The position numbers and the translations under genes are program-made. Shown here piece after piece: positions 1-64,000 of a stretch of DNA of 64,000 nt. Position 1 is the first letter of the stretch; each line of letters begins with the position of its first letter. The DNA comes from Nannobrachium achirus (lineage: Eukaryota; Chordata; Actinopteri; Myctophiformes; Myctophidae), in the NCBI GenBank assembly GCA_963921795.1, contig OY997649.1, positions 62,812,006 to 62,876,005 of the forward strand, given 5' to 3'. Under the pieces are notes generated by a model, which was not told the DNA's origin, searched no databases, and saw only the letters and a program-made list of their open reading frames with translations.

Positions 1-107
1 ACAACCACTCGGATACTGACATTTCATGTTCTGTCTGTCTCTAATTCCAAGCCGTTTCAGATACAATACCAAAATGCCCTTTGTTGGCAACGGGGCGCTG
101 TCTTTCG

Positions 108-206
108 GCTAAAATTGGAACGACACAGAGAATATTAGAGAACCACGATGAGAACCATGTAGACTAGAATCAATCGTAATCTTCTCTGTATCGTTCCAAT
201 TTTAGC
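108..206. repeat. 99-bp foldback repeat
   Basis: Arms of about 25 nt face each other: GCTAAAATTGGAACGACACA on the left and the near-exact reverse complement ending TTCCAATTTTAGC on the right, with one or two mismatches and a roughly 50-nt loop. Confidence 0.8.
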
Positions 207-780
207 ACCACTTTACATCATGGTTCCACCTCATATACCGGTATATACTGTATAGTCTCAATAGAATATACCTTCCCAAAAAGTACCGCCCCCTTCTCAA
301 GGGGGCCCAATAGGAAATCAGTACCGTTCAGACACGCCCATTCAGAAAATCACTGAAATGAAAGGCAAGGCTTAGAGTTAAAGAATTGTTTTTTTGGACT
401 GTAGAGACACTGGGAAGACCAAAAAACAAGAAAAAAATGTTGGGGGCCCCTTTAAAAAAACATAATCTGCCTGCATGTGTGGAAAAACATTCAAATCCAC
501 ACATTTTCCCTACAAAATAACGCAAAAGCTATTTTCTTTGACACGCACACACCGGTGACCTCAGCCACAAATCTAAAACTAACTAACTTCAGGCCAGTCC
601 AATTTGACTCTTGCTCAAGACGGCCAGTCTAAGTAATGATGCAATGTTTATGACGTAATGATCGCCATCACACCATGCCGTCTCAACGTGGTTTAGCAAC
701 TTCTGGCGACAAGTCAAGCTGAACCCCGACAACCTCTTCTGATAATTAGTTGGCTGGGAGACATGGGAATAACAGAAGAG

Positions 781-834
781 TGTGTAGGGAGGGAGAGAGG
801 GAGAGGGAGGGAGAGAGAGAGAGAGAGAGAGAGA
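781..834. repeat. (GA)n-rich tract
   Basis: Imperfect GAGAGG then uninterrupted GA dinucleotides. Confidence 0.9.
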
Positions 835-1493
835 CTAAACAGAGCATCCCTATTCCCAAAGGTGACATCATCATCACCAACAATAGTCCAATAGTCCTTT
901 GTGCCGGTCGCTCTCAAGCAATACAACGAGACTCATGATGGTCGTTTGCCAAGGCCTAATAGGATTACCTAGGACAACTGTTACCTTGCACTACTGGAAC
1001 AAAAGTTGTACTGACTCTGACCTCTAACGTACTTTTCCCTGAGAGGGTTGCTGTGGCGTCTTGCTGTGGCTCCCATTATTGCTTTAAAAGGAAAAATATA
1101 TATATATATTCTTGACTTATTTGCACTGACTTTGGTCACTTTTTTTCTGGCCCTGCACTATTGGGTTGTGTTGGTTGTACTGTGTGTTATTGCAGTGTTG
1201 ATATGGCGGTGTGATACTTGTGTTGCATGACTGCATTGACTAGCAGTGACTGTTATGTGCACTCTTTTGTTTGGCACTGTTTGTTAAGTTATGCTTTGAG
1301 TATAGCTTTTTTGTGTGTGTGACGTGTCACTTATGATTTTGTGTTTTGTGGTCACTTTATGTATATATTCTTCTTCTTTTTTTTGCAATAGCTTTCGACA
1401 CTTTATGTTTTATTTATCTTTTTTGTGCTTGCCCTTTGAACTGTACACTACAGTACTCTTTTTCTTTTTCTTACTTCTCTGTAACTTGTAACC

Positions 1494-2074
1494 TTAAAGG
1501 GATAGTCCACTTTAAAAAAAACTGAACACCCTGAACAGTTTTTAATTTGCTTGATTCAATATTTAGATATTTGATGTAAATGTTACCAGGCCCTCCAGGC
1601 CCAGGGCCTCTCCCCACACACACCCATTGTAACTTCAAACTTCATTTTAACCATGATAGATTCATTAAAAAAACACACATTATTTTTTCTGGTGACTCAT
1701 AATACCATCCTAATATGTGAGCAGGCCGTGTTTTTTCAATAACTTTTTTCATTTATTTTTAATAATATTTTTTTGTATTACATTTTTTCCAATTTCCCAA
1801 AGAATTATTAAAAATAAATGAATGATCGAGAAAACACGGCCTGTTCACGTACTAGGAGGGTATTATGAGTCACCAGAAAAAATTATGGGCGTTTTTAATG
1901 AATCTATCTATTTGTATGGGAAGCGGCCCTGGAGGAGGAAGGCCTGATAACATTTACATCAAATATATATAAATATTGAATAAAGCAACTTAAAAACTGC
2001 TCAGGGTGTTCATAAAAGCCTGATTAGATGATAAAATGACCAAAAGTTTTTTTGAAAGTGAAATATCCCTTTAA
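1494..2074. mobile_element. TTAA-flanked foldback MITE
   Basis: TTAA occurs at 1494-1497 and 2071-2074. Inside it, the ends AGGGATAGTCCACT and AGTGAAATATCCCT are inverted, and the inverted similarity runs deep into the element (ACCCTGAACAG near the left end against CTGCTCAGGGT near the right; ATTTGATGTAAATG against CATTTACATCAAAT). TTAA target and AGGG ends suggest a piggyBac-type or Angel-like non-autonomous element. No transposase is present. Confidence 0.7.
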
Positions 2075-2124
2075 CTGCTGTGCTGCCTCTGGGCAACTGA
2101 ATTTCCCCCGTGGGATAATAAAGA

Positions 2125-2168
<44 letters not shown>
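2075..2168 (+). mobile_element. 3' end of a non-LTR element with (ATCT)n tail
   Basis: A CTGGGCAACTGAATTTCCCC and GTGGGATAATAAAG segment runs straight into ten or so TATC units. This is the usual look of a fish LINE/SINE 3' end. The preceding 1.04-1.49 kb is probably the same 3' region, split by the MITE at 1494-2074. Family not resolved. Confidence 0.55.
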
Positions 2169-2299
2169 AATAGAGATAATAGATTGTGTTGCAGATTCAA
2201 CTATTTCACAGGTGGCTTCATAGACTTGCTTCGTTTATGCGTAATTTCAGACATTCACGAGAACCCTCCATACTTGGTAAACTTGACTTGGTCTGCTCT

Positions 2300-2640
2300 T
2301 TTTTTCCCACATGTCAGGGACCCCCAAATTGATATGTATTTGGGCTGCGGACCCCCATCTGAAACTGTTTTGTGTAAAAAAAAAAGCACTGATCAAAAGA
2401 TTTTTCAAATAATTTATCAACAACAGCAGATGTGAAACGTATAAATGGATAAAGGAGTTAAAAATGATCGTGATGCTTAGCTACTTTAGCTGGGGATTTA
2501 CAATAAGTCCACACAATTAAAGAACGTGGATTTTGTATTTATTTTGGTCAACGTGTGCCATTTATCTCTCCTAAGGCACCACATGAATACAGCATGGAAT
2601 TGTGGACAAAATGGTTTTGGGTCTGAGAGGCAAATTCTCG
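2300..2640. mobile_element. Decayed hAT-like fragment (GGACCCCC type)
   Basis: Contains CAGGGACCCCCAAATTGATA and GTATTTGGGCTGCGGACCCC, phrases repeated in other hAT-like copies in the window (near 34150, 51040, 51760). The matching end GTTTGAGAAGCAC appears at about 2785. Confidence 0.5.
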
Positions 2641-2643
2641 TCA

Positions 2644-2762
2644 AATGGTGGTCCGTGGCTCAAATGGTGGTCCGTGGCTCAAATGGTGGTCCGTGGCTTA
2701 AATGGTGGTCCGTGGCTTAAATGGTGGTCCGTGGCTTAAATGGTGGTCCGTGGCTTAAATGC
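2644..2762. repeat. 19-bp tandem repeat, about six copies
   Basis: Unit AAATGGTGGTCCGTGGCTY. It sits inside the decayed hAT-like fragment, suggesting expansion of an internal GTCCGTGGC phrase. Confidence 0.9.
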
Positions 2763-2977
2763 CGTGGCTCCTTGGTATGGAAAAAGTTTGAGAAGCACGT
2801 CTTCAACAGAACGCCATGACATCATCATCATCATGACAGGCTGTACGAACACCACGGGCCAATCAGGACTAGGGATGGGACGATAAGAAAATGTCATATC
2901 ACGATGATTGTGACAAAAGAAATCGCCATTTATGATATTATCGCGATAATCAAAATCCTTTATCCTGGGGCGGAACA

Positions 2978-3071
2978 TTTGCCAAAAAATAGCAGATTTA
3001 CAAGTTCATAAAGCGTTCCGTGTCGCAAGGCGACGCGTTGTGAGCTTGTAGATTGGCTATTTTTTGGCAAA
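2978..3071. repeat. Palindromic hairpin, copy 1 (in family E)
   Basis: Arms TTTGCCAAAAAATAGCAGAT and its inverted partner ending GGCTATTTTTTGGCAAA. The related element at 35186-35600 lacks this insertion. Confidence 0.8.
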
Positions 3072-3599
3072 GACATTTGATAGGAAGTGAAAAAAATGCT
3101 GTATCAAGTATGTATATTTTAAGTACCTTTCACCAATTATACAGGGTTTAAGTGGTACCGGATATGTAGCTCGGCAAATAAAAGGTGAATTGATCTCAGT
3201 GCATGACGGAGGACGATATCACGATAAACTAGAAAATATTGTTCCTTCGAAACAATTGTGGGCTCGCTTCAAGCCAAAAAACAATGGCTATAAAAGTACA
3301 AAATGTCAAGATCGCAGGCAGTGCTCTCCTCGCCATTTGTTCCAAAAACGTGTTATGCAAAAGTTGACCCGCTGGTGGCGCTATAACAGGCCAATGTGAG
3401 GAGGTTGGCATCTGTTCCTTGACCTAGTGGGAATGTGCTTGCAAGATTTCACGCACATCGCAGGCTGTGTTCATGATTTTAGGTGTTTTTGGCCACTTTA
3501 ATCGCTGCTTGCAGCTATTTGCCAACTCGGGAACGATGTAAATAGGGAATGAATGCCCCGCCCTTTAATGCAAACCACATTATACCTGTTGTCATAGGA

Positions 3600-4262
3600 C
3601 CCGTTTTGACCATCTGTTTGCCTGTGTCCATTTATGCCCATATATGGAGATATCTGTATCTGTCTGTCTGTCGGCGTTCATTTTATGTCCATGAGATCAC
3701 TGCAGATATAGGTCTGGGTCAATTTTATGCCCATATATGCCCATATATGGAGATATCTGTATCTGTCTGTCTGTGTCCCTTTATGCCCGTATATGGAGAT
3801 ATCTGTTTATCTGCGTCCATTTTATGCCCATATATGAGATCTCTGTATCTGTCTGTCTGTGTCCCTTTATGCCCGTATATGGAGATATCTGTTTATCTGC
3901 GTCCATTTTATGCCCATATATGAGATCTCTGTCGCTTTTTGTTTGTTTCTTCTTTAAGCAGAATACACAGCCTGCTTAAATCTGCATTATTCAAGTCATC
4001 CTCCCAGTCCCACGCTTTGTTGCTTGTCTTATGTTTGTCTTTGTCTCTTTTATTTTCTTTTTTGGAGCGGACCCCATGAATGCCCCACCATTTAATGCAA
4101 ACCCCAATATACCTGTTGTCATAGGACACGTTTTGACCATCTGTTTGCCTTTGTCCCCACCCTTTAATGCAAACCCCAATATACCTGTTGTCATAGGACC
4201 CGTTTTGACCATCTGTTTGCCTTTATCCCCTTATGCCCATATATGGAGATCTCTGCACACAC
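3600..4262. repeat. Tandem repeats with ATGCCCATATATGGAGAT core
   Basis: Two ~98-bp units (3737-3930) hold CATATATGGAGATATCTG plus TCTGTCTGTCTGTGTCC. A second motif, GCAAACCCCAATATACCTGT, recurs at about 3572, 4097 and 4170. Related phrases recur at 27120-27250 and 60143, so this is a dispersed family. Confidence 0.7.
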
Positions 4263-4683
4263 AGTACCGGTTGCGGAAAACTCTGATGTCAGACATCAGC
4301 TCCGCATTCGGGCATTCATTTTATGCCCATATCTGGAGAACGCGCGTGCCGGTGGGAAGAACGGTTCTCGAGATACGCGGATTACATACATACATATACA
4401 TTCACAGAGATTTTTTGTTGACTCATGTGGCGTACGTGATGTCAGAGCTTATTATGAAGTGATGTCACAATGAGTCAGCGCTTGCGCAGATTTCCTCCGG
4501 AACAGCCTGATGTCAACAATCAGCTCCGCATAAGGAGATTCCGAACGTTTTGCGCCGGTTCGGTCAGAAAAAAACGTGCTTCGGGTCGGGTCGAGGCCCG
4601 GCACTGCACTCCGCGCCGCGGCGGGGAACGTGCGTGCCGAATCTGAAGCCGGTGGGACGAACGGTTCTCGAGATACGCGGATT

Positions 4684-5235
4684 AGTTTAGTTTAATTTAT
4701 TGACACAATTGTATAAAACATTGGGTCCAAACAATAATCGAAAACCCATTAATAAAAAACTTGAAAAAGTACAAATTACAATACATTAAAAAACAACACA
4801 AAACACAAAATCCCTTGAATCAAACAACCGAAACTTTCTGTTGCTCCAAAAGTGACAGGCAGGCATGCAGCATACGCAAAGTTTCTCTGTTAGTTGCCGC
4901 AAAGAGTGAGCTCAGATCATCAAACTCAAGTCCATACTTTCTTCTGATGTCCTGTGTGAGGGAACACACTAGTATATGCTGTTCATTTTGTATACCAGTC
5001 TCACATTGGCATGTACGCTGTTCAGTTGGTATGCGACTCCACCTTCCCATCTCCACACGCAGTCTATGAGAGGACAACCGAAACCGTGTAAAGGTTATCC
5101 TCAAATAGTCCTCAATGTAAGGTGTACTGCTGGTGCTTGTGTAGAGTGGATGGACAGATAAATCTGGGTTGATGGCTTGGTATGTCCTATATCTTGTTCC
5201 CTCCTTGGATTGCAGTTTATGAATCATGTCCCTTC
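4684..5235 (-). mobile_element. LINE A, 3' portion (C-terminal zinc-finger region)
   Basis: Minus-strand reading gives LRITFTRFRLSSHRLRVEMG, then GRWSRIP and a C-x-C...H...C cluster (CQCETGIQNEQHILVC), typical of the C-terminus of Jockey-superfamily LINEs in fish. Its 3' end abuts a CTCGAGATACGCGGATTA repeat near 4684. The frame continues from the piece at 7779-8275, so LINE B has been inserted into LINE A. Confidence 0.7.
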
Positions 5236-7751
5236 GGTCAATCAATCAATCAATCAAACTTTATTAAGGACACTTGATCCATAGCAACATAAAAACATAA
5301 AAGTAACATACAAATACAAACAAGGGTGGACATAGTCCACATAAAATCATAAATGATTATACAAGCTTACACGCCAATGGTTCCACAATTTAGAAACAAA
5401 CCTGACCGAGCTCAGTAAAGGGTTTGTCAAGGTTAAAATTACACTGTTAGCAGAGTCAGACAGCCTACACATACATTTGTACATGAGGTTCCGCAAAACA
5501 GCGGAGCAGGTGGGTACACCAATATTTACAAACATTTCACTTGCACTGCTGCATCGTGGTACTCTAAGCAGCAGTCGCATGCCATCATTATAGGCTACAT
5601 TGAGTTTATGCATACTGCTCTTTCTGTAGCGCCGCCACAAGTGGGCAGTATACATAGGTGTACAAAAAGCTTTAAACAGTGTAGACTTCACAGAAGCTGA
5701 ACACATGCTAAACTTACGAACAATCATGTTAGCTTGTGCATATAACATTCTACGTTGCCTGTAGATGTCCCTATCATCAGATAGGTCATTTGTTAGATAA
5801 TGGCCTAAGTACTTGACCTCATCACAGACCTTGAGGGCAGTACCAGACAGAAAGAAGACAGGAAATGACAGTTTACTGTCTTCCTTACTTCTTATAATCA
5901 TAATGTTACTCTTCTTTGCATTGTACATTATGTCAAAATCTAAACCATATTGAGAGCAGACCCTCAGTAGCTGTTGAAGGCCAGCACTATATGGACAGAG
6001 GATAACCAAATCATCCGCATACATCAGGTGGTTGATAATAGTATTACCAACCCGACACCCTGTGTCACAGCTGTTCAGCTTCTTAGATAAATCATCCATA
6101 TATAAATTGAATAGCATAGGGGATAAAATACTTCCCTGTCTAACGCCATTGTTTACAGTGAAATGTGCAGACACACAGTTACCCCATCTAACACACATTG
6201 TCTGATGTGCGTACCAAAAAGCCAGGATTCTTATTAGAACTGTAGGAACCCCTCTGTTATATAGTTTTTGGAACAATTTCTCGTGATTGACACGGTCAAA
6301 GGCTTTAGATAGATCAATAAAACATGAAAAAATGGTTGTATTATGCCCATTATATAAATCTAAAATTTCCTTTAAGGCAAATATACACATATCTGTACCA
6401 TGTTTAGGTTTAAAACCAAACTGGTTGTCCGAGATAAGGACAAACTTTTCCAATCTGTTCAGTATAGTCCTCTCCAAAACCTTAGATAAGATACTGGCCA
6501 GGGCTATTGGTCTGTAGTTATCCGAGCTATTCAGTTTTCCAGATTTATCCTTTATAATCGGCACTAGAACCACTGATAAAATAGAATTTGGTAAAATGCC
6601 ATGAGTTAAAAACCCAGTAAAGCAGATGGCAAGTAATGGACAGAGTTTTCTACCTGCATATTTTAGATGCTCAGCAGATATTTTGTCCAAGCCACACGCC
6701 TTATTGTCTTTGAGCATCCTGACTGCATCATAGATTTCTTGTGGGGAGACTGTCACGTTCTCATTCTCAGCAATGTTGCCCACAATGAAGGAGTTGCTTT
6801 GCACACAATTGAACAGCTCATAATAATGATTCTGCCACAACTGAGCAATCTCCTCTGGGCCAGTTGCCCCATCAATATTGGTAGGCAAGGACGTTTTACA
6901 GTTATTTAATACTTTAATTTCTTTCCAGAATTCATTTGTTTCACATTTTTGTAGCTTCTTTGCAAGAGAATCTGCCCTCATTGTATTTTCGTTTTTTTTA
7001 ATGAAACGCAAAGCATATTTAAAATTTGCATTTGCACGTTTTTTATGTTCAAATAAAGGACCATGTTTTTGTCTGCCTGACTCAACCCAAGCTTTGAAAA
7101 CCCTTCTAGCCTCAGCATGAAGTTCACCCACATACTGATTCCAGCCTGGCTTAGCCTTGTATATCTTAGTCCTCTGTTTATACAAGGGCCTGCTGGACAT
7201 AAGGAGGGACTCTACAATGCTGTCATACAGTGTACATAGATCAGTGCTATGTTGAGGATTCTTACAATTAACATCACTGCACACAGCAGCATCTCTTGGC
7301 AGAAAAATGTTATTTAACAAGGTGTTAGAGTGTCGATGGTACTCACTAATGTCCTCCTCACTTAAGTTAGACCAATCGATCCTCCCAGCACTCATATTAC
7401 TGTCCACAGGCAATAGTGTAGGTACCTGACCCATATTTACAGAAAAAGAAAAGGGTATATGATCTGTAGTGGCAAACTCATAGTTAATTCTCATACTCTG
7501 TATGGAGTCATGTGCATCAGCTGTACATATGCAATGATCCAACCAAGAAGTTGTGTGCCATGCCTCACTAATATAAGTGTAGCTGTCTTCAGGCAACAAC
7601 AACTTACTGGAGAGAATCATGCCACTGTCAGTGCAGAACTGCTTTAAATGTTTAGCAAAAGATGAGTTCATATCAGAAATATCTGCATTCATGTCACCCA
7701 CAACATAAATGCATGTGGATGCATTGTCCTCGATAAAGGACATTATCACTT
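5236..7751 (-). mobile_element. LINE B, 5'-truncated, inserted in LINE A
   Basis: The 3' end carries a (TTGA)n tail at 5236-5262, reading 5' to 3' on the minus strand. The body holds one long frame (see CDS). The 5' end is truncated inside the endonuclease domain, and the junction carries a 27-bp inverted copy of LINE A sequence (7752-7778). The family looks CR1/L2/Rex1-like within the Jockey superfamily. Confidence 0.75.
5347..7749 (-). CDS. LINE B ORF2 remnant: endonuclease end plus reverse transcriptase
   Basis: An 800-residue open frame. It enters in the second half of an apurinic-type endonuclease: GDMNAD near residue 19, SWLDH near 68 and TDHIPF near 94. Reverse transcriptase follows: NYRPIALASILSK about 410, FIDLSKAFDRV about 482, GVRQGSILSPMLFN about 537 and YADDLVI about 583. 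The C-terminus has the YRQRRMLYAQAN and PMYTAHLW blocks and lacks a zinc finger, unlike LINE A. The start is only the first ATG after the truncation point, so it is not a natural N-terminus. The RT core is intact in frame, implying a fairly young copy, but without the first half of the endonuclease and ORF1 it cannot be autonomous. Confidence 0.8.
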   Translation of the reverse strand: MIMSFIEDNASTCIYVVGDMNADISDMNSSFAKHLKQFCTDSGMILSSKLLLPEDSYTYISEAWHTTSWLDHCICTADAHDSIQSMRINYEFATTDHIPFSFSVNMGQVPTLLPVDSNMSAGRIDWSNLSEEDISEYHRHSNTLLNNIFLPRDAAVCSDVNCKNPQHSTDLCTLYDSIVESLLMSSRPLYKQRTKIYKAKPGWNQYVGELHAEARRVFKAWVESGRQKHGPLFEHKKRANANFKYALRFIKKNENTMRADSLAKKLQKCETNEFWKEIKVLNNCKTSLPTNIDGATGPEEIAQLWQNHYYELFNCVQSNSFIVGNIAENENVTVSPQEIYDAVRMLKDNKACGLDKISAEHLKYAGRKLCPLLAICFTGFLTHGILPNSILSVVLVPIIKDKSGKLNSSDNYRPIALASILSKVLERTILNRLEKFVLISDNQFGFKPKHGTDMCIFALKEILDLYNGHNTTIFSCFIDLSKAFDRVNHEKLFQKLYNRGVPTVLIRILAFWYAHQTMCVRWGNCVSAHFTVNNGVRQGSILSPMLFNLYMDDLSKKLNSCDTGCRVGNTIINHLMYADDLVILCPYSAGLQQLLRVCSQYGLDFDIMYNAKKSNIMIIRSKEDSKLSFPVFFLSGTALKVCDEVKYLGHYLTNDLSDDRDIYRQRRMLYAQANMIVRKFSMCSASVKSTLFKAFCTPMYTAHLWRRYRKSSMHKLNVAYNDGMRLLLRVPRCSSASEMFVNIGVPTCSAVLRNLMYKCMCRLSDSANSVILTLTNPLLSSVRFVSKLWNHWRVSLYNHL

Positions 7752-7778
7752 AAACTCACTTGCCCTACATGTAAAAGA

Positions 7779-8275
7779 ATGTAATATGATCTTGTTTCTC
7801 CATTATCTCAGATATATGAGAATACATGACTTGGTTCTCCTTCTTTAGCAGTTGAAGAACATACCACAAGGGGTCATCAAGCATGCCATTACGCTGCTGT
7901 ATCTTGTTGAAGAACCTGGTCTGCTTTTCTCTCACTAAGGCTTGCAATGAAGGAAGCCCTGCTTCCAACAAGCAGGTTAAGTTAGGTGTAGTAACCCTCA
8001 CCCCAAGTAGGGATTTCACTCCAGTCATGTAGAGAGTTTCAACAGACTTTAAGGGAACTTGTAACCAAGCCTCACTCACACCCATACAAAATAGCTGATG
8101 AAAAGGCAGCCTCAAAAACCTTACGTTTTACAGAAAATGGGGCATCATAGTTTGTGGACAGGAAGATTATCAGTTTGTTTAAGTGCTTTGTCTTCTCTTT
8201 TACATGTAGGGCAAGTGAGTTTCGGGCATTTCCATCAGCGGTGAAGATGGCTCCAAGATATGTATATAACTGTCA
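7779..8275 (-). mobile_element. LINE A, upstream piece (post-RT region)
   Basis: Minus-strand reading gives YTYLGAIFTADGNARNSLAL, then NYDAPFSVKRKVFEAAFSSA, ILYGCESWLQ and LLGVRVTTPNLTC, the standard region after reverse transcriptase in fish LINEs. The block continues in sense with 4684-5235 across LINE B. One frame change separates the upstream and downstream halves of this piece. Confidence 0.7.
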
Positions 8276-9130
8276 CAGTGCCTCGCTGTAAACGATATTA
8301 CATACACACAGACAGACAGAGATTTGTCGCATTTATAGATAGATTAACTCATACTGTGCCGGGCCACTTGGGGGCGCCAAAGTCTGTTGAGTGGCCAGGG
8401 TCCACTCCATAGAGGAGCGTTGCAACATACAGGGACTCACGTAGCAGTGACGTGCGTGGTCACGTTTGTGCATGTGATGAAAAAGACCCGGATGAAGATG
8501 GCTACAGGATTGCTATAGGCTAACACTCATTTAGAAGATTGATTTTTGGCGATTTAGCCGTAAATAAAACTTTCCCGCTACGATAAGAAAAATGAGCTCC
8601 AAAGATGTGACTTTGTATTGGATTCGGCGGCGCGATGCGGCGGCGTTACCCTCTCGCGGGCCGATGTAAACAGAATCGCGGCCCCGGGCCTGGATGGACA
8701 TTTAGACCGGGGCTTTGTTGAGGCCTCCGATTAATTCATTCATTTTATTAAAAAAGCCGGACTAGATCGGGATCGGCACCCCGGAATACGTTGCGCCGCC
8801 GACAGTATAGATTGAGTTTTTTTGGGGGGGCTCTAAACTTTATTCTAAACCATTTTCAATGGAATAAATCGTCGGACCATCTAGACTCGGTCGTTGGGAA
8901 GCGTAGGACGAGCCAGGACCACCCACATCTCTACAAGCAGCTCAGGGTAAGTAAAATAGCATAAAAATATTGTATTGTATTGAAAAAAGCCGGACTTGTT
9001 CGGGATAGGCACAAAAAGGGTTAATATTATTTAAAAATAAATTGTGCACTTCATAGGCATGTTAGATAAAGGTCCTTAGATTGGGTGTAGAATGTTTCAT
9101 GCAAATTGCTCAAAACTCCCAGGCTAAAAA
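8276..9130. other. Interior of family E element, no gene seen
   Basis: GC-rich non-coding sequence with a direct repeat of AAAAAGCCGGACT...CGGGATMGGCAC at about 8750 and 8984. No supported exon. Confidence 0.5.
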
Positions 9131-9229
9131 CGGGTTTAAGCGTTTTTTTTTATCACGATAAACGATAATATCGCGTATCGTCCCATCCCATCCCCAATCA
9201 GGACGGGCCGCCGTCATGGTGCGGTTAGC

Positions 9230-9288
9230 CTCCCCTCCCAGCACAGAGCCTCCCCTCCCAGCACAGAGCCTCCCCTCCCAGCACAGAG
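9230..9288. repeat. 20-bp tandem repeat, three copies
   Basis: Unit CCTCCCCTCCCAGCACAGAG repeated three times. Confidence 0.95.
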
Positions 9289-9423
9289 CTGCTGCAGTGG
9301 AACTGCTGGCTTTTCATTTCAACCATTAAAGTCCTCCCTTCTAACGTCTAAATGCCCATAAAACTGTTTCCTCGCTGCGATGAGGAGGACTGTTCATCAT
9401 CCTCAAACTCCCTCCTTCTTTAT

Positions 9424-9536
<113 letters not shown>

Positions 9537-9869
9537 TAACACAATCGGAGAGAGAGCTAGAGAGAGAGCGAGAGAGACATACGGTACTGATGTCATTGCT
9601 GTCAAGAAAAAAAAAACTTGTATCTTGTTTTTATGTAAATTAATGTCCAACTTCATCATACAATAGTGTCGCACAAAAGTAGTGAAAACAGCTCAGTACA
9701 CCATAAACATACAGACCTCACGCCCCCAAAGGCAAGGCCCAGACTCCAAGTATAGGGAAACACTGTTTCATGTAACATGCACTTTTCTCAGACGGGGTGG
9801 CTGGCATCTCCCTTAGAGATAAAGTGAGAAGGTGTCACCCGAGAGAGACTTTGAGTAGAACCGCTGCTC

Positions 9870-10145
9870 CTACACTTGGAAAGGAGTCAGCTTAGGTGGT
9901 TCGGGCATCTAGTACGGATGCCACCCGAGCGCCTTCCTAGGAAGGTCCTCGATGCACGTCCCACTGGGAGGAGACCCCGTGGCAGACCAAAGACCAGATG
10001 AAGGGACTGCATCTCCACACTGGCCTGGGAACGCCTCCCGGAGGAAATGGATAATCGGGAGAGGGAAGCCTGGAAATGTCTGTTGGAACTGTTACCCCTG
10101 AGGGTATCCGATTCCGGATACGCGGTTTGAAAATGGATGGATGCA
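9870..10145 (+). mobile_element. RTE/Rex-like LINE 3' end with GGAT tail
   Basis: GGTGGTTCGGGCATCTAGTA, CTGGGAACGCCTCCCGGAGG and GGATACGCGGTTTG, then AAAATGGATGGATG, match the common fish LINE 3' end that finishes in (GGAT)n. 5' truncated. Confidence 0.65.
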
Positions 10146-10603
10146 CCCGACACCTTGTGCCTCACCCACACTCTCTCCCACAAGGACACCATCTTACGCC
10201 AATGGGTGCTTGGGTATACATACAGTACAAACATGCACACACAATCATTCAACATTTCATGCATCGCTACATAACCTACATACTGTATGCTGTACATGAG
10301 AAACAACCACAATGGAAATATGTGTACGTATAACGTCACTGTCGGGTGTAAACCTCCTACAGCAGAGGTCTTCAACGTTTTCAGGCCAAGGATCCCCCTT
10401 AGTTGAGAGAGAGATGAAGCAGGGACCCCCACAACCTGTTCATAGATAATTCCATATAGTTTCATTGTTTGACAGCACAATCATCAGTGTATTTTGGATC
10501 ATGTCAATTTGTGTTTTCAGATATTTAACCACTTGAACCGTCAATACTTAAACTTGACCTTTCACTCTGTACTTAGTGTGCTCTTTTTTCCCCTCTACAC
10601 CAA

Positions 10604-10632
10604 ACTTGTAGATAGGCTATTTTCGGCCAAAG
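10604..10632. repeat. Hairpin, copy 2 (right arm only, family C)
   Basis: ACTTGTAGATAGGCTATTTT then CGGCCAAAG. The left arm is missing. Confidence 0.6.
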
Positions 10633-10645
10633 TTTTCCAATATGG

Positions 10646-10837
10646 GGGGCGCCCGCTGGCCTAGTGGTCAAGGCGCATACCACATACTAGGCCATGATGC
10701 CTGCTGGCGTCGCCGGTTCGATTCCCGATCCAGACGACCTTTGCCACATGTTATTCCCCATCTCTCACCCCATTTCCTATCAGTCTACTATCCTATCAAA
10801 TAAAGGCTTAAAAAGCCCCAAAACAAATCTTAAAAAA
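10646..10837 (+). mobile_element. tRNA-derived SINE
   Basis: An A box (TGGCCTAGTGG, about 10657) and B box (GGTTCGATTCC, 10715-10725) are spaced as in a pol III tRNA-type promoter. The end is A-rich, and AATATGG is duplicated at 10639-10645 and 10838-10844. It sits inside the hAT family C copy. Confidence 0.8.
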
Positions 10838-10862
10838 AATATGGACACTAGTGTTCAAGTGG

Positions 10863-11430
10863 TTAACTCAATTAGCGCGAAATATTAAAAGGTATCTACA
10901 GTGCCGATCCCGCAATGTTGCGCGAAATATACTGTATATACGGTAAAGCTGGCCTGGCTACCTTCGGTCCGGTGAAAAACCCTGGCACGGGTGAAGTCGC
11001 CGATTCATCATCATCGCGCATCCACGTGCACACAATAGTGATCCCATCCCATAGAAACTAACGGTCTTTCTCATCTTTACAGTCCATTTTCTCCAAAAAA
11101 CACTTTTGATGCCAAGGATGGCATTGGATTCTCGCTAAAATAGCACAAGCACGAAGGCATCCATCTTCTATCATTGTTTACGTTTTGGACCGGAACTAGT
11201 CACAGGTGAATCTTGAACATCGTCAAGTGGGAATTGTGAGCTCGATCTACTTCCGGCCTTCAAAATAAGAGACTGGCCGCGGACGGAGAAAGCGACCGGC
11301 ACCCTGAACAATTAACACTTTCATGTCGGCGGCACGAAATCGTTTGGTTAATATGAAAAAGAAGAAAAAGGTTTCTATCACACATAGATTTGGGGGACCC
11401 CCAGGAGGTCCTGGGCCTGGCGTGTATATA
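10863..11430. other. Non-coding stretch before the last exon seen
   Basis: Fragments of hAT-like sequence (GTTTCTATCACACATAGATT at about 11369, family C right end). No RNA gene or further exon found. Confidence 0.45.
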
Positions 11431-11439
11431 TATCTTTAC

Positions 11440-11630
11440 CTGATCTGCAGGTGTCTCTTGTAGGAGGGCGTGGCGCGGGCGTATCTCTGCACCAGCAGCT
11501 GGAGGGTGTGGCACAGCACCTGTCCCAGCAGCGCCCGGGCAGCACCACCCGGCAGCACGCGCCACAGGTCACTGCGCAGGCCGCGCAGGAAGTAGCACCA
11601 CATCTGTACCGAGAAGGAACAGCGCTCGCC
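11440..11630 (-). CDS. kiaa0825: kiaa0825 exon with GERCSFSVQMW block
   Basis: This 191-nt minus-strand exon lies between CCCCTCAG|GGC and ATCAG|GTAAAG. It reads GERCSFSVQMWCYFLRGLRS, then DLWRVLPGGAARALLG and ends YARATPSYKRHLQI plus two bases of an arginine codon. GERCSFS.QMW, DLW..LP and SRYARA-like motifs are characteristic of KIAA0825. The next exon should begin with one base completing the arginine, but I could not find it in positions 1-11439. A hAT-derived tail fragment ends about 27 bp past the donor. Confidence 0.88.
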
Positions 11631-11690
11631 CTGAGGGGAGGGAGAGAGGGAGGGAGAGAGTTACTTTTCAAGATTCGAATGCAAAAGTAG

Positions 11691-11875
11691 CAAAAAGTAG
11701 CAGATTTACAAGCTCAAAGCTTGTTTTGAGCGCGCAAATCTGTTATTAGTGATGTTTTTTTGGGACGCTGTATATGATCAAGCTAATTTATGACGGGGGG
11801 AAAAAAACTCAAAACAAGTTTGAATAAGGGGATGAGAGGTGTATGCCCCGACGACACCAACGATATGATACGATA
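11691..11875. mobile_element. Family B MITE, decayed, with hairpin copy 3
   Basis: The hairpin AGTAGCAGATTTACAAGCTC and a decayed partner lie at 11691-11747. The element ends near GAGGTGTATGCCCCGACGAC and ACCAACGAT, the family B end motif. Confidence 0.5.
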
Positions 11876-11934
11876 TCGTCACTGTCTGGCCAAAACCACA
11901 TTTTTTTAGGTTTTAGATTTTTTTGCATAAATCT

Positions 11935-11973
11935 GGGTTAGGGTTAGGGTTAGGGCTAACCCTAACCCTAACC
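11935..11973. repeat. Head-to-head telomere-like repeats
   Basis: GGGTTAGGGTTAGGGTTAGG followed at once by CTAACCCTAACCCTAACC: three to four TTAGGG units meet three CCCTAA units, a near-perfect 39-bp palindrome. Confidence 0.9.
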
Positions 11974-12069
11974 TAGTTCCAGACCCTGAATCGCTAGCCA
12001 CACCTCTTTAAATTTTTGTTTTGGCGATTCAGGGGTCTAGCATTGCTCTCATTGAAGAGGCTTTGCTCG

Positions 12070-13170
12070 TTCGAAAATCCGTACGGCGAATCACCACAAG
12101 TATGACTAACTGGAGGGCAGTCTGCTGCGCAGATGGGCGCAGATGGGCGTGGCGTGAGGTCTTCGAATGGGCGTGGCGTGATGGGCGTAGCGTGAGGTCT
12201 TCGAATGGGCGTGGCGTGATGGGCGTAGCGTGAGGTCTTCGAATGGGCGTGAGAAAAGCTACCAAGTCGTTCCACTCGCAGTTTCTACCGTAATTACACT
12301 ACTTGAAGCGCAGCGAATTTTGGACGGGGGCTCATTTTACCGGGCATTCGACTCCACTCGCAGTTTCTACCGTAATTACACTACTTAATGCAGCGAATTT
12401 TGGACGGGGGTCGGGGGGCTCATTTTACCGAACGTTCAGCCGCGGCGGTTCATGTTACTGCGGTCGACTTTGGGGCCGCCTCGATCGGCCTCGGACCGAC
12501 GAGTGGCACGCTTGCCGTGGACCACCTCCAGGGACCCCTGGCTATATAACATAACAGGGGGACATGCGGATATATAGAGAGAGAACCATGCAGGGGCACG
12601 GGCGGCCGCCGATCCACTCCTATCCGAAGTGGGCTGCAGTGGCGGGGTCCTCCGCAGCGGCGCGATCCGGAATGATGGTCCCCGGGCGCCGTGCGTGAGC
12701 CACCCCGTTAGAAGGGTAATTTTCCCGGCTACACAGGGTGTAGCGCGGCGCCGCCAGGGCGTCCCCGAAGCTCCGCGATACCTCCAGGGGTCCCCGGAGG
12801 GTGGAGGTGGTCGGCGATACGAGCCACTCGGCCGTCCCACGCCAAGGCTCCAAAGTCGGATAGGAGTGGAACGGCTGCCGCCCCGTGCCCCTGGTTCTCT
12901 CTCTCTCTATATATATATCCCCATATCCCCTGTTATATCGCCTGGGCATGGGTAACTGGAGGCGGTCTGCGGCTGAGACCCCAAACCCAAAGTTGGATGC
13001 GAGTGGAGCGGCGAGCCGCTGGTTCTCTCTTTATTATATCCCAGGCCCAGCATTATCGTAGACCTTTTCTCACGCCCGTTCAAAGAACAAGTAACTCCCA
13101 TTCGAAGAACTTTCCCCACGCCCCGCAAATCTGCGCGGCAGCACAGAAACCGCCGCCATCTTTGCCTCCA
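12070..13170. repeat. Large GC-rich foldback region
   Basis: The outer arms share AACTGGAGG, CTGC.GCGCAGAT, TTCGAATGGG and GGGCGTGAGAAAAG in inverted order (12110-12255 against 13060-13150). The inner arms share GGATAGGAGTGGA, GGGGCACGG and GAGAGAGAACCA in inverted order (12560-12630 against 12855-12925). Short tandem duplications (12150-12250 and 12274-12430) add to it. No transposase. Confidence 0.65.
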
Positions 13171-13960
13171 GTTACCCCTGTCTCAATCAGCGTAGTGAAT
13201 CAGCGTCTTGTGATCAGCGTGGGTGGGGCTTTCCCAGAACTCATGTGCGTTTCCGGGTAAACAAGTGCCGCAGCCGTACCTTACCGCGCATCGCGTCGCC
13301 CGTCTCAGTAATATGCGATCGTATCGATCTCGCTATGAAACATCAGTAGCAGGCATGTTATGTTGTGTTTGATTCCTAGTTCGTAGTGCTCCCATTCTGC
13401 CTGTTTCTTTTGTTAGCAAGTAGCAATAGCAAGCAACAGGCTACCCACTAGCCAGCCACATAACAACACTACGTCATCTGCTTTGCTACTGTTGTGTTGG
13501 TCAGACGGTGAACCAATCACAGAAGACTGCTTCTTTGGCAAAGCCCATCCCAGCAATCGCCCTGGGTGGGAGCAACCTCAGACTGAATAATGGAGTGAAA
13601 CGAAATGTCAATTCAGGCTGAGTGTCAGGCTAGGGCTACTCCACACTTTCTGACAAACCAGCTAACTCCACCCGATTGGCCCTATCTTTTTTTTCATATG
13701 TGCTATTGAACACCCATTACGTCAGTCTATGTGTTGGTTAAAATAATATTGAACCAATGAAAAGTAGTAAAAAAGACCCATCGGTCAAAACCTCCTAACT
13801 CCCCTTGAGCTCATTTTCCCCGAAAATGAACATCTTGGAGTTGGGAGGTTTGCCCCCCCCCCCGACAGCAGAGATATCACATGATATGTTGTGATATGAA
13901 GATCTACAGTGCAAAGAGAACAAGGGCAGGAACAGAGGAGACGCGGGGGAGGTAAAAATA
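13171..13960. other. Non-coding stretch, no gene seen
   Basis: Contains a C run at 13853-13863 and otherwise unremarkable intron sequence. Confidence 0.4.
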
Positions 13961-13962
13961 GA

Positions 13963-13998
<36 letters not shown>

Positions 13999-14182
13999 TG
14001 GATGAAGGAGTGAGACAGACAGGTCTGTCTCAGCCACCTGCACTCTGCACCTGGACTCATCCCCCCTCCCCCTCCCTCCCCCGCTGAGTACTGCTTTAAA
14101 GTTCGCATCTGGGGAAAACGCATGAGGCATGCACGCACGCACGCATGCACGCACGCACGCACGAAGAGGAACACTAGAACAT

Positions 14183-14186
<4 letters not shown>

Positions 14187-14265
<79 letters not shown>
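14187..14265. repeat. (GA)n microsatellite
   Basis: About 38 GA units. A second shorter GA tract is at 13965-13995. Confidence 0.97.
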
Positions 14266-14267
<2 letters not shown>

Positions 14268-14268
<1 letters not shown>

Positions 14269-14405
14269 TATTATCCCGGCGTCCTGTGGTTTTAATTGCT
14301 CTCAGACAGAACAGAGTGCGTTCGGCTCCGTTTAGCTCTGGTGTCATAAAGAACGCGCGTAATTAGCCGCATGCTGAACCTCCGACAGGCCAGCGTACGG
14401 GCCGC
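14268..14405. promoter_or_regulatory. Possible conserved non-coding element
   Basis: A non-repetitive stretch with TTTTAATTGC, CGTAATTAGCC and CATAAAGAACG phrases, the kind of homeodomain-like sites seen in vertebrate enhancers. It lies between microsatellites. Based on sequence character only. Confidence 0.25.
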
Positions 14406-14428
14406 CCCCACAACGGACAGTTTTGTGC

Positions 14429-14477
<49 letters not shown>

Positions 14478-14480
<3 letters not shown>

Positions 14481-14780
14481 GGGTGTCGCACCAAATTCTG
14501 GGCCCTGGGTACAAGGATTCACTGCGGGCCCCCCATGAATGTTCTTCATAGGGGGAGGAGGGTGTTTAACCCATTTAGACTGGGAACGCATTATTACGCA
14601 TTATTTTGTGCTTTAACTATTGAAAAATAGCAGATCTACAACCTCACAGCGCGGCACTCAGTGCTGCACTGTGAGCTTGTATATCTGCTATTGTTCAATA
14701 TAATTAAGGCCCCTCCACCTTGGGCCCTAGTAACTCAGTCCCACTCCCCCCCCCCCCCCCCCCCCCCCGTGACGCCCCTG
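14478..14780. mobile_element. hAT-like family A element, complete
   Basis: Ends CAGGGGTGTCGC and GTGACGCCCCTG. The flanks TGTGTGTG on both sides fit an 8-bp duplication, but they lie in a GT repeat so this is not decisive. The hairpin is central. Confidence 0.75.
14620..14698. repeat. Hairpin, copy 4 (family A)
   Basis: TTGAAAAATAGCAGATCTAC with a right arm ending CTGCTATTGTTCAA. Some mismatches are unpaired, so it is an older copy. Confidence 0.8.
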
Positions 14781-14961
14781 TGTGTGTGTGAGGGAGGGAG
14801 GGAGGGAGGAAGACGGCGGCGCCGCCAAAAATCTTTCCTCAAACTTCCTCCTCTGGCCCTTTTTCTCATTTTCCTGTTGCTTTCACCTCGTATAGCCCTT
14901 AACTACTTTAATGTATCCACCTGTTTTCGCGAGAATATACTGTAGCATTATCTGTGGGACA

Positions 14962-15053
14962 CTTCCGGGGAACAGCAGACATACAAGCTCACGTCGCGTC
15001 GCAGATGCAACCGTTGTGAGCTTGTAGATCACACTCTGCTGCGACTCCGGAAG
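14962..15053. repeat. Hairpin, copy 5 (flanks CTTCCGG/CCGGAAG)
   Basis: A core with ATACAAGCTCACG and TTGTGAGCTTGTAGATC, bounded by inverted CTTCCGG flanks not shared with other copies. Confidence 0.65.
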
Positions 15054-15855
15054 CTGCCGCACAACTTCTGCGCAACGCACGATGGGACGTTGGAAAGTTG
15101 TGGACAGATACTAGAGGGCACAATGCCATATACCAGTGTTTTGTTTTTTAAACAATATGTTTATTTAGTTTTTCTCTTTTTTTTGGACATACAATACAAC
15201 ATATACTTGACAATAAAAAGACTACTTACAGACAAAACAAGAAAATAAAAAGAAAAGAAAAGAGAATACAACACCATACCAAAAAAAAAATACATGACAT
15301 TAACACGACACATAAAATGATTAAATAATTATAATACAAAGAGCACACATCCTTAACTCATCTGCCGCCCAGCACGTTTATAAACGTTCTATTTTGCCCA
15401 GCTATTTACCGCCCAGCCCGTTTATAAACGTTCTATAGTCTTTTCATTGTTTTACAATTGATGGTGCTCTCGTGCTGCCTGTGACTTAATACAGTAGGGC
15501 AACATCAAAGGGAACCAGGTCATTCACGTGAATGAAGAAAAAAGGTCAAAAAACTGCATTGAAATACATGTTATCAGGCAATCCAAATACAACAGAGAGA
15601 GAGGGAGAAAAAGTCTGCAGCTGTTTTAGACGCGACAAGCCAGGCTAGCCAGCTAGCCAGCTGAGGAGAAAAAAGAAAAAAAAAAGATCGGTTGGGAGGC
15701 TGGTTGAGATTTGAATATAGGATATTTATAGTTAGAGTTAGAGTTTAGATAGTTGATTGATAGCCTAGAGATGACAGTAGAATTTGTTTAGATTTGAGTG
15801 TATTTAGGTGAAGGCACTCTGTATTTATAGTGGGAGAGGAGGACGCGCACACACA
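15054..15855. other. Non-coding stretch with a 46-bp direct repeat
   Basis: The phrase CGTTTATAAACGTTCTAT occurs twice at about 15377 and 15420 in two 46-bp units. The rest is A/T-rich with no supported exon. Confidence 0.5.
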
Positions 15856-16095
15856 CAGGGGTGTCACAAGGGGGGAGTGCGAGTGGAAACCCTACACTAC
15901 TAGGGCCCAAGGTGGAGGGGACATAATTATTTTATACTTTAGCTATTGAAAAATAGCAGATCTACAAGCTCACAGCGCGGCACTCTGCGAGCTTGTACAT
16001 CTGCTATTTTTGAAATCCCCCCTATGAAGAACAATCATGGGGGTCCCGCAGTGAATCCTTGTGGCCAGGGCCCAGATTTTGGTGGGACACCCCTG
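15856..16095. mobile_element. hAT-like family A element, inverted relative to 14478
   Basis: Ends CAGGGGTGTCAC and GGGACACCCCTG. Carries hairpin copy 6 at 15946-16014. No clean target duplication. Confidence 0.7.
15946..16014. repeat. Hairpin, copy 6 (family A)
   Basis: AATAGCAGATCTACAAGCTC arm and a GAGCTTGTACATCTGCTATT arm, with a shortened loop. Confidence 0.85.
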
Positions 16096-16374
16096 GCCAC
16101 ACGCAGCAAAACAACATCCATCCATACGACACGACACACAATGAAAAAAACGGAAAAAACCAGGGTCCTACCTGATACACTGTCACCTCCTCCCCCCCAG
16201 TGCACTCCTGGCTCGTAAAGATATTCCATTGATAAACAAACAGTCTGCTGGCTCGTAAAACTATAATCCATGTGGCTAAACAACAGTAAGGAAAATGATC
16301 CAATGGTCCAGCAAACTTTTCTCTGCATCGATCTGAGTTTCCGTTAGCTAAGAAATCACGTGACATAACACAGG

Positions 16375-16548
16375 CAGGGGCGTCAATTGGGTATGGCAGG
16401 GGTATGCAGCTGCCAATGCCATACCTTGGCTACAGGGGGAAATAATAAAAATGTACTTTTCATCGTGCCTGTTGCTAAGGTATGGCAACATGCCTGGTGA
16501 CACCAGTCATGTTGCCATACCTTAGCTTGTTCTGAACTGACGCCACTG
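16375..16548. mobile_element. hAT-like family G element with palindromic core
   Basis: Ends CAGGGGCGTCAATTGG and AACTGACGCCACTG. AACACAGG is duplicated exactly at 16367-16374 and 16549-16556. The core has inverted TAAGGTATGGCAACATG arms. Only 174 bp. Confidence 0.85.
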
Positions 16549-16574
16549 AACACAGGGATCAGCTGGGGGGGCTC

Positions 16575-16579
<5 letters not shown>

Positions 16580-16654
<75 letters not shown>

Positions 16655-16668
16655 GTGTGTGTGTGTAA
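16580..16668. repeat. (GT)n microsatellite
   Basis: About 44 GT units with one GC interruption. Confidence 0.97.
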
Positions 16669-17360
16669 GCACTTGGTTTCATTTACCCTAAAATGTCATG
16701 GTTTCATTATCTGAGAAATCACGTGACCTTCCTTGTTGCTTGAGACATGCGCGTGCATGTGAGTGTGAGTGAGTGTGTGTGCGTGTGTTGAGTGAGCACA
16801 CAGTACCACAGCGCCATCTATTGGCTTGAAACTAAATAAGCGACTTATTCATGCTGGTTTCATAAAAAGGCTTTTTTTAGGCTTTTTTATTCAAATTAGC
16901 CCATGTTGGGCCAGTACAGTAGTCACTTAAAAAATCAGGGAAAAATCAGGAAACAACATTTAAACCCCATTTATTTATTGGTAAAAGTATATTTCTTCAT
17001 CTTTCCATCGGTATACTCCATTTGTTCATAGCTAAGAAACACATTTTTTAAATATTCATTGAAAATTAGTCAAAATGCTCCAAAACCCTGACATGTTTTG
17101 GAAGAGTTTAATAAAAAACGTGGGGCAGGCAATGTGTTAACAGTAACTCCCAGAGTCCCATGCCATAAGGCCGGACAAGTGGCTGTAGAGGCGCTGCAGC
17201 TACCCTACTCCATACCAGTGGTTTTAAATGTTTTAATTAAGTAAAAGTAGTAATGGTGTAATGTAGAGATACTGTAAGTCTGGAATTCAATATTCACTTG
17301 AGTAAAAGTACAAAACTATCGGTATGAATCTTTCAAATGTATAAAATGCATAAAACCTTC
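16669..17360. other. Non-coding stretch, no gene seen
   Basis: A/T-rich intron sequence. A decayed hairpin left arm (GAAAATAGACGATTTACAAG) is at 17361-17386. Confidence 0.4.
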
Positions 17361-17420
17361 TGAAAATAGACGATTTACAAGCTGACGCATATCTCGTCAA
17401 TCGTCAATGGCATTGAATAA

Positions 17421-17657
17421 AGTAGGTCGGGAGTGGCTTATTGTCGGTATCAGCCGGTAACACGCGGGAGTCTGTCCCCATTACAAGACCCCTGGGAGAT
17501 GTATTGCTGAGGTGGAGCGCCAGTATTTGCCACACATCTTGCCGCACCCCAAGCCGTGCTACTTATTCGCTGCGTTGGCGGTGCCCAGAATTGAACCCAT
17601 AACCTTGTGGTCCAAAGGCAGGAGCTCTGTAAGTACCGACTGAGCTAACTGGACACA
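17421..17657 (-). mobile_element. tRNA-derived SINE, minus strand
   Basis: The minus strand reads TAGCTCAGTCGG (A box) and GGTTCAATTCT (B box) near its head at 17657. The 15-bp AATGGCATTGAATAA is duplicated exactly at 17406-17420 and 17658-17672. Confidence 0.85.
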
Positions 17658-18418
17658 AATGGCATTGAATAAGTTAAAGAGGTGGTGCCATAGTTTTGTA
17701 CTTTTTCTGTTTTTCATGTGTCTAGGAGGTTGAAAGTACTTCATTAGACCCCCTGGTGTATTTCTTTTTTGAGAAATGATGTATTCTCTTAGTATTTGTT
17801 TGTTTTCTCTTGGAAGCTGCCACCTTGTGGTGAAAAGTGTCAGTTAAAAAACACAGATACTAAGTATGTCACAGTATCAACTCCTCCCCTATTTACCATT
17901 CACCCAACACTGTGGGGTGTGGCTATATCAGCTGGGTCACCACCCACCATGCCATCCATGCATACTTAATGAACTGGGGGTGTGGCCACATAAAAACCCA
18001 ATTTTAACTCTTTCTGTATACTTTTTTGGAAAATATCTTCCTCCTAGTATAATCATAATACCTGATAATCATGTTTTATAGGGGGGGGGGGGGGGGGGAA
18101 TCATGGCACCACCTCTTTAAGGATTTTTACTCTTGAATACTTAAGTACATTTAAAAGCAAGTCAGTGGAGTAAATTTGACCAGGATTACTTTGTCCATCT
18201 CTGTCTGTGACTACTTGAAAAGCAGGGCCGTGCAGAGAGGACTGAGAGGGCAGGTGCTCAAACCCCAGAAGTGGCACATATTGCTGACAGTGGTCAGTAC
18301 CGTAGTTTGGTTGAATAAAAACAAAAAATTCAAACAGAACATTTCTGATTGCTTTATACAACGTTAAACAACGTTAAACTCACTTTGCCACTCGATTTGC
18401 CATTCACTTTATGCATTT

Positions 18419-18752
18419 GCATACTCTTTTCAGGCCGCGACCCCCAAAACAAACGCGAGGCGTTGTGAGCATGTAGATCTGCTGTTTTCACAATCTCTGC
18501 CTCTAATATTTGACAATTTGGCGAATGTTTAATTTGCCATTTTAGAGGTATTAAAAAGATCTTAAATTGTCACTTTAGAAATGTGCAGATACCCTCTATA
18601 CACTTAAAATGTATGTTGCTTTATTTACTGTTGAGTGAGAAAACGATATTGCACAGCACATTTAAGTTAATCATCTGGGGACCCCCCAAAATGATTTGAG
18701 GACCCCCCCTGGGGGCCCCGACCCACAGGTTGAGAACCAGTGATTCAGAGAT
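18419..18752. mobile_element. hAT-like family D element fragment
   Basis: Runs from TTTTCAGGCCGCGACCCCC to CAGGTTGAGAACCAGTG. Shares TCTGCCTCTAATATTTGACA and AGAAATGTGCAGATACCCTC with copies near 54470, 55650 and 59530. A hairpin right arm is at 18454-18493. Confidence 0.7.
18454..18493. repeat. Hairpin, copy 8 (right arm only, family D)
   Basis: GTGAGCATGTAGATCTGCTG then TTTTCACAAT. It has GCATGT where the consensus has GCTTGT, as in copy 29. Confidence 0.7.
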
Positions 18753-19019
18753 CTGCGTTGGACGCAGAGCGTGACCGAGCTGCGTGTCCGGGATTAGGCC
18801 ACATCCTCCGCCGCTGGTCTCCACGGAAACCAAACCCAGACCAGACCAGGCTCCAGCTCCCATGCCACCAGTGGTCATTTCCCATATTCCCTCCTGATTG
18901 GCTACGACTGCCTTCTAAAGTTTGTGTATGCGACGTGACGGTTGGTGGTTTTATATTGATTAGTTAGATGAACTGTAAATGATAAACTGACTATATCATT
19001 TGGCAACTTCCTCACCCCC

Positions 19020-19022
<3 letters not shown>

Positions 19023-19074
<52 letters not shown>
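19023..19074. repeat. (CT)n, left side of LINE target
   Basis: About 26 CT units, ending exactly where the Tx1-type LINE starts. Confidence 0.95.
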
Positions 19075-19078
<4 letters not shown>

Positions 19079-19318
19079 GGAAGGAGGCTGCGTGTTGAGC
19101 GTTTGTTTGAGAGGTGTTTGCGAGTGTTTTTCTATCTTTTTTCTATCTATCTCTTTATCGACATACTGCATGTGAATAGTGAGTTTATAGTTTTTATTGT
19201 TAAAGGTGTAAATCGCCAGGCTTTGGGAGGAGGTGGTGTTTGTGTGTGTTAAGTGTGTGTGCTGCAGCCGACCAGCGCACGCTGGTCGGTGCGCATAAAC
19301 GGTTAACGCGACGCGATT

Positions 19319-20722
19319 ATGGAGTTTGTTAATTTAACAAGAAAGCACGGTGTGAAGATCGCATCAAAGTTTCAGTTCTCAGTAGAGGAGTGTAGTTTGG
19401 CGATCGGGAAGGTGGTCGGTAATAGCAGCGTTAAATCCGCGGCACGGATGAATAATGCTGTTGTGATTTTTGTTGACAGTGTTGACAAAGCAAACACGCT
19501 GGTGGAGAACGGCATTGTTATAAAGGACACGTTTGTTCCTGTTGCGCCTCTTGCTACTACAGCAAAGAAGGTGATCATTTCTAATGTCCCTCCATTCATT
19601 AGAGATGAAGTGTTGACACGGGAATTATCCCGACATGGTAAGATTATTGGCCAAATTAAAAAAGTCCATTCAGGCTGTAAATCTCCTGAATTAAAGCATG
19701 TCGTGTCACACAGAAGGCAGTTAAATATGATTCTGCACAAGAGTGGGGATTTGAACTTGGCTTTCAAGCTGAGAATTGATGACTTTGACTATGTGATTTT
19801 TGCAACATCTGAACAGATGAAATGTTTTTTTTGCAAATCCAGTGGACACCTAGCCAGGGGTTGTCCAGAAAAGATTAATGCAACAGAGGAAAATATTGAA
19901 AGTGGGGAAAAGCAGGGGGAGACAGGAGATGTACAGCAAGACAGTCAAGAGGGTGAGACTGAGACAGGACAGGGGGGGACAGGGGACATGCAACAAGACA
20001 GCCAGGTGAGCGAGACAGAACAGAGGGGGACAAGTGACATACAGGGAAACAGCCTTGTGAGTGAAACAAGACAGGAGGAGACAAGTGCTGTTCAGGAGAG
20101 TGAGACAGGAAAGGGGGCGAAAAGTGACATGCAGCAGGACAGTCAAGTGAGTGAGAAAGGACAGGAGGAAAATAAAGGTCCGCTTTTTGGCACAGGGATG
20201 GTGTTTGGCTCACCTTCTGTGCTTACTGTAAAGCAGAATGTAATCAGCCCTGCAGAAAATGTAATGATGGGAGGGGAAGAAGTTGAAATGGATAATGAAA
20301 ATGTTGTCTTTAAAATGCCATTAAAAAGGAAAGGCAAAGGTAACAAGGGAAGCTCAAGGGCAAAAAAAGGAATAGCTAGCAAATCCACAACTGAGGCAGC
20401 TAAACAGGTAGCGGAGTCTGATTCAAGTGTGTATGCTGCAGACAGCGAGAGTGATTACTCTGATTCCATGACTGCTAGTCAAGAGATGAAGGCAGATTAC
20501 ACTGTTGGAAAAATACAGTTGTTCTTACAGAAAACTAAAAATTTGAGGGGAGTGAAAGTGGAGGACTATTTCTCTGATAGAGAGTGTTTCTCTGAGTCTG
20601 TACGACGTCACTTGGGTAACAAAGAGGAAGGAGGCTTTACTAAGCCTGAAGTCGCCAGGTTAAAGAAACTTGTTTCAAGAGTCAGATCAGAGCTAAATGA
20701 TGGATGTGATGATGATGAATAA
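19319..20722 (+). CDS. LINE ORF1 protein, zinc-knuckle RNA-binding type
   Basis: A 467-residue frame. The start at 19319 is preceded only by one upstream ATG that stops immediately. Residues 1-150 form a compact domain with two beta-rich halves resembling an RRM-like fold (VIISNVPPFIRDEVL about 83-97). One CCHC knuckle follows, CFFCKSSGHLARGC at about 169-182. Residues 190-290 are an acidic, Gln/Gly-rich spacer made of imperfect repeats of DMQQDSQVSET. The C-terminus holds a basic segment (KRKGKGNKGSSRAKKG) and a charged coil ending KKLVSRVRSELND. In this clade ORF1 packages the element RNA. Nothing indicates a host gene. Confidence 0.85.
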   Translation: MEFVNLTRKHGVKIASKFQFSVEECSLAIGKVVGNSSVKSAARMNNAVVIFVDSVDKANTLVENGIVIKDTFVPVAPLATTAKKVIISNVPPFIRDEVLTRELSRHGKIIGQIKKVHSGCKSPELKHVVSHRRQLNMILHKSGDLNLAFKLRIDDFDYVIFATSEQMKCFFCKSSGHLARGCPEKINATEENIESGEKQGETGDVQQDSQEGETETGQGGTGDMQQDSQVSETEQRGTSDIQGNSLVSETRQEETSAVQESETGKGAKSDMQQDSQVSEKGQEENKGPLFGTGMVFGSPSVLTVKQNVISPAENVMMGGEEVEMDNENVVFKMPLKRKGKGNKGSSRAKKGIASKSTTEAAKQVAESDSSVYAADSESDYSDSMTASQEMKADYTVGKIQLFLQKTKNLRGVKVEDYFSDRECFSESVRRHLGNKEEGGFTKPEVARLKKLVSRVRSELNDGCDDDE

Positions 20723-23700
20723 GTTTTTACACCCTGTGTACAATAGATTAGTGTTATGTTTTTGTTTGCTTTTATTATTTCTTGCTATGAGTCATTTTAA
20801 TATCAGTACATTGAATCTAAATGGGGCAAGAGATTTAGCAAAAAGGTCTCTCTTGTATGAATTAATGAAAATTAGGAAAACTGAGGTGATGTTTGTACAG
20901 GAGACCCACAGTGACTGCTTAAATGAGTGTGATTGGAAAAGAGAGTGGGAGGGGGAAGTGGTGCTCAGTCACAAGAGCACAACCAGTGGGGGGGTGGGCA
21001 TTCTTTTTTCGAAAAATTTCACTCCAATTTCTATTGAAATAGAACAGGTTGTGGAGGGTAGGCTGTTGGTGGTGAGAGCAGTTTTTGATTTTTTTAATCT
21101 GATGTTCATTAATGTGTACGCTCCTAATACGGGTCCTGAAAGAGTATTATTTTTGCAAACATTAAGCACTAGATTAAGTCAAGTTGATGTTGAGGATCTA
21201 TTATTTTTGGGTGGAGATTTTAACTCAACAGAAAATGATTGTTATGACAGGAATCATTTGGAACCCCATAGAGCATCACAAAGTGCACTGAAGAAATTGA
21301 TAGAAACATATGATCTAAATGATGTGTGGAGAAGTTTTAATGGTGACATAAGACAATACACTTGGGCTCATAGTAGGGATAATCTAATTTCTCTTGCTAG
21401 GTTGGACCGGTTTTATTGTTTTGATCATCATTTTAACACCTTTAAAAGGTGCAGAATATTTCCTGTTGGTTTTACTGATCACTGTATGGTTGAGTGTGTC
21501 GTTTTAATCAGTAACTTAAAACCAAGGAGTGCATATTGGCATTTTAACACCGCTTTACTAAATGATGAACATTTTAAAGATGTTTTTCGTTTCTTTTGGG
21601 GAATTTTCAAGGACAGAAAAGAAGACTATAATTCTCTGAGACAGTGGTGGGATTGTGGGAAAGTGGAGATAAGGCAGCTCTGTCAAGAGTACACTCTCAA
21701 TGTCACACGAGACATCACCAGATCTATAGAAGATCTAGGGATTGAAATAGTGGAACTGCAGTTTCTTGTAGATTCCACTGGAAATCGAGGTCATATTGAG
21801 GACCTCAAGGCTAAAAATTCTGCTCTTAGAGACCTACTAGGCACCAAAGCTCAGGGAGCACTGGTCAGATCACGGTTCCAAAGTGCAACGCTAATGGACG
21901 CACCATCACAATTCTTTTTTGGCCTTGAGAAGAAGAACGGGCAGAGCAGATTAATTCATGCTTTGCGGTCTGAAGAAGGAGAGGAGCTCAGAGACTCAAA
22001 AGACATTCGGAGAAGAGCAGTGGACTTTTACTCTGAGCTTTATTGCAGTGAATATGAGGACAATGATGAACTGTTTGATCAATTCTGTGACAATTTGCCT
22101 AAAGTTCCAGAAGATGTCAGCGATGAGCATGGAGTACCGCTGGGGTCAAAAGAACTTCTAACAGCCCTACAGAGCATGGAGGGGGGAAAGTCCCCTGGGA
22201 TCGACGGCCTCCCAGTGGAGTTCTACAAAGAATTCTGGAGCGAGCTGGGTGAGGAGCTTTTGAATGTTTTCAACGAAAGCTTTAAAGACATGTTGCTACC
22301 TTTAAGCTGCAGGAGAGCAGTAATAACTCTGTTGCCAAAGAAAGGAGATCTCCAAGAGATCAAAAATTGGCGGCCTGTATCGCTTCTCTGTACGGACTAC
22401 AAGATTTTGTCAAAAGCGTTGGCCAACAGACTGAGAGAAGTGATGGACCTTGTTATACATCAAGACCAGACTTATTGCGTGCCTGGTAGGTCCATCCTGG
22501 ACAATGTGTCCTTAATTCGAGATATTTTGGACATCTCTAGTTCATTGGGCATCAATATTGGTCTAATTTCGCTGGATCAAGAAAAGGCATTTGATAAGAT
22601 TGAGCTACCTTACCTCTGGAGGACTCTCCAGAGGTTTGGCCTCAGTCCAGGTCTAATAGCCATGATCAGGGTGTTGTATCAAGACATTGAGAGTGTACTC
22701 AAAATTAATGGAGGCCTAAGTGCCCCTTTCAAAGTGGGTAGAGGGGTACGTCAGGGCTGCAGTCTTAGTGGAATGCTGTACTCTTTTTCTATTGAACCAC
22801 TGTTATGCAAAATCAGGAGTAGCATTGAAGGTCTGATTTTAAAAGATTGTAAGAAAAAATATATTGTATCTGCATATGCAGATGATATAATCATTATGAT
22901 TAAAAGTAAAGAAGAGATAAAGAGACTAGATGAGATTGTAAAAGAGTTTGGATTATTATCATCTGCTAAAGTCAACTGGGAAAAAAGTGAAGCACTGGCA
23001 GTTGGGAGTTGGAAAGAAGGGCTGCCTAGTTTACCAGGGGGGTTGAGATGGAAAAAAGATGGATTAAAATATCTTGGAGTGTATGTTGGAAATGACACCA
23101 TCATTCAAAAGAACTGGGAAGGTGTTCTAGAGAAGGTAGAAGGAAGGCTTAATAAATGGAAATGGCTAAAACCACAAATGTCCTACAGAGGTAGAGTACT
23201 TATTATTAACAACTTAGTGGCTTCTGCTCTATGGCACAGGTTGGCCTGTATGGAGCCACCTAGAGGTTTGGTAAAAAAGGTGCAATCAATTTTAGTGGAT
23301 TTTTTCTGGGACAAATTACACTGGGTACCACAAAGTGTCTTGTTTCTACCAAAAGAGGAGGGAGGACAAGGTCTGATTCACATAGAGAGTAGAATAGCAG
23401 CCTTTAGAATACAGTTTGCACAGCGTTTTCTTACAGGCCCAACAGACGTTGTGTGGCGAGAAGCTGCTAATATCATTTTGCAAAGAACAGCTGGTCTAGG
23501 TTTAGACTCCTCTCTTTTTTTAACGGACTGTACTGGATTAAACATGTATGGGTTACCTCCTTTTTATCAAGCAGTTTTTAAATCATGGAACTGTTTTAAA
23601 TGGAGGTCCTTAGAACCCACGTGTTCCTTACACTGGTTACTTGAAGAGCCCCTCATTAATGGAGCCAAATTAGATATACAGGACAATTCTACACCAGGTT

Positions 23701-24683
23701 TAAACAAAATGCTTTGTACCTCTGGAGCTGTCAGATTGAGGAACATTGTAGAAATAGCTGGTCCTGATTTGAGCAACGCACAGGCTTTTGCCTCATTTCT
23801 GGGGTTGAGGTCTTTACGACAGTCTAAAAAAATGTTGAATTTATGGTTGAAAAGACTGACTAAGGAAGAGGTGGAAATGTTGCAAGAGTACAGTGTGGGG
23901 GTAGAGGCTCCTGACGAGGGTGATCCTTTTCCAGAACTGGGTTTTGAGCCAGATCTGGAGGGGGGTTCAGGGTCTCCTTTCAATCTTGAAGAATGTAAAG
24001 TGATAGACTTATTCACAGCTAAAGGAAAAATGTTGTACAAATGTTGTGTCAAAGCATTGAATAAAACCAAACTGATTGGAAGGGTTGATACTGTATGGAG
24101 ACAAAAGCTGGAAGTAGACAGTGAGGTGAAACCAGTTTGGAGGGTTTTATATAAACCACCTATCAGAAAAAGAACTGGGGATTTACAGTGGAGGATCCTA
24201 CACGGTGCCATTGCTGTGAATGAGTATATCGCTAAGATCAATACTACTGTTTCAAGTGAATGTCCCTTTTGCAAAGATAAAGAGACAGTTTTTCATTGTT
24301 TTTACGACTGTAAAAGACTTTGTGATCTTTTTATTATGCTGGAAAATGTGTTTATGTGGTTTGGTGAAAAGTGGTCTAAGACTGCTTTTATAATGGGGGC
24401 AGGCTACAGAAAAACTGACAGTGTAAAATGGCAACTACTGAATCTGGTTATAGGAGAAGCCAAAATGGCCATTTACAGTAGCAGGAAAAATAGAGTAGAG
24501 GATAAGGCAGGGCAAGATGCGCTGCCTATTCTTGTGTCTCTGGTGAAAGCCCGAATTCGCATTGATTTTCTCTTTTTTAAAGGAATGAACAACACTGATG
24601 AATTCATTGAAAAGTGGTGTTATAAGGATGCCTTATGTTCTGTGATAGAAGACAATTTAATATTTAACATATTTTTTAAGTAA
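20697..24683 (+). CDS. LINE ORF2: endonuclease and reverse transcriptase
   Basis: A 1328-residue frame overlapping the end of ORF1 by 26 nt. The conserved domain begins at an internal Met (20787, residue 31), MSHFNISTLNLNGARD, so that may be the real start. Endonuclease 31-275: VQETHSD about 66, GGDFNST about 178, TDHCMV about 261. Reverse transcriptase about 505-790: WRPVSLLCTDYKILSKAL, SLDQEKAFDKIE, GVRQGCSLSGMLYSFSIEPL and AYADDIIIM with YADD at 727-730. A C-x2-C...H...C cluster, CPFCKDKETVFHCFYDC, lies at 1189-1205. Length and order fit an L1/Tx1-superfamily ORF2. The protein nicks its target and copies its RNA there. No interruption seen. Confidence 0.9.
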   Translation: MMDVMMMNKFLHPVYNRLVLCFCLLLLFLAMSHFNISTLNLNGARDLAKRSLLYELMKIRKTEVMFVQETHSDCLNECDWKREWEGEVVLSHKSTTSGGVGILFSKNFTPISIEIEQVVEGRLLVVRAVFDFFNLMFINVYAPNTGPERVLFLQTLSTRLSQVDVEDLLFLGGDFNSTENDCYDRNHLEPHRASQSALKKLIETYDLNDVWRSFNGDIRQYTWAHSRDNLISLARLDRFYCFDHHFNTFKRCRIFPVGFTDHCMVECVVLISNLKPRSAYWHFNTALLNDEHFKDVFRFFWGIFKDRKEDYNSLRQWWDCGKVEIRQLCQEYTLNVTRDITRSIEDLGIEIVELQFLVDSTGNRGHIEDLKAKNSALRDLLGTKAQGALVRSRFQSATLMDAPSQFFFGLEKKNGQSRLIHALRSEEGEELRDSKDIRRRAVDFYSELYCSEYEDNDELFDQFCDNLPKVPEDVSDEHGVPLGSKELLTALQSMEGGKSPGIDGLPVEFYKEFWSELGEELLNVFNESFKDMLLPLSCRRAVITLLPKKGDLQEIKNWRPVSLLCTDYKILSKALANRLREVMDLVIHQDQTYCVPGRSILDNVSLIRDILDISSSLGINIGLISLDQEKAFDKIELPYLWRTLQRFGLSPGLIAMIRVLYQDIESVLKINGGLSAPFKVGRGVRQGCSLSGMLYSFSIEPLLCKIRSSIEGLILKDCKKKYIVSAYADDIIIMIKSKEEIKRLDEIVKEFGLLSSAKVNWEKSEALAVGSWKEGLPSLPGGLRWKKDGLKYLGVYVGNDTIIQKNWEGVLEKVEGRLNKWKWLKPQMSYRGRVLIINNLVASALWHRLACMEPPRGLVKKVQSILVDFFWDKLHWVPQSVLFLPKEEGGQGLIHIESRIAAFRIQFAQRFLTGPTDVVWREAANIILQRTAGLGLDSSLFLTDCTGLNMYGLPPFYQAVFKSWNCFKWRSLEPTCSLHWLLEEPLINGAKLDIQDNSTPGLNKMLCTSGAVRLRNIVEIAGPDLSNAQAFASFLGLRSLRQSKKMLNLWLKRLTKEEVEMLQEYSVGVEAPDEGDPFPELGFEPDLEGGSGSPFNLEECKVIDLFTAKGKMLYKCCVKALNKTKLIGRVDTVWRQKLEVDSEVKPVWRVLYKPPIRKRTGDLQWRILHGAIAVNEYIAKINTTVSSECPFCKDKETVFHCFYDCKRLCDLFIMLENVFMWFGEKWSKTAFIMGAGYRKTDSVKWQLLNLVIGEAKMAIYSSRKNRVEDKAGQDALPILVSLVKARIRIDFLFFKGMNNTDEFIEKWCYKDALCSVIEDNLIFNIFFK

Positions 24684-24764
24684 GTGAATGGACATGTATC
24701 TGTGAAAAAAAAGACTGGATTGTAAAATGTTTTTTGTAATAAAAGTTTTGTTAAAAGTCAAAAA

Positions 24765-24767
<3 letters not shown>

Positions 24768-24824
<57 letters not shown>
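24768..24824. repeat. (TC)n, right side of LINE target
   Basis: About 28 TC units beginning at the LINE 3' end. Confidence 0.95.
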
Positions 24825-24829
<5 letters not shown>

Positions 24830-24939
24830 CAGTTCTTTTCATCCCCCACCACCATAACCAGGGACGTGCTGGCCATTGGGAAAAGTGGGACAACTCCCGA
24901 ACGGCCGGCCGGAAAAAATTAAAATGTCGGCCTTCGTTC

Positions 24940-25139
24940 CATTTTGGGCAGAAACCTCGTATCTCCAAGTTTCAAAAGTATACATTTTTTCGCAAAGCAA
25001 AGCCCTGCTTCATCACACAAGGCCCAAAAGTAGTGAAAACAGCAGATCGGCTGTTTTCACTAGTTTAAATCATTTTTAAAATGATAAACACAAAACAAAC
25101 GGTTTTGGACATACAAGGTTTCCACCCGACAACGACGAA
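24940..25139. mobile_element. Family B MITE with collapsed hairpin
   Basis: Left GGGCAGAAACCTCGTATCTCC-type end and right end CCACCCGACAACGACG. Closely matches 62926-63185, except that the hairpin is reduced to 32 bp. Confidence 0.7.
25031..25062. repeat. Hairpin, copy 9 (loop lost, family B)
   Basis: TAGTGAAAACAGCAGATCGG followed by CTGTTTTCACTA: the outer arms are kept and almost all of the inner arms and loop are gone. Confidence 0.8.
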
Positions 25140-25231
25140 ATATAAATCGTGTACAGTAATTGGCCCGCACTGGCTTGTCACTTGTCATGATCTGAAATGG
25201 CAAATCTTTGAGTAGCAGCAGCAGCGCTATA

Positions 25232-25259
25232 GAGAGAGAGAGATCTCTCTCTATAGCGC
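25232..25259. repeat. Perfect GCGCTATAGAGAGA palindrome
   Basis: GCGCTATAGAGAGA and near-exact inverted partner meet in AGATCT. Unrelated in sequence to the other hairpins. Confidence 0.75.
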
Positions 25260-25616
25260 GCAATGAGGGCCTCTCCAACTCTTTTTCCCGGGCTGAATCA
25301 GGGGCCCAGCACGCCCCTGCCCAAAACACACCTCCGCTCCGCTGGAGTACATGTACTTAGTTACTTTTTCTTTTCTTTTTTTTCTCTTTCCAGCGGCCTC
25401 TCTTTGAGAACATCTGGGACGCGGTGCCTCAGGGTCTCTGGGGGATCCAGCTGTCTGCAGTCTGCACTGGTCCGGGACGGAGTCTGGGAAACAGGCAGGC
25501 AGGCAGGCAGGACAGGGCCCCCCCGAAAAAACGTCCCGTACTTTCATGCCCTTAAACCGTTTAGACCGCCAACGCCATCTGTGTCACGTAACCACTTTGA
25601 CCATTACTTTGGGCTA

Positions 25617-25695
25617 TTCAAAAATAGTAGATCTACCAGCTCATAGCGCGGCACCGAGTGCCGCGCTATGAGCTGGTAGATCTGCTATTTTTGAA
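25617..25695. repeat. Hairpin, copy 10 (family A), near-perfect
   Basis: A 79-bp hairpin with one mismatch and a 3-nt loop between GCGGCAC and GTGCCGC. Carries two paired arm changes: ACCAG/CTGGT and CATAG/CTATG against consensus ACAAG/CTTGT and CACAG/CTGTG. Confidence 0.95.
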
Positions 25696-25740
25696 AAGAA
25701 AAGAGTGAAAATGTGAGCAGATCTTTGAATGTGTATCCTT

Positions 25741-25987
25741 TTAAAGGAGTAGTTCACCCCCAAAATGTTTTTTTTTTCTTCTAATGATTACTCACGCCAT
25801 GGAGACTTGAGTTTGGGGACCCAAACGCATTCGGGTCCCCATCCGGAATCAATGGAGGTAAATTTACTTACTCACATTTTTGTCGTAGGAATGCGACATA
25901 TACAAACAAATATTATTGAACTCAAGTCTCCATGGCATGAGTAATCAATAGAACAAAAGTTATTTTGGGGGTGAACTACTCCTTTAA
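25741..25987. mobile_element. TTAA foldback MITE, second family
   Basis: TTAA on both sides. Inverted ends AGGAGTAGTTCACCCCCAAA and ATTTTGGGGGTGAACTACTC, with further inverted similarity inside. Same family as 37351-37637. Confidence 0.85.
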
Positions 25988-26339
25988 AGCGAAAAACTCA
26001 AATGCCTGGAACAAAATATTTTGAGATGAGGGGGTCCGCGGTCAAATACATTATAATCTTAGGGGTCCTTGACATTAAAAACCTTGAGCACCGCAGATAA
26101 AGAAAAGTACGTTTTTCAGAAAACAATTAGGATTTTGAAGATTTTTTTTATGGATTTGTCTGGTCTTGATGGGTTAAACCAACTGACCCCCCCTCTCTCT
26201 ATCTTTCTCTCTCTCTCTCTCTCTCTCTCTCGTCCCAGCTGCCTGCCGTTTGCCCCCCCCCCCCCCTTTTTTTCTTCTCCTGCTTCCTTAGGTCACAGGG
26301 GTTAGACAGACCTGCTGTGTGCAGGTGTATATATATATA

Positions 26340-26500
<161 letters not shown>

Positions 26501-26606
26501 GTGTATGTATAGTCCAGCCAGTGACATGTGGTGTGTGTTGGTGGGCCTCAAGAGTTGTCAGGACTGTCAGTCAGGCATGGCTTCTCTTCTCCTCTCTGTC
26601 TGGCTC

Positions 26607-26783
26607 CAGGGGCGTCACAATGGGGGGGGGGGGGGGACCAAATGCACAAATGTAGTACGTTTTCAAAAATAGCAGATCTACAAGCTCGCAGCGCGGCACT
26701 CGGTGCCGCGCTGCGAGCTTGTAGATCTGCTATTCTTCAATAGTTAAAGCTCCCAGGGCCCAGAATTTGGTGTGACACCCCTG
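26607..26783. mobile_element. hAT-like family A element, complete short copy
   Basis: Ends CAGGGGCGTCAC and TGTGACACCCCTG. Flanks TCTGGCTC (26599-26606) and TCTGGGTC (26784-26791) match 7 of 8. Almost the whole element is the hairpin. Confidence 0.8.
26661..26740. repeat. Hairpin, copy 11 (family A), near-perfect
   Basis: Inner arms carry the paired variant TCGCAG/CTGCGA. The loop is 3 nt between GCGGCAC and GTGCCGC. Confidence 0.95.
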
Positions 26784-26799
26784 TCTGGGTCTGTCTCTC

Positions 26800-27344
26800 T
26801 CTCTCTTCTCTTCCCAGGGCTGTCGGCTCAGGGCTGCTTTGTTTTCCGGTCCAGACAGACCAGGGACCCCCAGACTCTCCCCAACGTCGACCCCTCGGTT
26901 TGTGATTCTTCCCTTCGGTAAAATATTCATTCCACAGACATCTGTGTGTATGGATGGACACGTGACTACTTGGCTGACCATGAATGAAGTGCTCACGCAG
27001 AACATGAATGTTATGCGGCGATAAAGCGGTATAATCTTTACCGGAACGCGGGTGATTTTTCGTAGCTTGCGGCACAGCAAATATAGGCACTCGCCTCTAT
27101 GAATGAGGTAAGTAAAATGCTCATATATGGAGATCCCTAATGTCATCAATATTAAGCCCATATCTAACAGGACTTCATATGGGAATGCCCATATATGGAG
27201 GAAGACAGCCCATATCTGGTTCTACAGATATATGGGCATAAAAGGGATTGTATGTATGATGTCAGATATCAGAGACGTCATAGGACTTTCGCATAACGAA
27301 TAACTGTGTAAGCATGTTTGGGCTCTCACAGCATATCTCCATAT
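26800..27344. other. Non-coding stretch with ATATATGG repeats
   Basis: Holds diverged copies of the CCCATATATGGAG motif (27123-27235) also seen at 3.6-4.3 kb. The LTR element is inserted at ATAT at its end. Confidence 0.5.
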
Positions 27345-28470
27345 TGTGGTGGTTCGTTCGGACACCGCCCGCCAGGTAGGCCCTGCATGTCAAAGAAGCG
27401 CACCCTGGATGGGAGAGCGAGCCCTAGCAGACCAACACACTGTGTGGGCCAAGTGATTGACGGGCGTTACCTGCCGGCCCACACGCTTCATCAGGCACAA
27501 GCGTATGCACCTGTGGGCCCCACCCAACACAGGGGTGCATAAGTACTGAGCTCGCTCTCCCCTTCAGTCTGTGCTGGGAGTCTCTGACAAGCTGATCATG
27601 GGCAGACAGGCGGTAAGAGCCACCATATTTCCCTCTCCACCGCATGTTACTGTGTAAAGTGCATTATAGTAATGTTCCTTCTACTCATTACTTCTAGGCA
27701 TGGACTGGGAGCGGACTGACACTGAGGAGTGTGTACCTGGATCAATGAGGAGCGCAAACCTGACTCACTGTGGAGTGTGTACCTATCACTGGAGAGTGTG
27801 TACTCGGCGAGCTGAGGAGAAGGACCTGGAAAAGGAGACCACAGCCTTACCTTCCGGACCCCCAGCGAGCCACCCCTATTCCTATTTTGTTGAGTATATC
27901 TCACTTCCCTTAAAACCTTACTAGTATCCGGAAATTCTCTGGCCCCAGGCCCATTATACCCCGTGTTCATTTTATTTAGAAGATAGAGAATTAGACGGAT
28001 TTGTGTAAGAGCGGGCACCTACTCACCTATTACCTGTCACCTGTGGAAAAGAACTATACTCACCTATTACCTGTCACCTGTGGAAAAGAACTATACTCAC
28101 CTATTACCTATGGGAAAGAAATACTTTACCTGTCACCTGTAGAGAGGAACTATACTCACCTAGCGCCGGTGGGGAAGAGAGACTATACAATGGAATTATA
28201 CTCGCCTGTTTCCTGTGGAGGGAAACCCCTTTAAAGTAACTTTTACCTACCCCCCTGGCCGCCCCACGAAGAGGAGAAACGATAGGCCCCGCCCCGGGAA
28301 AACCTTGTGTTGATTTATTAAAAGACAATTTCAGTTATTCACATTTATGTTGTTCATTCATGCTACGTTGCATTACAATGCTGTTGTAAAATAAGAACTG
28401 TTCAATAAATGCCCGAGTTGGCAACACGGTCTTTGCTCTCTTGTGCCTTGGTTTGGGTTCAGTCTCCACA
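27345..28470 (+). repeat. 5' LTR
   Basis: Starts TGTGGTGGTTCGTTCGG and ends TCTCCACA. Contains internal ~37-bp repeats of CACCTATTACCTGTCACCTG (28017-28215) and an AATAAA (28404). A tRNA-primer-site-like TGGTGTGCAGAAT follows. Confidence 0.9.
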
Positions 28471-28514
28471 CATGGTGTGCAGAATACGGGTACTGAACCT
28501 CACCTAGACGCAAT

Positions 28515-31500
28515 ATGACAACCACACAGGCCCTAGACGCTCTGTTACAGAGCCAGGCCGAATTACAGCAAGCGGTGACTAAATTAATAGAGAAAATCCA
28601 AATTGACCAAAACGTTAATCCCACACGTTCGCCTGGAGAAGTGTTAACGAAACTGTCCCCCGATGATGATATTGAAGCCTTCCTGGAGGTGTTCGAGCGC
28701 ACCGCTGCCCGGGAACGATGGCCCGTCCCCGACTGGGGCAGCATCATCGCTCCTTTCCTCTCAGGAGAAGCCCAACGTGTGTGCCGTGACCTACCCCTGG
28801 CAGAGGCCCGTGAATATAGGCGCCTGAAAGCAGCTATCTTGGCTAGTCAAGGTTATAGTATGCCGGCCCGAGCCCAGCGCTTCCATGGGTGGAACATGCA
28901 AGCGGCGCTGCCGCCTCGGCCCCAAATAGCCGCTCTCCTCCGCCTAACTCATGGGTGGCTGACTACGGCCGGTGACCCGCCACTGATTGAGAGAATTGTC
29001 ATAGACAAATGTATACGTTCCCTGCCGCCTGATGCCCGCCGCTATGCCTCACAGGTGAGCCCAAATTCCGTGGAGGCCCTGGTTGCGCTCCTGGAAAATC
29101 ACCAAGTGAGTACAGAGATGATGAGAAGCACAAAGTCAGAGATTCCCAGAGGGACGGGGGAGGCACGTTACAACCGGGACCGCTCGCGGCCTCCGGCTAC
29201 TCCCCTGTCGCCTACTACTACGAGACGAGCCGCCACAGAGCGGACTGCCCGAAGCCAACCGCAGACATCACGCCGGTGCTACGTCTGCGGGAAAGCGGAT
29301 CATATCGCATGGTCCTGCCCGGACCGAGACCGGGACGTATCCATGCCATCCGCCACCGCCGCCTCCGACGGCCGACGCCCCTGCCTTCACTCCGGGAGCC
29401 AGCGGCGGCGCCACTCCAACCTGCCGGTGAGAATTGACGGAGTGGACACCCAGGCTCTTCTCGACTCGGGGAGCGTCGTCACGCTGGTACACGCTGAGCA
29501 TGCCGGGCGTCCCACCTCCAGCCGTATGCCGGTCAGCTGTGTGCATGGGGATGTGCGCTCCTACCCAACGACGCTGATACGCGTCCAATCCACCAAAGGA
29601 GATGTCGAAGTGGAAGCTGGAATTGTACCTAACCTACCGGTCCCACTGCTCATCGGCACGGACTGTGTGCTGTTTGAGAGACATTGGAACCCGGGGGGCA
29701 GAGGACCGCCGCGGCCGCGGCGAAGAAGAAAGATCCGGCCGGGCCCCCGTTGGAGGAACCCATTGCCCGCGTGCCCGGTCTTCCGCGCCGACTCAGAGGG
29801 ACCAGAGAGCGAACCCTCTCCAGACGAGGAGCTGCAGGGAGATGCACCCGAGGCGGAGGAAGCGCCGCGGGGCACCTCGTCAGAAGAGCCAGAGCCGGTG
29901 GCGTGGCCTGACTTCCCCGAAGAGGAGGATGAGAGCTCTCCGCTCAGAGGGGACTTCGCCACACAACAGTGGAACGATCCGAACCTGGAAAATGCTCGGA
30001 GGAACGTCAGCGCGATTGATGGGAAACTATGTGAAGGGGTGAGTGAATTAATTTCCCCCTATTTCTTTGTGCGGAGGGATTTACTGTATAGAGGGTGGCG
30101 GAACAACACTGGGGACGTGATAGAACAGCTGCTCGTGCCAAAAGAATATGTCACCAGAGTATTGTATTTGGCCCACACGCACCAGCTGGGGGCGCACCTG
30201 GGCGTGAAGAAAACCACCGATCGCATCAATGCACGGTTTTATTGGCCAGGCATAAAACGAGCAGTAGAGGACTTCTGCAAAGGCTGCGGTGTATGCCAGC
30301 TCACCGCACCCCGTCCTTTCCAACGTAACCCTCTCATACCTATGCCTATCATTTCCACCCCATTCAGCCGCATTGGTATGGATATAGTCGGCCCCCTCCC
30401 CAAATCGGCTCGGGGACACAAATATATATTGGTAATACTAGACTATGCAACTCGGTACCCCGAGGCAATACCCCTGAGAGCCGCTACAGCCAGAGCAGTG
30501 GCGCACAAGCTCTTCATGCTATTCAGCCGGGTCGGAATAGCCGATGCCATTTTATCGGATCAAGGCACATGTTTCATGTCTCGCGTCATCACCGAACTCT
30601 ATAAATGGCTTAAAATAGATAAAATAAAGACCTCTATCTTTCACCCGCAATCGGACGGATTAGTGGAACGCTTTAATAAAAGTTTAAAGCAGATGTTAAA
30701 AAAGTTGATAGATATAGATGGCAAAGATTGGGATCGCTTGATTCCGCTGGTGTTGTTCGCCATACGGGAGGTGCCTCAAGCGTCTACGGGGTACTCCCCG
30801 TTTGAATTGCTATATGGACGGCAGCCACGGGGGCTGTTGGATATAGCAAAGGAAACATGGGAAAGCCAACCTTCCCCACATCGTTCTGTCATTGACCATG
30901 TTGAACAATTACAGGAGAGAGCCAAGAAGATCTGGCCGCTCGTTCGTGAACACATGGAACAAGCGCAGCGCGCCCAGTGCAGGGTGTACAACCGAGGCGC
31001 CACGCTGCGGAGCTTTGAGGTGGGCGAAAAAGTGCTGGTGCTCATTCCCACGAGCGAATGTAAATTTCTCGCAAAATGGCAAGGGCCATACGAAATTATG
31101 GAGAAACTGGGCCCGGTCAACTACCGCGTGCGCCAAATAGGGCGGCGGAAAACTATGCAAATTTACCATATTAATCTGCTGAAAAAGTGGCACGTTGTGC
31201 CTCCTGTCGCTCTCCCGGCCCTACTAACCACTCTCTCCTCTCAGAACCCGCCTCCAGTCCCTATTGGAGAGGAACTGTCCCCAGCTCAGGTGCAAGATAT
31301 ACGTGAGCTTCTGAGCAGGAATGCGGACCGGTTCTCAGAACTGCCGGGCCGTACCCACGCTATTGCGCACGACATCCAAACAACCCCGGGGAAAATAGTG
31401 AGACAACGTCCGTACCGTATCCCAGAGGCCCGGCGAGGAGCTGTAAAAGAGGAGGTAACAAATATGCTACAACTGGGAATTATAGAGGAGTCACACAGTG

Positions 31501-32897
31501 CCTGGTCGAGTCCCATTGTGCTGGTCCCCAAGCCGGACGGCACAATCCGGTTCTGCAATGATTTCCGTAAATTAAATGAGATTTCAAATTTTGATGCTTA
31601 CCCCATGCCCCGGGTAGATGAATTAATCGAGCGGCTGGGCCCCGCTCAATTTGTAAGCACCCTCGATTTGACAAAAGGCTATTGGCAAGTGCCCCTTACA
31701 AAAGAAACCAAAGAGAAAACAGCCTTCTCTACCCCTGAAGGGCTGTTCCAATATACTGTCTTACCGTTCGGGGTACACGGTGCCCCCGCAACATTTCAGA
31801 GACTCATGGACCGAGTATTAAGGCCCCATCATCTCTATGCCGCCGCATATTTAGATGACATTGTGATCCACAGCAGCACCTGGGAGAATCACCTCCATCA
31901 CATCGAAGCAGTCCTGGGAGCTCTCCGACGAGCGGGTCTGACCGCCAACGCCAAGAAGTGCCGGATAGGTCTGTATGAGGCCGAATATTTGGGTTTCACT
32001 ATTGGGCGCGGGTGCGTAAAACCCCAATTACGCAAAGTGGAGCGTATACGCGAGTGGCCCAAACCCGTCAGCAAGAAGCAGTTAAAGTCATTCTTGGGAA
32101 TCATGTCCTACTATAACAAGTTCATAAATAACTATGCTACCCTTGCAGCTCCCTTGTACGAGATGACCCGACAAAGTCGGCCCAATATGCTGCGCTGGAC
32201 AGAGGAGACCGAGGCCGTGTTCCGAGGCCTCAAACTGAAGCTCTGCGATGAGCCGGTCCTAAAAACCCCGGACTTCGGTAAGAATTTTCTACTCCACACC
32301 GACGCCTCGAACACAGGCCTCGGGGCCGTGCTCTCGCAAGTCATTGATGACGAAGAGCACCCAATAGTCTTCATTAGCAGAAAGCTCTTAAAGCATGAAC
32401 TTAATTATGCAACGATAGAGAAAGAGGCTCTTGCTATTAAGTGGGCCATACACCACCTACGCTATTATTTGTGGGGAAGGCGTTTCACTCTCATAACGGA
32501 CCACGCACCATTGAAATGGATGGCTAAAAGTAAGGACACTAATAAGAGAATAACACGTTGGTTTCTGGAGTTGCAGGATTACAACTTTGAGGTGGAGCAT
32601 AAACCAGGGAAGGATATTCCCCATGCCGATGCCCTGTCCAGGCTCTATGAGGAAGAGCGGCAAGTTTGCGAACCAGTAGCAAACTTAAGGGGGGGGATGT
32701 GTGGTGGTTCGTTCGGACACCGCCCGCCAGGTAGGCCCTGCATGTCAAAGAAGCGCACCCTGGATGGGAGAGCGAGCCCTAGCAGACCAACACACTGTGT
32801 GGGCCAAGTGATTGACGGGCGTTACCTGCCGGCCCACACGCTTCATCAGGCACAAGCGTATGCACCTGTGGGCCCCACCCAACACAGGGGTGCATAA
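28515..32897 (+). CDS. LTR element polyprotein (gag-pol)
   Basis: A 1460-residue frame that ends inside the 3' LTR. Parts in order: short gag-like region; CCHC knuckle about 255-268; aspartic protease DSG about 315-325; H2C2 zinc-binding and integrase core about 555-770; reverse transcriptase about 968-1180 with YLDD near 1111; RNase H about 1255-1375. No chromodomain seen. Very GC-rich in the N-terminal half. Confidence 0.9.
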   Translation: MTTTQALDALLQSQAELQQAVTKLIEKIQIDQNVNPTRSPGEVLTKLSPDDDIEAFLEVFERTAARERWPVPDWGSIIAPFLSGEAQRVCRDLPLAEAREYRRLKAAILASQGYSMPARAQRFHGWNMQAALPPRPQIAALLRLTHGWLTTAGDPPLIERIVIDKCIRSLPPDARRYASQVSPNSVEALVALLENHQVSTEMMRSTKSEIPRGTGEARYNRDRSRPPATPLSPTTTRRAATERTARSQPQTSRRCYVCGKADHIAWSCPDRDRDVSMPSATAASDGRRPCLHSGSQRRRHSNLPVRIDGVDTQALLDSGSVVTLVHAEHAGRPTSSRMPVSCVHGDVRSYPTTLIRVQSTKGDVEVEAGIVPNLPVPLLIGTDCVLFERHWNPGGRGPPRPRRRRKIRPGPRWRNPLPACPVFRADSEGPESEPSPDEELQGDAPEAEEAPRGTSSEEPEPVAWPDFPEEEDESSPLRGDFATQQWNDPNLENARRNVSAIDGKLCEGVSELISPYFFVRRDLLYRGWRNNTGDVIEQLLVPKEYVTRVLYLAHTHQLGAHLGVKKTTDRINARFYWPGIKRAVEDFCKGCGVCQLTAPRPFQRNPLIPMPIISTPFSRIGMDIVGPLPKSARGHKYILVILDYATRYPEAIPLRAATARAVAHKLFMLFSRVGIADAILSDQGTCFMSRVITELYKWLKIDKIKTSIFHPQSDGLVERFNKSLKQMLKKLIDIDGKDWDRLIPLVLFAIREVPQASTGYSPFELLYGRQPRGLLDIAKETWESQPSPHRSVIDHVEQLQERAKKIWPLVREHMEQAQRAQCRVYNRGATLRSFEVGEKVLVLIPTSECKFLAKWQGPYEIMEKLGPVNYRVRQIGRRKTMQIYHINLLKKWHVVPPVALPALLTTLSSQNPPPVPIGEELSPAQVQDIRELLSRNADRFSELPGRTHAIAHDIQTTPGKIVRQRPYRIPEARRGAVKEEVTNMLQLGIIEESHSAWSSPIVLVPKPDGTIRFCNDFRKLNEISNFDAYPMPRVDELIERLGPAQFVSTLDLTKGYWQVPLTKETKEKTAFSTPEGLFQYTVLPFGVHGAPATFQRLMDRVLRPHHLYAAAYLDDIVIHSSTWENHLHHIEAVLGALRRAGLTANAKKCRIGLYEAEYLGFTIGRGCVKPQLRKVERIREWPKPVSKKQLKSFLGIMSYYNKFINNYATLAAPLYEMTRQSRPNMLRWTEETEAVFRGLKLKLCDEPVLKTPDFGKNFLLHTDASNTGLGAVLSQVIDDEEHPIVFISRKLLKHELNYATIEKEALAIKWAIHHLRYYLWGRRFTLITDHAPLKWMAKSKDTNKRITRWFLELQDYNFEVEHKPGKDIPHADALSRLYEEERQVCEPVANLRGGMCGGSFGHRPPGRPCMSKKRTLDGRASPSRPTHCVGQVIDGRYLPAHTLHQAQAYAPVGPTQHRGA
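32688..32699 (+). other. Polypurine tract of the LTR element
   Basis: AGGGGGGGGATG directly abuts the 3' LTR start. Confidence 0.8.
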
Positions 32898-33824
32898 GTA
32901 CTGAGCTCGCTCTCCCCTTCAGTCTGTGCTGGGAGTCTCTGACAAGCTGATCATGGGCAGACAGGCGGTAAGAGCCACCATATTTCCCTCTCCACCGCAT
33001 GTTACTGTGTAAAGTGCATTATAGTAATGTTCCTTCTACTCATTACTTCTAGGCATGGACTGGGAGCGGACTGACACTGAGGAGTGTGTACCTGGATCAA
33101 TGAGGAGCGCAAACCTGACTCACTGTGGAGTGTGTACCTATCACTGGAGAGTGTGTACTCGGCGAGCTGAGGAGAAGGACCTGGAAAAGGAGACCACAGC
33201 CTTACCTTCCGGACCCCCAGCGAGCCACCCCTATTCCTATTTTGTTGAGTATATCTCACTTCCCTTAAAACCTTACTAGTATCCGGAAATTCTCTGGCCC
33301 CAGGCCCATTATACCCCGTGTTCATTTTATTTAGAAGATAGAGAATTAGACGGATTTGTGTAAGAGCGGGCACCTACTCACCTATTACCTGTCACCTGTG
33401 GAAAAGAACTATACTCACCTATTACCTGTCACCTGTGGAAAAGAACTATACTCACCTATTACCTATGGGAAAGAAATACTTTACCTGTCACCTGTAGAGA
33501 GGAACTATACTCACCTAGCGCCGGTGGGGAAGAGAGACTATACAATGGAATTATACTCGCCTGTTTCCTGTGGAGGGAAACCCCTTTAAAGTAACTCTTA
33601 CCTACCCCCCTGGCCGCCCCACGAAGAGGAGAAACGACAGCCCCGTCCCGGGAAAACCTTGTGTTGATTTATTAAAAGACAATTTCAGTTATTCACATTT
33701 ATGTTGTTCATTCATGCTACGTTGCATTACAATGCTGTTGTAAAATAAGAACTGTTCAATAAATGCCCGAGTTGGCAACACGGTCTTTGCTCTCTTGTGC
33801 CTTGGTTTGGGTTCAGTCTCCACA
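32700..33824 (+). repeat. 3' LTR
   Basis: Near-identical to 27345-28470 (about four differences). Same TGTGG start and CCACA end. Confidence 0.92.
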
Positions 33825-33954
33825 ATATACTATATGGGTAACTGGACCAATATACATCACTGGCCAGATGGCCAAGACATGGCGTGGCTTGTCGCCCTTA
33901 GGGGTCTTACTAGTTACTTTAATAGGCCTAGAATTATTGAATGCTTTAACCAGT

Positions 33955-34028
33955 GAAAAATAGCAGATATGCAAGCTCACAGCGCGGCACCGAGTGCCGC
34001 GCTGCGAGCTTGTAGATCTGCTATTTTT
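33955..34028. repeat. Hairpin, copy 12 (family A)
   Basis: Arm GAGCTTGTAGATCTGCTATT on the right, GAAAAATAGCAGATATGCAA on the left. Loop GCGGCACCGAGTGCCGC is intact. Confidence 0.9.
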
Positions 34029-34385
34029 GAAAAAGTTGTGAAAATGTGTGCAAATCTTTGATTATGTATTTTCAAAGCGAACGTTTGTAACTCAAATTTT
34101 GCTTCTGGGTGGTCCCTGGAACTAAATATTTTGAGATGGGGGTCTGTGGCAAAATACATATAAGTTTGGGGGTCCTTCACATGAAAAGGTTTGAGAACCA
34201 CTGACATAGTAGTCTCTCAAGAACAGATTAACTGAGCTCCAGTTAAGTGAAAAGGTCAAAAGGACCTTTTCTTTGACGATGGCTGGCCAGATTGCTGACA
34301 TAGAAACATAGATTTTAAAAAAAAAATCTTAGAAGGATTCAAAAGACACTTATAGAATCGGGTCAAAATTCTAATTTTCACGATT

Positions 34386-34431
34386 CTTCAAAAAATAGCA
34401 GATCTACAAGCTCGCATCTGCTATTTTTCAA
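34386..34431. repeat. Hairpin, copy 13 (inner part lost)
   Basis: AATAGCAGATCTACAAGCTC goes straight to GCATCTGCTATTTTTCAA: the loop and most of the right inner arm are missing. Confidence 0.8.
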
Positions 34432-34513
34432 TAGTTAAAGCATAAAATAATGATACACAATATAGTGTACCCGTTCTGAATGGGTTAAACCAGTTTGTGG
34501 CTCTGTGTTTTAC

Positions 34514-34664
34514 CTCGTAGAAGGGTTTGGGGTCGGTCCAGTGATGGCTCTCTGCGTCGTGGAGGATGCTGGTGGCACACACCTGGACGCAGTAGCTGGT
34601 CAGCTGCTCCCTGAGGGCCTCGGACGCCTCCCGGTACCTCTGGACGGGCAGCAGGGTCAGGGGT
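34514..34664 (-). CDS. kiaa0825: kiaa0825 exon with VQRY and DAESHHW block
   Basis: This 151-nt minus-strand exon has acceptor GCTGTTTGCAG|A and donor TACGAG|GTAAAA. It reads PLTLLPVQRYREASEALREQ, then an LTSYCVQVCATS segment and DAESHHWTDPKPFYE. The DAESHHW motif and the phase-0 junction to GERCSF in the next exon are the strongest evidence for KIAA0825. The intron space is tightly bounded on both sides. A LINE 3' end begins about 30-50 bp upstream of the acceptor, and a hAT-like fragment ends about 20 bp beyond the donor. Confidence 0.88.
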
Positions 34665-34694
34665 CTGCAAACAGCACAGGAACCCGTTCACTTA

Positions 34695-35173
34695 GATCAG
34701 CCAACACAGGGATGCTGACAGAACCCTCGCTAAAAACCCCAGGGCAAAAATCCACTCGTCCGAGACAGTTTGCCCTCCTGGCCCCCAAGTTGTGGAATAA
34801 ACTCCCTGTCGCACTTAGAACGACGGACTCAGTCGCTAGCTTTCGCCGTGGACTGAAGTGAAGACTCACCTTTTCAGACTCCACCTAAACCCATAGAACT
34901 ACTGGAAAAATCAATGACCATACATGAAGCTAGTTAGCATTTGTTTTTTTAGGTTTTTAGAACTTTTTTCTTTAATGATTATATTGTGTTTTTTTCAAGA
35001 ATAGATATCCATTTGCATTTGTTATATTGCTGTTGATGTACTGACATATTATCTTAAGGCTCGTCTGAGGACGACCTAGAGAGAGAGAGAGAGATGTTTT
35101 TATCTGCTTATTGTAAGTCGCTTTGGATTAAAAGCATCTGCTAAATGCCTAAACTGTATACTGTAAACTGTAA
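34695..35173 (+). mobile_element. L2/CR1-like LINE 3' end
   Basis: The plus strand reads RQFALLAPKLWNKLPVALRT and then VASFRRGLK, the conserved C-terminus of fish L2-type LINEs. The characteristic 3' end follows: TAAGTCGCTTTGGATTAAAA, CATCTGCTAAATGCC. 5' truncated. It begins 30-50 bp upstream of the acceptor of the exon at 34514-34664. Confidence 0.75.
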
Positions 35174-35185
35174 CCGAGGACACAT

Positions 35186-35600
35186 CAGGGATGGGACGAT
35201 AGGAACATGTCATATCACGATTATTGTGACAAAAAATAAATCGCGATTTACGACATTATCGCAAATACTCAAAATCCATTATCCTGTGGCGGAACATTAG
35301 CCAAAAGACATTTGATAGAGAGTGAAAAGAAGACTGTATAAAGTATGTATATTATAAGTACCTTTTTACCAATTATAGAGGGTTTAAGTGGTACCGGATA
35401 TGCAGCTCTGCAAATAAAAGGTGAATTGATCCCAGTGCATGACGGAGGACTTGATTGAGTATTTTATCAGACAAAAGTGGAGAACATAACATTAAAGAAT
35501 GTAGTACAGTACAATTTATCGTGACAATATCACGATGAATTAAATATCCACAATACGATTATCGTGAGTGTTTTTTATCACGATAAACGATAATGTAACT
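35186..35600. mobile_element. hAT-like family E element lacking the hairpin
   Basis: Starts CAGGGATGGGACGATAGG and shares GGGTTTAAGTGGTACCGGAT and GGTGAATTGATC with 2870-3230. At 35297-35308 it reads TTAGCCAAAAGACATTTG with no hairpin. The right end is truncated after TATCACGATAAACGATAAT. Confidence 0.75.
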
Positions 35601-36059
35601 TTTTTTTTTTAAATACTTCACATAACATCCACACGTTGTCCGTTGCTCCCGGTGAGCAGGTTGGTGCCTTGCATGGTTTCCTCCGCCATCGCTGTATGAA
35701 CGTACTGTATACATGTGTGAATGGGTGAATGTAATGCACAATCTCTGTAAAACGCCTTGCATAAAAGCGCCATAAAAATGCACCATTTACCACAATTGTC
35801 TATGGGGAGGACTTAATTGACACAACTAAATTGAGGAAAAGAAGAGGTACATAATTAATTATTTTGGTCACAATAATCATGATATGATATTTGCATTTGG
35901 TCCCATATCCCTAAACGCATGTGATATTAATTGAGACGCTAGCGACTGACCTGGCTAAGACATGGCTACCAAGCAGTCATATCTTATCTTGGCCATAACT
36001 GGGGCACTCATTCTTCAAGTTTCATTTTGTTTCTTGATTGACGCATATATGTTGGAAAG

Positions 36060-36580
36060 CAGGGGCGTCAATTGGGTATGGCAGGGGTATGCAGCTGCCA
36101 TACCCTGGGTCCAGGGGGGAATATAAAAGTTACTTTTAAATATAAATCCATGAATGTGTCTTTGTCTATCTGTGCTGGTTATTATGTTGTTAAATTACAG
36201 TAAAATAACTACAAATGCAAAATTTGACAAAATGGTCACTTTAACAAGCTATTATAATTATATTCTCCACACTTGCATCTTGACAAAATGGTAGCCTATA
36301 TTCCCAGGTTCCGCAAGTCAGCTGCACAGGTGCAATGCATTATTGTTAATTGTGGCACGTTTCCTAACATGCCAAGTTTAGCTGCACTTGAAAAACCCGT
36401 TCAAGGCTGCCATATCCAGCCCAAGAAACCGTAGAAACCGAGGAAAAATAGAATGTACTTCTTAAAATAAATGTATCATGCCTGTTTCTAAGGTATGGCA
36501 ACATGACTGGTGTCTTGCACGCGCGTGCAAGACACCAGTCATGTTGCCATACCTTAGCTTTTTCTAAACTGACGCCACTG
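36060..36580. mobile_element. hAT-like family G element, long copy
   Basis: Ends CAGGGGCGTCAATTGGG and TGACGCCACTG. Flanks TTGGAAAG (36052-36059) and GTGGAAAG (36581-36588) match 7 of 8. Contains a perfect 68-bp palindrome. Confidence 0.82.
36489..36556. repeat. Perfect 68-bp palindrome
   Basis: TAAGGTATGGCAACATGACT opens the left half, and the right half is its exact reverse complement ending GCCATACCTTA. The centre is GCACGCGCGTGC, with no spacer. Confidence 0.97.
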
Positions 36581-36707
36581 GTGGAAAGTGGGTGAAGTGC
36601 TCTTCTTTTGAATTAGCCGAGAGCATGTGTTGTGGTGGGGGGCTGCTGGTGGGGTGGGTGGCATTTCAGGAGGCGTTGCAGACAGTAGGAGGCGGGGTTT
36701 ACGAGCG

Positions 36708-36816
36708 GGGGGGGGGGGGGGGGGGGAGACATGCGCTACAGGTGTTGCAGTACCGGAGGCCGCTGCACAAGGGGTGCAGAGGGCATTGGGGGAGGGGGAA
36801 GGGGGGGGGGGGGGGT
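36708..36816. repeat. G-rich tracts (quadruplex-prone)
   Basis: Runs of 18 and 14 or so G at about 36709-36727 and 36798-36814. Confidence 0.8.
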
Positions 36817-37287
36817 CCCCTGAAATGCCTTTTGAAGGGGACGGGGGCCAAAAGTTAAAGGCGTATATTATGGGGTCGATAAAACCACAATGTGGACGCC
36901 ATTAGCACCTGTCAGTCACTGTTGGGGATAGAGCGAGAGGGGCGAGGTTGTGATGGTTTGGGACGTTGGAGGAGGAGGAGGAGGTACGATGGGGAGGAGG
37001 GGTACGTTCAGGGGTGTCGCACCAAATTCTGGGCCCTGGCTACAAGGATTCACTGCGGACTGGGAACGCATTATTACGCATTATTTTGTGCTTTAACTAT
37101 TGAAAAGTGTTTGAATATTTCAAATCCTTCTGAGGTTTAAAAAAAAAAAAAAAAAAAACTGTTTCCCATCTCAAAATATTTTGTTCCAGGGACACCCCCC
37201 AGAAGCAAAATTTGAGTTACATAATGTTTGCTTAAAAAAATACATATATTATATTATATTCAAAGATTTGCACACATTTTCACTACT

Positions 37288-37346
37288 TTTCAAAAATAGC
37301 AGATCTACAAGCTCGCAGTGAGCTTGTAAATCTGCTATTTTTCCAA
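37288..37346. repeat. Hairpin, copy 14 (short loop, family A)
   Basis: AATAGCAGATCTACAAGCTC then GCAGT then GAGCTTGTAAATCTGCTATT. The GCGGCAC inner arms are missing. Confidence 0.9.
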
Positions 37347-37350
37347 TAGC

Positions 37351-37637
37351 TTAAAGGAGTAGTTCACCCCCAAAATGACTTTTTTTCTATTGATTACTCA
37401 TGCCATGGCATGGAGAGTAGAGTTCAATAATATTTTTTGTTTTTTGTCACATTCCTAAGACAAAAATTTGATTCGAGTAAATTTACCCCCATTGATTCCG
37501 GAACGAATGGGGGTAAATTTATTGTTATCACATTTTTGTCTTAGGAATGCGACAAAAAAATATTATTGAACTCTACTCTCCATGGCGTGAGTAATCAATA
37601 GCAAAAAAGTCATTTTGGGGGTGAACTACTCCTTTAA
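37351..37637. mobile_element. TTAA foldback MITE, second family
   Basis: TTAA at both ends. AGGAGTAGTTCACCCCCAAA and its reverse complement at the ends. Nested in hAT 37009-37680. Confidence 0.88.
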
Positions 37638-37694
37638 ATATAAAATAATTAGCCTCCCCCCCCCCGCTGTGACACCCCTGGGTACGTTGGCTGT

Positions 37695-37851
37695 TCAAGC
37701 TCACAGTGAGCTTGTAGATCGGCTATTTTTGTCTAAAGTTCTCAGAATATGGACGCTAGGGTCCAAGTGGTTAATATAAAAAAGGAGAAAAAATAATCTA
37801 TCACTCAAAGATTTGGAGGACCCCCTGTAGTAACTCTGTTGAAGACCCCTG
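37695..37851. mobile_element. hAT-like family C, right-end fragment
   Basis: Contains a short hairpin (copy 15, 37696-37731), TCCAAGTGGTTAATATAAAA and the terminal GTTGAAGACCCCTG. Confidence 0.75.
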
Positions 37852-38586
<735 letters not shown>

Positions 38587-38882
38587 AACACACACATACA
38601 AGCGTGCGCGCGCGCACACACACGCACGCAACCCTCCCTGGACGCCCGAACAATAAATCCAACAAATAGTGTTTCGCAGCGAAACACAGCTGTTTCCATT
38701 GCTCCTTTGGTGTCATTCGAAGGTGTAAATCTTTTTACGCGCACGCAGACGGCGATATTTTCCCGTTATATTATGAAACTAAATGGAATGGAATACAATT
38801 ATGGCCATGTGGAGTTATATCGCCTCTGTCGGGGTGGAACCCTCGCATGTTCCCAAAACGGTTAGTTACTCTTTCGGGAATT

Positions 38883-38983
38883 AAAACGCAAAAGTAGGAA
38901 AACGTAGGGCGATCGACGAGCTTGGATCGCGTCGCTTCGTTGCGTGCTTCGGGCTGCTTGCGGATCTGCTACTTCTGATGCGT
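38883..38983. repeat. Hairpin, copy 16 (diverged, family B)
   Basis: Flanks AACGCAAAAGTAGG and GATCTGCTACTTCTGATGCG are inverted. The core is changed, with TCGACGAGCTTGGATCGCG. A family B end AGAGGTTTCTGACCGACAGC follows at about 39045. Confidence 0.55.
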
Positions 38984-39079
38984 TTGTGTGACGATCAAGT
39001 CGAGCGTTGATGTTTCGGATAACTCTTCGAATAAAGGAGATAAGAGGTTTCTGACCGACAGCAACGATGTATACGGGTA

Positions 39080-40425
<1,346 letters not shown>

Positions 40426-40629
40426 AAAGGACCAACACTGTAAATCTGAATGACAAGAGGTTTGTGCGGGTCAGACTCAGGACGTTTAGTGTAAGCACTT
40501 GACCGGGGGGTTCAATCCCACATGCTATGAGAGGATGAAATGTTCTTACACAATATAATACTACCGAGGAATAAACACAATTACACCATGACCTTGATTT
40601 TCCTCATGCCTGATCTGATAAAAAGTAAA

Positions 40630-40658
<29 letters not shown>
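40630..40658. repeat. (AAT)n microsatellite
   Basis: About nine ATA units. Confidence 0.95.
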
Positions 40659-40660
<2 letters not shown>

Positions 40661-40941
40661 TAAATACAAATAATAAAAAGCTTTTAAATGCCTTTCATGT
40701 CTGTAAAATTGCCTTTCTGTGTAATGTCATTTGTAATGTGTGATAGGAATAGATACATGTTTCTATGAAGAAAAATGTGGACACAAACTAAATAAAAAAG
40801 AAATAATAACTTGACATAACTATGACTAAATACGTATACTGACAATTTCATCACCAAATGCATTAAAATTTTAGGGAGGGACCAGTGGAGAAGAGATTCA
40901 GCAGAACATAAGTCACCAAGGTTGCGCACACGAGTCACAGT

Positions 40942-41012
40942 CCAAAAATAGGTGATCTACAAGCTCGCGAGTCGCGACGCGTTGTGAGCTTGTAGATCGG
41001 CTATTTTCGGCA
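40942..41012. repeat. Hairpin, copy 17
   Basis: AAAAATAGGTGATCTACAAG and GAGCTTGTAGATCGGCTATT arms around CTCGCGAGTCGCGACGCG. Host element not recognised. Confidence 0.8.
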
Positions 41013-41103
41013 TGCAGCAAAGTGAACATCTGCCATTTTGATGGCATCACAACCTTTTTTCCTTGATTTTGTATTTTGTGTGTAATACATGACAAAATGG
41101 ACT

Positions 41104-41497
41104 GACCTCATGCTTCCTTCAATGCATGAGTAGTCCAAGTTGTTTCTTTTCACCTGACAGGGGGGATTTCCCCGGGATGGACGTAGCGCGTGGAAGGAAC
41201 ACGTTATTCCAAACAGTGCCTTTCCCCTCCATCAAGCGCCCCAGCTGGCCAGGGGGAGGCATTATTGAGACCAGGATTACTGCATGTTTTTGTAAGGGTA
41301 TCAACCCTAGGAGACACGGGGAGAACATGCATACTCCACACAGAAAGGCCCCATCACCGACCCCACCTAGGGTGTGGGCGCTGATGATGCGGAGGGAGAA
41401 ACACTCCCCCAGCACCCACAGCGTCCCCCGACGGGAATCGAACCCAGGACCTTCTAGCCGTGAGGCGAAGTGCTAACCACTGCGCCCGTGCCTCTCA
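41104..41497 (-). mobile_element. V-SINE-like element, minus strand
   Basis: The minus strand begins GGCACGGGCGCAGTGGTTAG and holds a tRNA-like B box region GGTTCGATTCCCG, then GTGGAGTATGCATGTTCTCC, the conserved central block of vertebrate V-SINE-type elements. A second copy is at 55678-56197. Confidence 0.75.
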
Positions 41498-41509
41498 AAG
41501 ACCCCTGTT

Positions 41510-43198
41510 TTATAACTTACACCCTGTCCTTAGTGGAGGCTGCGTGCTCCCTCAGTGTGGTGGTAGAGTTCTATAACTTACACCCTGGTGGAGGCTGTGT
41601 GCTCCCTCAGTGTGGTGGTAGAGTTCTATAACGTACACCCTGTCCTTAGTGGAGGCTGCGTGCTCCCTCAGTGTGTGCTGGTAGAGTTCTATAACGTACA
41701 CCCTGTCCTTGGAGGCTGCGTGCTCCCTCAGTGTGGTGGTAGAGTTCTATAACTTACACCCTGTCCTTAGTGGAGGCTGCGTGCTCCCTCAGTGTGTGCT
41801 GGTAGAGTTCTATAACTTACACCCTGGTGGAGGCTGTGTGCTCCCTCAGTGTGGTGGTAGAGTTCTATAACTTACACCCTGTCCTTAGTGGAGGCTGCGT
41901 GCTCCCTCAGTGTGTGCTGGTAGAGTTCTATAACTTACACCCTGGTGGAGGCTGTGTGCTCCCTCAGTGTGGTGGTAGAGTTCTATAACTTACACCCTGG
42001 TGGAGGCTGTGTGCTCCCTCAGTGTGGTGGTAGAGTTCTATAACGTACACCCTGTCCTTGGAGGCTGCGTGCTCCCTCAGTGTAGTGGTAGAGTTCTATA
42101 ACTTACACCCTGGTGGAGGCTGTGTGCTCCCTCAGTGTGTGCTGGTAGAGTTCTATAACTTACACCCTGGTGGAGGCTGTGTGCTCCCTCAGTGTGGTGG
42201 TAGAGTTCTATAACTTACACCCTGGTGGAGGCTGTGTGCTCCCTCAGTGTGTGCTGGTAGAGTTCTATAACGTACACCCTGTCCTTAGAGGAGGCTGTGT
42301 GCTCCCTCAGTGTGTGCTGGTAGAGTTCTATAACTTACACCCTGTCCTTAGTGGAGGCTGCGTGCTCCCTCAGTGTGGTGGTAGAGTTCTATAACTTACA
42401 CCCTGTCCTTAGTGGAGGCTGCGTGCTCCCTCAGTGTGGTGGTAGAGTTCTATAACTTACACCCTGTCCTTAGTGGAGGCTGCGTGCTCCCTCAGTGTGT
42501 GCTGGTAGAGTTCTATAACTTACACCCTGTCCTTAGTGGAGGCTGCGTGCTCCCTCAGTGTGTGCTGGTAGAGTTCTATAACTTACACCCTGTCCTTAGT
42601 GGAGGCTGCGTGCTCCCTCAGTGTGTGCTGGTAGAGTTCTATAACTTACACCCTGTCCTTAGTGGAGGCTGTGTGCTCCCTCAGTGTGTGCTGGTAGAGT
42701 TCTATAACTTACACCCTGTCCTTAGTGGAGGCTGCGTGCTCCCTCAGTGTGGTGGTAGAGTTCTATAACTTACACCCTGTCCTTAGTGGAGGCTGCGTGC
42801 TCCCTCAGTGTGTGCTGGTAGAGTTCTATAACTTACACCCTGTCCTTAGTGGAGGCTGCGTGCTCCCTCAGTGTGGTGGTAGAGTTCTATAACTTACACC
42901 CTGTCCTTAGTGGAGGCTGCGTGCTCCCTCAGTGTGGTGGTAGAGTTCTATAACTTACACCCTGTCCTTAGTGGAGGCTGTGTGCTCCCTCAGTGTGGTG
43001 GTAGAGTTCTATAACTTACACCCTGGTGGAGGCTGCGTGCTCCCTCAGTGTGTGCTGGTAGAGTTCTATAACTTACACCCTGTCCTTAGTGGAGGCTGCG
43101 TGCTCCCTCAGTGTGGTGGTAGAGTTCTATAACTTACACCCTGTCCTTAGTGGAGGCTGCGTGCTCCCTCAGTGTGGTGGTAGAGTTCTATAACTTAC
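41510..43198. repeat. Minisatellite of about 29 units derived from an exon end and splice donor
   Basis: Units of about 53-62 bp hold, on the minus strand, ACTGAGGGAGCACGCAGCCT, then GGACAGGGT|GTAAGT and GTTATAGAACTCTACCA. The same text forms the last ~45 nt of the kiaa0825 exon at 43199-43476 plus its donor. Variants: GTGTGCTGG against GTGGTGG, and a shortened CCCTGGTGG form. Units still carry GTAAGT. Confidence 0.93.
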
Positions 43199-43476
43199 AC
43201 CCTGTCCTTGGAGGCTGTGTGCTCCCTCAGTGTGTGCTGGTAGAGCTCCAGGCGCTGGCGGACGTGGATGCAGGAGGCCAGCAGGGCGGGCAGGTCCCCC
43301 AGCGGGGCGGAGCCGGGCACCTCCAGGGCCCGGAGCTCCAGGCGCTCCAGCAGGCAGCGCGCCGCCCGGCCGCAAGCCTCCACGAAGCTGCAGCGCACCT
43401 CCAGGACAGAGGGGTCCCCGCAGGCCACGGCCAGGGGCAGCAGGCCGTCCAGCTCCGCCGTGACGGTGCCGCAGAA
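43199..43476 (-). CDS. kiaa0825: kiaa0825 exon with FCGTV...LPLAVACGD block
   Basis: This 278-nt minus-strand exon encodes 92 codons plus two bases. It starts at CTCCTACAG|TTC and reads FCGTVTAELDGLLPLAVACG, then a leucine-rich helical stretch, ending LREHTASKDR with GT of a split valine codon. The donor is GGGT|GTAAGT, a perfect match at positions +1 to +6. The split codon is completed by the A that opens the next exon. Motifs match KIAA0825 in order. The exon is very GC-rich compared with its surroundings. Its last ~45 nt and donor are the source of the minisatellite that follows it in transcription order (41510-43198). Confidence 0.85.
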
Positions 43477-44100
43477 CTGTAGGAGAAGGATGATGTCATG
43501 ATCAGTGGTGGGAAAAAGTACTCGATTATTTTACTTAAAGTTATACTATGTAACTTTTTTAATAAAATAAATCTTAAAATTGTCCTAATTATTAAATCGC
43601 TAAAGTTTTAGAACACCCACTCTGTTAATTTCAGCTCCCAAAGCCTTTTCTTTATGTGTGTTCTACTGAGCCCTGGTGGCCGTGACCAGGGCTGTTTTTC
43701 CCGGCAAAATTATGTCATATAGATCATTCTGTACACGTGTCTCCCTACCGGCCAATCACAGCCCAGATCATACACTGCCGAGCTCTTCAGGAAGTACACT
43801 GCAGTGTTTACAATGGTCTAGGAGTTTAGCATGTAAGTCCCCAACCGCTGCTCGTAGAGGGACACGAAAGACCTCTACGGATGCGTCTCGGCTCGGCGAG
43901 GCGGAAGGCCCGGTCCGCGGTGGTCTGAAGGCCCGGTCCGCGGCGAAAAACGGCCGAAAAAAGCAGACGCGACCGCGGTTTGCTATACCGCTACTGACAA
44001 CTAGTTGAGCAACTTACACAGTATAGCTTTAAGTAAAAGTATCAATACTGCAATGTAGAAACACTCTGTTACGAGTAAAAGTCCGGACGGTGTCACACCA

Positions 44101-44170
44101 AAAGCATAGAGTTGCAAACTCGAAAACGCGTCATTGAGCTTGTAGATCTGCTACTGCTTCTGATGCTTCT
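44101..44170. repeat. Hairpin, copy 18 (family B, diverged)
   Basis: Right arm TTGAGCTTGTAGATCTGCTA. The left arm AGAGTTGCAAACTCG is much changed. Confidence 0.55.
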
Positions 44171-44172
44171 GA

Positions 44173-44811
44173 GGGCGGATTCACACTGCGGTCTCCGGTG
44201 CGTTCTCCAGACTGCTTGGCAGATGTTTTGACAGTGTGAAGCCTGCGGTTCTCCTCAGAAACGGCAGACTCGAGACCACCTCCGGAGGTAGTCTGGAGTC
44301 CGCTTGATGCGTCCTCAAGAACGGTGCGCTGCAATGTGAAGCTACCGTTCCATGAACAAGGAAGTGGTGTCACTTCTGCTGGGATGAAAATAACAAGGAA
44401 TGATCCGCGACGTCACTATTAAGATACCAAGGATGCGCCAGTGACGTTACTGTGGTGCGATGATTACAGACAGCGATACGATGTGATGTTTCAGAGACAG
44501 TCAGCACACACTGCTTTGGTCTGTTATTGTTACAACTCAAGATAACATCAGGAACACTGTAAAACTTTATATTCGCTCTAAATTCTGACAAGATACTCTT
44601 CTTCTGTGACATGACATTTTATATCTCCCAAAGCCCCATGGTCAACAAGCGCCCCCGGGAGGCACATGAATACCATTACAGTTGAATGAAGTGTACTCCA
44701 GGGAGTCCAGGCACAAGAGAATTTTGGCCAATGTGAATGCTGGTCAGCGGGGACCAGGCAACTGTTTTCAGAAACACTTCTAATCAATCGGATTGCAGTG
44801 TGAATCCGCCC
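44173..44811. mobile_element. DNA element with perfect 17-bp terminal inverted repeats
   Basis: GGGCGGATTCACACTGC and its exact inverse at the other end. TGA duplicated at 44170-44172 and 44812-44814. A 3-bp target suggests a PIF/Harbinger-like non-autonomous element. Confidence 0.8.
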
Positions 44812-44896
44812 TGAATCTGAATCCTGAAAAGTAACTCTTTTGGACATACAAGGTTTCCTTCCACTCGACAGACATGAGATACAGGTTCAAAGAAAG

Positions 44897-45004
<108 letters not shown>

Positions 45005-45380
45005 TAACTGCACCACACAGCTCAGCCTCCACAACAAGCAGCACTTATCTCATTTTCACACCATTTGTCCTGGAGAACCTCCCATAGGGACACACCAACC
45101 ACCATGCCTTCACCCTCCTGCCCAGCGCCCTCTAGGGGCTGGGCAGACACACACAAACACAGGCACGCACTCACGCACGCACGCACTAATCTCTCAAGAC
45201 AGATTCTGCTAACAGCAGAGTCTCTCAGTCAGCACCACTGCCCTAAACATGTAGTGTTGTTGTTAGTGGGAATAAACACGGAAGAACTTGGGAGGAAGTG
45301 GAATAAGAAAGGGGAGGGGCCAAACCGAGTTCCTGTTCCTACACAAAAAGGACTCACTTTGTACTGTGTGTAATCGCTCC

Positions 45381-45816
45381 CAGGGGCGTCAATTGGGTAT
45401 GGCAGGGGTATGCAGCTGCCATACCCTTGGTCCAGGGGGGAAAATAAAAGTTACTTTTAAATATAAATCCATGAATGTCTTTTTGTCTATCTGCGCTGGT
45501 TATTATGTTGTTAAATTACAGTAAAATAACTACAAATGCAAAATTTAACAAAATGGTCACTTTAACAAGGTATTATGATTATATTCTCCAGACTTGTATT
45601 CTTCCCAGCTTGACAAAATGGTATATTCCTAGGTTCCGCAGGTCAGCTGCACAGGTGCAATGCATTATTGTTAATTGTGGCACGTTTACTAACATAAAAA
45701 GTTTAGCTGCACTTGAACAACCATTCCAGGCTGCCATATCCAGCCCAAGAAACCATAGAAACCTGTGTAAAAAAACTGAAAAAAAAATTTTTTTTCAGCC
45801 CCCGGAATCGACGCCA
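45381..45816. mobile_element. hAT-like family G copy
   Basis: Starts CAGGGGCGTCAATTGGG and shares GTTATTATGTTGTTAAATTA and CAGCTGCACAGGTGCAATGC with 36060-36580. The right end is degraded and lacks the palindrome. Confidence 0.75.
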
Positions 45817-45898
45817 ATTGTTTGAGTCGAGCCGTCGAATATATATATATATTTTTTGTCACGCCAGTTACTGTGGTGCGGTATGAGAGCGCTGGACT

Positions 45899-46704
45899 CA
45901 GTGGCGTAAATATGGAGGTGCAGCTGGTACAGCCGCACCAGGGCCCACACACACAGGGGCCCATGAAGGAAGAGGGGAAAAAAAAAAAGAAAAAAAAAAT
46001 CTGTCTGCGCGACCACACTTGGTAATACGGTAATGACGTTCGGCGGTGGAATGCATCTGCGCGGCCGCAACAAGTATTACGGTAATGGGTTTAGGTGCTG
46101 AGTAGCTGCCTAGGCTAGGCCCTAGCTGGTGGAGTGCCGAGTGAATGATAATTTGTCCAATCATCCTTTGAGACCTGTCAGCTGTGTGTCAATCAGTCAG
46201 GATGGGTCGTGTCAGCACTGAAAGGCTTGCATTGTAGACCTAGTGTTCTATTTATTTGGTCATGTCAGAGCCCTGGTCATGTTTATAGGCCTATTTAAAA
46301 AAAAGGTGCGCACCAAGCAACATATCCAGGTCCTCCCCTGAAGCCCCAAAGACACCTGAAAATGACTTAATAAAGGTAACCCGTTTTAGTTGACTTTATA
46401 CCCAAAAATACCCATTTTGGCCGACCTTATAACCGGAAATACACAATTTTTCGCGGCGCCGCTATGCGGCGCCAAATGTCTCCTAGCTTTGTGCTCCCCC
46501 TAGTGGGGACAGAGTTAGGCGCCAGTGCTTACTGCAATGATATTGTTTATGTCCTTTGTACATTCTTGTACTTCTGCTTATGTGGACATAAATAAACATT
46601 TCAAATGTCACTTGCGCTTGTGTATATAGGGGTGGGTGGGGTGGGTTGGGGGGCCCACAACAAATATCTGCACCAGGGCCTATCACAATGTTGTTACGCC
46701 ACTG
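45899..46704. mobile_element. hAT-like element with CAGTGGCGTAA ends
   Basis: CAGTGGCGTAA and TTACGCCACTG are inverted. GCTGGACT is duplicated exactly at 45891-45898 and 46705-46712. 806 bp, no transposase frame. Internal GCACCAGGGCCCACA and GGGCCCACAACAAATATCTG. Confidence 0.88.
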
Positions 46705-46712
46705 GCTGGACT

Positions 46713-47650
46713 GGACTGTCATGTACTTCTTATTGAGTACAAACTTCCTACTACTTGTACTAGACTTAAAAATAAAACCAGTTCACGTGACTTGAAAGTT
46801 GCCTTGGTCATATTACAGGAGGCTCTTATTTTGAAGCCATAACCGCTTTGAGAGGAAATGCGTCAAAGTGTTGTTATTCTACTTATTGCAGCCAAGAAGC
46901 AGCCGATCTCGATACACTTCACTCACTGTGGTGGTCTCAGGCTGAGGACTGTGGTGGAGTAGAGGACTTCTTAAAAAGTTTTAGATTAAGACAATTTGCT
47001 TGCGTTCTGCATCGACGCAGTGACGTTACATAATTGTTACTTTTAGCAAACGTTTGTTGTTGTTTTTCCTCCTGAAGGAACGGGGCTAAATCGTTAGCAT
47101 GCCAGTGCTTTAGCCCTGTTCCTTTAGCCTTGGAGAGGCATCAAATCATTACAATCAGGCAGTTTTCAAAGCAGAGAATCCACCAATCATATGTGGTTTA
47201 TAACAGCGGTTGTACCGGGCGCTACTTGCTATCAATGCGTCGCGTCCATAGGCCGCATCTCCACTTTTTTTTAAAACTTTTTTTACATAAATGATTCGTC
47301 AACGCGTCGGAACAACCCCCGCGACTCGAGTCGACTTGATAAATCCTGAGTCGAAGACAGCTCTAATATTTGCCTCTTGCCTCGCATGCACGGCACACAC
47401 ACGCACGTGCAAGCACACATGCACGCACGCACACACACGCACACATGCACGCGTGTGCACGCACACACATGCACACATGGAGCACATTGACAGCCGGTGG
47501 AGAATCATGGCAACGAGCGTCAGACCAGGTGCCAGAGAGTCACATGTGCGAGTGTGAGTTCAGCCCTTAAAATTTACACTCCTATAGGAGTGAGTTATGA
47601 ACCCCGGCTGATCACCAAGCCATAAAGCAAAGGCTCAGGTATACCACACC
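46713..47650. other. Non-coding stretch, no gene seen
   Basis: An inverted pair GAACGGGGCTAAA / TTTAGCCCTGTTC at 47080-47126 and a CA/CG-rich tract at 47392-47480. No exon found. Confidence 0.45.
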
Positions 47651-47654
47651 ACCA

Positions 47655-47935
47655 CATCGTCGCCGTCGCAAGGAAACCACGTATGTCCAAAAAAAAACGT
47701 TTGTTTTGTGTTCGTCATTTTAAAAATGATTTAAACAGTGAAAATAGCCGATCTACAAGCACACAACGCCACACGATGCGAGGCGTCGTGTGCTTGTGGA
47801 TCTGCTATTTTCACTAGTTCTGTCCGACACTCTTGCATGATGAAGTAGGGCTTTAAGTTACCAAAGAAACGTACAAGTTTGAAGCTTGGAGATACGAGGT
47901 TTCTGCCTGACAATGATGATGATATCGTGAGGAAG
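47655..47935. mobile_element. Family B MITE with full hairpin
   Basis: Left CGTCGCCGTCGCAAGGAAAC, right GAGATACGAGGTTTCTGCCT. Hairpin copy 19 at 47736-47815. Confidence 0.75.
47736..47815. repeat. Hairpin, copy 19 (family B)
   Basis: GAAAATAGCCGATCTACAAG arm with the paired variant CAAGCACAC/GTGTGCTTG. Outer flank AGTG/CACT. Confidence 0.92.
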
Positions 47936-48075
47936 AATTAAACCTCCTATCTCCATATTCGTACTTTTTGTGGGGTTTCTTTCGCCCGTAAATTAACGTC
48001 TACACTTCGGTGGTTTTCACCCCTTTTCAGATCATGGTCCGTTATTTATTGGGCATTTGAGCCGCGGAATCACCA

Positions 48076-48873
48076 TTTTAATGAGGTTTAGCCTCTCAGA
48101 CCCGAAACGGAGACTATTTAGTTGTCGTTGGACTTTTGTCCACAATTAATCAGGGGATATCTTAAAAAGTCCTGGAATAAATTCCTTACCAAAACATTTC
48201 TTCACCAATGTGTTTGTAAAGGTGTCTAGTAACACATCTCACAAAGACTGAAATTCAGTTTCCCTAGGAAAATCTTTGACAGCTAGGGTAATTCTGGGTC
48301 TCATTCACTCACTACACTATACACTATACTATAAGGGAAAAAAATCACTCCCAAAAATATGCTTTAAGTGGGATGTGAGGGGTCTAACTAGGTGTTTTTA
48401 ATTATTCTGAATCCATTGCAAGCATTTGTTTTGCTTTTGCACGAAAAACATTCATTGGGCCAAAATCAGACACAAAAAAAACGATGGTTTAGTGATGAGT
48501 CATCCCTTTTCACAAGGTGTATGGGGTCATTTTTGGCCCAAGGAATGTTTTTTGTGCAAAACAAATGCTTGCAGTGGATTCAGAATAATTAAAAACACCT
48601 AGTTAGACCCCTCACATCCAACTTGAAGCATATTTTTGGGAGTGATTTTTATCCCTTATAGTACAGTGTACTATATACAGTGTAACTGTGTTAGATATGT
48701 TACTAGACACCTTTACGAACACATTGGTGAAGAAATTGTTTGGTAAGGAATTTATTCCCAGATTTGACAGGTATTCTGCTAATTTTCCCTGACTACACCG
48801 TTTTAATGAGGTTTAGCCTCTCAGACCCGAAACGGAGACTATTTAGTTGTCGTTGGGACTTTTGTCCACAATT
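48076..48873. repeat. Foldback (48172-48761) between 72-bp direct repeats
   Basis: TTTTAATGAGGTTTAGCCTC through TTTGTCCACAATT occurs at 48076-48147 and 48801-48873, nearly identical. Between them the arms CTGGAATAAATTCCTTACCA and its inverse GGTAAGGAATTTATTCCCAG bound a palindromic element of 590 bp. Confidence 0.85.
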
Positions 48874-48933
48874 CCGTGCTGTATTGATGTTGGCACCATA
48901 GGAGAGAAAACAGGCAAAAATCGATCAAAATAG

Positions 48934-49409
48934 CAATTGAGTACCAGAGACGAATAACAGTCTATGTCCATATTTATTTATTTTTAATATAGATATTTTT
49001 TGATTTACCAGACTGTAAACCACAAACTAGTCATTTTTAATCTGTTAAAATTGTTAATGCACTCCCCCCTCATTTTGTTCAATAGTCTGTTTTAATGTTA
49101 CCCTTTGACTGCTGAATATTGCTTGTACGGACTTATACTGTTGTTCCACAAACTGTTGGAGATGTACTGTTTTTCCACTTTCCATAAGTATATATATATT
49201 AGTCTTATAATTCCTAATATATATATATGAGTTAAGTTAAAAGTTAAAAAGTTCGAATTCAACAAAATGAGGGGGGAGTGCATTAGTAGCATTACGATTA
49301 AAAACTTCTAGTTTGTGATTTACAGTCTGGTAAATCAAAAAAAAAATCTATATTAAAAACTTTAAAATATGGACATTTAGACTGTTTTATCATCTCAGGT
49401 ACTCAATTC
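48934..49409. repeat. 476-bp foldback element
   Basis: CAATTGAGTACC...ACAGTCTATGTCCATATTT on the left is mirrored by ATATGGACATTTAGACTGTT and GGTACTCAATT on the right. The inner arms share TTGATTTACCAGACTGTAAA. Confidence 0.85.
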
Positions 49410-49639
49410 TCCTACATTCTCGAATTGTGTAGACTTCTTGTAAATTAAGAAATGAAGATATTTAACAACGACTTAACTCCCTTGAGAGTGTAAAATGAAA
49501 CCTCACGGTACACTCTGGAGAGTTAAAGATCTAATAAGGGTCCATTTTGTTACCAACTCTCCATCATTTAGCTGGGGACCACCTGGAACCCCTCAAGGAC
49601 CACTGGTTGGGAACCACTGCTATACTTGATGACCGTACT

Positions 49640-50165
49640 ACAGCCAGTGTTGTTTTTGACAGCACATTTGGATTTAGTTTTAGTCTTTTGAATAAAATGT
49701 CATTTAATTTTAGTCATAATTTAGTCACCTGAAAAGTTTTAGTTTTAGTCTTATTTTTGTTGACTAAATATCATAATATTTTAGTCGACTAAATCTACAG
49801 TTGATTTAGTCAACTGTAAAGTATTTTGGCAGGCCTTGATGGCATCGTAAGGACTGATTTTACACTTGGTTGTGTGCTGAAAAAAAGCAGATCTACAAGC
49901 TCACACCGTGTCGCGTTGTGAGCTTGTAGATCTGCTATTTTCAGCACGCAACACCTGAGAGCAACCAAACATAAAATGACTCTCCTCTCCACTAGTCCCT
50001 CCCTAATTTATTATTTTGTTGACGAAATTGTCAATATATTTAGTCTTAGTTTTAGTCATCACAGCTTAGTTTTTATTTAGTTTTTATGTCGTTTTTGTCG
50101 GTGAAAAAAACACAGTCGACAAACATTTTTCGCCATATATTTAGTCGACAAAATCAACGCTAACT
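49640..50165. mobile_element. Element with TTTAGTCGAC repeats (family F)
   Basis: GTGTTGTTTTTGACAGCAC near the left end, and GTCGACAAAATCAACGCTAA at the right end, with TTTAGTCGACTAAA-like motifs inside, resemble a common fish DNA transposon. Carries hairpin copy 20. Confidence 0.6.
49870..49951. repeat. Hairpin, copy 20 (flank TTGTGTGCTG/CAGCACGCAA)
   Basis: Inner arms AGCAGATCTACAAGCTCACA and TTGTGAGCTTGTAGATCTGC. The flanks extend the palindrome by about ten bases with one mismatch and are unique to this copy. Confidence 0.92.
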
Positions 50166-50179
50166 ACAGCGTCAGACAA

Positions 50180-50275
50180 GCAGCAGATACGCGCTTGTAG
50201 ATCTGCTACTTTTGATACGTTTGAATTTAAATCCTGAAAAACTCTTTTGGACATACGAGGTTTCCTCCTGACACA
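50180..50275. mobile_element. Family B remnant with hairpin right arm (copy 21)
   Basis: GCGCTTGTAGATCTGCTACT, then AAAACTCTTTTGGACATACG and AGGTTTCCTCCTGACAC. Confidence 0.6.
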
Positions 50276-50822
50276 CCAGACCACAGAGACTCCCCCAGCT
50301 TTAGTCCTGTGAGCGAAAAGAGAAAGAAAGACATTTTTCATTTTTCAACAGAAGCGGAAAAACCCGACGCACGTTCCAAACAAATCGATCAATCATTCAC
50401 ATTCCCAGATTACACTGAGCTTACGGAGTCGTTCCTGCACTCCATTACCGCTTACATCTTGTAGCGAGGATCTCGTCTTCGACGTTCTATGCTATTGGAT
50501 GGACGTGGTGCGGACACCATTGACAACCTGACAATCTCGCTCACGCTACTTCTTTTTTTTTTCCTCTATAAAAGGAGGAGGACGCTCCGGTGTGTGGGCT
50601 AAACTATAGATAGACCTGAGAACAGCTTGGCCCCGGTTGGACAATGGAGTCAATATGATCTGACTGCACAAAGTCCTTAGCAGCTTTCAGGGGTGTCGCA
50701 CCAAGTTCTGGGGCCTGCATGGGTACAAGGATTCTACTGCGGGCCCCCGTGAATGTTCTTCATAAGGGGAGGGGGGGTTTAACCCATTTAGACTGTGAAC
50801 GCATTATTTTGTGCTTTAACTA

Positions 50823-50890
50823 TTGAAAAATAGCACATGATAGAAGCTCACAGCGCCACGCTGCGAGCTTGTAGATCTGCAATCTTTTGA
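50823..50890. repeat. Hairpin, copy 22 (family A, eroded)
   Basis: GAAAAATAGCACATGATAGA on the left; GCGAGCTTGTAGATCTGCAA on the right. Confidence 0.75.
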
Positions 50891-51173
50891 AAAATCCTGA
50901 ACATTTGTGCAAGCCTTTGAATATTTCAAATCCTTTTCAAAGCCTTTGAAGCCTTTCAAATCCTTCTAAGGTTTGTTGAAAAAAACCTATGTTTCTATAT
51001 GTCAGTGGTGCTCAAACTTTTTCATGTGAAGGACCCCCAAAATTATATGTATTTGGCCACAGATCCTATCTCAAAATATTTAGTTCCAGGGACCCCCCAC
51101 AAGCAAAATTTTAGTTACAAATGTTCGCTTAAAAAATACATAATTCAAAGACTTGCACACATTTTCACGACTT

Positions 51174-51232
51174 TTCAAAAAAATAGCAGATCTACAAGCT
51201 CACTGTGAGCCTGTAGATCTGCTATTTTTCAA
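51174..51232. repeat. Hairpin, copy 23 (short loop, family A)
   Basis: AATAGCAGATCTACAAGCTC, then ACT, then GTGAGCCTGTAGATCTGCTA. Confidence 0.9.
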
Positions 51233-51727
51233 TAGCTAAAGTGTAAAATAATTAAGGCCCCTCCACCTTGGGCCCTAGTAACTCGGGCCCTAGTAACTCA
51301 GTCCCACTCCCCCCCCTGGCAGCTTTAGCAGAGAGAGACAGAGAGAGCCTGTCCACGCAGACACAGACAGACACAACGCTCTATAACACTCAAAGTGATC
51401 CATCGGCCCCGCGGAGAGGAGCTGCCCGGATTCACACACTCAACCAGTGACTTGATATCCAGGCAGCGCCAGCTGGTCCCAACCCCAACACCAGGGTCTG
51501 AGTTCATCAACAATGCAAAAGCAGGGAGACCAAATACAACCACCAAAGTTGTAATAGTTAAATTGTCTCTACAACACAGTTTTGTCCAGAAAAATATATA
51601 TATATATATTCACAAAAAAAGTATGGATTGCTTTAAAAATCCATTGCAATTTTTCATAATCAAAATCAAAATATTGATGCCTATTGTTGCCAGTGGTAAA
51701 AACAGATACTGCACGTGGTACACACGT

Positions 51728-52010
51728 GCAGTATGCTGGAACTAAATATTTTGAGATGCGGGTCCGTGGCCAAATACATATCATTTTGGTGGTCCTTCGA
51801 AAAGGTTTGAGCAACCCTGACATAGAAACATAGTTTAAAAAAAAAAAAAAAAAACAAGGATTTGAAATATTCAAAGACAAATTTTCACCATTTAAAAAAA
51901 ATAGCAGATCTACAAGCTCGTATATCTGCTATTTTTCAATCGTTAAAGCACACAATAATGCAGTGAATCCTTGTTGTACCCAGGGCCCAGAATTTGGTGA
52001 GACACCCCTG
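51728..52010. mobile_element. hAT-like family A fragment, inverted
   Basis: Contains GGAACTAAATATTTTGAGAT, hairpin copy 24 (51893-51939, loop lost) and the terminal GAGACACCCCTG. Confidence 0.75.
51893..51939. repeat. Hairpin, copy 24 (collapsed, family A)
   Basis: AATAGCAGATCTACAAGCTC followed at once by GTATATCTGCTATTTTTCAA. Confidence 0.85.
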
Positions 52011-52283
52011 TGTATGAGTCCTGAAGCGGAGTGTCGTTCAACATGCACCCCGGCTGCCGATAGAAAAGCAGTCGCTCCCGCCGTCTAAACTAAAATGATG
52101 GATGTACAGCGGCGTACAGTTGGCCTACATACTGTGTGTATATGTATGCTAATAATGCAGCGCCCCGGCCCGGGCCGAGCCGAGCGCCGCTCAGACGAAC
52201 GACGTATCAGCTGGGGTGGAAACCGCGTAAGGTCCACAACCGTTAACACTTTCCATGTTTCAAATTGAAATAAAAAAAAAAAG

Positions 52284-52350
52284 TAAAAAGTATCAGATGC
52301 GCAAGCTCGCAACGCGACGCTTTGCGCCGGAACTTGCAGATCTGCTACAC
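52284..52350. repeat. Hairpin, copy 25 (family B, eroded)
   Basis: GTATCAGATGCGCAAGCTCG and GAACTTGCAGATCTGCTACA arms around AACGCGACGCTTTGCGCC. Confidence 0.75.
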
Positions 52351-52404
52351 TCAGCTTGACGCTTTCGTGTGACGCTGTAGTATGATAAAGTAGGGGACGT
52401 TAAT

Positions 52405-52800
52405 TTAAAGGAGCTATAGTCAACTTTTTCTTGAAAAACGGATGCTAAAATAAAAATAATGTTTCGAAAATAATTTATAAAAAAACAAGCTTCATATATG
52501 TGTTTCTATTCAAAAATGATCACTCAAAGCATAAAGTAATGATAAAATAATCATTTTGGCCATTGTCGGGCCGACACTTTGTTTACATCCTAGTCTAACA
52601 CAATTAAAGAATAGACTAGAATGTAAACAAAGTATCGGTCTGACAATGGCCAAAATGAATATTTTATCATTACTTTATGCTTTTTGTGATCATTTTAGAA
52701 ACACATATATGAAGCTTAATCTTTTTCATGGAATATTTTCGAAACATTATTTTTATTTTAGCATCCGTTTTTCAAGAAAACGTTGACTATAGCTCCTTAA
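52405..52800. mobile_element. TTAA foldback MITE, third family
   Basis: TTAA at 52405-52408 and 52797-52800. Long arms: GGAGCTATAGTCAACTTTTT against CGTTGACTATAGCTCC, continuing nearly to the centre. Confidence 0.88.
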
Positions 52801-53387
52801 AAAAAACAAGAAAAAAAACACAAGAAGTTATATTTTATTGTTTGTTGTTTATTTAAGATCCCCATTAGTCACTGTCTAAGCAGTGACTATTCTTCCTGGG
52901 GTCAAATTTCTAAATTACAGTAAAATTGAAAATGACAAGCAAAAATAAAATTACAATTTAAATAACTGAATACACATTTACAGCACATACCATAGAAAAC
53001 AAAATAAAATCATTATTTGGTTCCTGCTTGTACTCATGATTTTGGAGATAAGAGATTTCTGTCCGACAGCAACGATAAAAAAAAATAAAAAAAATGATTT
53101 TTTTTTTTACAAGAAGCGTGTGGGGTTTGAGGTGCGAATGCATGAATATAAATGTGTGGAAATATTGATCCATCATAATGCTTTTGAACTGGCCATATTT
53201 CATGCTCGGGTCTCGTATAGTAATTTGCTCTCTGCTCAGAACACCAGGGCATACAGTATGTGTTAGAGGGGGAAAAAAGGACATGTGGGGTAGAAAACCT
53301 CTTATCTGAATATTCTAACTTTTTATGTTTTTTCCCCGTAAATGAACGCGCCTATACTTGATCATACTACAGCGTTGCACACTAAAG

Positions 53388-53826
53388 CAGGGGTCTTCAA
53401 CGTTTTCAGGCCAAGGACCCCTTAGTTGAGAGAGAAATGAAGCAGGGACCCCCACAACCTGTTCATAGATTCCATATAGTTTCATTGTTTGACAGCACTA
53501 TCATCAGTGTATTTTGGATTCATGTCAATTTGTGTTTTCAGATATTTAACCACTTGAACTGTCAATACTTAATAAACCTGACCTTTCACTCTGTACGTAG
53601 TCTGCTCTTTTTACCCTCTACACCAAACCTCTTTGCCGAAAATAGCCGATCGCCTCGCAGCTGCTATTTTTGGCTAAAGTTCTCAGAATATGAACGTTAA
53701 GGGTTCAAGTGGTTGATATAAAAAAAAGGAGAAAATAAAGTTTCTATCACATAAAGATTTGGAGGACCCCCTGTAGCCACTCTGGGGACCCCCTAGGGGT
53801 CCCGGACCCCCTGTCGAAGACCCCTG
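53388..53826. mobile_element. hAT-like family C element, complete
   Basis: CAGGGGTCTTCAACG and TCGAAGACCCCTG ends. CACTAAAG is duplicated exactly at 53380-53387 and 53827-53834. Contains hairpin copy 26. Confidence 0.92.
53631..53679. repeat. Hairpin, copy 26 (family C)
   Basis: CTTTGCCGAAAATAGCCGAT and GCTGCTATTTTTGGCTAAAG arms. The inner part is reduced to CGCCTCGCA. Confidence 0.8.
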
Positions 53827-53837
53827 CACTAAAGCAT

Positions 53838-53892
53838 CCAAAGCAGGAGATCCACAAGGTCAAAACGCGTCGTGGATCTCCTCCTGCTTTTG
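53838..53892. repeat. Hairpin, copy 27 (family B variant)
   Basis: AAAGCAGGAGATCCACAAGG and CGTGGATCTCCTCCTGCTTT arms. Paired changes turn GATCTAC/GTAGATC into GATCCAC/GTGGATC. Confidence 0.8.
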
Positions 53893-54206
53893 CCGACTCT
53901 GATGATTTGAATCCTGAACATACGAGGTTTCCACCCCGACAGAGACAATATGTAACATCTAACAGGCGGCTGGTGGTTCCTCGGGATGTTCTCTTGTCTG
54001 ACACGACGTACGGCCGTACGCTTACGCCTCGCTCTGAGATGCAAATGCATGCATGTATAACCTTTGAGCTGAGAGGCGCTCATCTTTGAAGCGTTGACCT
54101 ACACATAAATGCCTCGTGTCGCGCGTTCACGGCTCCCGAGCCGAGACAAATTCTTGACACTCGTTAGCAATGAAGAGAGACAGCAGACGCTGTCAGTGTC
54201 GAAGGA

Positions 54207-54207
<1 letters not shown>

Positions 54208-54300
<93 letters not shown>
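54208..54300. repeat. (GA)n microsatellite
   Basis: About 46 GA units. Confidence 0.97.
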
Positions 54301-54304
<4 letters not shown>

Positions 54305-54379
54305 TGCTGGTTCGCCAACAGATGTTGTAGGAGTGAGTGGAGACATTACACTTAGTGTGACTCGGTTCCACAGATAGAT

Positions 54380-54456
54380 ATTGTGAAAGTATAGCCAAAC
54401 TACAGGCTCACAACACCTTGCATTGCCAGGTAATGTAGATCGGCTATTTTCACAAT
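54380..54456. repeat. Hairpin, copy 28 (family D, eroded)
   Basis: ATTGTGAAAGTATAGCCAAA on the left and ATCGGCTATTTTCACAAT on the right. Family D sequence follows to about 54610. Confidence 0.75.
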
Positions 54457-54610
54457 GTCTGCCTCTTTCTTTCGTAATATTTGACAATTTGGTATTAAAC
54501 AAAGGTCTTAAAAGTCATATCATGAAATGGTCACTTTAGAAATGTGCAGATACCCTGTATACACTTACAGTATACGTTATGTCGGTTTGTTTGTTGTTGA
54601 GAAAACAAAG

Positions 54611-55526
54611 TATAGACAATGGCATGAGCAAAACCGGTCATACTTTATCGTACGATGGCGGCACATGTGTAGTGTATACATGAAACATTAAGGAATACCA
54701 CAGAAATAGGAGAGGAATAGGCATAGAAATACGTCGTTGTCGGGCAGAAATCTTAGTCCAGTTACTTTTCAGGAGAAAAATACAAAAACATGAAGGGAAG
54801 AAAGTTATAGCAATGTTCCAGAGGCAGTTTGAAAGATGTTAGAGGAGGTAGAAACAAATCGGGACAGAGTAAAGACGGGATGGGAGCCGGCGAAGGAGGC
54901 AAAAAAAAAGAAAAAGAAAAAAGAAAACGTCACGAGGGGTCTTTTCAAAGCCAAACGAGGATGAGGTGTCCGTCCGAGCCGGCAGTCTCTTAAAGCCCAC
55001 AGGTTTCACATCAGAGGAAGGGGGCTGCCTTGATTGGCTGCTTACACGGAACTACCGTCAATCCACCTCTCCTTTTCCCAGGCTCTCATCCCTCCCTCAT
55101 CATCTCTCTCTCTCTCTCTTTCTTCTTCCTCTTCTCTTCCTCTCTTCCTCATCGTGTCCGTCCACAGATCAGTCCGTATTCTCCTCTCTCTCTCTCTCTC
55201 TCTCTGCCTTCCACTTTACATCCCCTTCAAGAAGACATAACACTTCTTCCCATGGCCCCCGGCCTGATCCAGGGTGTCAGCCCCCCGATGTCAGAACCAA
55301 ACCATCTGGCCTGGCCCTCCTCTCTCCCCCTCCCTCCCGCGGAGGGCCGGCCGGCCGGCGAGGCTATCAATCTCCCCGGCTCTCTGGATGCTGTGGTGTG
55401 GTTTGTGTGGTGTGTGATGTCGGGGGGGAGGCTCCATCACTTAGCCAGGAAGCAGTAAATGGAGAGGAAAATTAACCGGGGATGCCGGCCGGGGCTCCAT
55501 GAACGAGAGGCAAAAGAGGGTTCTCG
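54611..55526. other. Non-coding stretch with CT-rich tracts
   Basis: A family B left end GTTGTCGGGCAGAAATCTTA at about 54736, and C/T-rich sequence at 55060-55235. Open frames here reflect composition. No exon supported. Confidence 0.45.
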
Positions 55527-56230
55527 ATCTGTGGGTTCGGGACCGGGGTCCCCAAATTATTTTGGATTAAGTTAATGTGCAACATTGTTTTCTCACTCAA
55601 CAGTGAACAAACCAACACAAAGTTTGTGTATAGAGAGGGTATCTGCACATTTCTAAAGTGACAATTTAACGACTTTTTTTTTTTTTTTCTTAAATTTTTA
55701 TCCCACGATTTTTGTAACCCATTTTTTCACCCGGTGCCAATTGCCTAAGCTGTGATCCTGGGCTCTACTCTCCCTCTGCCAACCTGGGGAGGGCCCCGAA
55801 CTGAGCTCATGCTTCCTTCAATGCATGAGGAGTGAGCAGGCCGCTTCTTATCACCTGACAGGGGGAGCTTCTCCGGTTGGACGTAGCGCGTGGAAGGAAC
55901 ACGTTATTCCAACCAGTTCCATTCCCCTCCATCAGGCGCCCCGGCTGGCCAGGGGGAGGCTTTATAGAGACCAGGATTACTGCATGTTTTTGTGAGGGTA
56001 TCTACCCTAGGAGACACGGGGAGAACATGCAAACTCCACACATGAAGGCCCTTTTGCCAACCCCACCTAGGGTGTGGGCACTGATGACGCGGAGGAGGGA
56101 ACACGCCCCCAGCACCCACAGTGTCCCCCGGCGGGAATCGAACCCAGGACCTTCTAGCTGTGAGGCGACAGCACTACTGACTGCGCCACCGTGCCCCCAA
56201 TTTAACGACTTTTTAACCCTTTCCAAGCCA
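55527..56230. mobile_element. hAT-like family D fragment carrying a V-SINE
   Basis: GACCGGGGTCCCCAAATTAT and TAGAGAGGGTATCTGCACAT match the inverse of 18560-18700. The SINE at 55678-56197 interrupts it. Confidence 0.65.
55678..56197 (-). mobile_element. V-SINE-like element, minus strand, with target duplication
   Basis: The minus-strand head GGGCACGGTGGCGCAGTC, B box GGTTCGATTCCCG and central GTGGAGTTTGCATGTTCTCC. CAATTTAACGACTTTT is duplicated at 55662-55677 and 56198-56213. The T run at the left is the A tail. Confidence 0.88.
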
Positions 56231-57200
56231 CGGGGAGCCTCTTAATATTAAAACCGTTTTATACCGGACATCTGAGCAAGGAGTCTCAGCTGCGCCGTCT
56301 TTTACCGTACTGGCCTGGGTCATTAAAACCGAAATAAATGATTTTTATCCGAAAATCGGCGATCGTCTAACCTTCCCTAGTCACCACTCGTCCATCGATA
56401 GCACATGGCTTGTCTGACATGAAGCAGAAGTGACGTCAGGTCCATTCCTTCTCAGAGGCTCCTTGGCAGCCACCCATTTACTGTTTATACACGAGTGCTA
56501 CTACAGCAGGAGTGCTGCGGGCTATGCGAGCGAAACTGTTCATATCTACTCTTGATTCACACGTGGATTATTTGAGCCGACATTTACGTGAACGGATCGC
56601 GCACGCGAAACGCACAGGGACATGATGTGTCGGCCGAATCCCCCACTCTAAGCCAATGCAGATTGAGAATTTCATTGGGAACTGTGGTGAGTAAACAACG
56701 GGGGATCGCGGTATGGTAATGGGGGATGAAGACCACGTGATATAGCGCTGGATGTCTGGTAAAATGAATGCGGTTCAGATCATAATATAATAATAGAAAT
56801 TTCACGGCTAATCTACCAACAACCATTCTATTTCGGCTGGCGAAGTGTTAATACTTCTAAAATGACAAATTAAACATCACCCAGGTTTTTTCATCTCACT
56901 CACGTCAATTTGTCTGCTGACCTCACTCAGCAACAAAATAAACAGAAAATAAACCAAAATAAAAATAAAACAATTCACAGCGGGCAAGCAGTGATCACCC
57001 CATGATGGGCACTGCAATGTAGTTAAAGAGAGAGAGAGAGAGAGAGATGGGTTTTACAACTCTAGGGAGATCTGTGGAGGATAGGTTTAGGTGTACGTAT
57101 GTAAATTGGATGTGTGTGAATGTGTGTGCTTAATTGTGTGTACACGTGTGCATGTGTGTGTGCGTGTGCGTGTGTGTGCGCGTGTGTGTGTGTACACGTG
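56231..57200. other. Non-coding stretch, no gene seen
   Basis: Intron sequence with a GA tract at 57026-57048 and GT-rich sequence from about 57110. No exon supported. Confidence 0.4.
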
Positions 57201-57214
57201 TGCGTGAGCGCGTG

Positions 57215-57319
<105 letters not shown>

Positions 57320-57456
57320 GGAAGGATGATGGGTGGAGGAAGAAGAAGAAGAAGAAGAAGAGAGAACAGAAGGAGAGAGAGAGTTTCAGTCCCACAGCTG
57401 GCTGCCCTGACGATGATGAACGACTGTCTCCTACTGCACTGCACTGCACTGTGTGC

Positions 57457-57590
<134 letters not shown>

Positions 57591-57642
57591 AAACTATGAT
57601 GAAAATGTTCTTCGACTTCGTTCTTCGTTTTCACTGACCAAC

Positions 57643-58152
57643 TATGGGTGCGTTCGGAAATGCACACCACGTGTGCTCTCAGTGTAGTGAGTGCAGTGGG
57701 CGGTGGCGTTGTAGAGTGCGTTCAGTGAGGCTTATTTACGAACGACCAGTTAAGGGGCAGCGGTGTGCTTTTTCACTTTGAACTCTGAAGGAAAACTTCC
57801 TGTAAAGCAGCAGCTGCCAACATAACGTTGCTCATGAAAGGTCATTTGATTCATTACATTGGCCTACCTGCTGTTAGTTTACACGTTGATGCGTGTGTAA
57901 CAATAAACCCCAAAAGGACCTATCAAGCCGCAAATGGTGCATTTTGTGATCATTTCCTCCATTCTTCAAAGCTGAGAAGCGCTCGAGACATGGCCATGAG
58001 TAGAGTCGTTCAGTGCGTGCAGTTGTGCACTCAGCACACCCGGTGTGCAGCTCACTGGATTTCCAAATGACATCGCACCGAGTGCGCCGAAAAAACAAAC
58101 GACAACATGGCACACCAGTGCGTTGAGTGCGCATTTCCGAACACACCCTAAA
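57643..58152. mobile_element. DNA element with GGTGCGTTCGGAAATGC ends
   Basis: The left GGGTGCGTTCGGAAATGCAC and right GCGCATTTCCGAACACACCC are inverted with few mismatches. 510 bp, no transposase. Superfamily not resolved (TA-like or TWA target). Confidence 0.65.
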
Positions 58153-58197
58153 TAAAAACTAAATTCTGATGATGACTAAACACACACACGCGCGCGT

Positions 58198-58371
<174 letters not shown>

Positions 58372-58386
58372 CCCGGTAGGGATTAC

Positions 58387-58617
58387 CTTGGCAATCATTT
58401 TGGGAGTCTCGCTCTCTGCACAGGCATGGTGGGAGGAATCATCTCTGACGGGGGCGTGGCAGAGGGCGAGGGGGGTGTGTCCTCCGGCGGCGGCACCCTC
58501 CTCGTCGCGCTGGAGGGCCTTGGCGCACGCGTCGTCCAGCACCACTTTGACACAGTGCCCCATCTGGGGCGCCAGCCCCCGGAACGCAGAGCGCCACTCG
58601 CACTCCAGGACCACCGC
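58387..58617 (-). CDS. kiaa0825: kiaa0825 exon with WRSAF block
   Basis: This 231-nt minus-strand exon is 77 codons, phase 0 on both sides. It starts AVVLECEWRSAFRGLAPQ and ends ETPKMIAK at CCAAG|GTAATC. The acceptor is TTCTCCCAG|GCGG. The ECEWRSAF and GHCVKVVLDD segments match the order and spacing of KIAA0825. A glycine/alanine and proline-rich stretch in the second half is low complexity. The first 17 nt of the exon plus its acceptor are repeated about five more times just upstream (58618-58900), so the authentic acceptor was chosen as the copy that joins the open frame. A (CA)n tract of about 155 bp begins right after the donor. Confidence 0.8.
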
Positions 58618-58917
58618 CTGGGAGAACCAGGGACAAGGATTAGAGACACAATCACTACTCCAGGACCACCGCCTGGGAGAACCAGGGACAAGGATTAGAG
58701 ACACAATCACCACTCCAGGACCACCGCCTGGGAGAACCAGGGACAAGGATTAGACACTCCAGGACCACCGCCTGGGAGAACCAGGGACAAGGATTAGAGA
58801 CACAATCACCACTCCAGGACCACCGCCTGGGAGAACCAGGGACGAGGATTAGAGACACAATCACCACTCCAGGACCACCACCTGGGAGAACCAGGGACAA
58901 GGATTAGAGACACAATC
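58618..58917. repeat. Minisatellite derived from an exon start and splice acceptor
   Basis: Units of about 47-55 bp contain, on the plus strand, CTCCAGGACCACCGCCTGGG then AGAACCAGGGACAAGGATTA. The minus strand therefore repeats TTCTCCCAG|GCGGTGGTCC about five more times upstream of the authentic kiaa0825 exon edge. Confidence 0.92.
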
Positions 58918-59205
58918 ACTATGGATATGAAACACCAGATACCTCATCCTGGGAGAACCAGGGACAAGGATTAGAGACACGATCACCATAGATATGAAAC
59001 ACCAGATACCTCATCCTGGGAGAACCAGGGACAAGGATTAGAGACACAATCACTATGGATATGAAACACCACATACCTCATCCTGGGAGAACCAGGGACA
59101 AGGATTAGAGACACAATCACTATGGATATGAAACACCACATACCTCATCCTGGGAGAACCAGGGACAAGGATTAGAGACACAATCACCATAGATATGAAA
59201 CACAA
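58918..59205. repeat. 67-bp minisatellite, about five units
   Basis: Unit shares CTGGGAGAACCAGGGACAAG with the array at 58618 but adds GATATGAAACACCAGATACC. It carries TTCTCCCAG on the minus strand without the exon start. Confidence 0.9.
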
Positions 59206-59341
59206 GCAGGGTTCCCACACATTTTTACCAATTAATTTCCCAAACTTTTCCAAAACCTTTCCAGAATATATAACAATAATTCAGCTCAATAACAAGTCGC
59301 TTACTCCTATGCGCAATGCCCAAAGACAGGTAGTGTATGCC

Positions 59342-59600
59342 AGTGGTTCTCAACATTTTCAGGCCGTGACCCCCGAAATAATCATATTTTAACTGGGGAC
59401 CTGGCACCCTGACGAGCACTAAGAGTTGAGGAATTTTGTTCTATTGTGAAAATAGCAGATCTACATGCTCACAACGCCTCGCGTTGCGAGGCGTTCTGAG
59501 CATGTAGATCTGCTATTTTCACAATTTCTGCCTCTAATATTTGACAATTTGGCCCATGTTTAATTTGTCATTTCAGAGGTATTAACAAAATCAATAACCA
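59342..59600. mobile_element. hAT-like family D element with full hairpin
   Basis: AGTGGTTCTCAACATTTTCA and GGCCGTGACCCCC at the left, TCTGCCTCTAATATTTGACA after the hairpin. The right end is lost. Confidence 0.75.
59443..59525. repeat. Hairpin, copy 29 (family D), near-perfect
   Basis: An 83-bp hairpin with flanks ATTGTG/CACAAT and the paired variant ACATGCTCA/TGAGCATGT. Inner loop AACGCCTCG...CGAGGCGTT. Confidence 0.95.
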
Positions 59601-59865
59601 AAGACAATGCATAGCTATTTTTTCCAGGACCTTCCAGGACCCTTGATCAATTCCAAAACCTTTCCAGTACTGGAAAAACAAAATCTAATTTCAAAATATT
59701 TCCAGGAATTTCATGACCGTGGGAACCCTGCACCAGATACCTCATCTGCCTCTGCAGTCCATTGGAGCGATGTGTAACAACTGGAGCCTGGACGTTCCGG
59801 GAAAAAAACGAGGGAACGCTGCCAGTCAAAAGACCCTTTTCGACTGCAGCTTTAGCACCACCACA

Positions 59866-59982
59866 CTACACTACACTGCACTACACTACACTACACTACA
59901 CTGCACTGCACTGCACTGCACTGCACTGCACTGCACTGCACCGCACCGCACCGCACCGCACCACACCACACCACACCACATA
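59866..59982. repeat. Pentanucleotide array grading CACTA, CACTG, CACCG, CACCA
   Basis: About 23 consecutive 5-bp units. Neighbouring blocks differ by one base each. Confidence 0.93.
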
Positions 59983-61180
59983 AAAATATCTACATTTTCC
60001 ATTACACAAAAGTATCCCTATTGGTAAGAAACAAATTGACCCGTTTAACTGTGATTATAATACAATATAAATTTGTATTACAACTATCCTAATTATAATA
60101 CACTATAATAGATTATAACAGTGATGTCACGTGACATCCTTTTTATGCCCATATATGAGTCATTCTGTACCACATCACTGTGACTCACTGACATCTCGTG
60201 ACATCACTTCCTGTACTGACAGTCAGACAATACTGACAGTCAGACAAGCTACGAGATTTCTCAGGGTATAATGTGACCTTTGGTCGCAATAATACACTAT
60301 AATAGATTATAACAGTGATTATAACACAATAGAATCTATTATCATGTATTACAACTATATCCTGGTGGTCTAAATGAAAAGTCAGTGAGTGATCAGTCAT
60401 TATGAAGTGTTTGGCCCTGTTTGGCCTACAGTAGCTCAGACCTACTCTTGATTGGATACTTTTAGTACCATGTTTAGTACCACTTTCACACCACTCTACC
60501 CATTGCCTTGTAGTGGAAAACCTGGTACAAGTGGGCGGTTTGGTGTGGTGTGGTGTTGGGCCATGTCAGTGGAAAAGGGGCTAAAGTGACTACTGGCCAA
60601 TCACAGCACGTCTTTATTGATGTATGTGTGACGCACGCGGAAGCGCTGCACGCGGCAGCGCTGCACGCGGAAGCGCTGCACGCGGAAGCGTTGCAGATTC
60701 CCTCGGTTCTGCGATGCATTATGCCCCACAGATATAAAGAGCTAGATGCCTTGTTCGCCTCTGCAGTTCATTGGAGCGACGTGCAACAGTTGTAGTCCGG
60801 ACATCCTGGAAAAACTAAGGGAACGCTGTCAGTCAAAGTGACTACTGGCCAATCACAGTGCGACTTTTCCGGGACTTATCCAAGGACTACAATTCAATTC
60901 AACAGAGCCAGTTCCGATGTTGCGCGGCTCAGCTGTTCTTACAGGCTGCGTACGTAAAGACCCGCCCCCACCTACCTCTGATTGGCCTAGCAACTTCCCT
61001 ATGTGTGACGCACGTGGAAGCAATGCACACGTGATTCCCTTAGTCCCTCGATGCACATGCATCAGAGTCGAAGGAGGTGTCTAACTTTCTATGTCTATGT
61101 TATGCCCCCGAGCCGAAGAGGGCGTCTACCTTTCTATGTCTATGCACGATCAGGCCAATCAGCAAGCACAGCCAATCGAA
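59983..61180. other. Non-coding stretch with short repeats
   Basis: An 18-bp repeat (GCACGCGGAAGCGCTGCA type, 60638-60690). CTCTGCAGTYCATTGGAGCG recurs at 59753 and 60760, implying a dispersed repeat. No exon supported. Confidence 0.45.
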
Positions 61181-61181
61181 G

Positions 61182-61320
61182 CTTCGAGCTTGTAGATCTG
61201 CTACTTTTGCTTTTTGTGTGAGACCGTAGTGTGATCAAGTATAGGGAGTTAATTTACCAAAAGAATACGGGGACCTAGATCCATATTCTAACTGTTCCTG
61301 CTCGACAGCAACGATATTCA
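61182..61320. mobile_element. Family B remnant with hairpin right arm (copy 30)
   Basis: TTCGAGCTTGTAGATCTGCT, then GTGTGATCAAGTATAGGGAG and GCTCGACAGCAACGATATT. Confidence 0.65.
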
Positions 61321-61323
61321 AGT

Positions 61324-61325
<2 letters not shown>

Positions 61326-61358
<33 letters not shown>

Positions 61359-61374
61359 CTCAACCAATCAATCA
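61326..61374. repeat. (ATCA)n microsatellite
   Basis: About eleven TCAA units with two changes. Lies 20 nt past the exon donor. Confidence 0.92.
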
Positions 61375-61392
61375 AAAATATATGAACGTTAC

Positions 61393-61454
61393 CTCTGTTC
61401 TGTAGAGGAAACTTCCCTCCACGTCTGACTCGTCTCTGCTCTTCTTCAAAATGC
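61393..61454 (-). CDS. kiaa0825: kiaa0825 exon (most upstream one seen)
   Basis: A 62-nt minus-strand exon reads (G)ILKKSRDESDVEGSFLYRTE and ends at GAG|GTAACG, a usable donor in phase 0. The acceptor is CTCTCAAG|GC, an AAG rather than the usual CAG, so this edge is less certain. Phase 0 matches the next exon, which starts with GCG GTG. The peptide falls where KIAA0825 has a charged, poorly conserved linker before the WRSAF block, which explains why little homology is visible. A (TGAT)n-like repeat lies just beyond the donor and a 26-copy minisatellite starts about 115 bp upstream of the acceptor. Confidence 0.6.
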
Positions 61455-61571
61455 CTTGAGAGACCAAAAACATATTTTCTCATTCAAAACCTTTTTGACA
61501 GAACACCATTTATGCACCACATAACAGTATGTATGCATATGATTATTATTAATAATGGTACATAATGCTTG

Positions 61572-62622
61572 GGCTGAGACCTTCAAAGTGGGGAGAGCCA
61601 GGAAGCAGGGTGCAGAGACCTTCAAAGTGGGGAGAGCCAGGAAGCAGGGTGCAGAGACCTTCAAAGTGGGGAGAGCCAGGAAGCAGGGTGCAGAGACCTT
61701 CAAAGTGGGGAGAGCCAGGAAGCAGGGTGCAGAGACCTTCAAAGTGGGGAGAGCCAGGAAGCAGGGTGCAGAGACCTTCAAAGTGGGGAGAGCCAGGAAG
61801 CAGGGTGCAGAGACCTTCAAAGTGGGGAGAGCCAGGAAGCAGGGTGCAGAGACCTTCAAAGTGGGGAGAGCCAGGAAGCAGGGTGCAGAGACCTTCAAAG
61901 TGGGGAGAGCCAGGAAGCAGGGTGCAGAGACCTTCAAAGTGGGGAGAGCCAGGAAGCAGGGTGCAGAGACCTTCAAAGTGGGGAGAGCCAGGAAGCAGGG
62001 TGCAGAGACCTTCAAAGTGGGGAGAGCCAGGAAGCAGGGTGCAGAGACCTTCAAAGTGGGGAGAGCCAGGAAGCAGGGTGCAGAGACCTTCAAAGTGGGG
62101 AGAGCCAGGAAGCAGGGTGCAGAGACCTTCAAAGTGGGGAGAGCCAGGAAGCAGGGTGCAGCGAACGAGACCTTCAAAGTGGGGAGAGCCAGGAAGCAGG
62201 GTGCAGAGACCTTCAAAGTGGGGAGAGCCAGGAAGCAGGGTGCAGAGACCTTCAAAGTGGGGAGAGCCAGGAAGCAGGGTGCAGCGAACGAGACCTTCAA
62301 AGTGGGGAGAGCCAGGAAGCAGGGTGCAGAGACCTTCAAAGTGGGGAGAGCCAGGAAGCAGGGTGCAGAGACCTTCAAAGTGGGGAGAGCCAGGAAGCAG
62401 GGTGCAGAGACCTTCAAAGTGGGGAGAGCCAGGAAGCAGGGTGCAGCGAACGAGACCTTCAAAGTGGGGAGAGCCAGGAAGCAGGGTGCAGAGACCTTCA
62501 AAGTGGGGAGAGCCAGGAAGCAGGGTGCAGAGACCTTCAAAGTGGGGAGAGCCAGGAAGCAGGGTGCAGCGAACGAGACCTTCAAAGTGGGGAGAGCCAG
62601 GAAGCAGGGTGCAGCGAACGAA
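61572..62622. repeat. 39-bp minisatellite, about 26 units
   Basis: Unit GAGACCTTCAAAGTGGGGAG plus AGCCAGGAAGCAGGGTGCA. Five units in the right half carry an extra 6 bp (GCGAAC). Because 39 is a multiple of 3 and the unit lacks stops in several frames, long open frames appear on both strands; none has independent support as coding. Confidence 0.95.
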
Positions 62623-62925
62623 CGGAGGCAACAAACCCACGCAGGCAGAGGCAAGAGTTCACCAACCCAGCCAGGGCTTGAAAGTGAATGCTAAATGTGT
62701 TAGCCTATAGCGTGCTAAATGTGTTAGCCTATAGCGTTCCGAGACATCCATTATTTAAGCGTGAACATTTCCATATCACTCATGAATCATATGATATTAC
62801 GCGTTTAAAAGCCCACAAATGAGCGCCCGCCGCCCGGCGTTGGAACTTAAAGACCTGTGTTGTTACTGTATAGATGTCTCACGGGTTTCGTTTCGCTCAC
62901 GCACGCCGCATCATATATATATATA

Positions 62926-63185
62926 TCGTCACTGTCGGACAGAAACCTCGTATCTCCAAGTTTCAAGTTTGTACGTTTTTTCACCAAGTAAAGCCCTGCT
63001 TCATCAAACAAGTCTGTCGCACGAAAGTAGTGAAAACAGCCGATCTACAAGCACACAGCGCCTCGCACCGCGAGGCGTTGTGTGCTTGTAGATCTGCTGT
63101 TTTCACTAGCTTAGTTCATTTTTAAAATGATAAACACAAACCGAACGGTCTTGGACATACAAGGTTTCCACCCGACAACGACGAT
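62926..63185. mobile_element. Family B MITE, best complete copy
   Basis: The left end ATCGTCACTGTCGGACAGAA and right end CCACCCGACAACGACGAT are inverted over about 37 bp with several mismatches. (AT)n lies on both sides, so a TA-type target is likely. Centre is hairpin copy 31. Confidence 0.8.
63028..63108. repeat. Hairpin, copy 31 (family B), near-perfect
   Basis: An 81-bp hairpin. Outer TAGTGAAAACAGC/GCTGTTTTCACTA, paired variant CAAGCACA/TGTGCTTG, inner GCGCCTCGC/GCGAGGCG. Confidence 0.95.
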
Positions 63186-63619
63186 ATATATATATATATA
63201 TATGTACCCGACATTAACCGTCCCTGTGTGAGACGCGGGCGATCAGTGAATACACGGCGCCTCAGCGCCGCAGCGGGGAGCCACGCGGGCTGAGGGCTTC
63301 TTCTTGCCCGGATGATGATGGCCTCGTCTAAATCTGAGGGGCCTTGGATTTGATTTGAACCCCAGATAGTGTCAGGCTGTGTAAGGGGTTAATCCTTTGA
63401 GGAAACACTGACTGAGAGAGAGAGAGGGGGGAGAGAGAGAGACAGAGAGGGAGTGGGGGTGGTGGGGGGGAGGGTATCGGAATTAAAAGGCTGCAAACAT
63501 CAAGGCCGCCAGTTCTCTAATCAGGACGCGAGGAAGCGAAGACCCCAGGCGAGGCAATTTAGCCGAACAAGACTAGCGCCACCGCCGCCACGCAACGGGC
63601 GATGGGTGCGGAGGGAGTT

Positions 63620-63657
63620 TGGGGGGGGGGGGGGGGGGGGGGTGCTGGGGGGGGTGG
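63620..63657. repeat. G-run (quadruplex-prone)
   Basis: Over 20 consecutive G, then GTGCTGGGGGGGGTGG. Confidence 0.85.
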
Positions 63658-63689
63658 ATAAGCAAGTGAACTGCGTCACTCTTTGACCT

Positions 63690-63915
63690 TTAAGCCCCCG
63701 CCCGCATCTGATGAATTTCTGGCAATTAAGCCGTTTGATTGCCTGGAATTAATGATTTGGATAACTGGCCTTTTAAAGGCTGTTTACCTCTCTGTAAATT
63801 GAGCCTTTTCTGCAAAGCCCTGTTTTTTTCTTTCTGTTCTTTTCTTTTTCTTTTTTTTGTAAATGTTAACCTTTATGGAAATTAGTCCACGCACCAAAGA
63901 GCTTTTCATTTATTA
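63690..63915. promoter_or_regulatory. Possible conserved non-coding element
   Basis: A non-repetitive stretch with GGCAATTAAGCCGTTTGATT, GGAATTAATGATTTGG and CCTTTTAAAGGC. The motif density and lack of repeat matches resemble deeply conserved vertebrate enhancers. KIAA0825 neighbours NR2F1 in human, a locus rich in such elements. Based on sequence character only. Confidence 0.35.
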
Positions 63916-64000
63916 AAGTCCTTGTCGATGAGCAGACGGTTCAAAGGGGGGGGGGGGGAAGAGAGAGAGAGAGAAAACTATTCCGAGATAATTCCCTGGT

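Follow-up and report, generated by a model that had tools for sequence, protein, structure and literature searches.

The window, a 64,000-nucleotide stretch of DNA analysed as a whole, contains short transposable elements of several kinds that carry the same palindromic hairpin (Table 1). The hairpin module has the form AAAATAGC...GCTATTTT, and its commonest full form spans 67 bp from AATAGC to GCTATT. A full scan of the window identifies 34 arms at up to 2 substitutions and 46 at up to 5, whereas the reversed pattern gives none at either threshold and twenty single-base shuffles average 0.45 matches at the 5-substitution limit. The arm matches fall into 29 places, 17 of them two-armed; inspection by eye also gives 29 places and, in addition, a stub at 25034-25054 and another at 53641-53666. 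This bears out the earlier note, which had described about 30 copies recurring throughout the window. DNA folding of five window hairpins gives z-scores between -9.9 and -15.2.

Table 1 Hairpins and their host elements in the window
Coordinates	Strand	Feature	Basis
2978..3071		E-element hairpin; TAGGGATGGGACGATA end at about 2870	inverted repeat, aligned against hairpin-less E copy
14478..14780	+	Short A element, one hairpin 14626-14692	duplication 8/8, inside (TG)n tract
15856..16095		Short A element, one hairpin 15952-16008	A-type ends; duplication 5/8 only
18420..18742	+	D element, half hairpin	
24946..25141		B element, hairpin stub 25034-25054 (centre lost)	
25623..25689		A-type hairpin; TTAA-flanked element nested alongside	
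26607..26783		Short A element, near-perfect 67-bp hairpin 26668-26734	duplication 7/8; fold z -13.2
33959..34025		Truncated long A element, hairpin 2	
34394..34425		Hairpin 1 of the same truncated long A element as 33959..34025; centre deleted, 32 bp left	
35187..35450	+	Part of hairpin-less E copy, most likely deletion derivative	genome-wide junction counts
37009..37680	+	Long A element, hairpin 37295-37339, second hairpin absent	duplication GGTACGTT 8/8; alignment
37690..37730		C-type hairpin adjoining C right half	
40947..41005		F-type hairpin	
47656..47921		B element, hairpin 47743-47809	
49883..49939		F-type hairpin; palindromic outer stem, host-specific	
50688..51318	+	Complete long A element, hairpins 50829-50884 and 51182-51226	exact 8-bp duplication GCAGCTTT 8/8
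51900..51933		A-type hairpin, centre deleted, 34 bp left	
53388..53826	+	Complete C element, hairpin is stub 53641-53666	duplication CACTAAAG 8/8
59451..59517		D-type hairpin; element start CAGTGGTTCTCAAC at 59341	
62924..63186		B element within TA repeat, hairpin 63035-63101	

When the 20-base arm is searched genome-wide, as the earlier note had suggested, 134,293 exact copies are found in 1.66 Gb and none of the reversed pattern. The copies are nuclear and lie on many large contigs of the genome rather than in an organelle. A 200-kb sample, made up of stretches distributed across 14 contigs, holds 53 hairpin places, and a flank group can be assigned for all but 21 of these. In the stretches examined, hairpin places occur about every 2 to 4 kb. 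Scans of viral and prokaryote contigs returned four chance matches and nothing else. Among two-armed loci, the 67-bp length recurs in 8 of the 10 labelled flank groups (A 18/32, B 3/5, C/E 4/17, D 3/5, F 1/8, H 2/7, I 3/3, K 1/3); it is absent from J (68 bp twice) and M (48, 68 and 89 bp).

The termini of A, C, D and E elements are short inverted repeats of C/T-A-G type (CAGGGGTGTC, CAGGGGTCTTCAAC, CAGTGGTTCTCAAC and TAGGGATGGGACGATA). Exact 8-bp duplications flank two A copies outside simple repeats (37009-37680 and 50688-51318), three C or C-like copies (53388-53826, a C copy in locus L016 and the C-like L008), one D copy (L018:5661-6528) and two E copies outside the window (L015 and L021), the E element starting with TAGGGATGGGACGATA. 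A scan for such duplications finds pairs at 6 of 161 places and at 9 of 270 random centres placed in the same element-rich loci, a rate no better than the control. What supports the hAT assignment is thus how good individual copies are, with family-consistent ends and 7-11 of 11 terminal bases matching. On these grounds, the A, C/E and D groups are hAT-type, including the E elements that the earlier note had kept apart from the hATs; for H, hAT membership is suggestive. A scan of 119 non-A places, run without a control, gives pairs at 8, those of B, H and ungrouped places being unconvincing. The duplication of the best B copy is unreadable because the copy sits in a TA repeat. One copy, whose start adjoins CAGTGGTGTAAAGTAAC, was termed Tol2-like. 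The long A element at 37009..37680 also holds a nested TTAA-flanked element.

The complete host copies found measure 177-868 bp and are thus too short to code. Domains of hAT transposases occur elsewhere in the genome (150 scored matches of 1,653 candidates), and none of four loci around hAT transposase frames contains a partner bearing the ends of A, C or D. At locus L093, a different hAT adjoins a C-like end.

Arm matches beyond the window cluster by flank into several groups and not into one family. The earlier note had counted six unrelated host families in the window, and this holds only in part. The hairpin is indeed common to groups with differing ends and no other detectable flank similarity. 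However, C and E have homologous flanks and form one lineage, and the hAT type is common to A, C, D and E. In addition, some A elements contain, as part of themselves, D-like ends (CAGTGGTGCTCAAAC and similar), at about 34.2, 51.0 and 51.8 kb; the earlier note, which listed no coordinates by family, may or may not have counted these under D. The window hosts are therefore A, B, C+E, D and F. Further groups are H, with one window place identified by profile, and J and K elsewhere in the genome.

The hairpin edges coincide on both sides in all ten labelled groups. Outside the hairpin, between-group identity falls from 0.96 at position -1 through 0.73 and 0.46 to 0.28 at position -4, and further out it is 0.22-0.35; four bases away from AATAGC, it is already at background. 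Inside the arm it is 0.83-1.00 at positions 1-18, except for 0.57 at position 7, values inflated by the selection of copies through their arms (at up to 5 mismatches, with loci L005-L012 and L033-L092 retrieved by the exact arm). Identity falls off two to three bases beyond the query, and this fall is not set by the query. Over the 130 bases of flank compared to the left and to the right, the hairpin is all that can be detected in common among A, B, C/E, D, F, H, J and K, save the D-like end in A. In iterated profiles from 13 seeds, D joined M and B joined degenerate B copies, contact between A and D came only via distal matches, and F, H, K and the remaining seeds picked up no other labelled group (shuffled controls, 0/13). 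J, which was not among the seeds, found no partner in a separate comparison.

The inner and outer stems of the hairpin vary by host yet remain complementary, and they flank a conserved block. In 23 of 30 full-length rows (six A rows and one I row excluded), 87.5% of cells are paired and 18 pairs are altered on both sides, a number reached in 6 of 500 shuffles. The covariation score is 0.245 compared to 0.118 in shuffled (0/500) and at most 0.074 in slid alignments, with no excess of further pair types (41 versus 41.6 in shuffles). At outer positions 3-10, 3.7-6.0 of 8 bases agree with the partner in the same hairpin in nine groups and 2.5 in J, while agreement between groups is 1.8-2.6 of 8 (groups of 2 to 32 loci). 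At position 7 the two arms differ (A/C), and copies of C/E, F, H, I, K, B and M share this difference, which indicates that both arms travelled together and rules out fold-back remaking of the entire second arm. Identical changes in both arms number 17, a strong excess when shuffled over all loci (2.8 expected; 0/2,000) and a weak one when shuffled within groups (11.9 expected; 55/2,000). A second set, in which 43 of 44 strings hand-picked for readable arms from 100 genomic strings were scored, has 7 such changes against 1.7 expected, 2 of the 7 at a mutable position, and is suggestive only.

In E, F and H, the families tested for this, copies that lack the hairpin are rare and deletion-like. 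For E, the hairpin-less junction occurs genome-wide twice exactly and 10 times at up to 1 mismatch, versus 1,712 exact filled copies. We considered the hairpin-less E copy at 35.3 kb as a pre-insertion site for an 84-nt insert with an inverted flank copy. The rarity of its junction and its kinship, the nearest of five filled E copies being the one at 2871, make deletion more likely. Closer still to the 35.3 kb copy is a 45-nt fragment at the point where locus L079 is cut, in which the hairpin state is not visible. The hairpin is ancestral in E, F and H, where it is near-universal.

None of the families yielded a pre-insertion site. The hairpin unit resembles a MITE in being an inverted repeat with common edges, its arms forming terminal inverted repeats; no fixed-length target-site duplication occurs at these edges. 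Flanks at the hairpin edge tend to be inverted and not direct copies in 9 of 10 groups. The base of the A hairpin has a direct repeat, TTGAAAA, in place of inverted outer arms. As this is the only direct repeat seen at the base, we rejected the hairpin as a target-duplicating transposon.

Because the hairpin lies inside elements with otherwise unrelated flanks, it has the look of a module passed from one transposon family to another. In the reading we prefer, and to which we assign roughly an even chance, a discrete palindromic module was taken up whole by the founders of eight or more flank-defined groups of short non-autonomous elements and then multiplied with them. The scale of the module, its recurring full length, its common edges and its place inside complete elements with 8-bp duplications are direct observations. 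Entry may have occurred via template-switching or recombination repair and not by transposition of the hairpin's own; thereafter, its copy number would have risen because the host elements transposed. The outer stems could stem from fold-back synthesis off the hairpin end, taking a few bases of host flank, and arm-to-arm copying may contribute to the likeness of the arms.

Alternatively, one old hairpin-bearing element may have given rise to all groups, its flanks and ends diverging beyond recognition while selection kept the hairpin as an aid to multiplication, for instance by binding a protein or by acting as an RNA hairpin. We regard this combination of common descent and constraint as possible, though unlikely. 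C and E are one diverged lineage, so that some of the apparent host diversity is indeed divergence; A, C, D and E share the hAT type, the conserved block between covarying stems is a pattern typical of functional structures, and E, F and H have few hairpin-less copies. However, this rarity is also expected if source copies merely carry the hairpin, and between groups the flanks have dropped to background at -4 and beyond, unlike the arm, whose identity is inflated by the selection of copies. We know of no function for the hairpin, and at the Rfam gathering cut-off the window matches no curated RNA family, such as a microRNA.

The earlier note called the hairpin a passenger or parasite of other elements. 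A nuclear palindromic parasite that inserts itself into transposons as vehicles, with a fold-back inverted copy of the flank replacing the direct duplication, seems doubtful to us. We consider it improbable that the hairpin is mobile through an enzyme or RNA that targets A-rich sites inside elements. Common end points on both sides in ten labelled groups would fit such mobility, as would the 21 of 53 sampled places without a group. However, most of these 21 are one-armed or degenerate, and self-movement has against it the lack of a fixed edge duplication, of empty sites and of any enzyme found, along with the rare and deletion-like nature of hairpin-less E, F and H copies.

It is very improbable that MITE B was the original owner of the hairpin and that nested insertion and deletion left fragments of it elsewhere: the hairpin is central in B, and the B-like window copies include some of the most degenerate hairpins, but random fragments should have varied edges, and the edges are identical across groups, B included. 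Chance or an assembly artefact has a negligible probability, being refuted by the reversed-pattern control (0 versus 134,293) and by host elements that are intact, with target duplications.

One short palindrome in several transposon families would be a case, within a vertebrate genome, of DNA transposons exchanging a module, and it poses the question whether the hairpin aids the multiplication of its carriers or spreads alone. For repeat annotation it calls for caution, in that a core common to different families need not mean common origin.

Hosts A, C, D and E resemble non-autonomous hAT elements and MITEs in their hAT-type ends and 8-bp duplications. Such families usually have internal sequence of their own; here, in contrast, one internal palindrome is common to groups with unrelated flanks. 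Rickettsia palindromic elements, Volvox palindromes and the Angel elements of teleosts are dispersed palindromes like the hairpin described here, but to our knowledge they are not modules common to several transposon families. In the titles and abstract openings of the literature covered, mostly outside subscription journals, we recognised no account of the hairpin.

Template switching between the arms of inverted repeats homogenises arms and would yield paired changes (PMC8604942); it accounts for the upkeep of a palindrome and not for its presence in many families. The V-domain of SINEs, spread by the MER6 transposon, is a conserved module on an unrelated carrier (PMC6887750). It differs from our hairpin in reportedly having one carrier, and it is not presented as a palindrome. 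The repetitive hairpin-forming elements (RHE) of sponge and fungal mitochondrial DNA are short hairpins present in many copies and contexts, and those of Allomyces are reported to lack flanking duplications (PMC2800124). The hairpin described here is likewise dispersed in many contexts. In contrast to the organellar RHE, whose stems are conserved and whose loops vary, it is nuclear, lies within DNA transposons and has inner and outer stems that covary.

A palindromic module, AATAGC...GCTATT, recurs through the window inside short non-autonomous transposons. Judged by its repeats, the 64-kb stretch looks like vertebrate DNA of a fish. A full scan with its 20-base arm (AATAGCAGATCTACAAGCTC) and the reverse complement gave 34 matches at up to two substitutions and 46 at up to five; the reversed arm pattern gave none at either threshold, and 20 single-base shuffles averaged 0.45 matches at up to five substitutions. 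Grouped, these arms mark 29 places, both arms being present at 17, in agreement with the roughly 30 hairpins counted in the earlier note. Genome-wide (1,658,514,493 bases, 564 contigs), the exact arm occurs 67,315 times in forward and 66,978 times in reverse orientation, and the reversed pattern has no exact match. Twenty 10-kb stretches, placed by choice over fourteen contigs, hold 53 hairpin places (24 two-armed). A further 60 loci, each fetched for an exact arm within the opening 2.1 Mb of contig 1, and eight earlier loci are biased toward well-preserved arms. The full hairpin is most commonly 67 bp long; many copies are shorter (minimum 32 bp, at 34394), and many shortened copies have lost the palindrome centre and retained the outer arms. 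Five copies folded as DNA gave z-scores of -9.9 to -15.2.

Host groups (A to F, H to K and M) are defined by the sequence flanking the hairpin. Between ten labelled groups, identity falls through 0.96, 0.73, 0.46 and 0.28 at the first four bases outside the hairpin (positions -1 to -4) and is 0.22-0.35 further out; the window copies alone show the same drop, which sits two to three bases beyond the arm query. Inside the hairpin arm, identity ranges over 0.83-1.00 as far as position 18, except for 0.57 at position 7; these values are inflated because copies were selected by arm. The A/C difference at position 7 occurs in several host groups, which indicates that both arms travelled together.

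The inner stem is GCGCGGCAC in A hosts, CGCCTCGC in B, D and several C copies, commonly CGCGTCGC in E, F, H and K, and GCATCGC in I. The outer stem is host-specific and paired: positions 3-10 outward match their own partner at 3.7-6.0 of 8 in nine groups and at 2.5 of 8 in J, the between-group level being 1.8-2.6. In 23 of 30 full-length rows, both sides have changed in 18 of 42 pairs, with a covariation score of 0.245, where shuffling the partners gives 0.118 and sliding them no more than 0.074; the count of further pair types does not exceed the shuffled one. Because the rows are related sequences, this covariation fits selection and arm-to-arm copying alike.

Hosts A, C, D and E are hAT-type, as judged from exact duplications in individual copies, found for A and C in the window and for E (L015, L021) and D (L018) at loci outside it. 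A elements start with CAGGGGTGTC; other copies have duplication scores of 5/8, 7/8 and, inside a TG tract, 8/8. An automatic scan found duplication pairs at 6 of 161 places; random centres drawn from the same element-rich loci gave 9 of 270. What supports the assignment is therefore not a rate but single copies whose ends agree with those of their family. The B copy sits within a TA repeat, no readable element ends were obtained for F, I, J and K, and H gives a hint of them. The A copy at 50688 carries a D-like end, CAGTGGTGCTCAAAC, between its two hairpins, and the short single-hairpin A copies look like deletions between the two hairpins.

Coordinates of host elements and other features (window positions unless a locus is named)
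Feature	Position	Strand	Description
A element	37009-37680		Exact 8-bp duplication GGTACGTT, outside simple repeats
A element, hairpins at 50829 and 51182	50688-51318		Exact 8-bp duplication GCAGCTTT, outside simple repeats
C element	53388-53826		Exact duplication CACTAAAG
TTAA-flanked inverted-repeat element (AAAGGAGTAGTTCACC)	25741-25987, 37352-37637		Nested in A, adjoining a hairpin in both
Second near-perfect palindrome, CTAAGGTATGGCAACATG...	36488-36557, 16474-16526		Recurrent; two window copies
Long retrotransposon frame	28497-32897	+	Integrase motifs upstream of reverse transcriptase (by eye), the order known from Gmr1-type Gypsy elements
Long open frame	19307-24683	+	Resembles part of a LINE-type retrotransposon (by eye)
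Long open frame	5347-7749	-	Resembles part of a LINE-type retrotransposon (by eye)
Tandem repeat	61543-62694		Several frames open
hAT, ends TAGAGCTTAG	L093:1081-4528		Exact duplication CTACTTAT; 633-aa open frame at transposase domain; C-like end adjoins
A-type hairpin	L096:3751-3904		Extra tandem arm fragments within, as though fold-back copying had lengthened it repeatedly

Clustering of outward hairpin flanks of up to 130 bases, by a script that missed some copies, divided 186 half-flanks into 23 clusters and 39 singletons. C-left and E-right shared a cluster from the outset, and one pairwise alignment of the two reaches a score of 46, where the best of 500 shuffles reached 37. Profile comparison, done with the 12 hairpin-adjacent bases removed, was iterated from 13 seeds. 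It brought D together with M, and B together with its degenerate copies; D and A were linked by distal matches, which the D-like end within A would predict. None of the remaining seeds picked up another labelled group, and shuffled controls gave 0 matches. I may be grouped with B via one common half. A full scan placed 178 of the 251 arms that had sufficient flank in a group and left 73 without assignment. Of the six unrelated families proposed earlier, C and E are one lineage, and A contains a D-like end; apart from that end, A, B, C/E, D and F share no detectable similarity in the flanks of up to 130 bases compared.

In E, F and H, copies without the hairpin occur and are rare. The E copy at 35187-35450 lacks it at a clean junction. 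This copy is more likely a deletion than a pre-insertion site: genome-wide, its junction occurs twice exactly and 10 times at up to one mismatch versus 1,712 exact filled E copies (gapped pattern); its nearest relative among five filled copies compared is the one at 2871. For H, 611 filled copies stand against three short ones, two of which retain an arm piece and the third just AAAATAGC, possibly from its right flank. For F the numbers are 892 and 29; the counts cover gap lengths of the short and of the long class. Inspected by eye, the 29 junctions are mostly different from one another, and the majority retain some of the hairpin or its outer stem; a single one retains none of it, and two junction types occur three times each. 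From these counts and junctions, the founders of E, F and H almost certainly carried the hairpin already, and most copies lacking it are private losses; the state before hairpin entry was found in none of the copies studied in these groups.

The most likely reading is that the hairpin is a module which several non-autonomous families acquired whole, in their founders. It fits the shared edges, the recurring full length, the unrelated flanks and the near-universal presence in the tested families. The module would then have multiplied by transposition of those hosts. Entry may have occurred during repair by template switching, in which the end of the palindrome primed fold-back synthesis of a few bases; this would account for the host-specific inverted outer stems and the absent target duplications. 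The main rival is a single lineage that diverged while selection kept a functional hairpin; the C/E relationship makes it more credible. Independent mobility of the hairpin is possible, with little positive evidence.

In a literature search of incomplete coverage, we recognized nothing corresponding to a hairpin common to DNA-transposon families in a vertebrate nucleus. The nearest likenesses to the module in the literature consulted are hairpin elements in the mitochondrial DNA of sponges and fungi (PMC2800124) and the homogenization of arms by template switching (PMC8604942).
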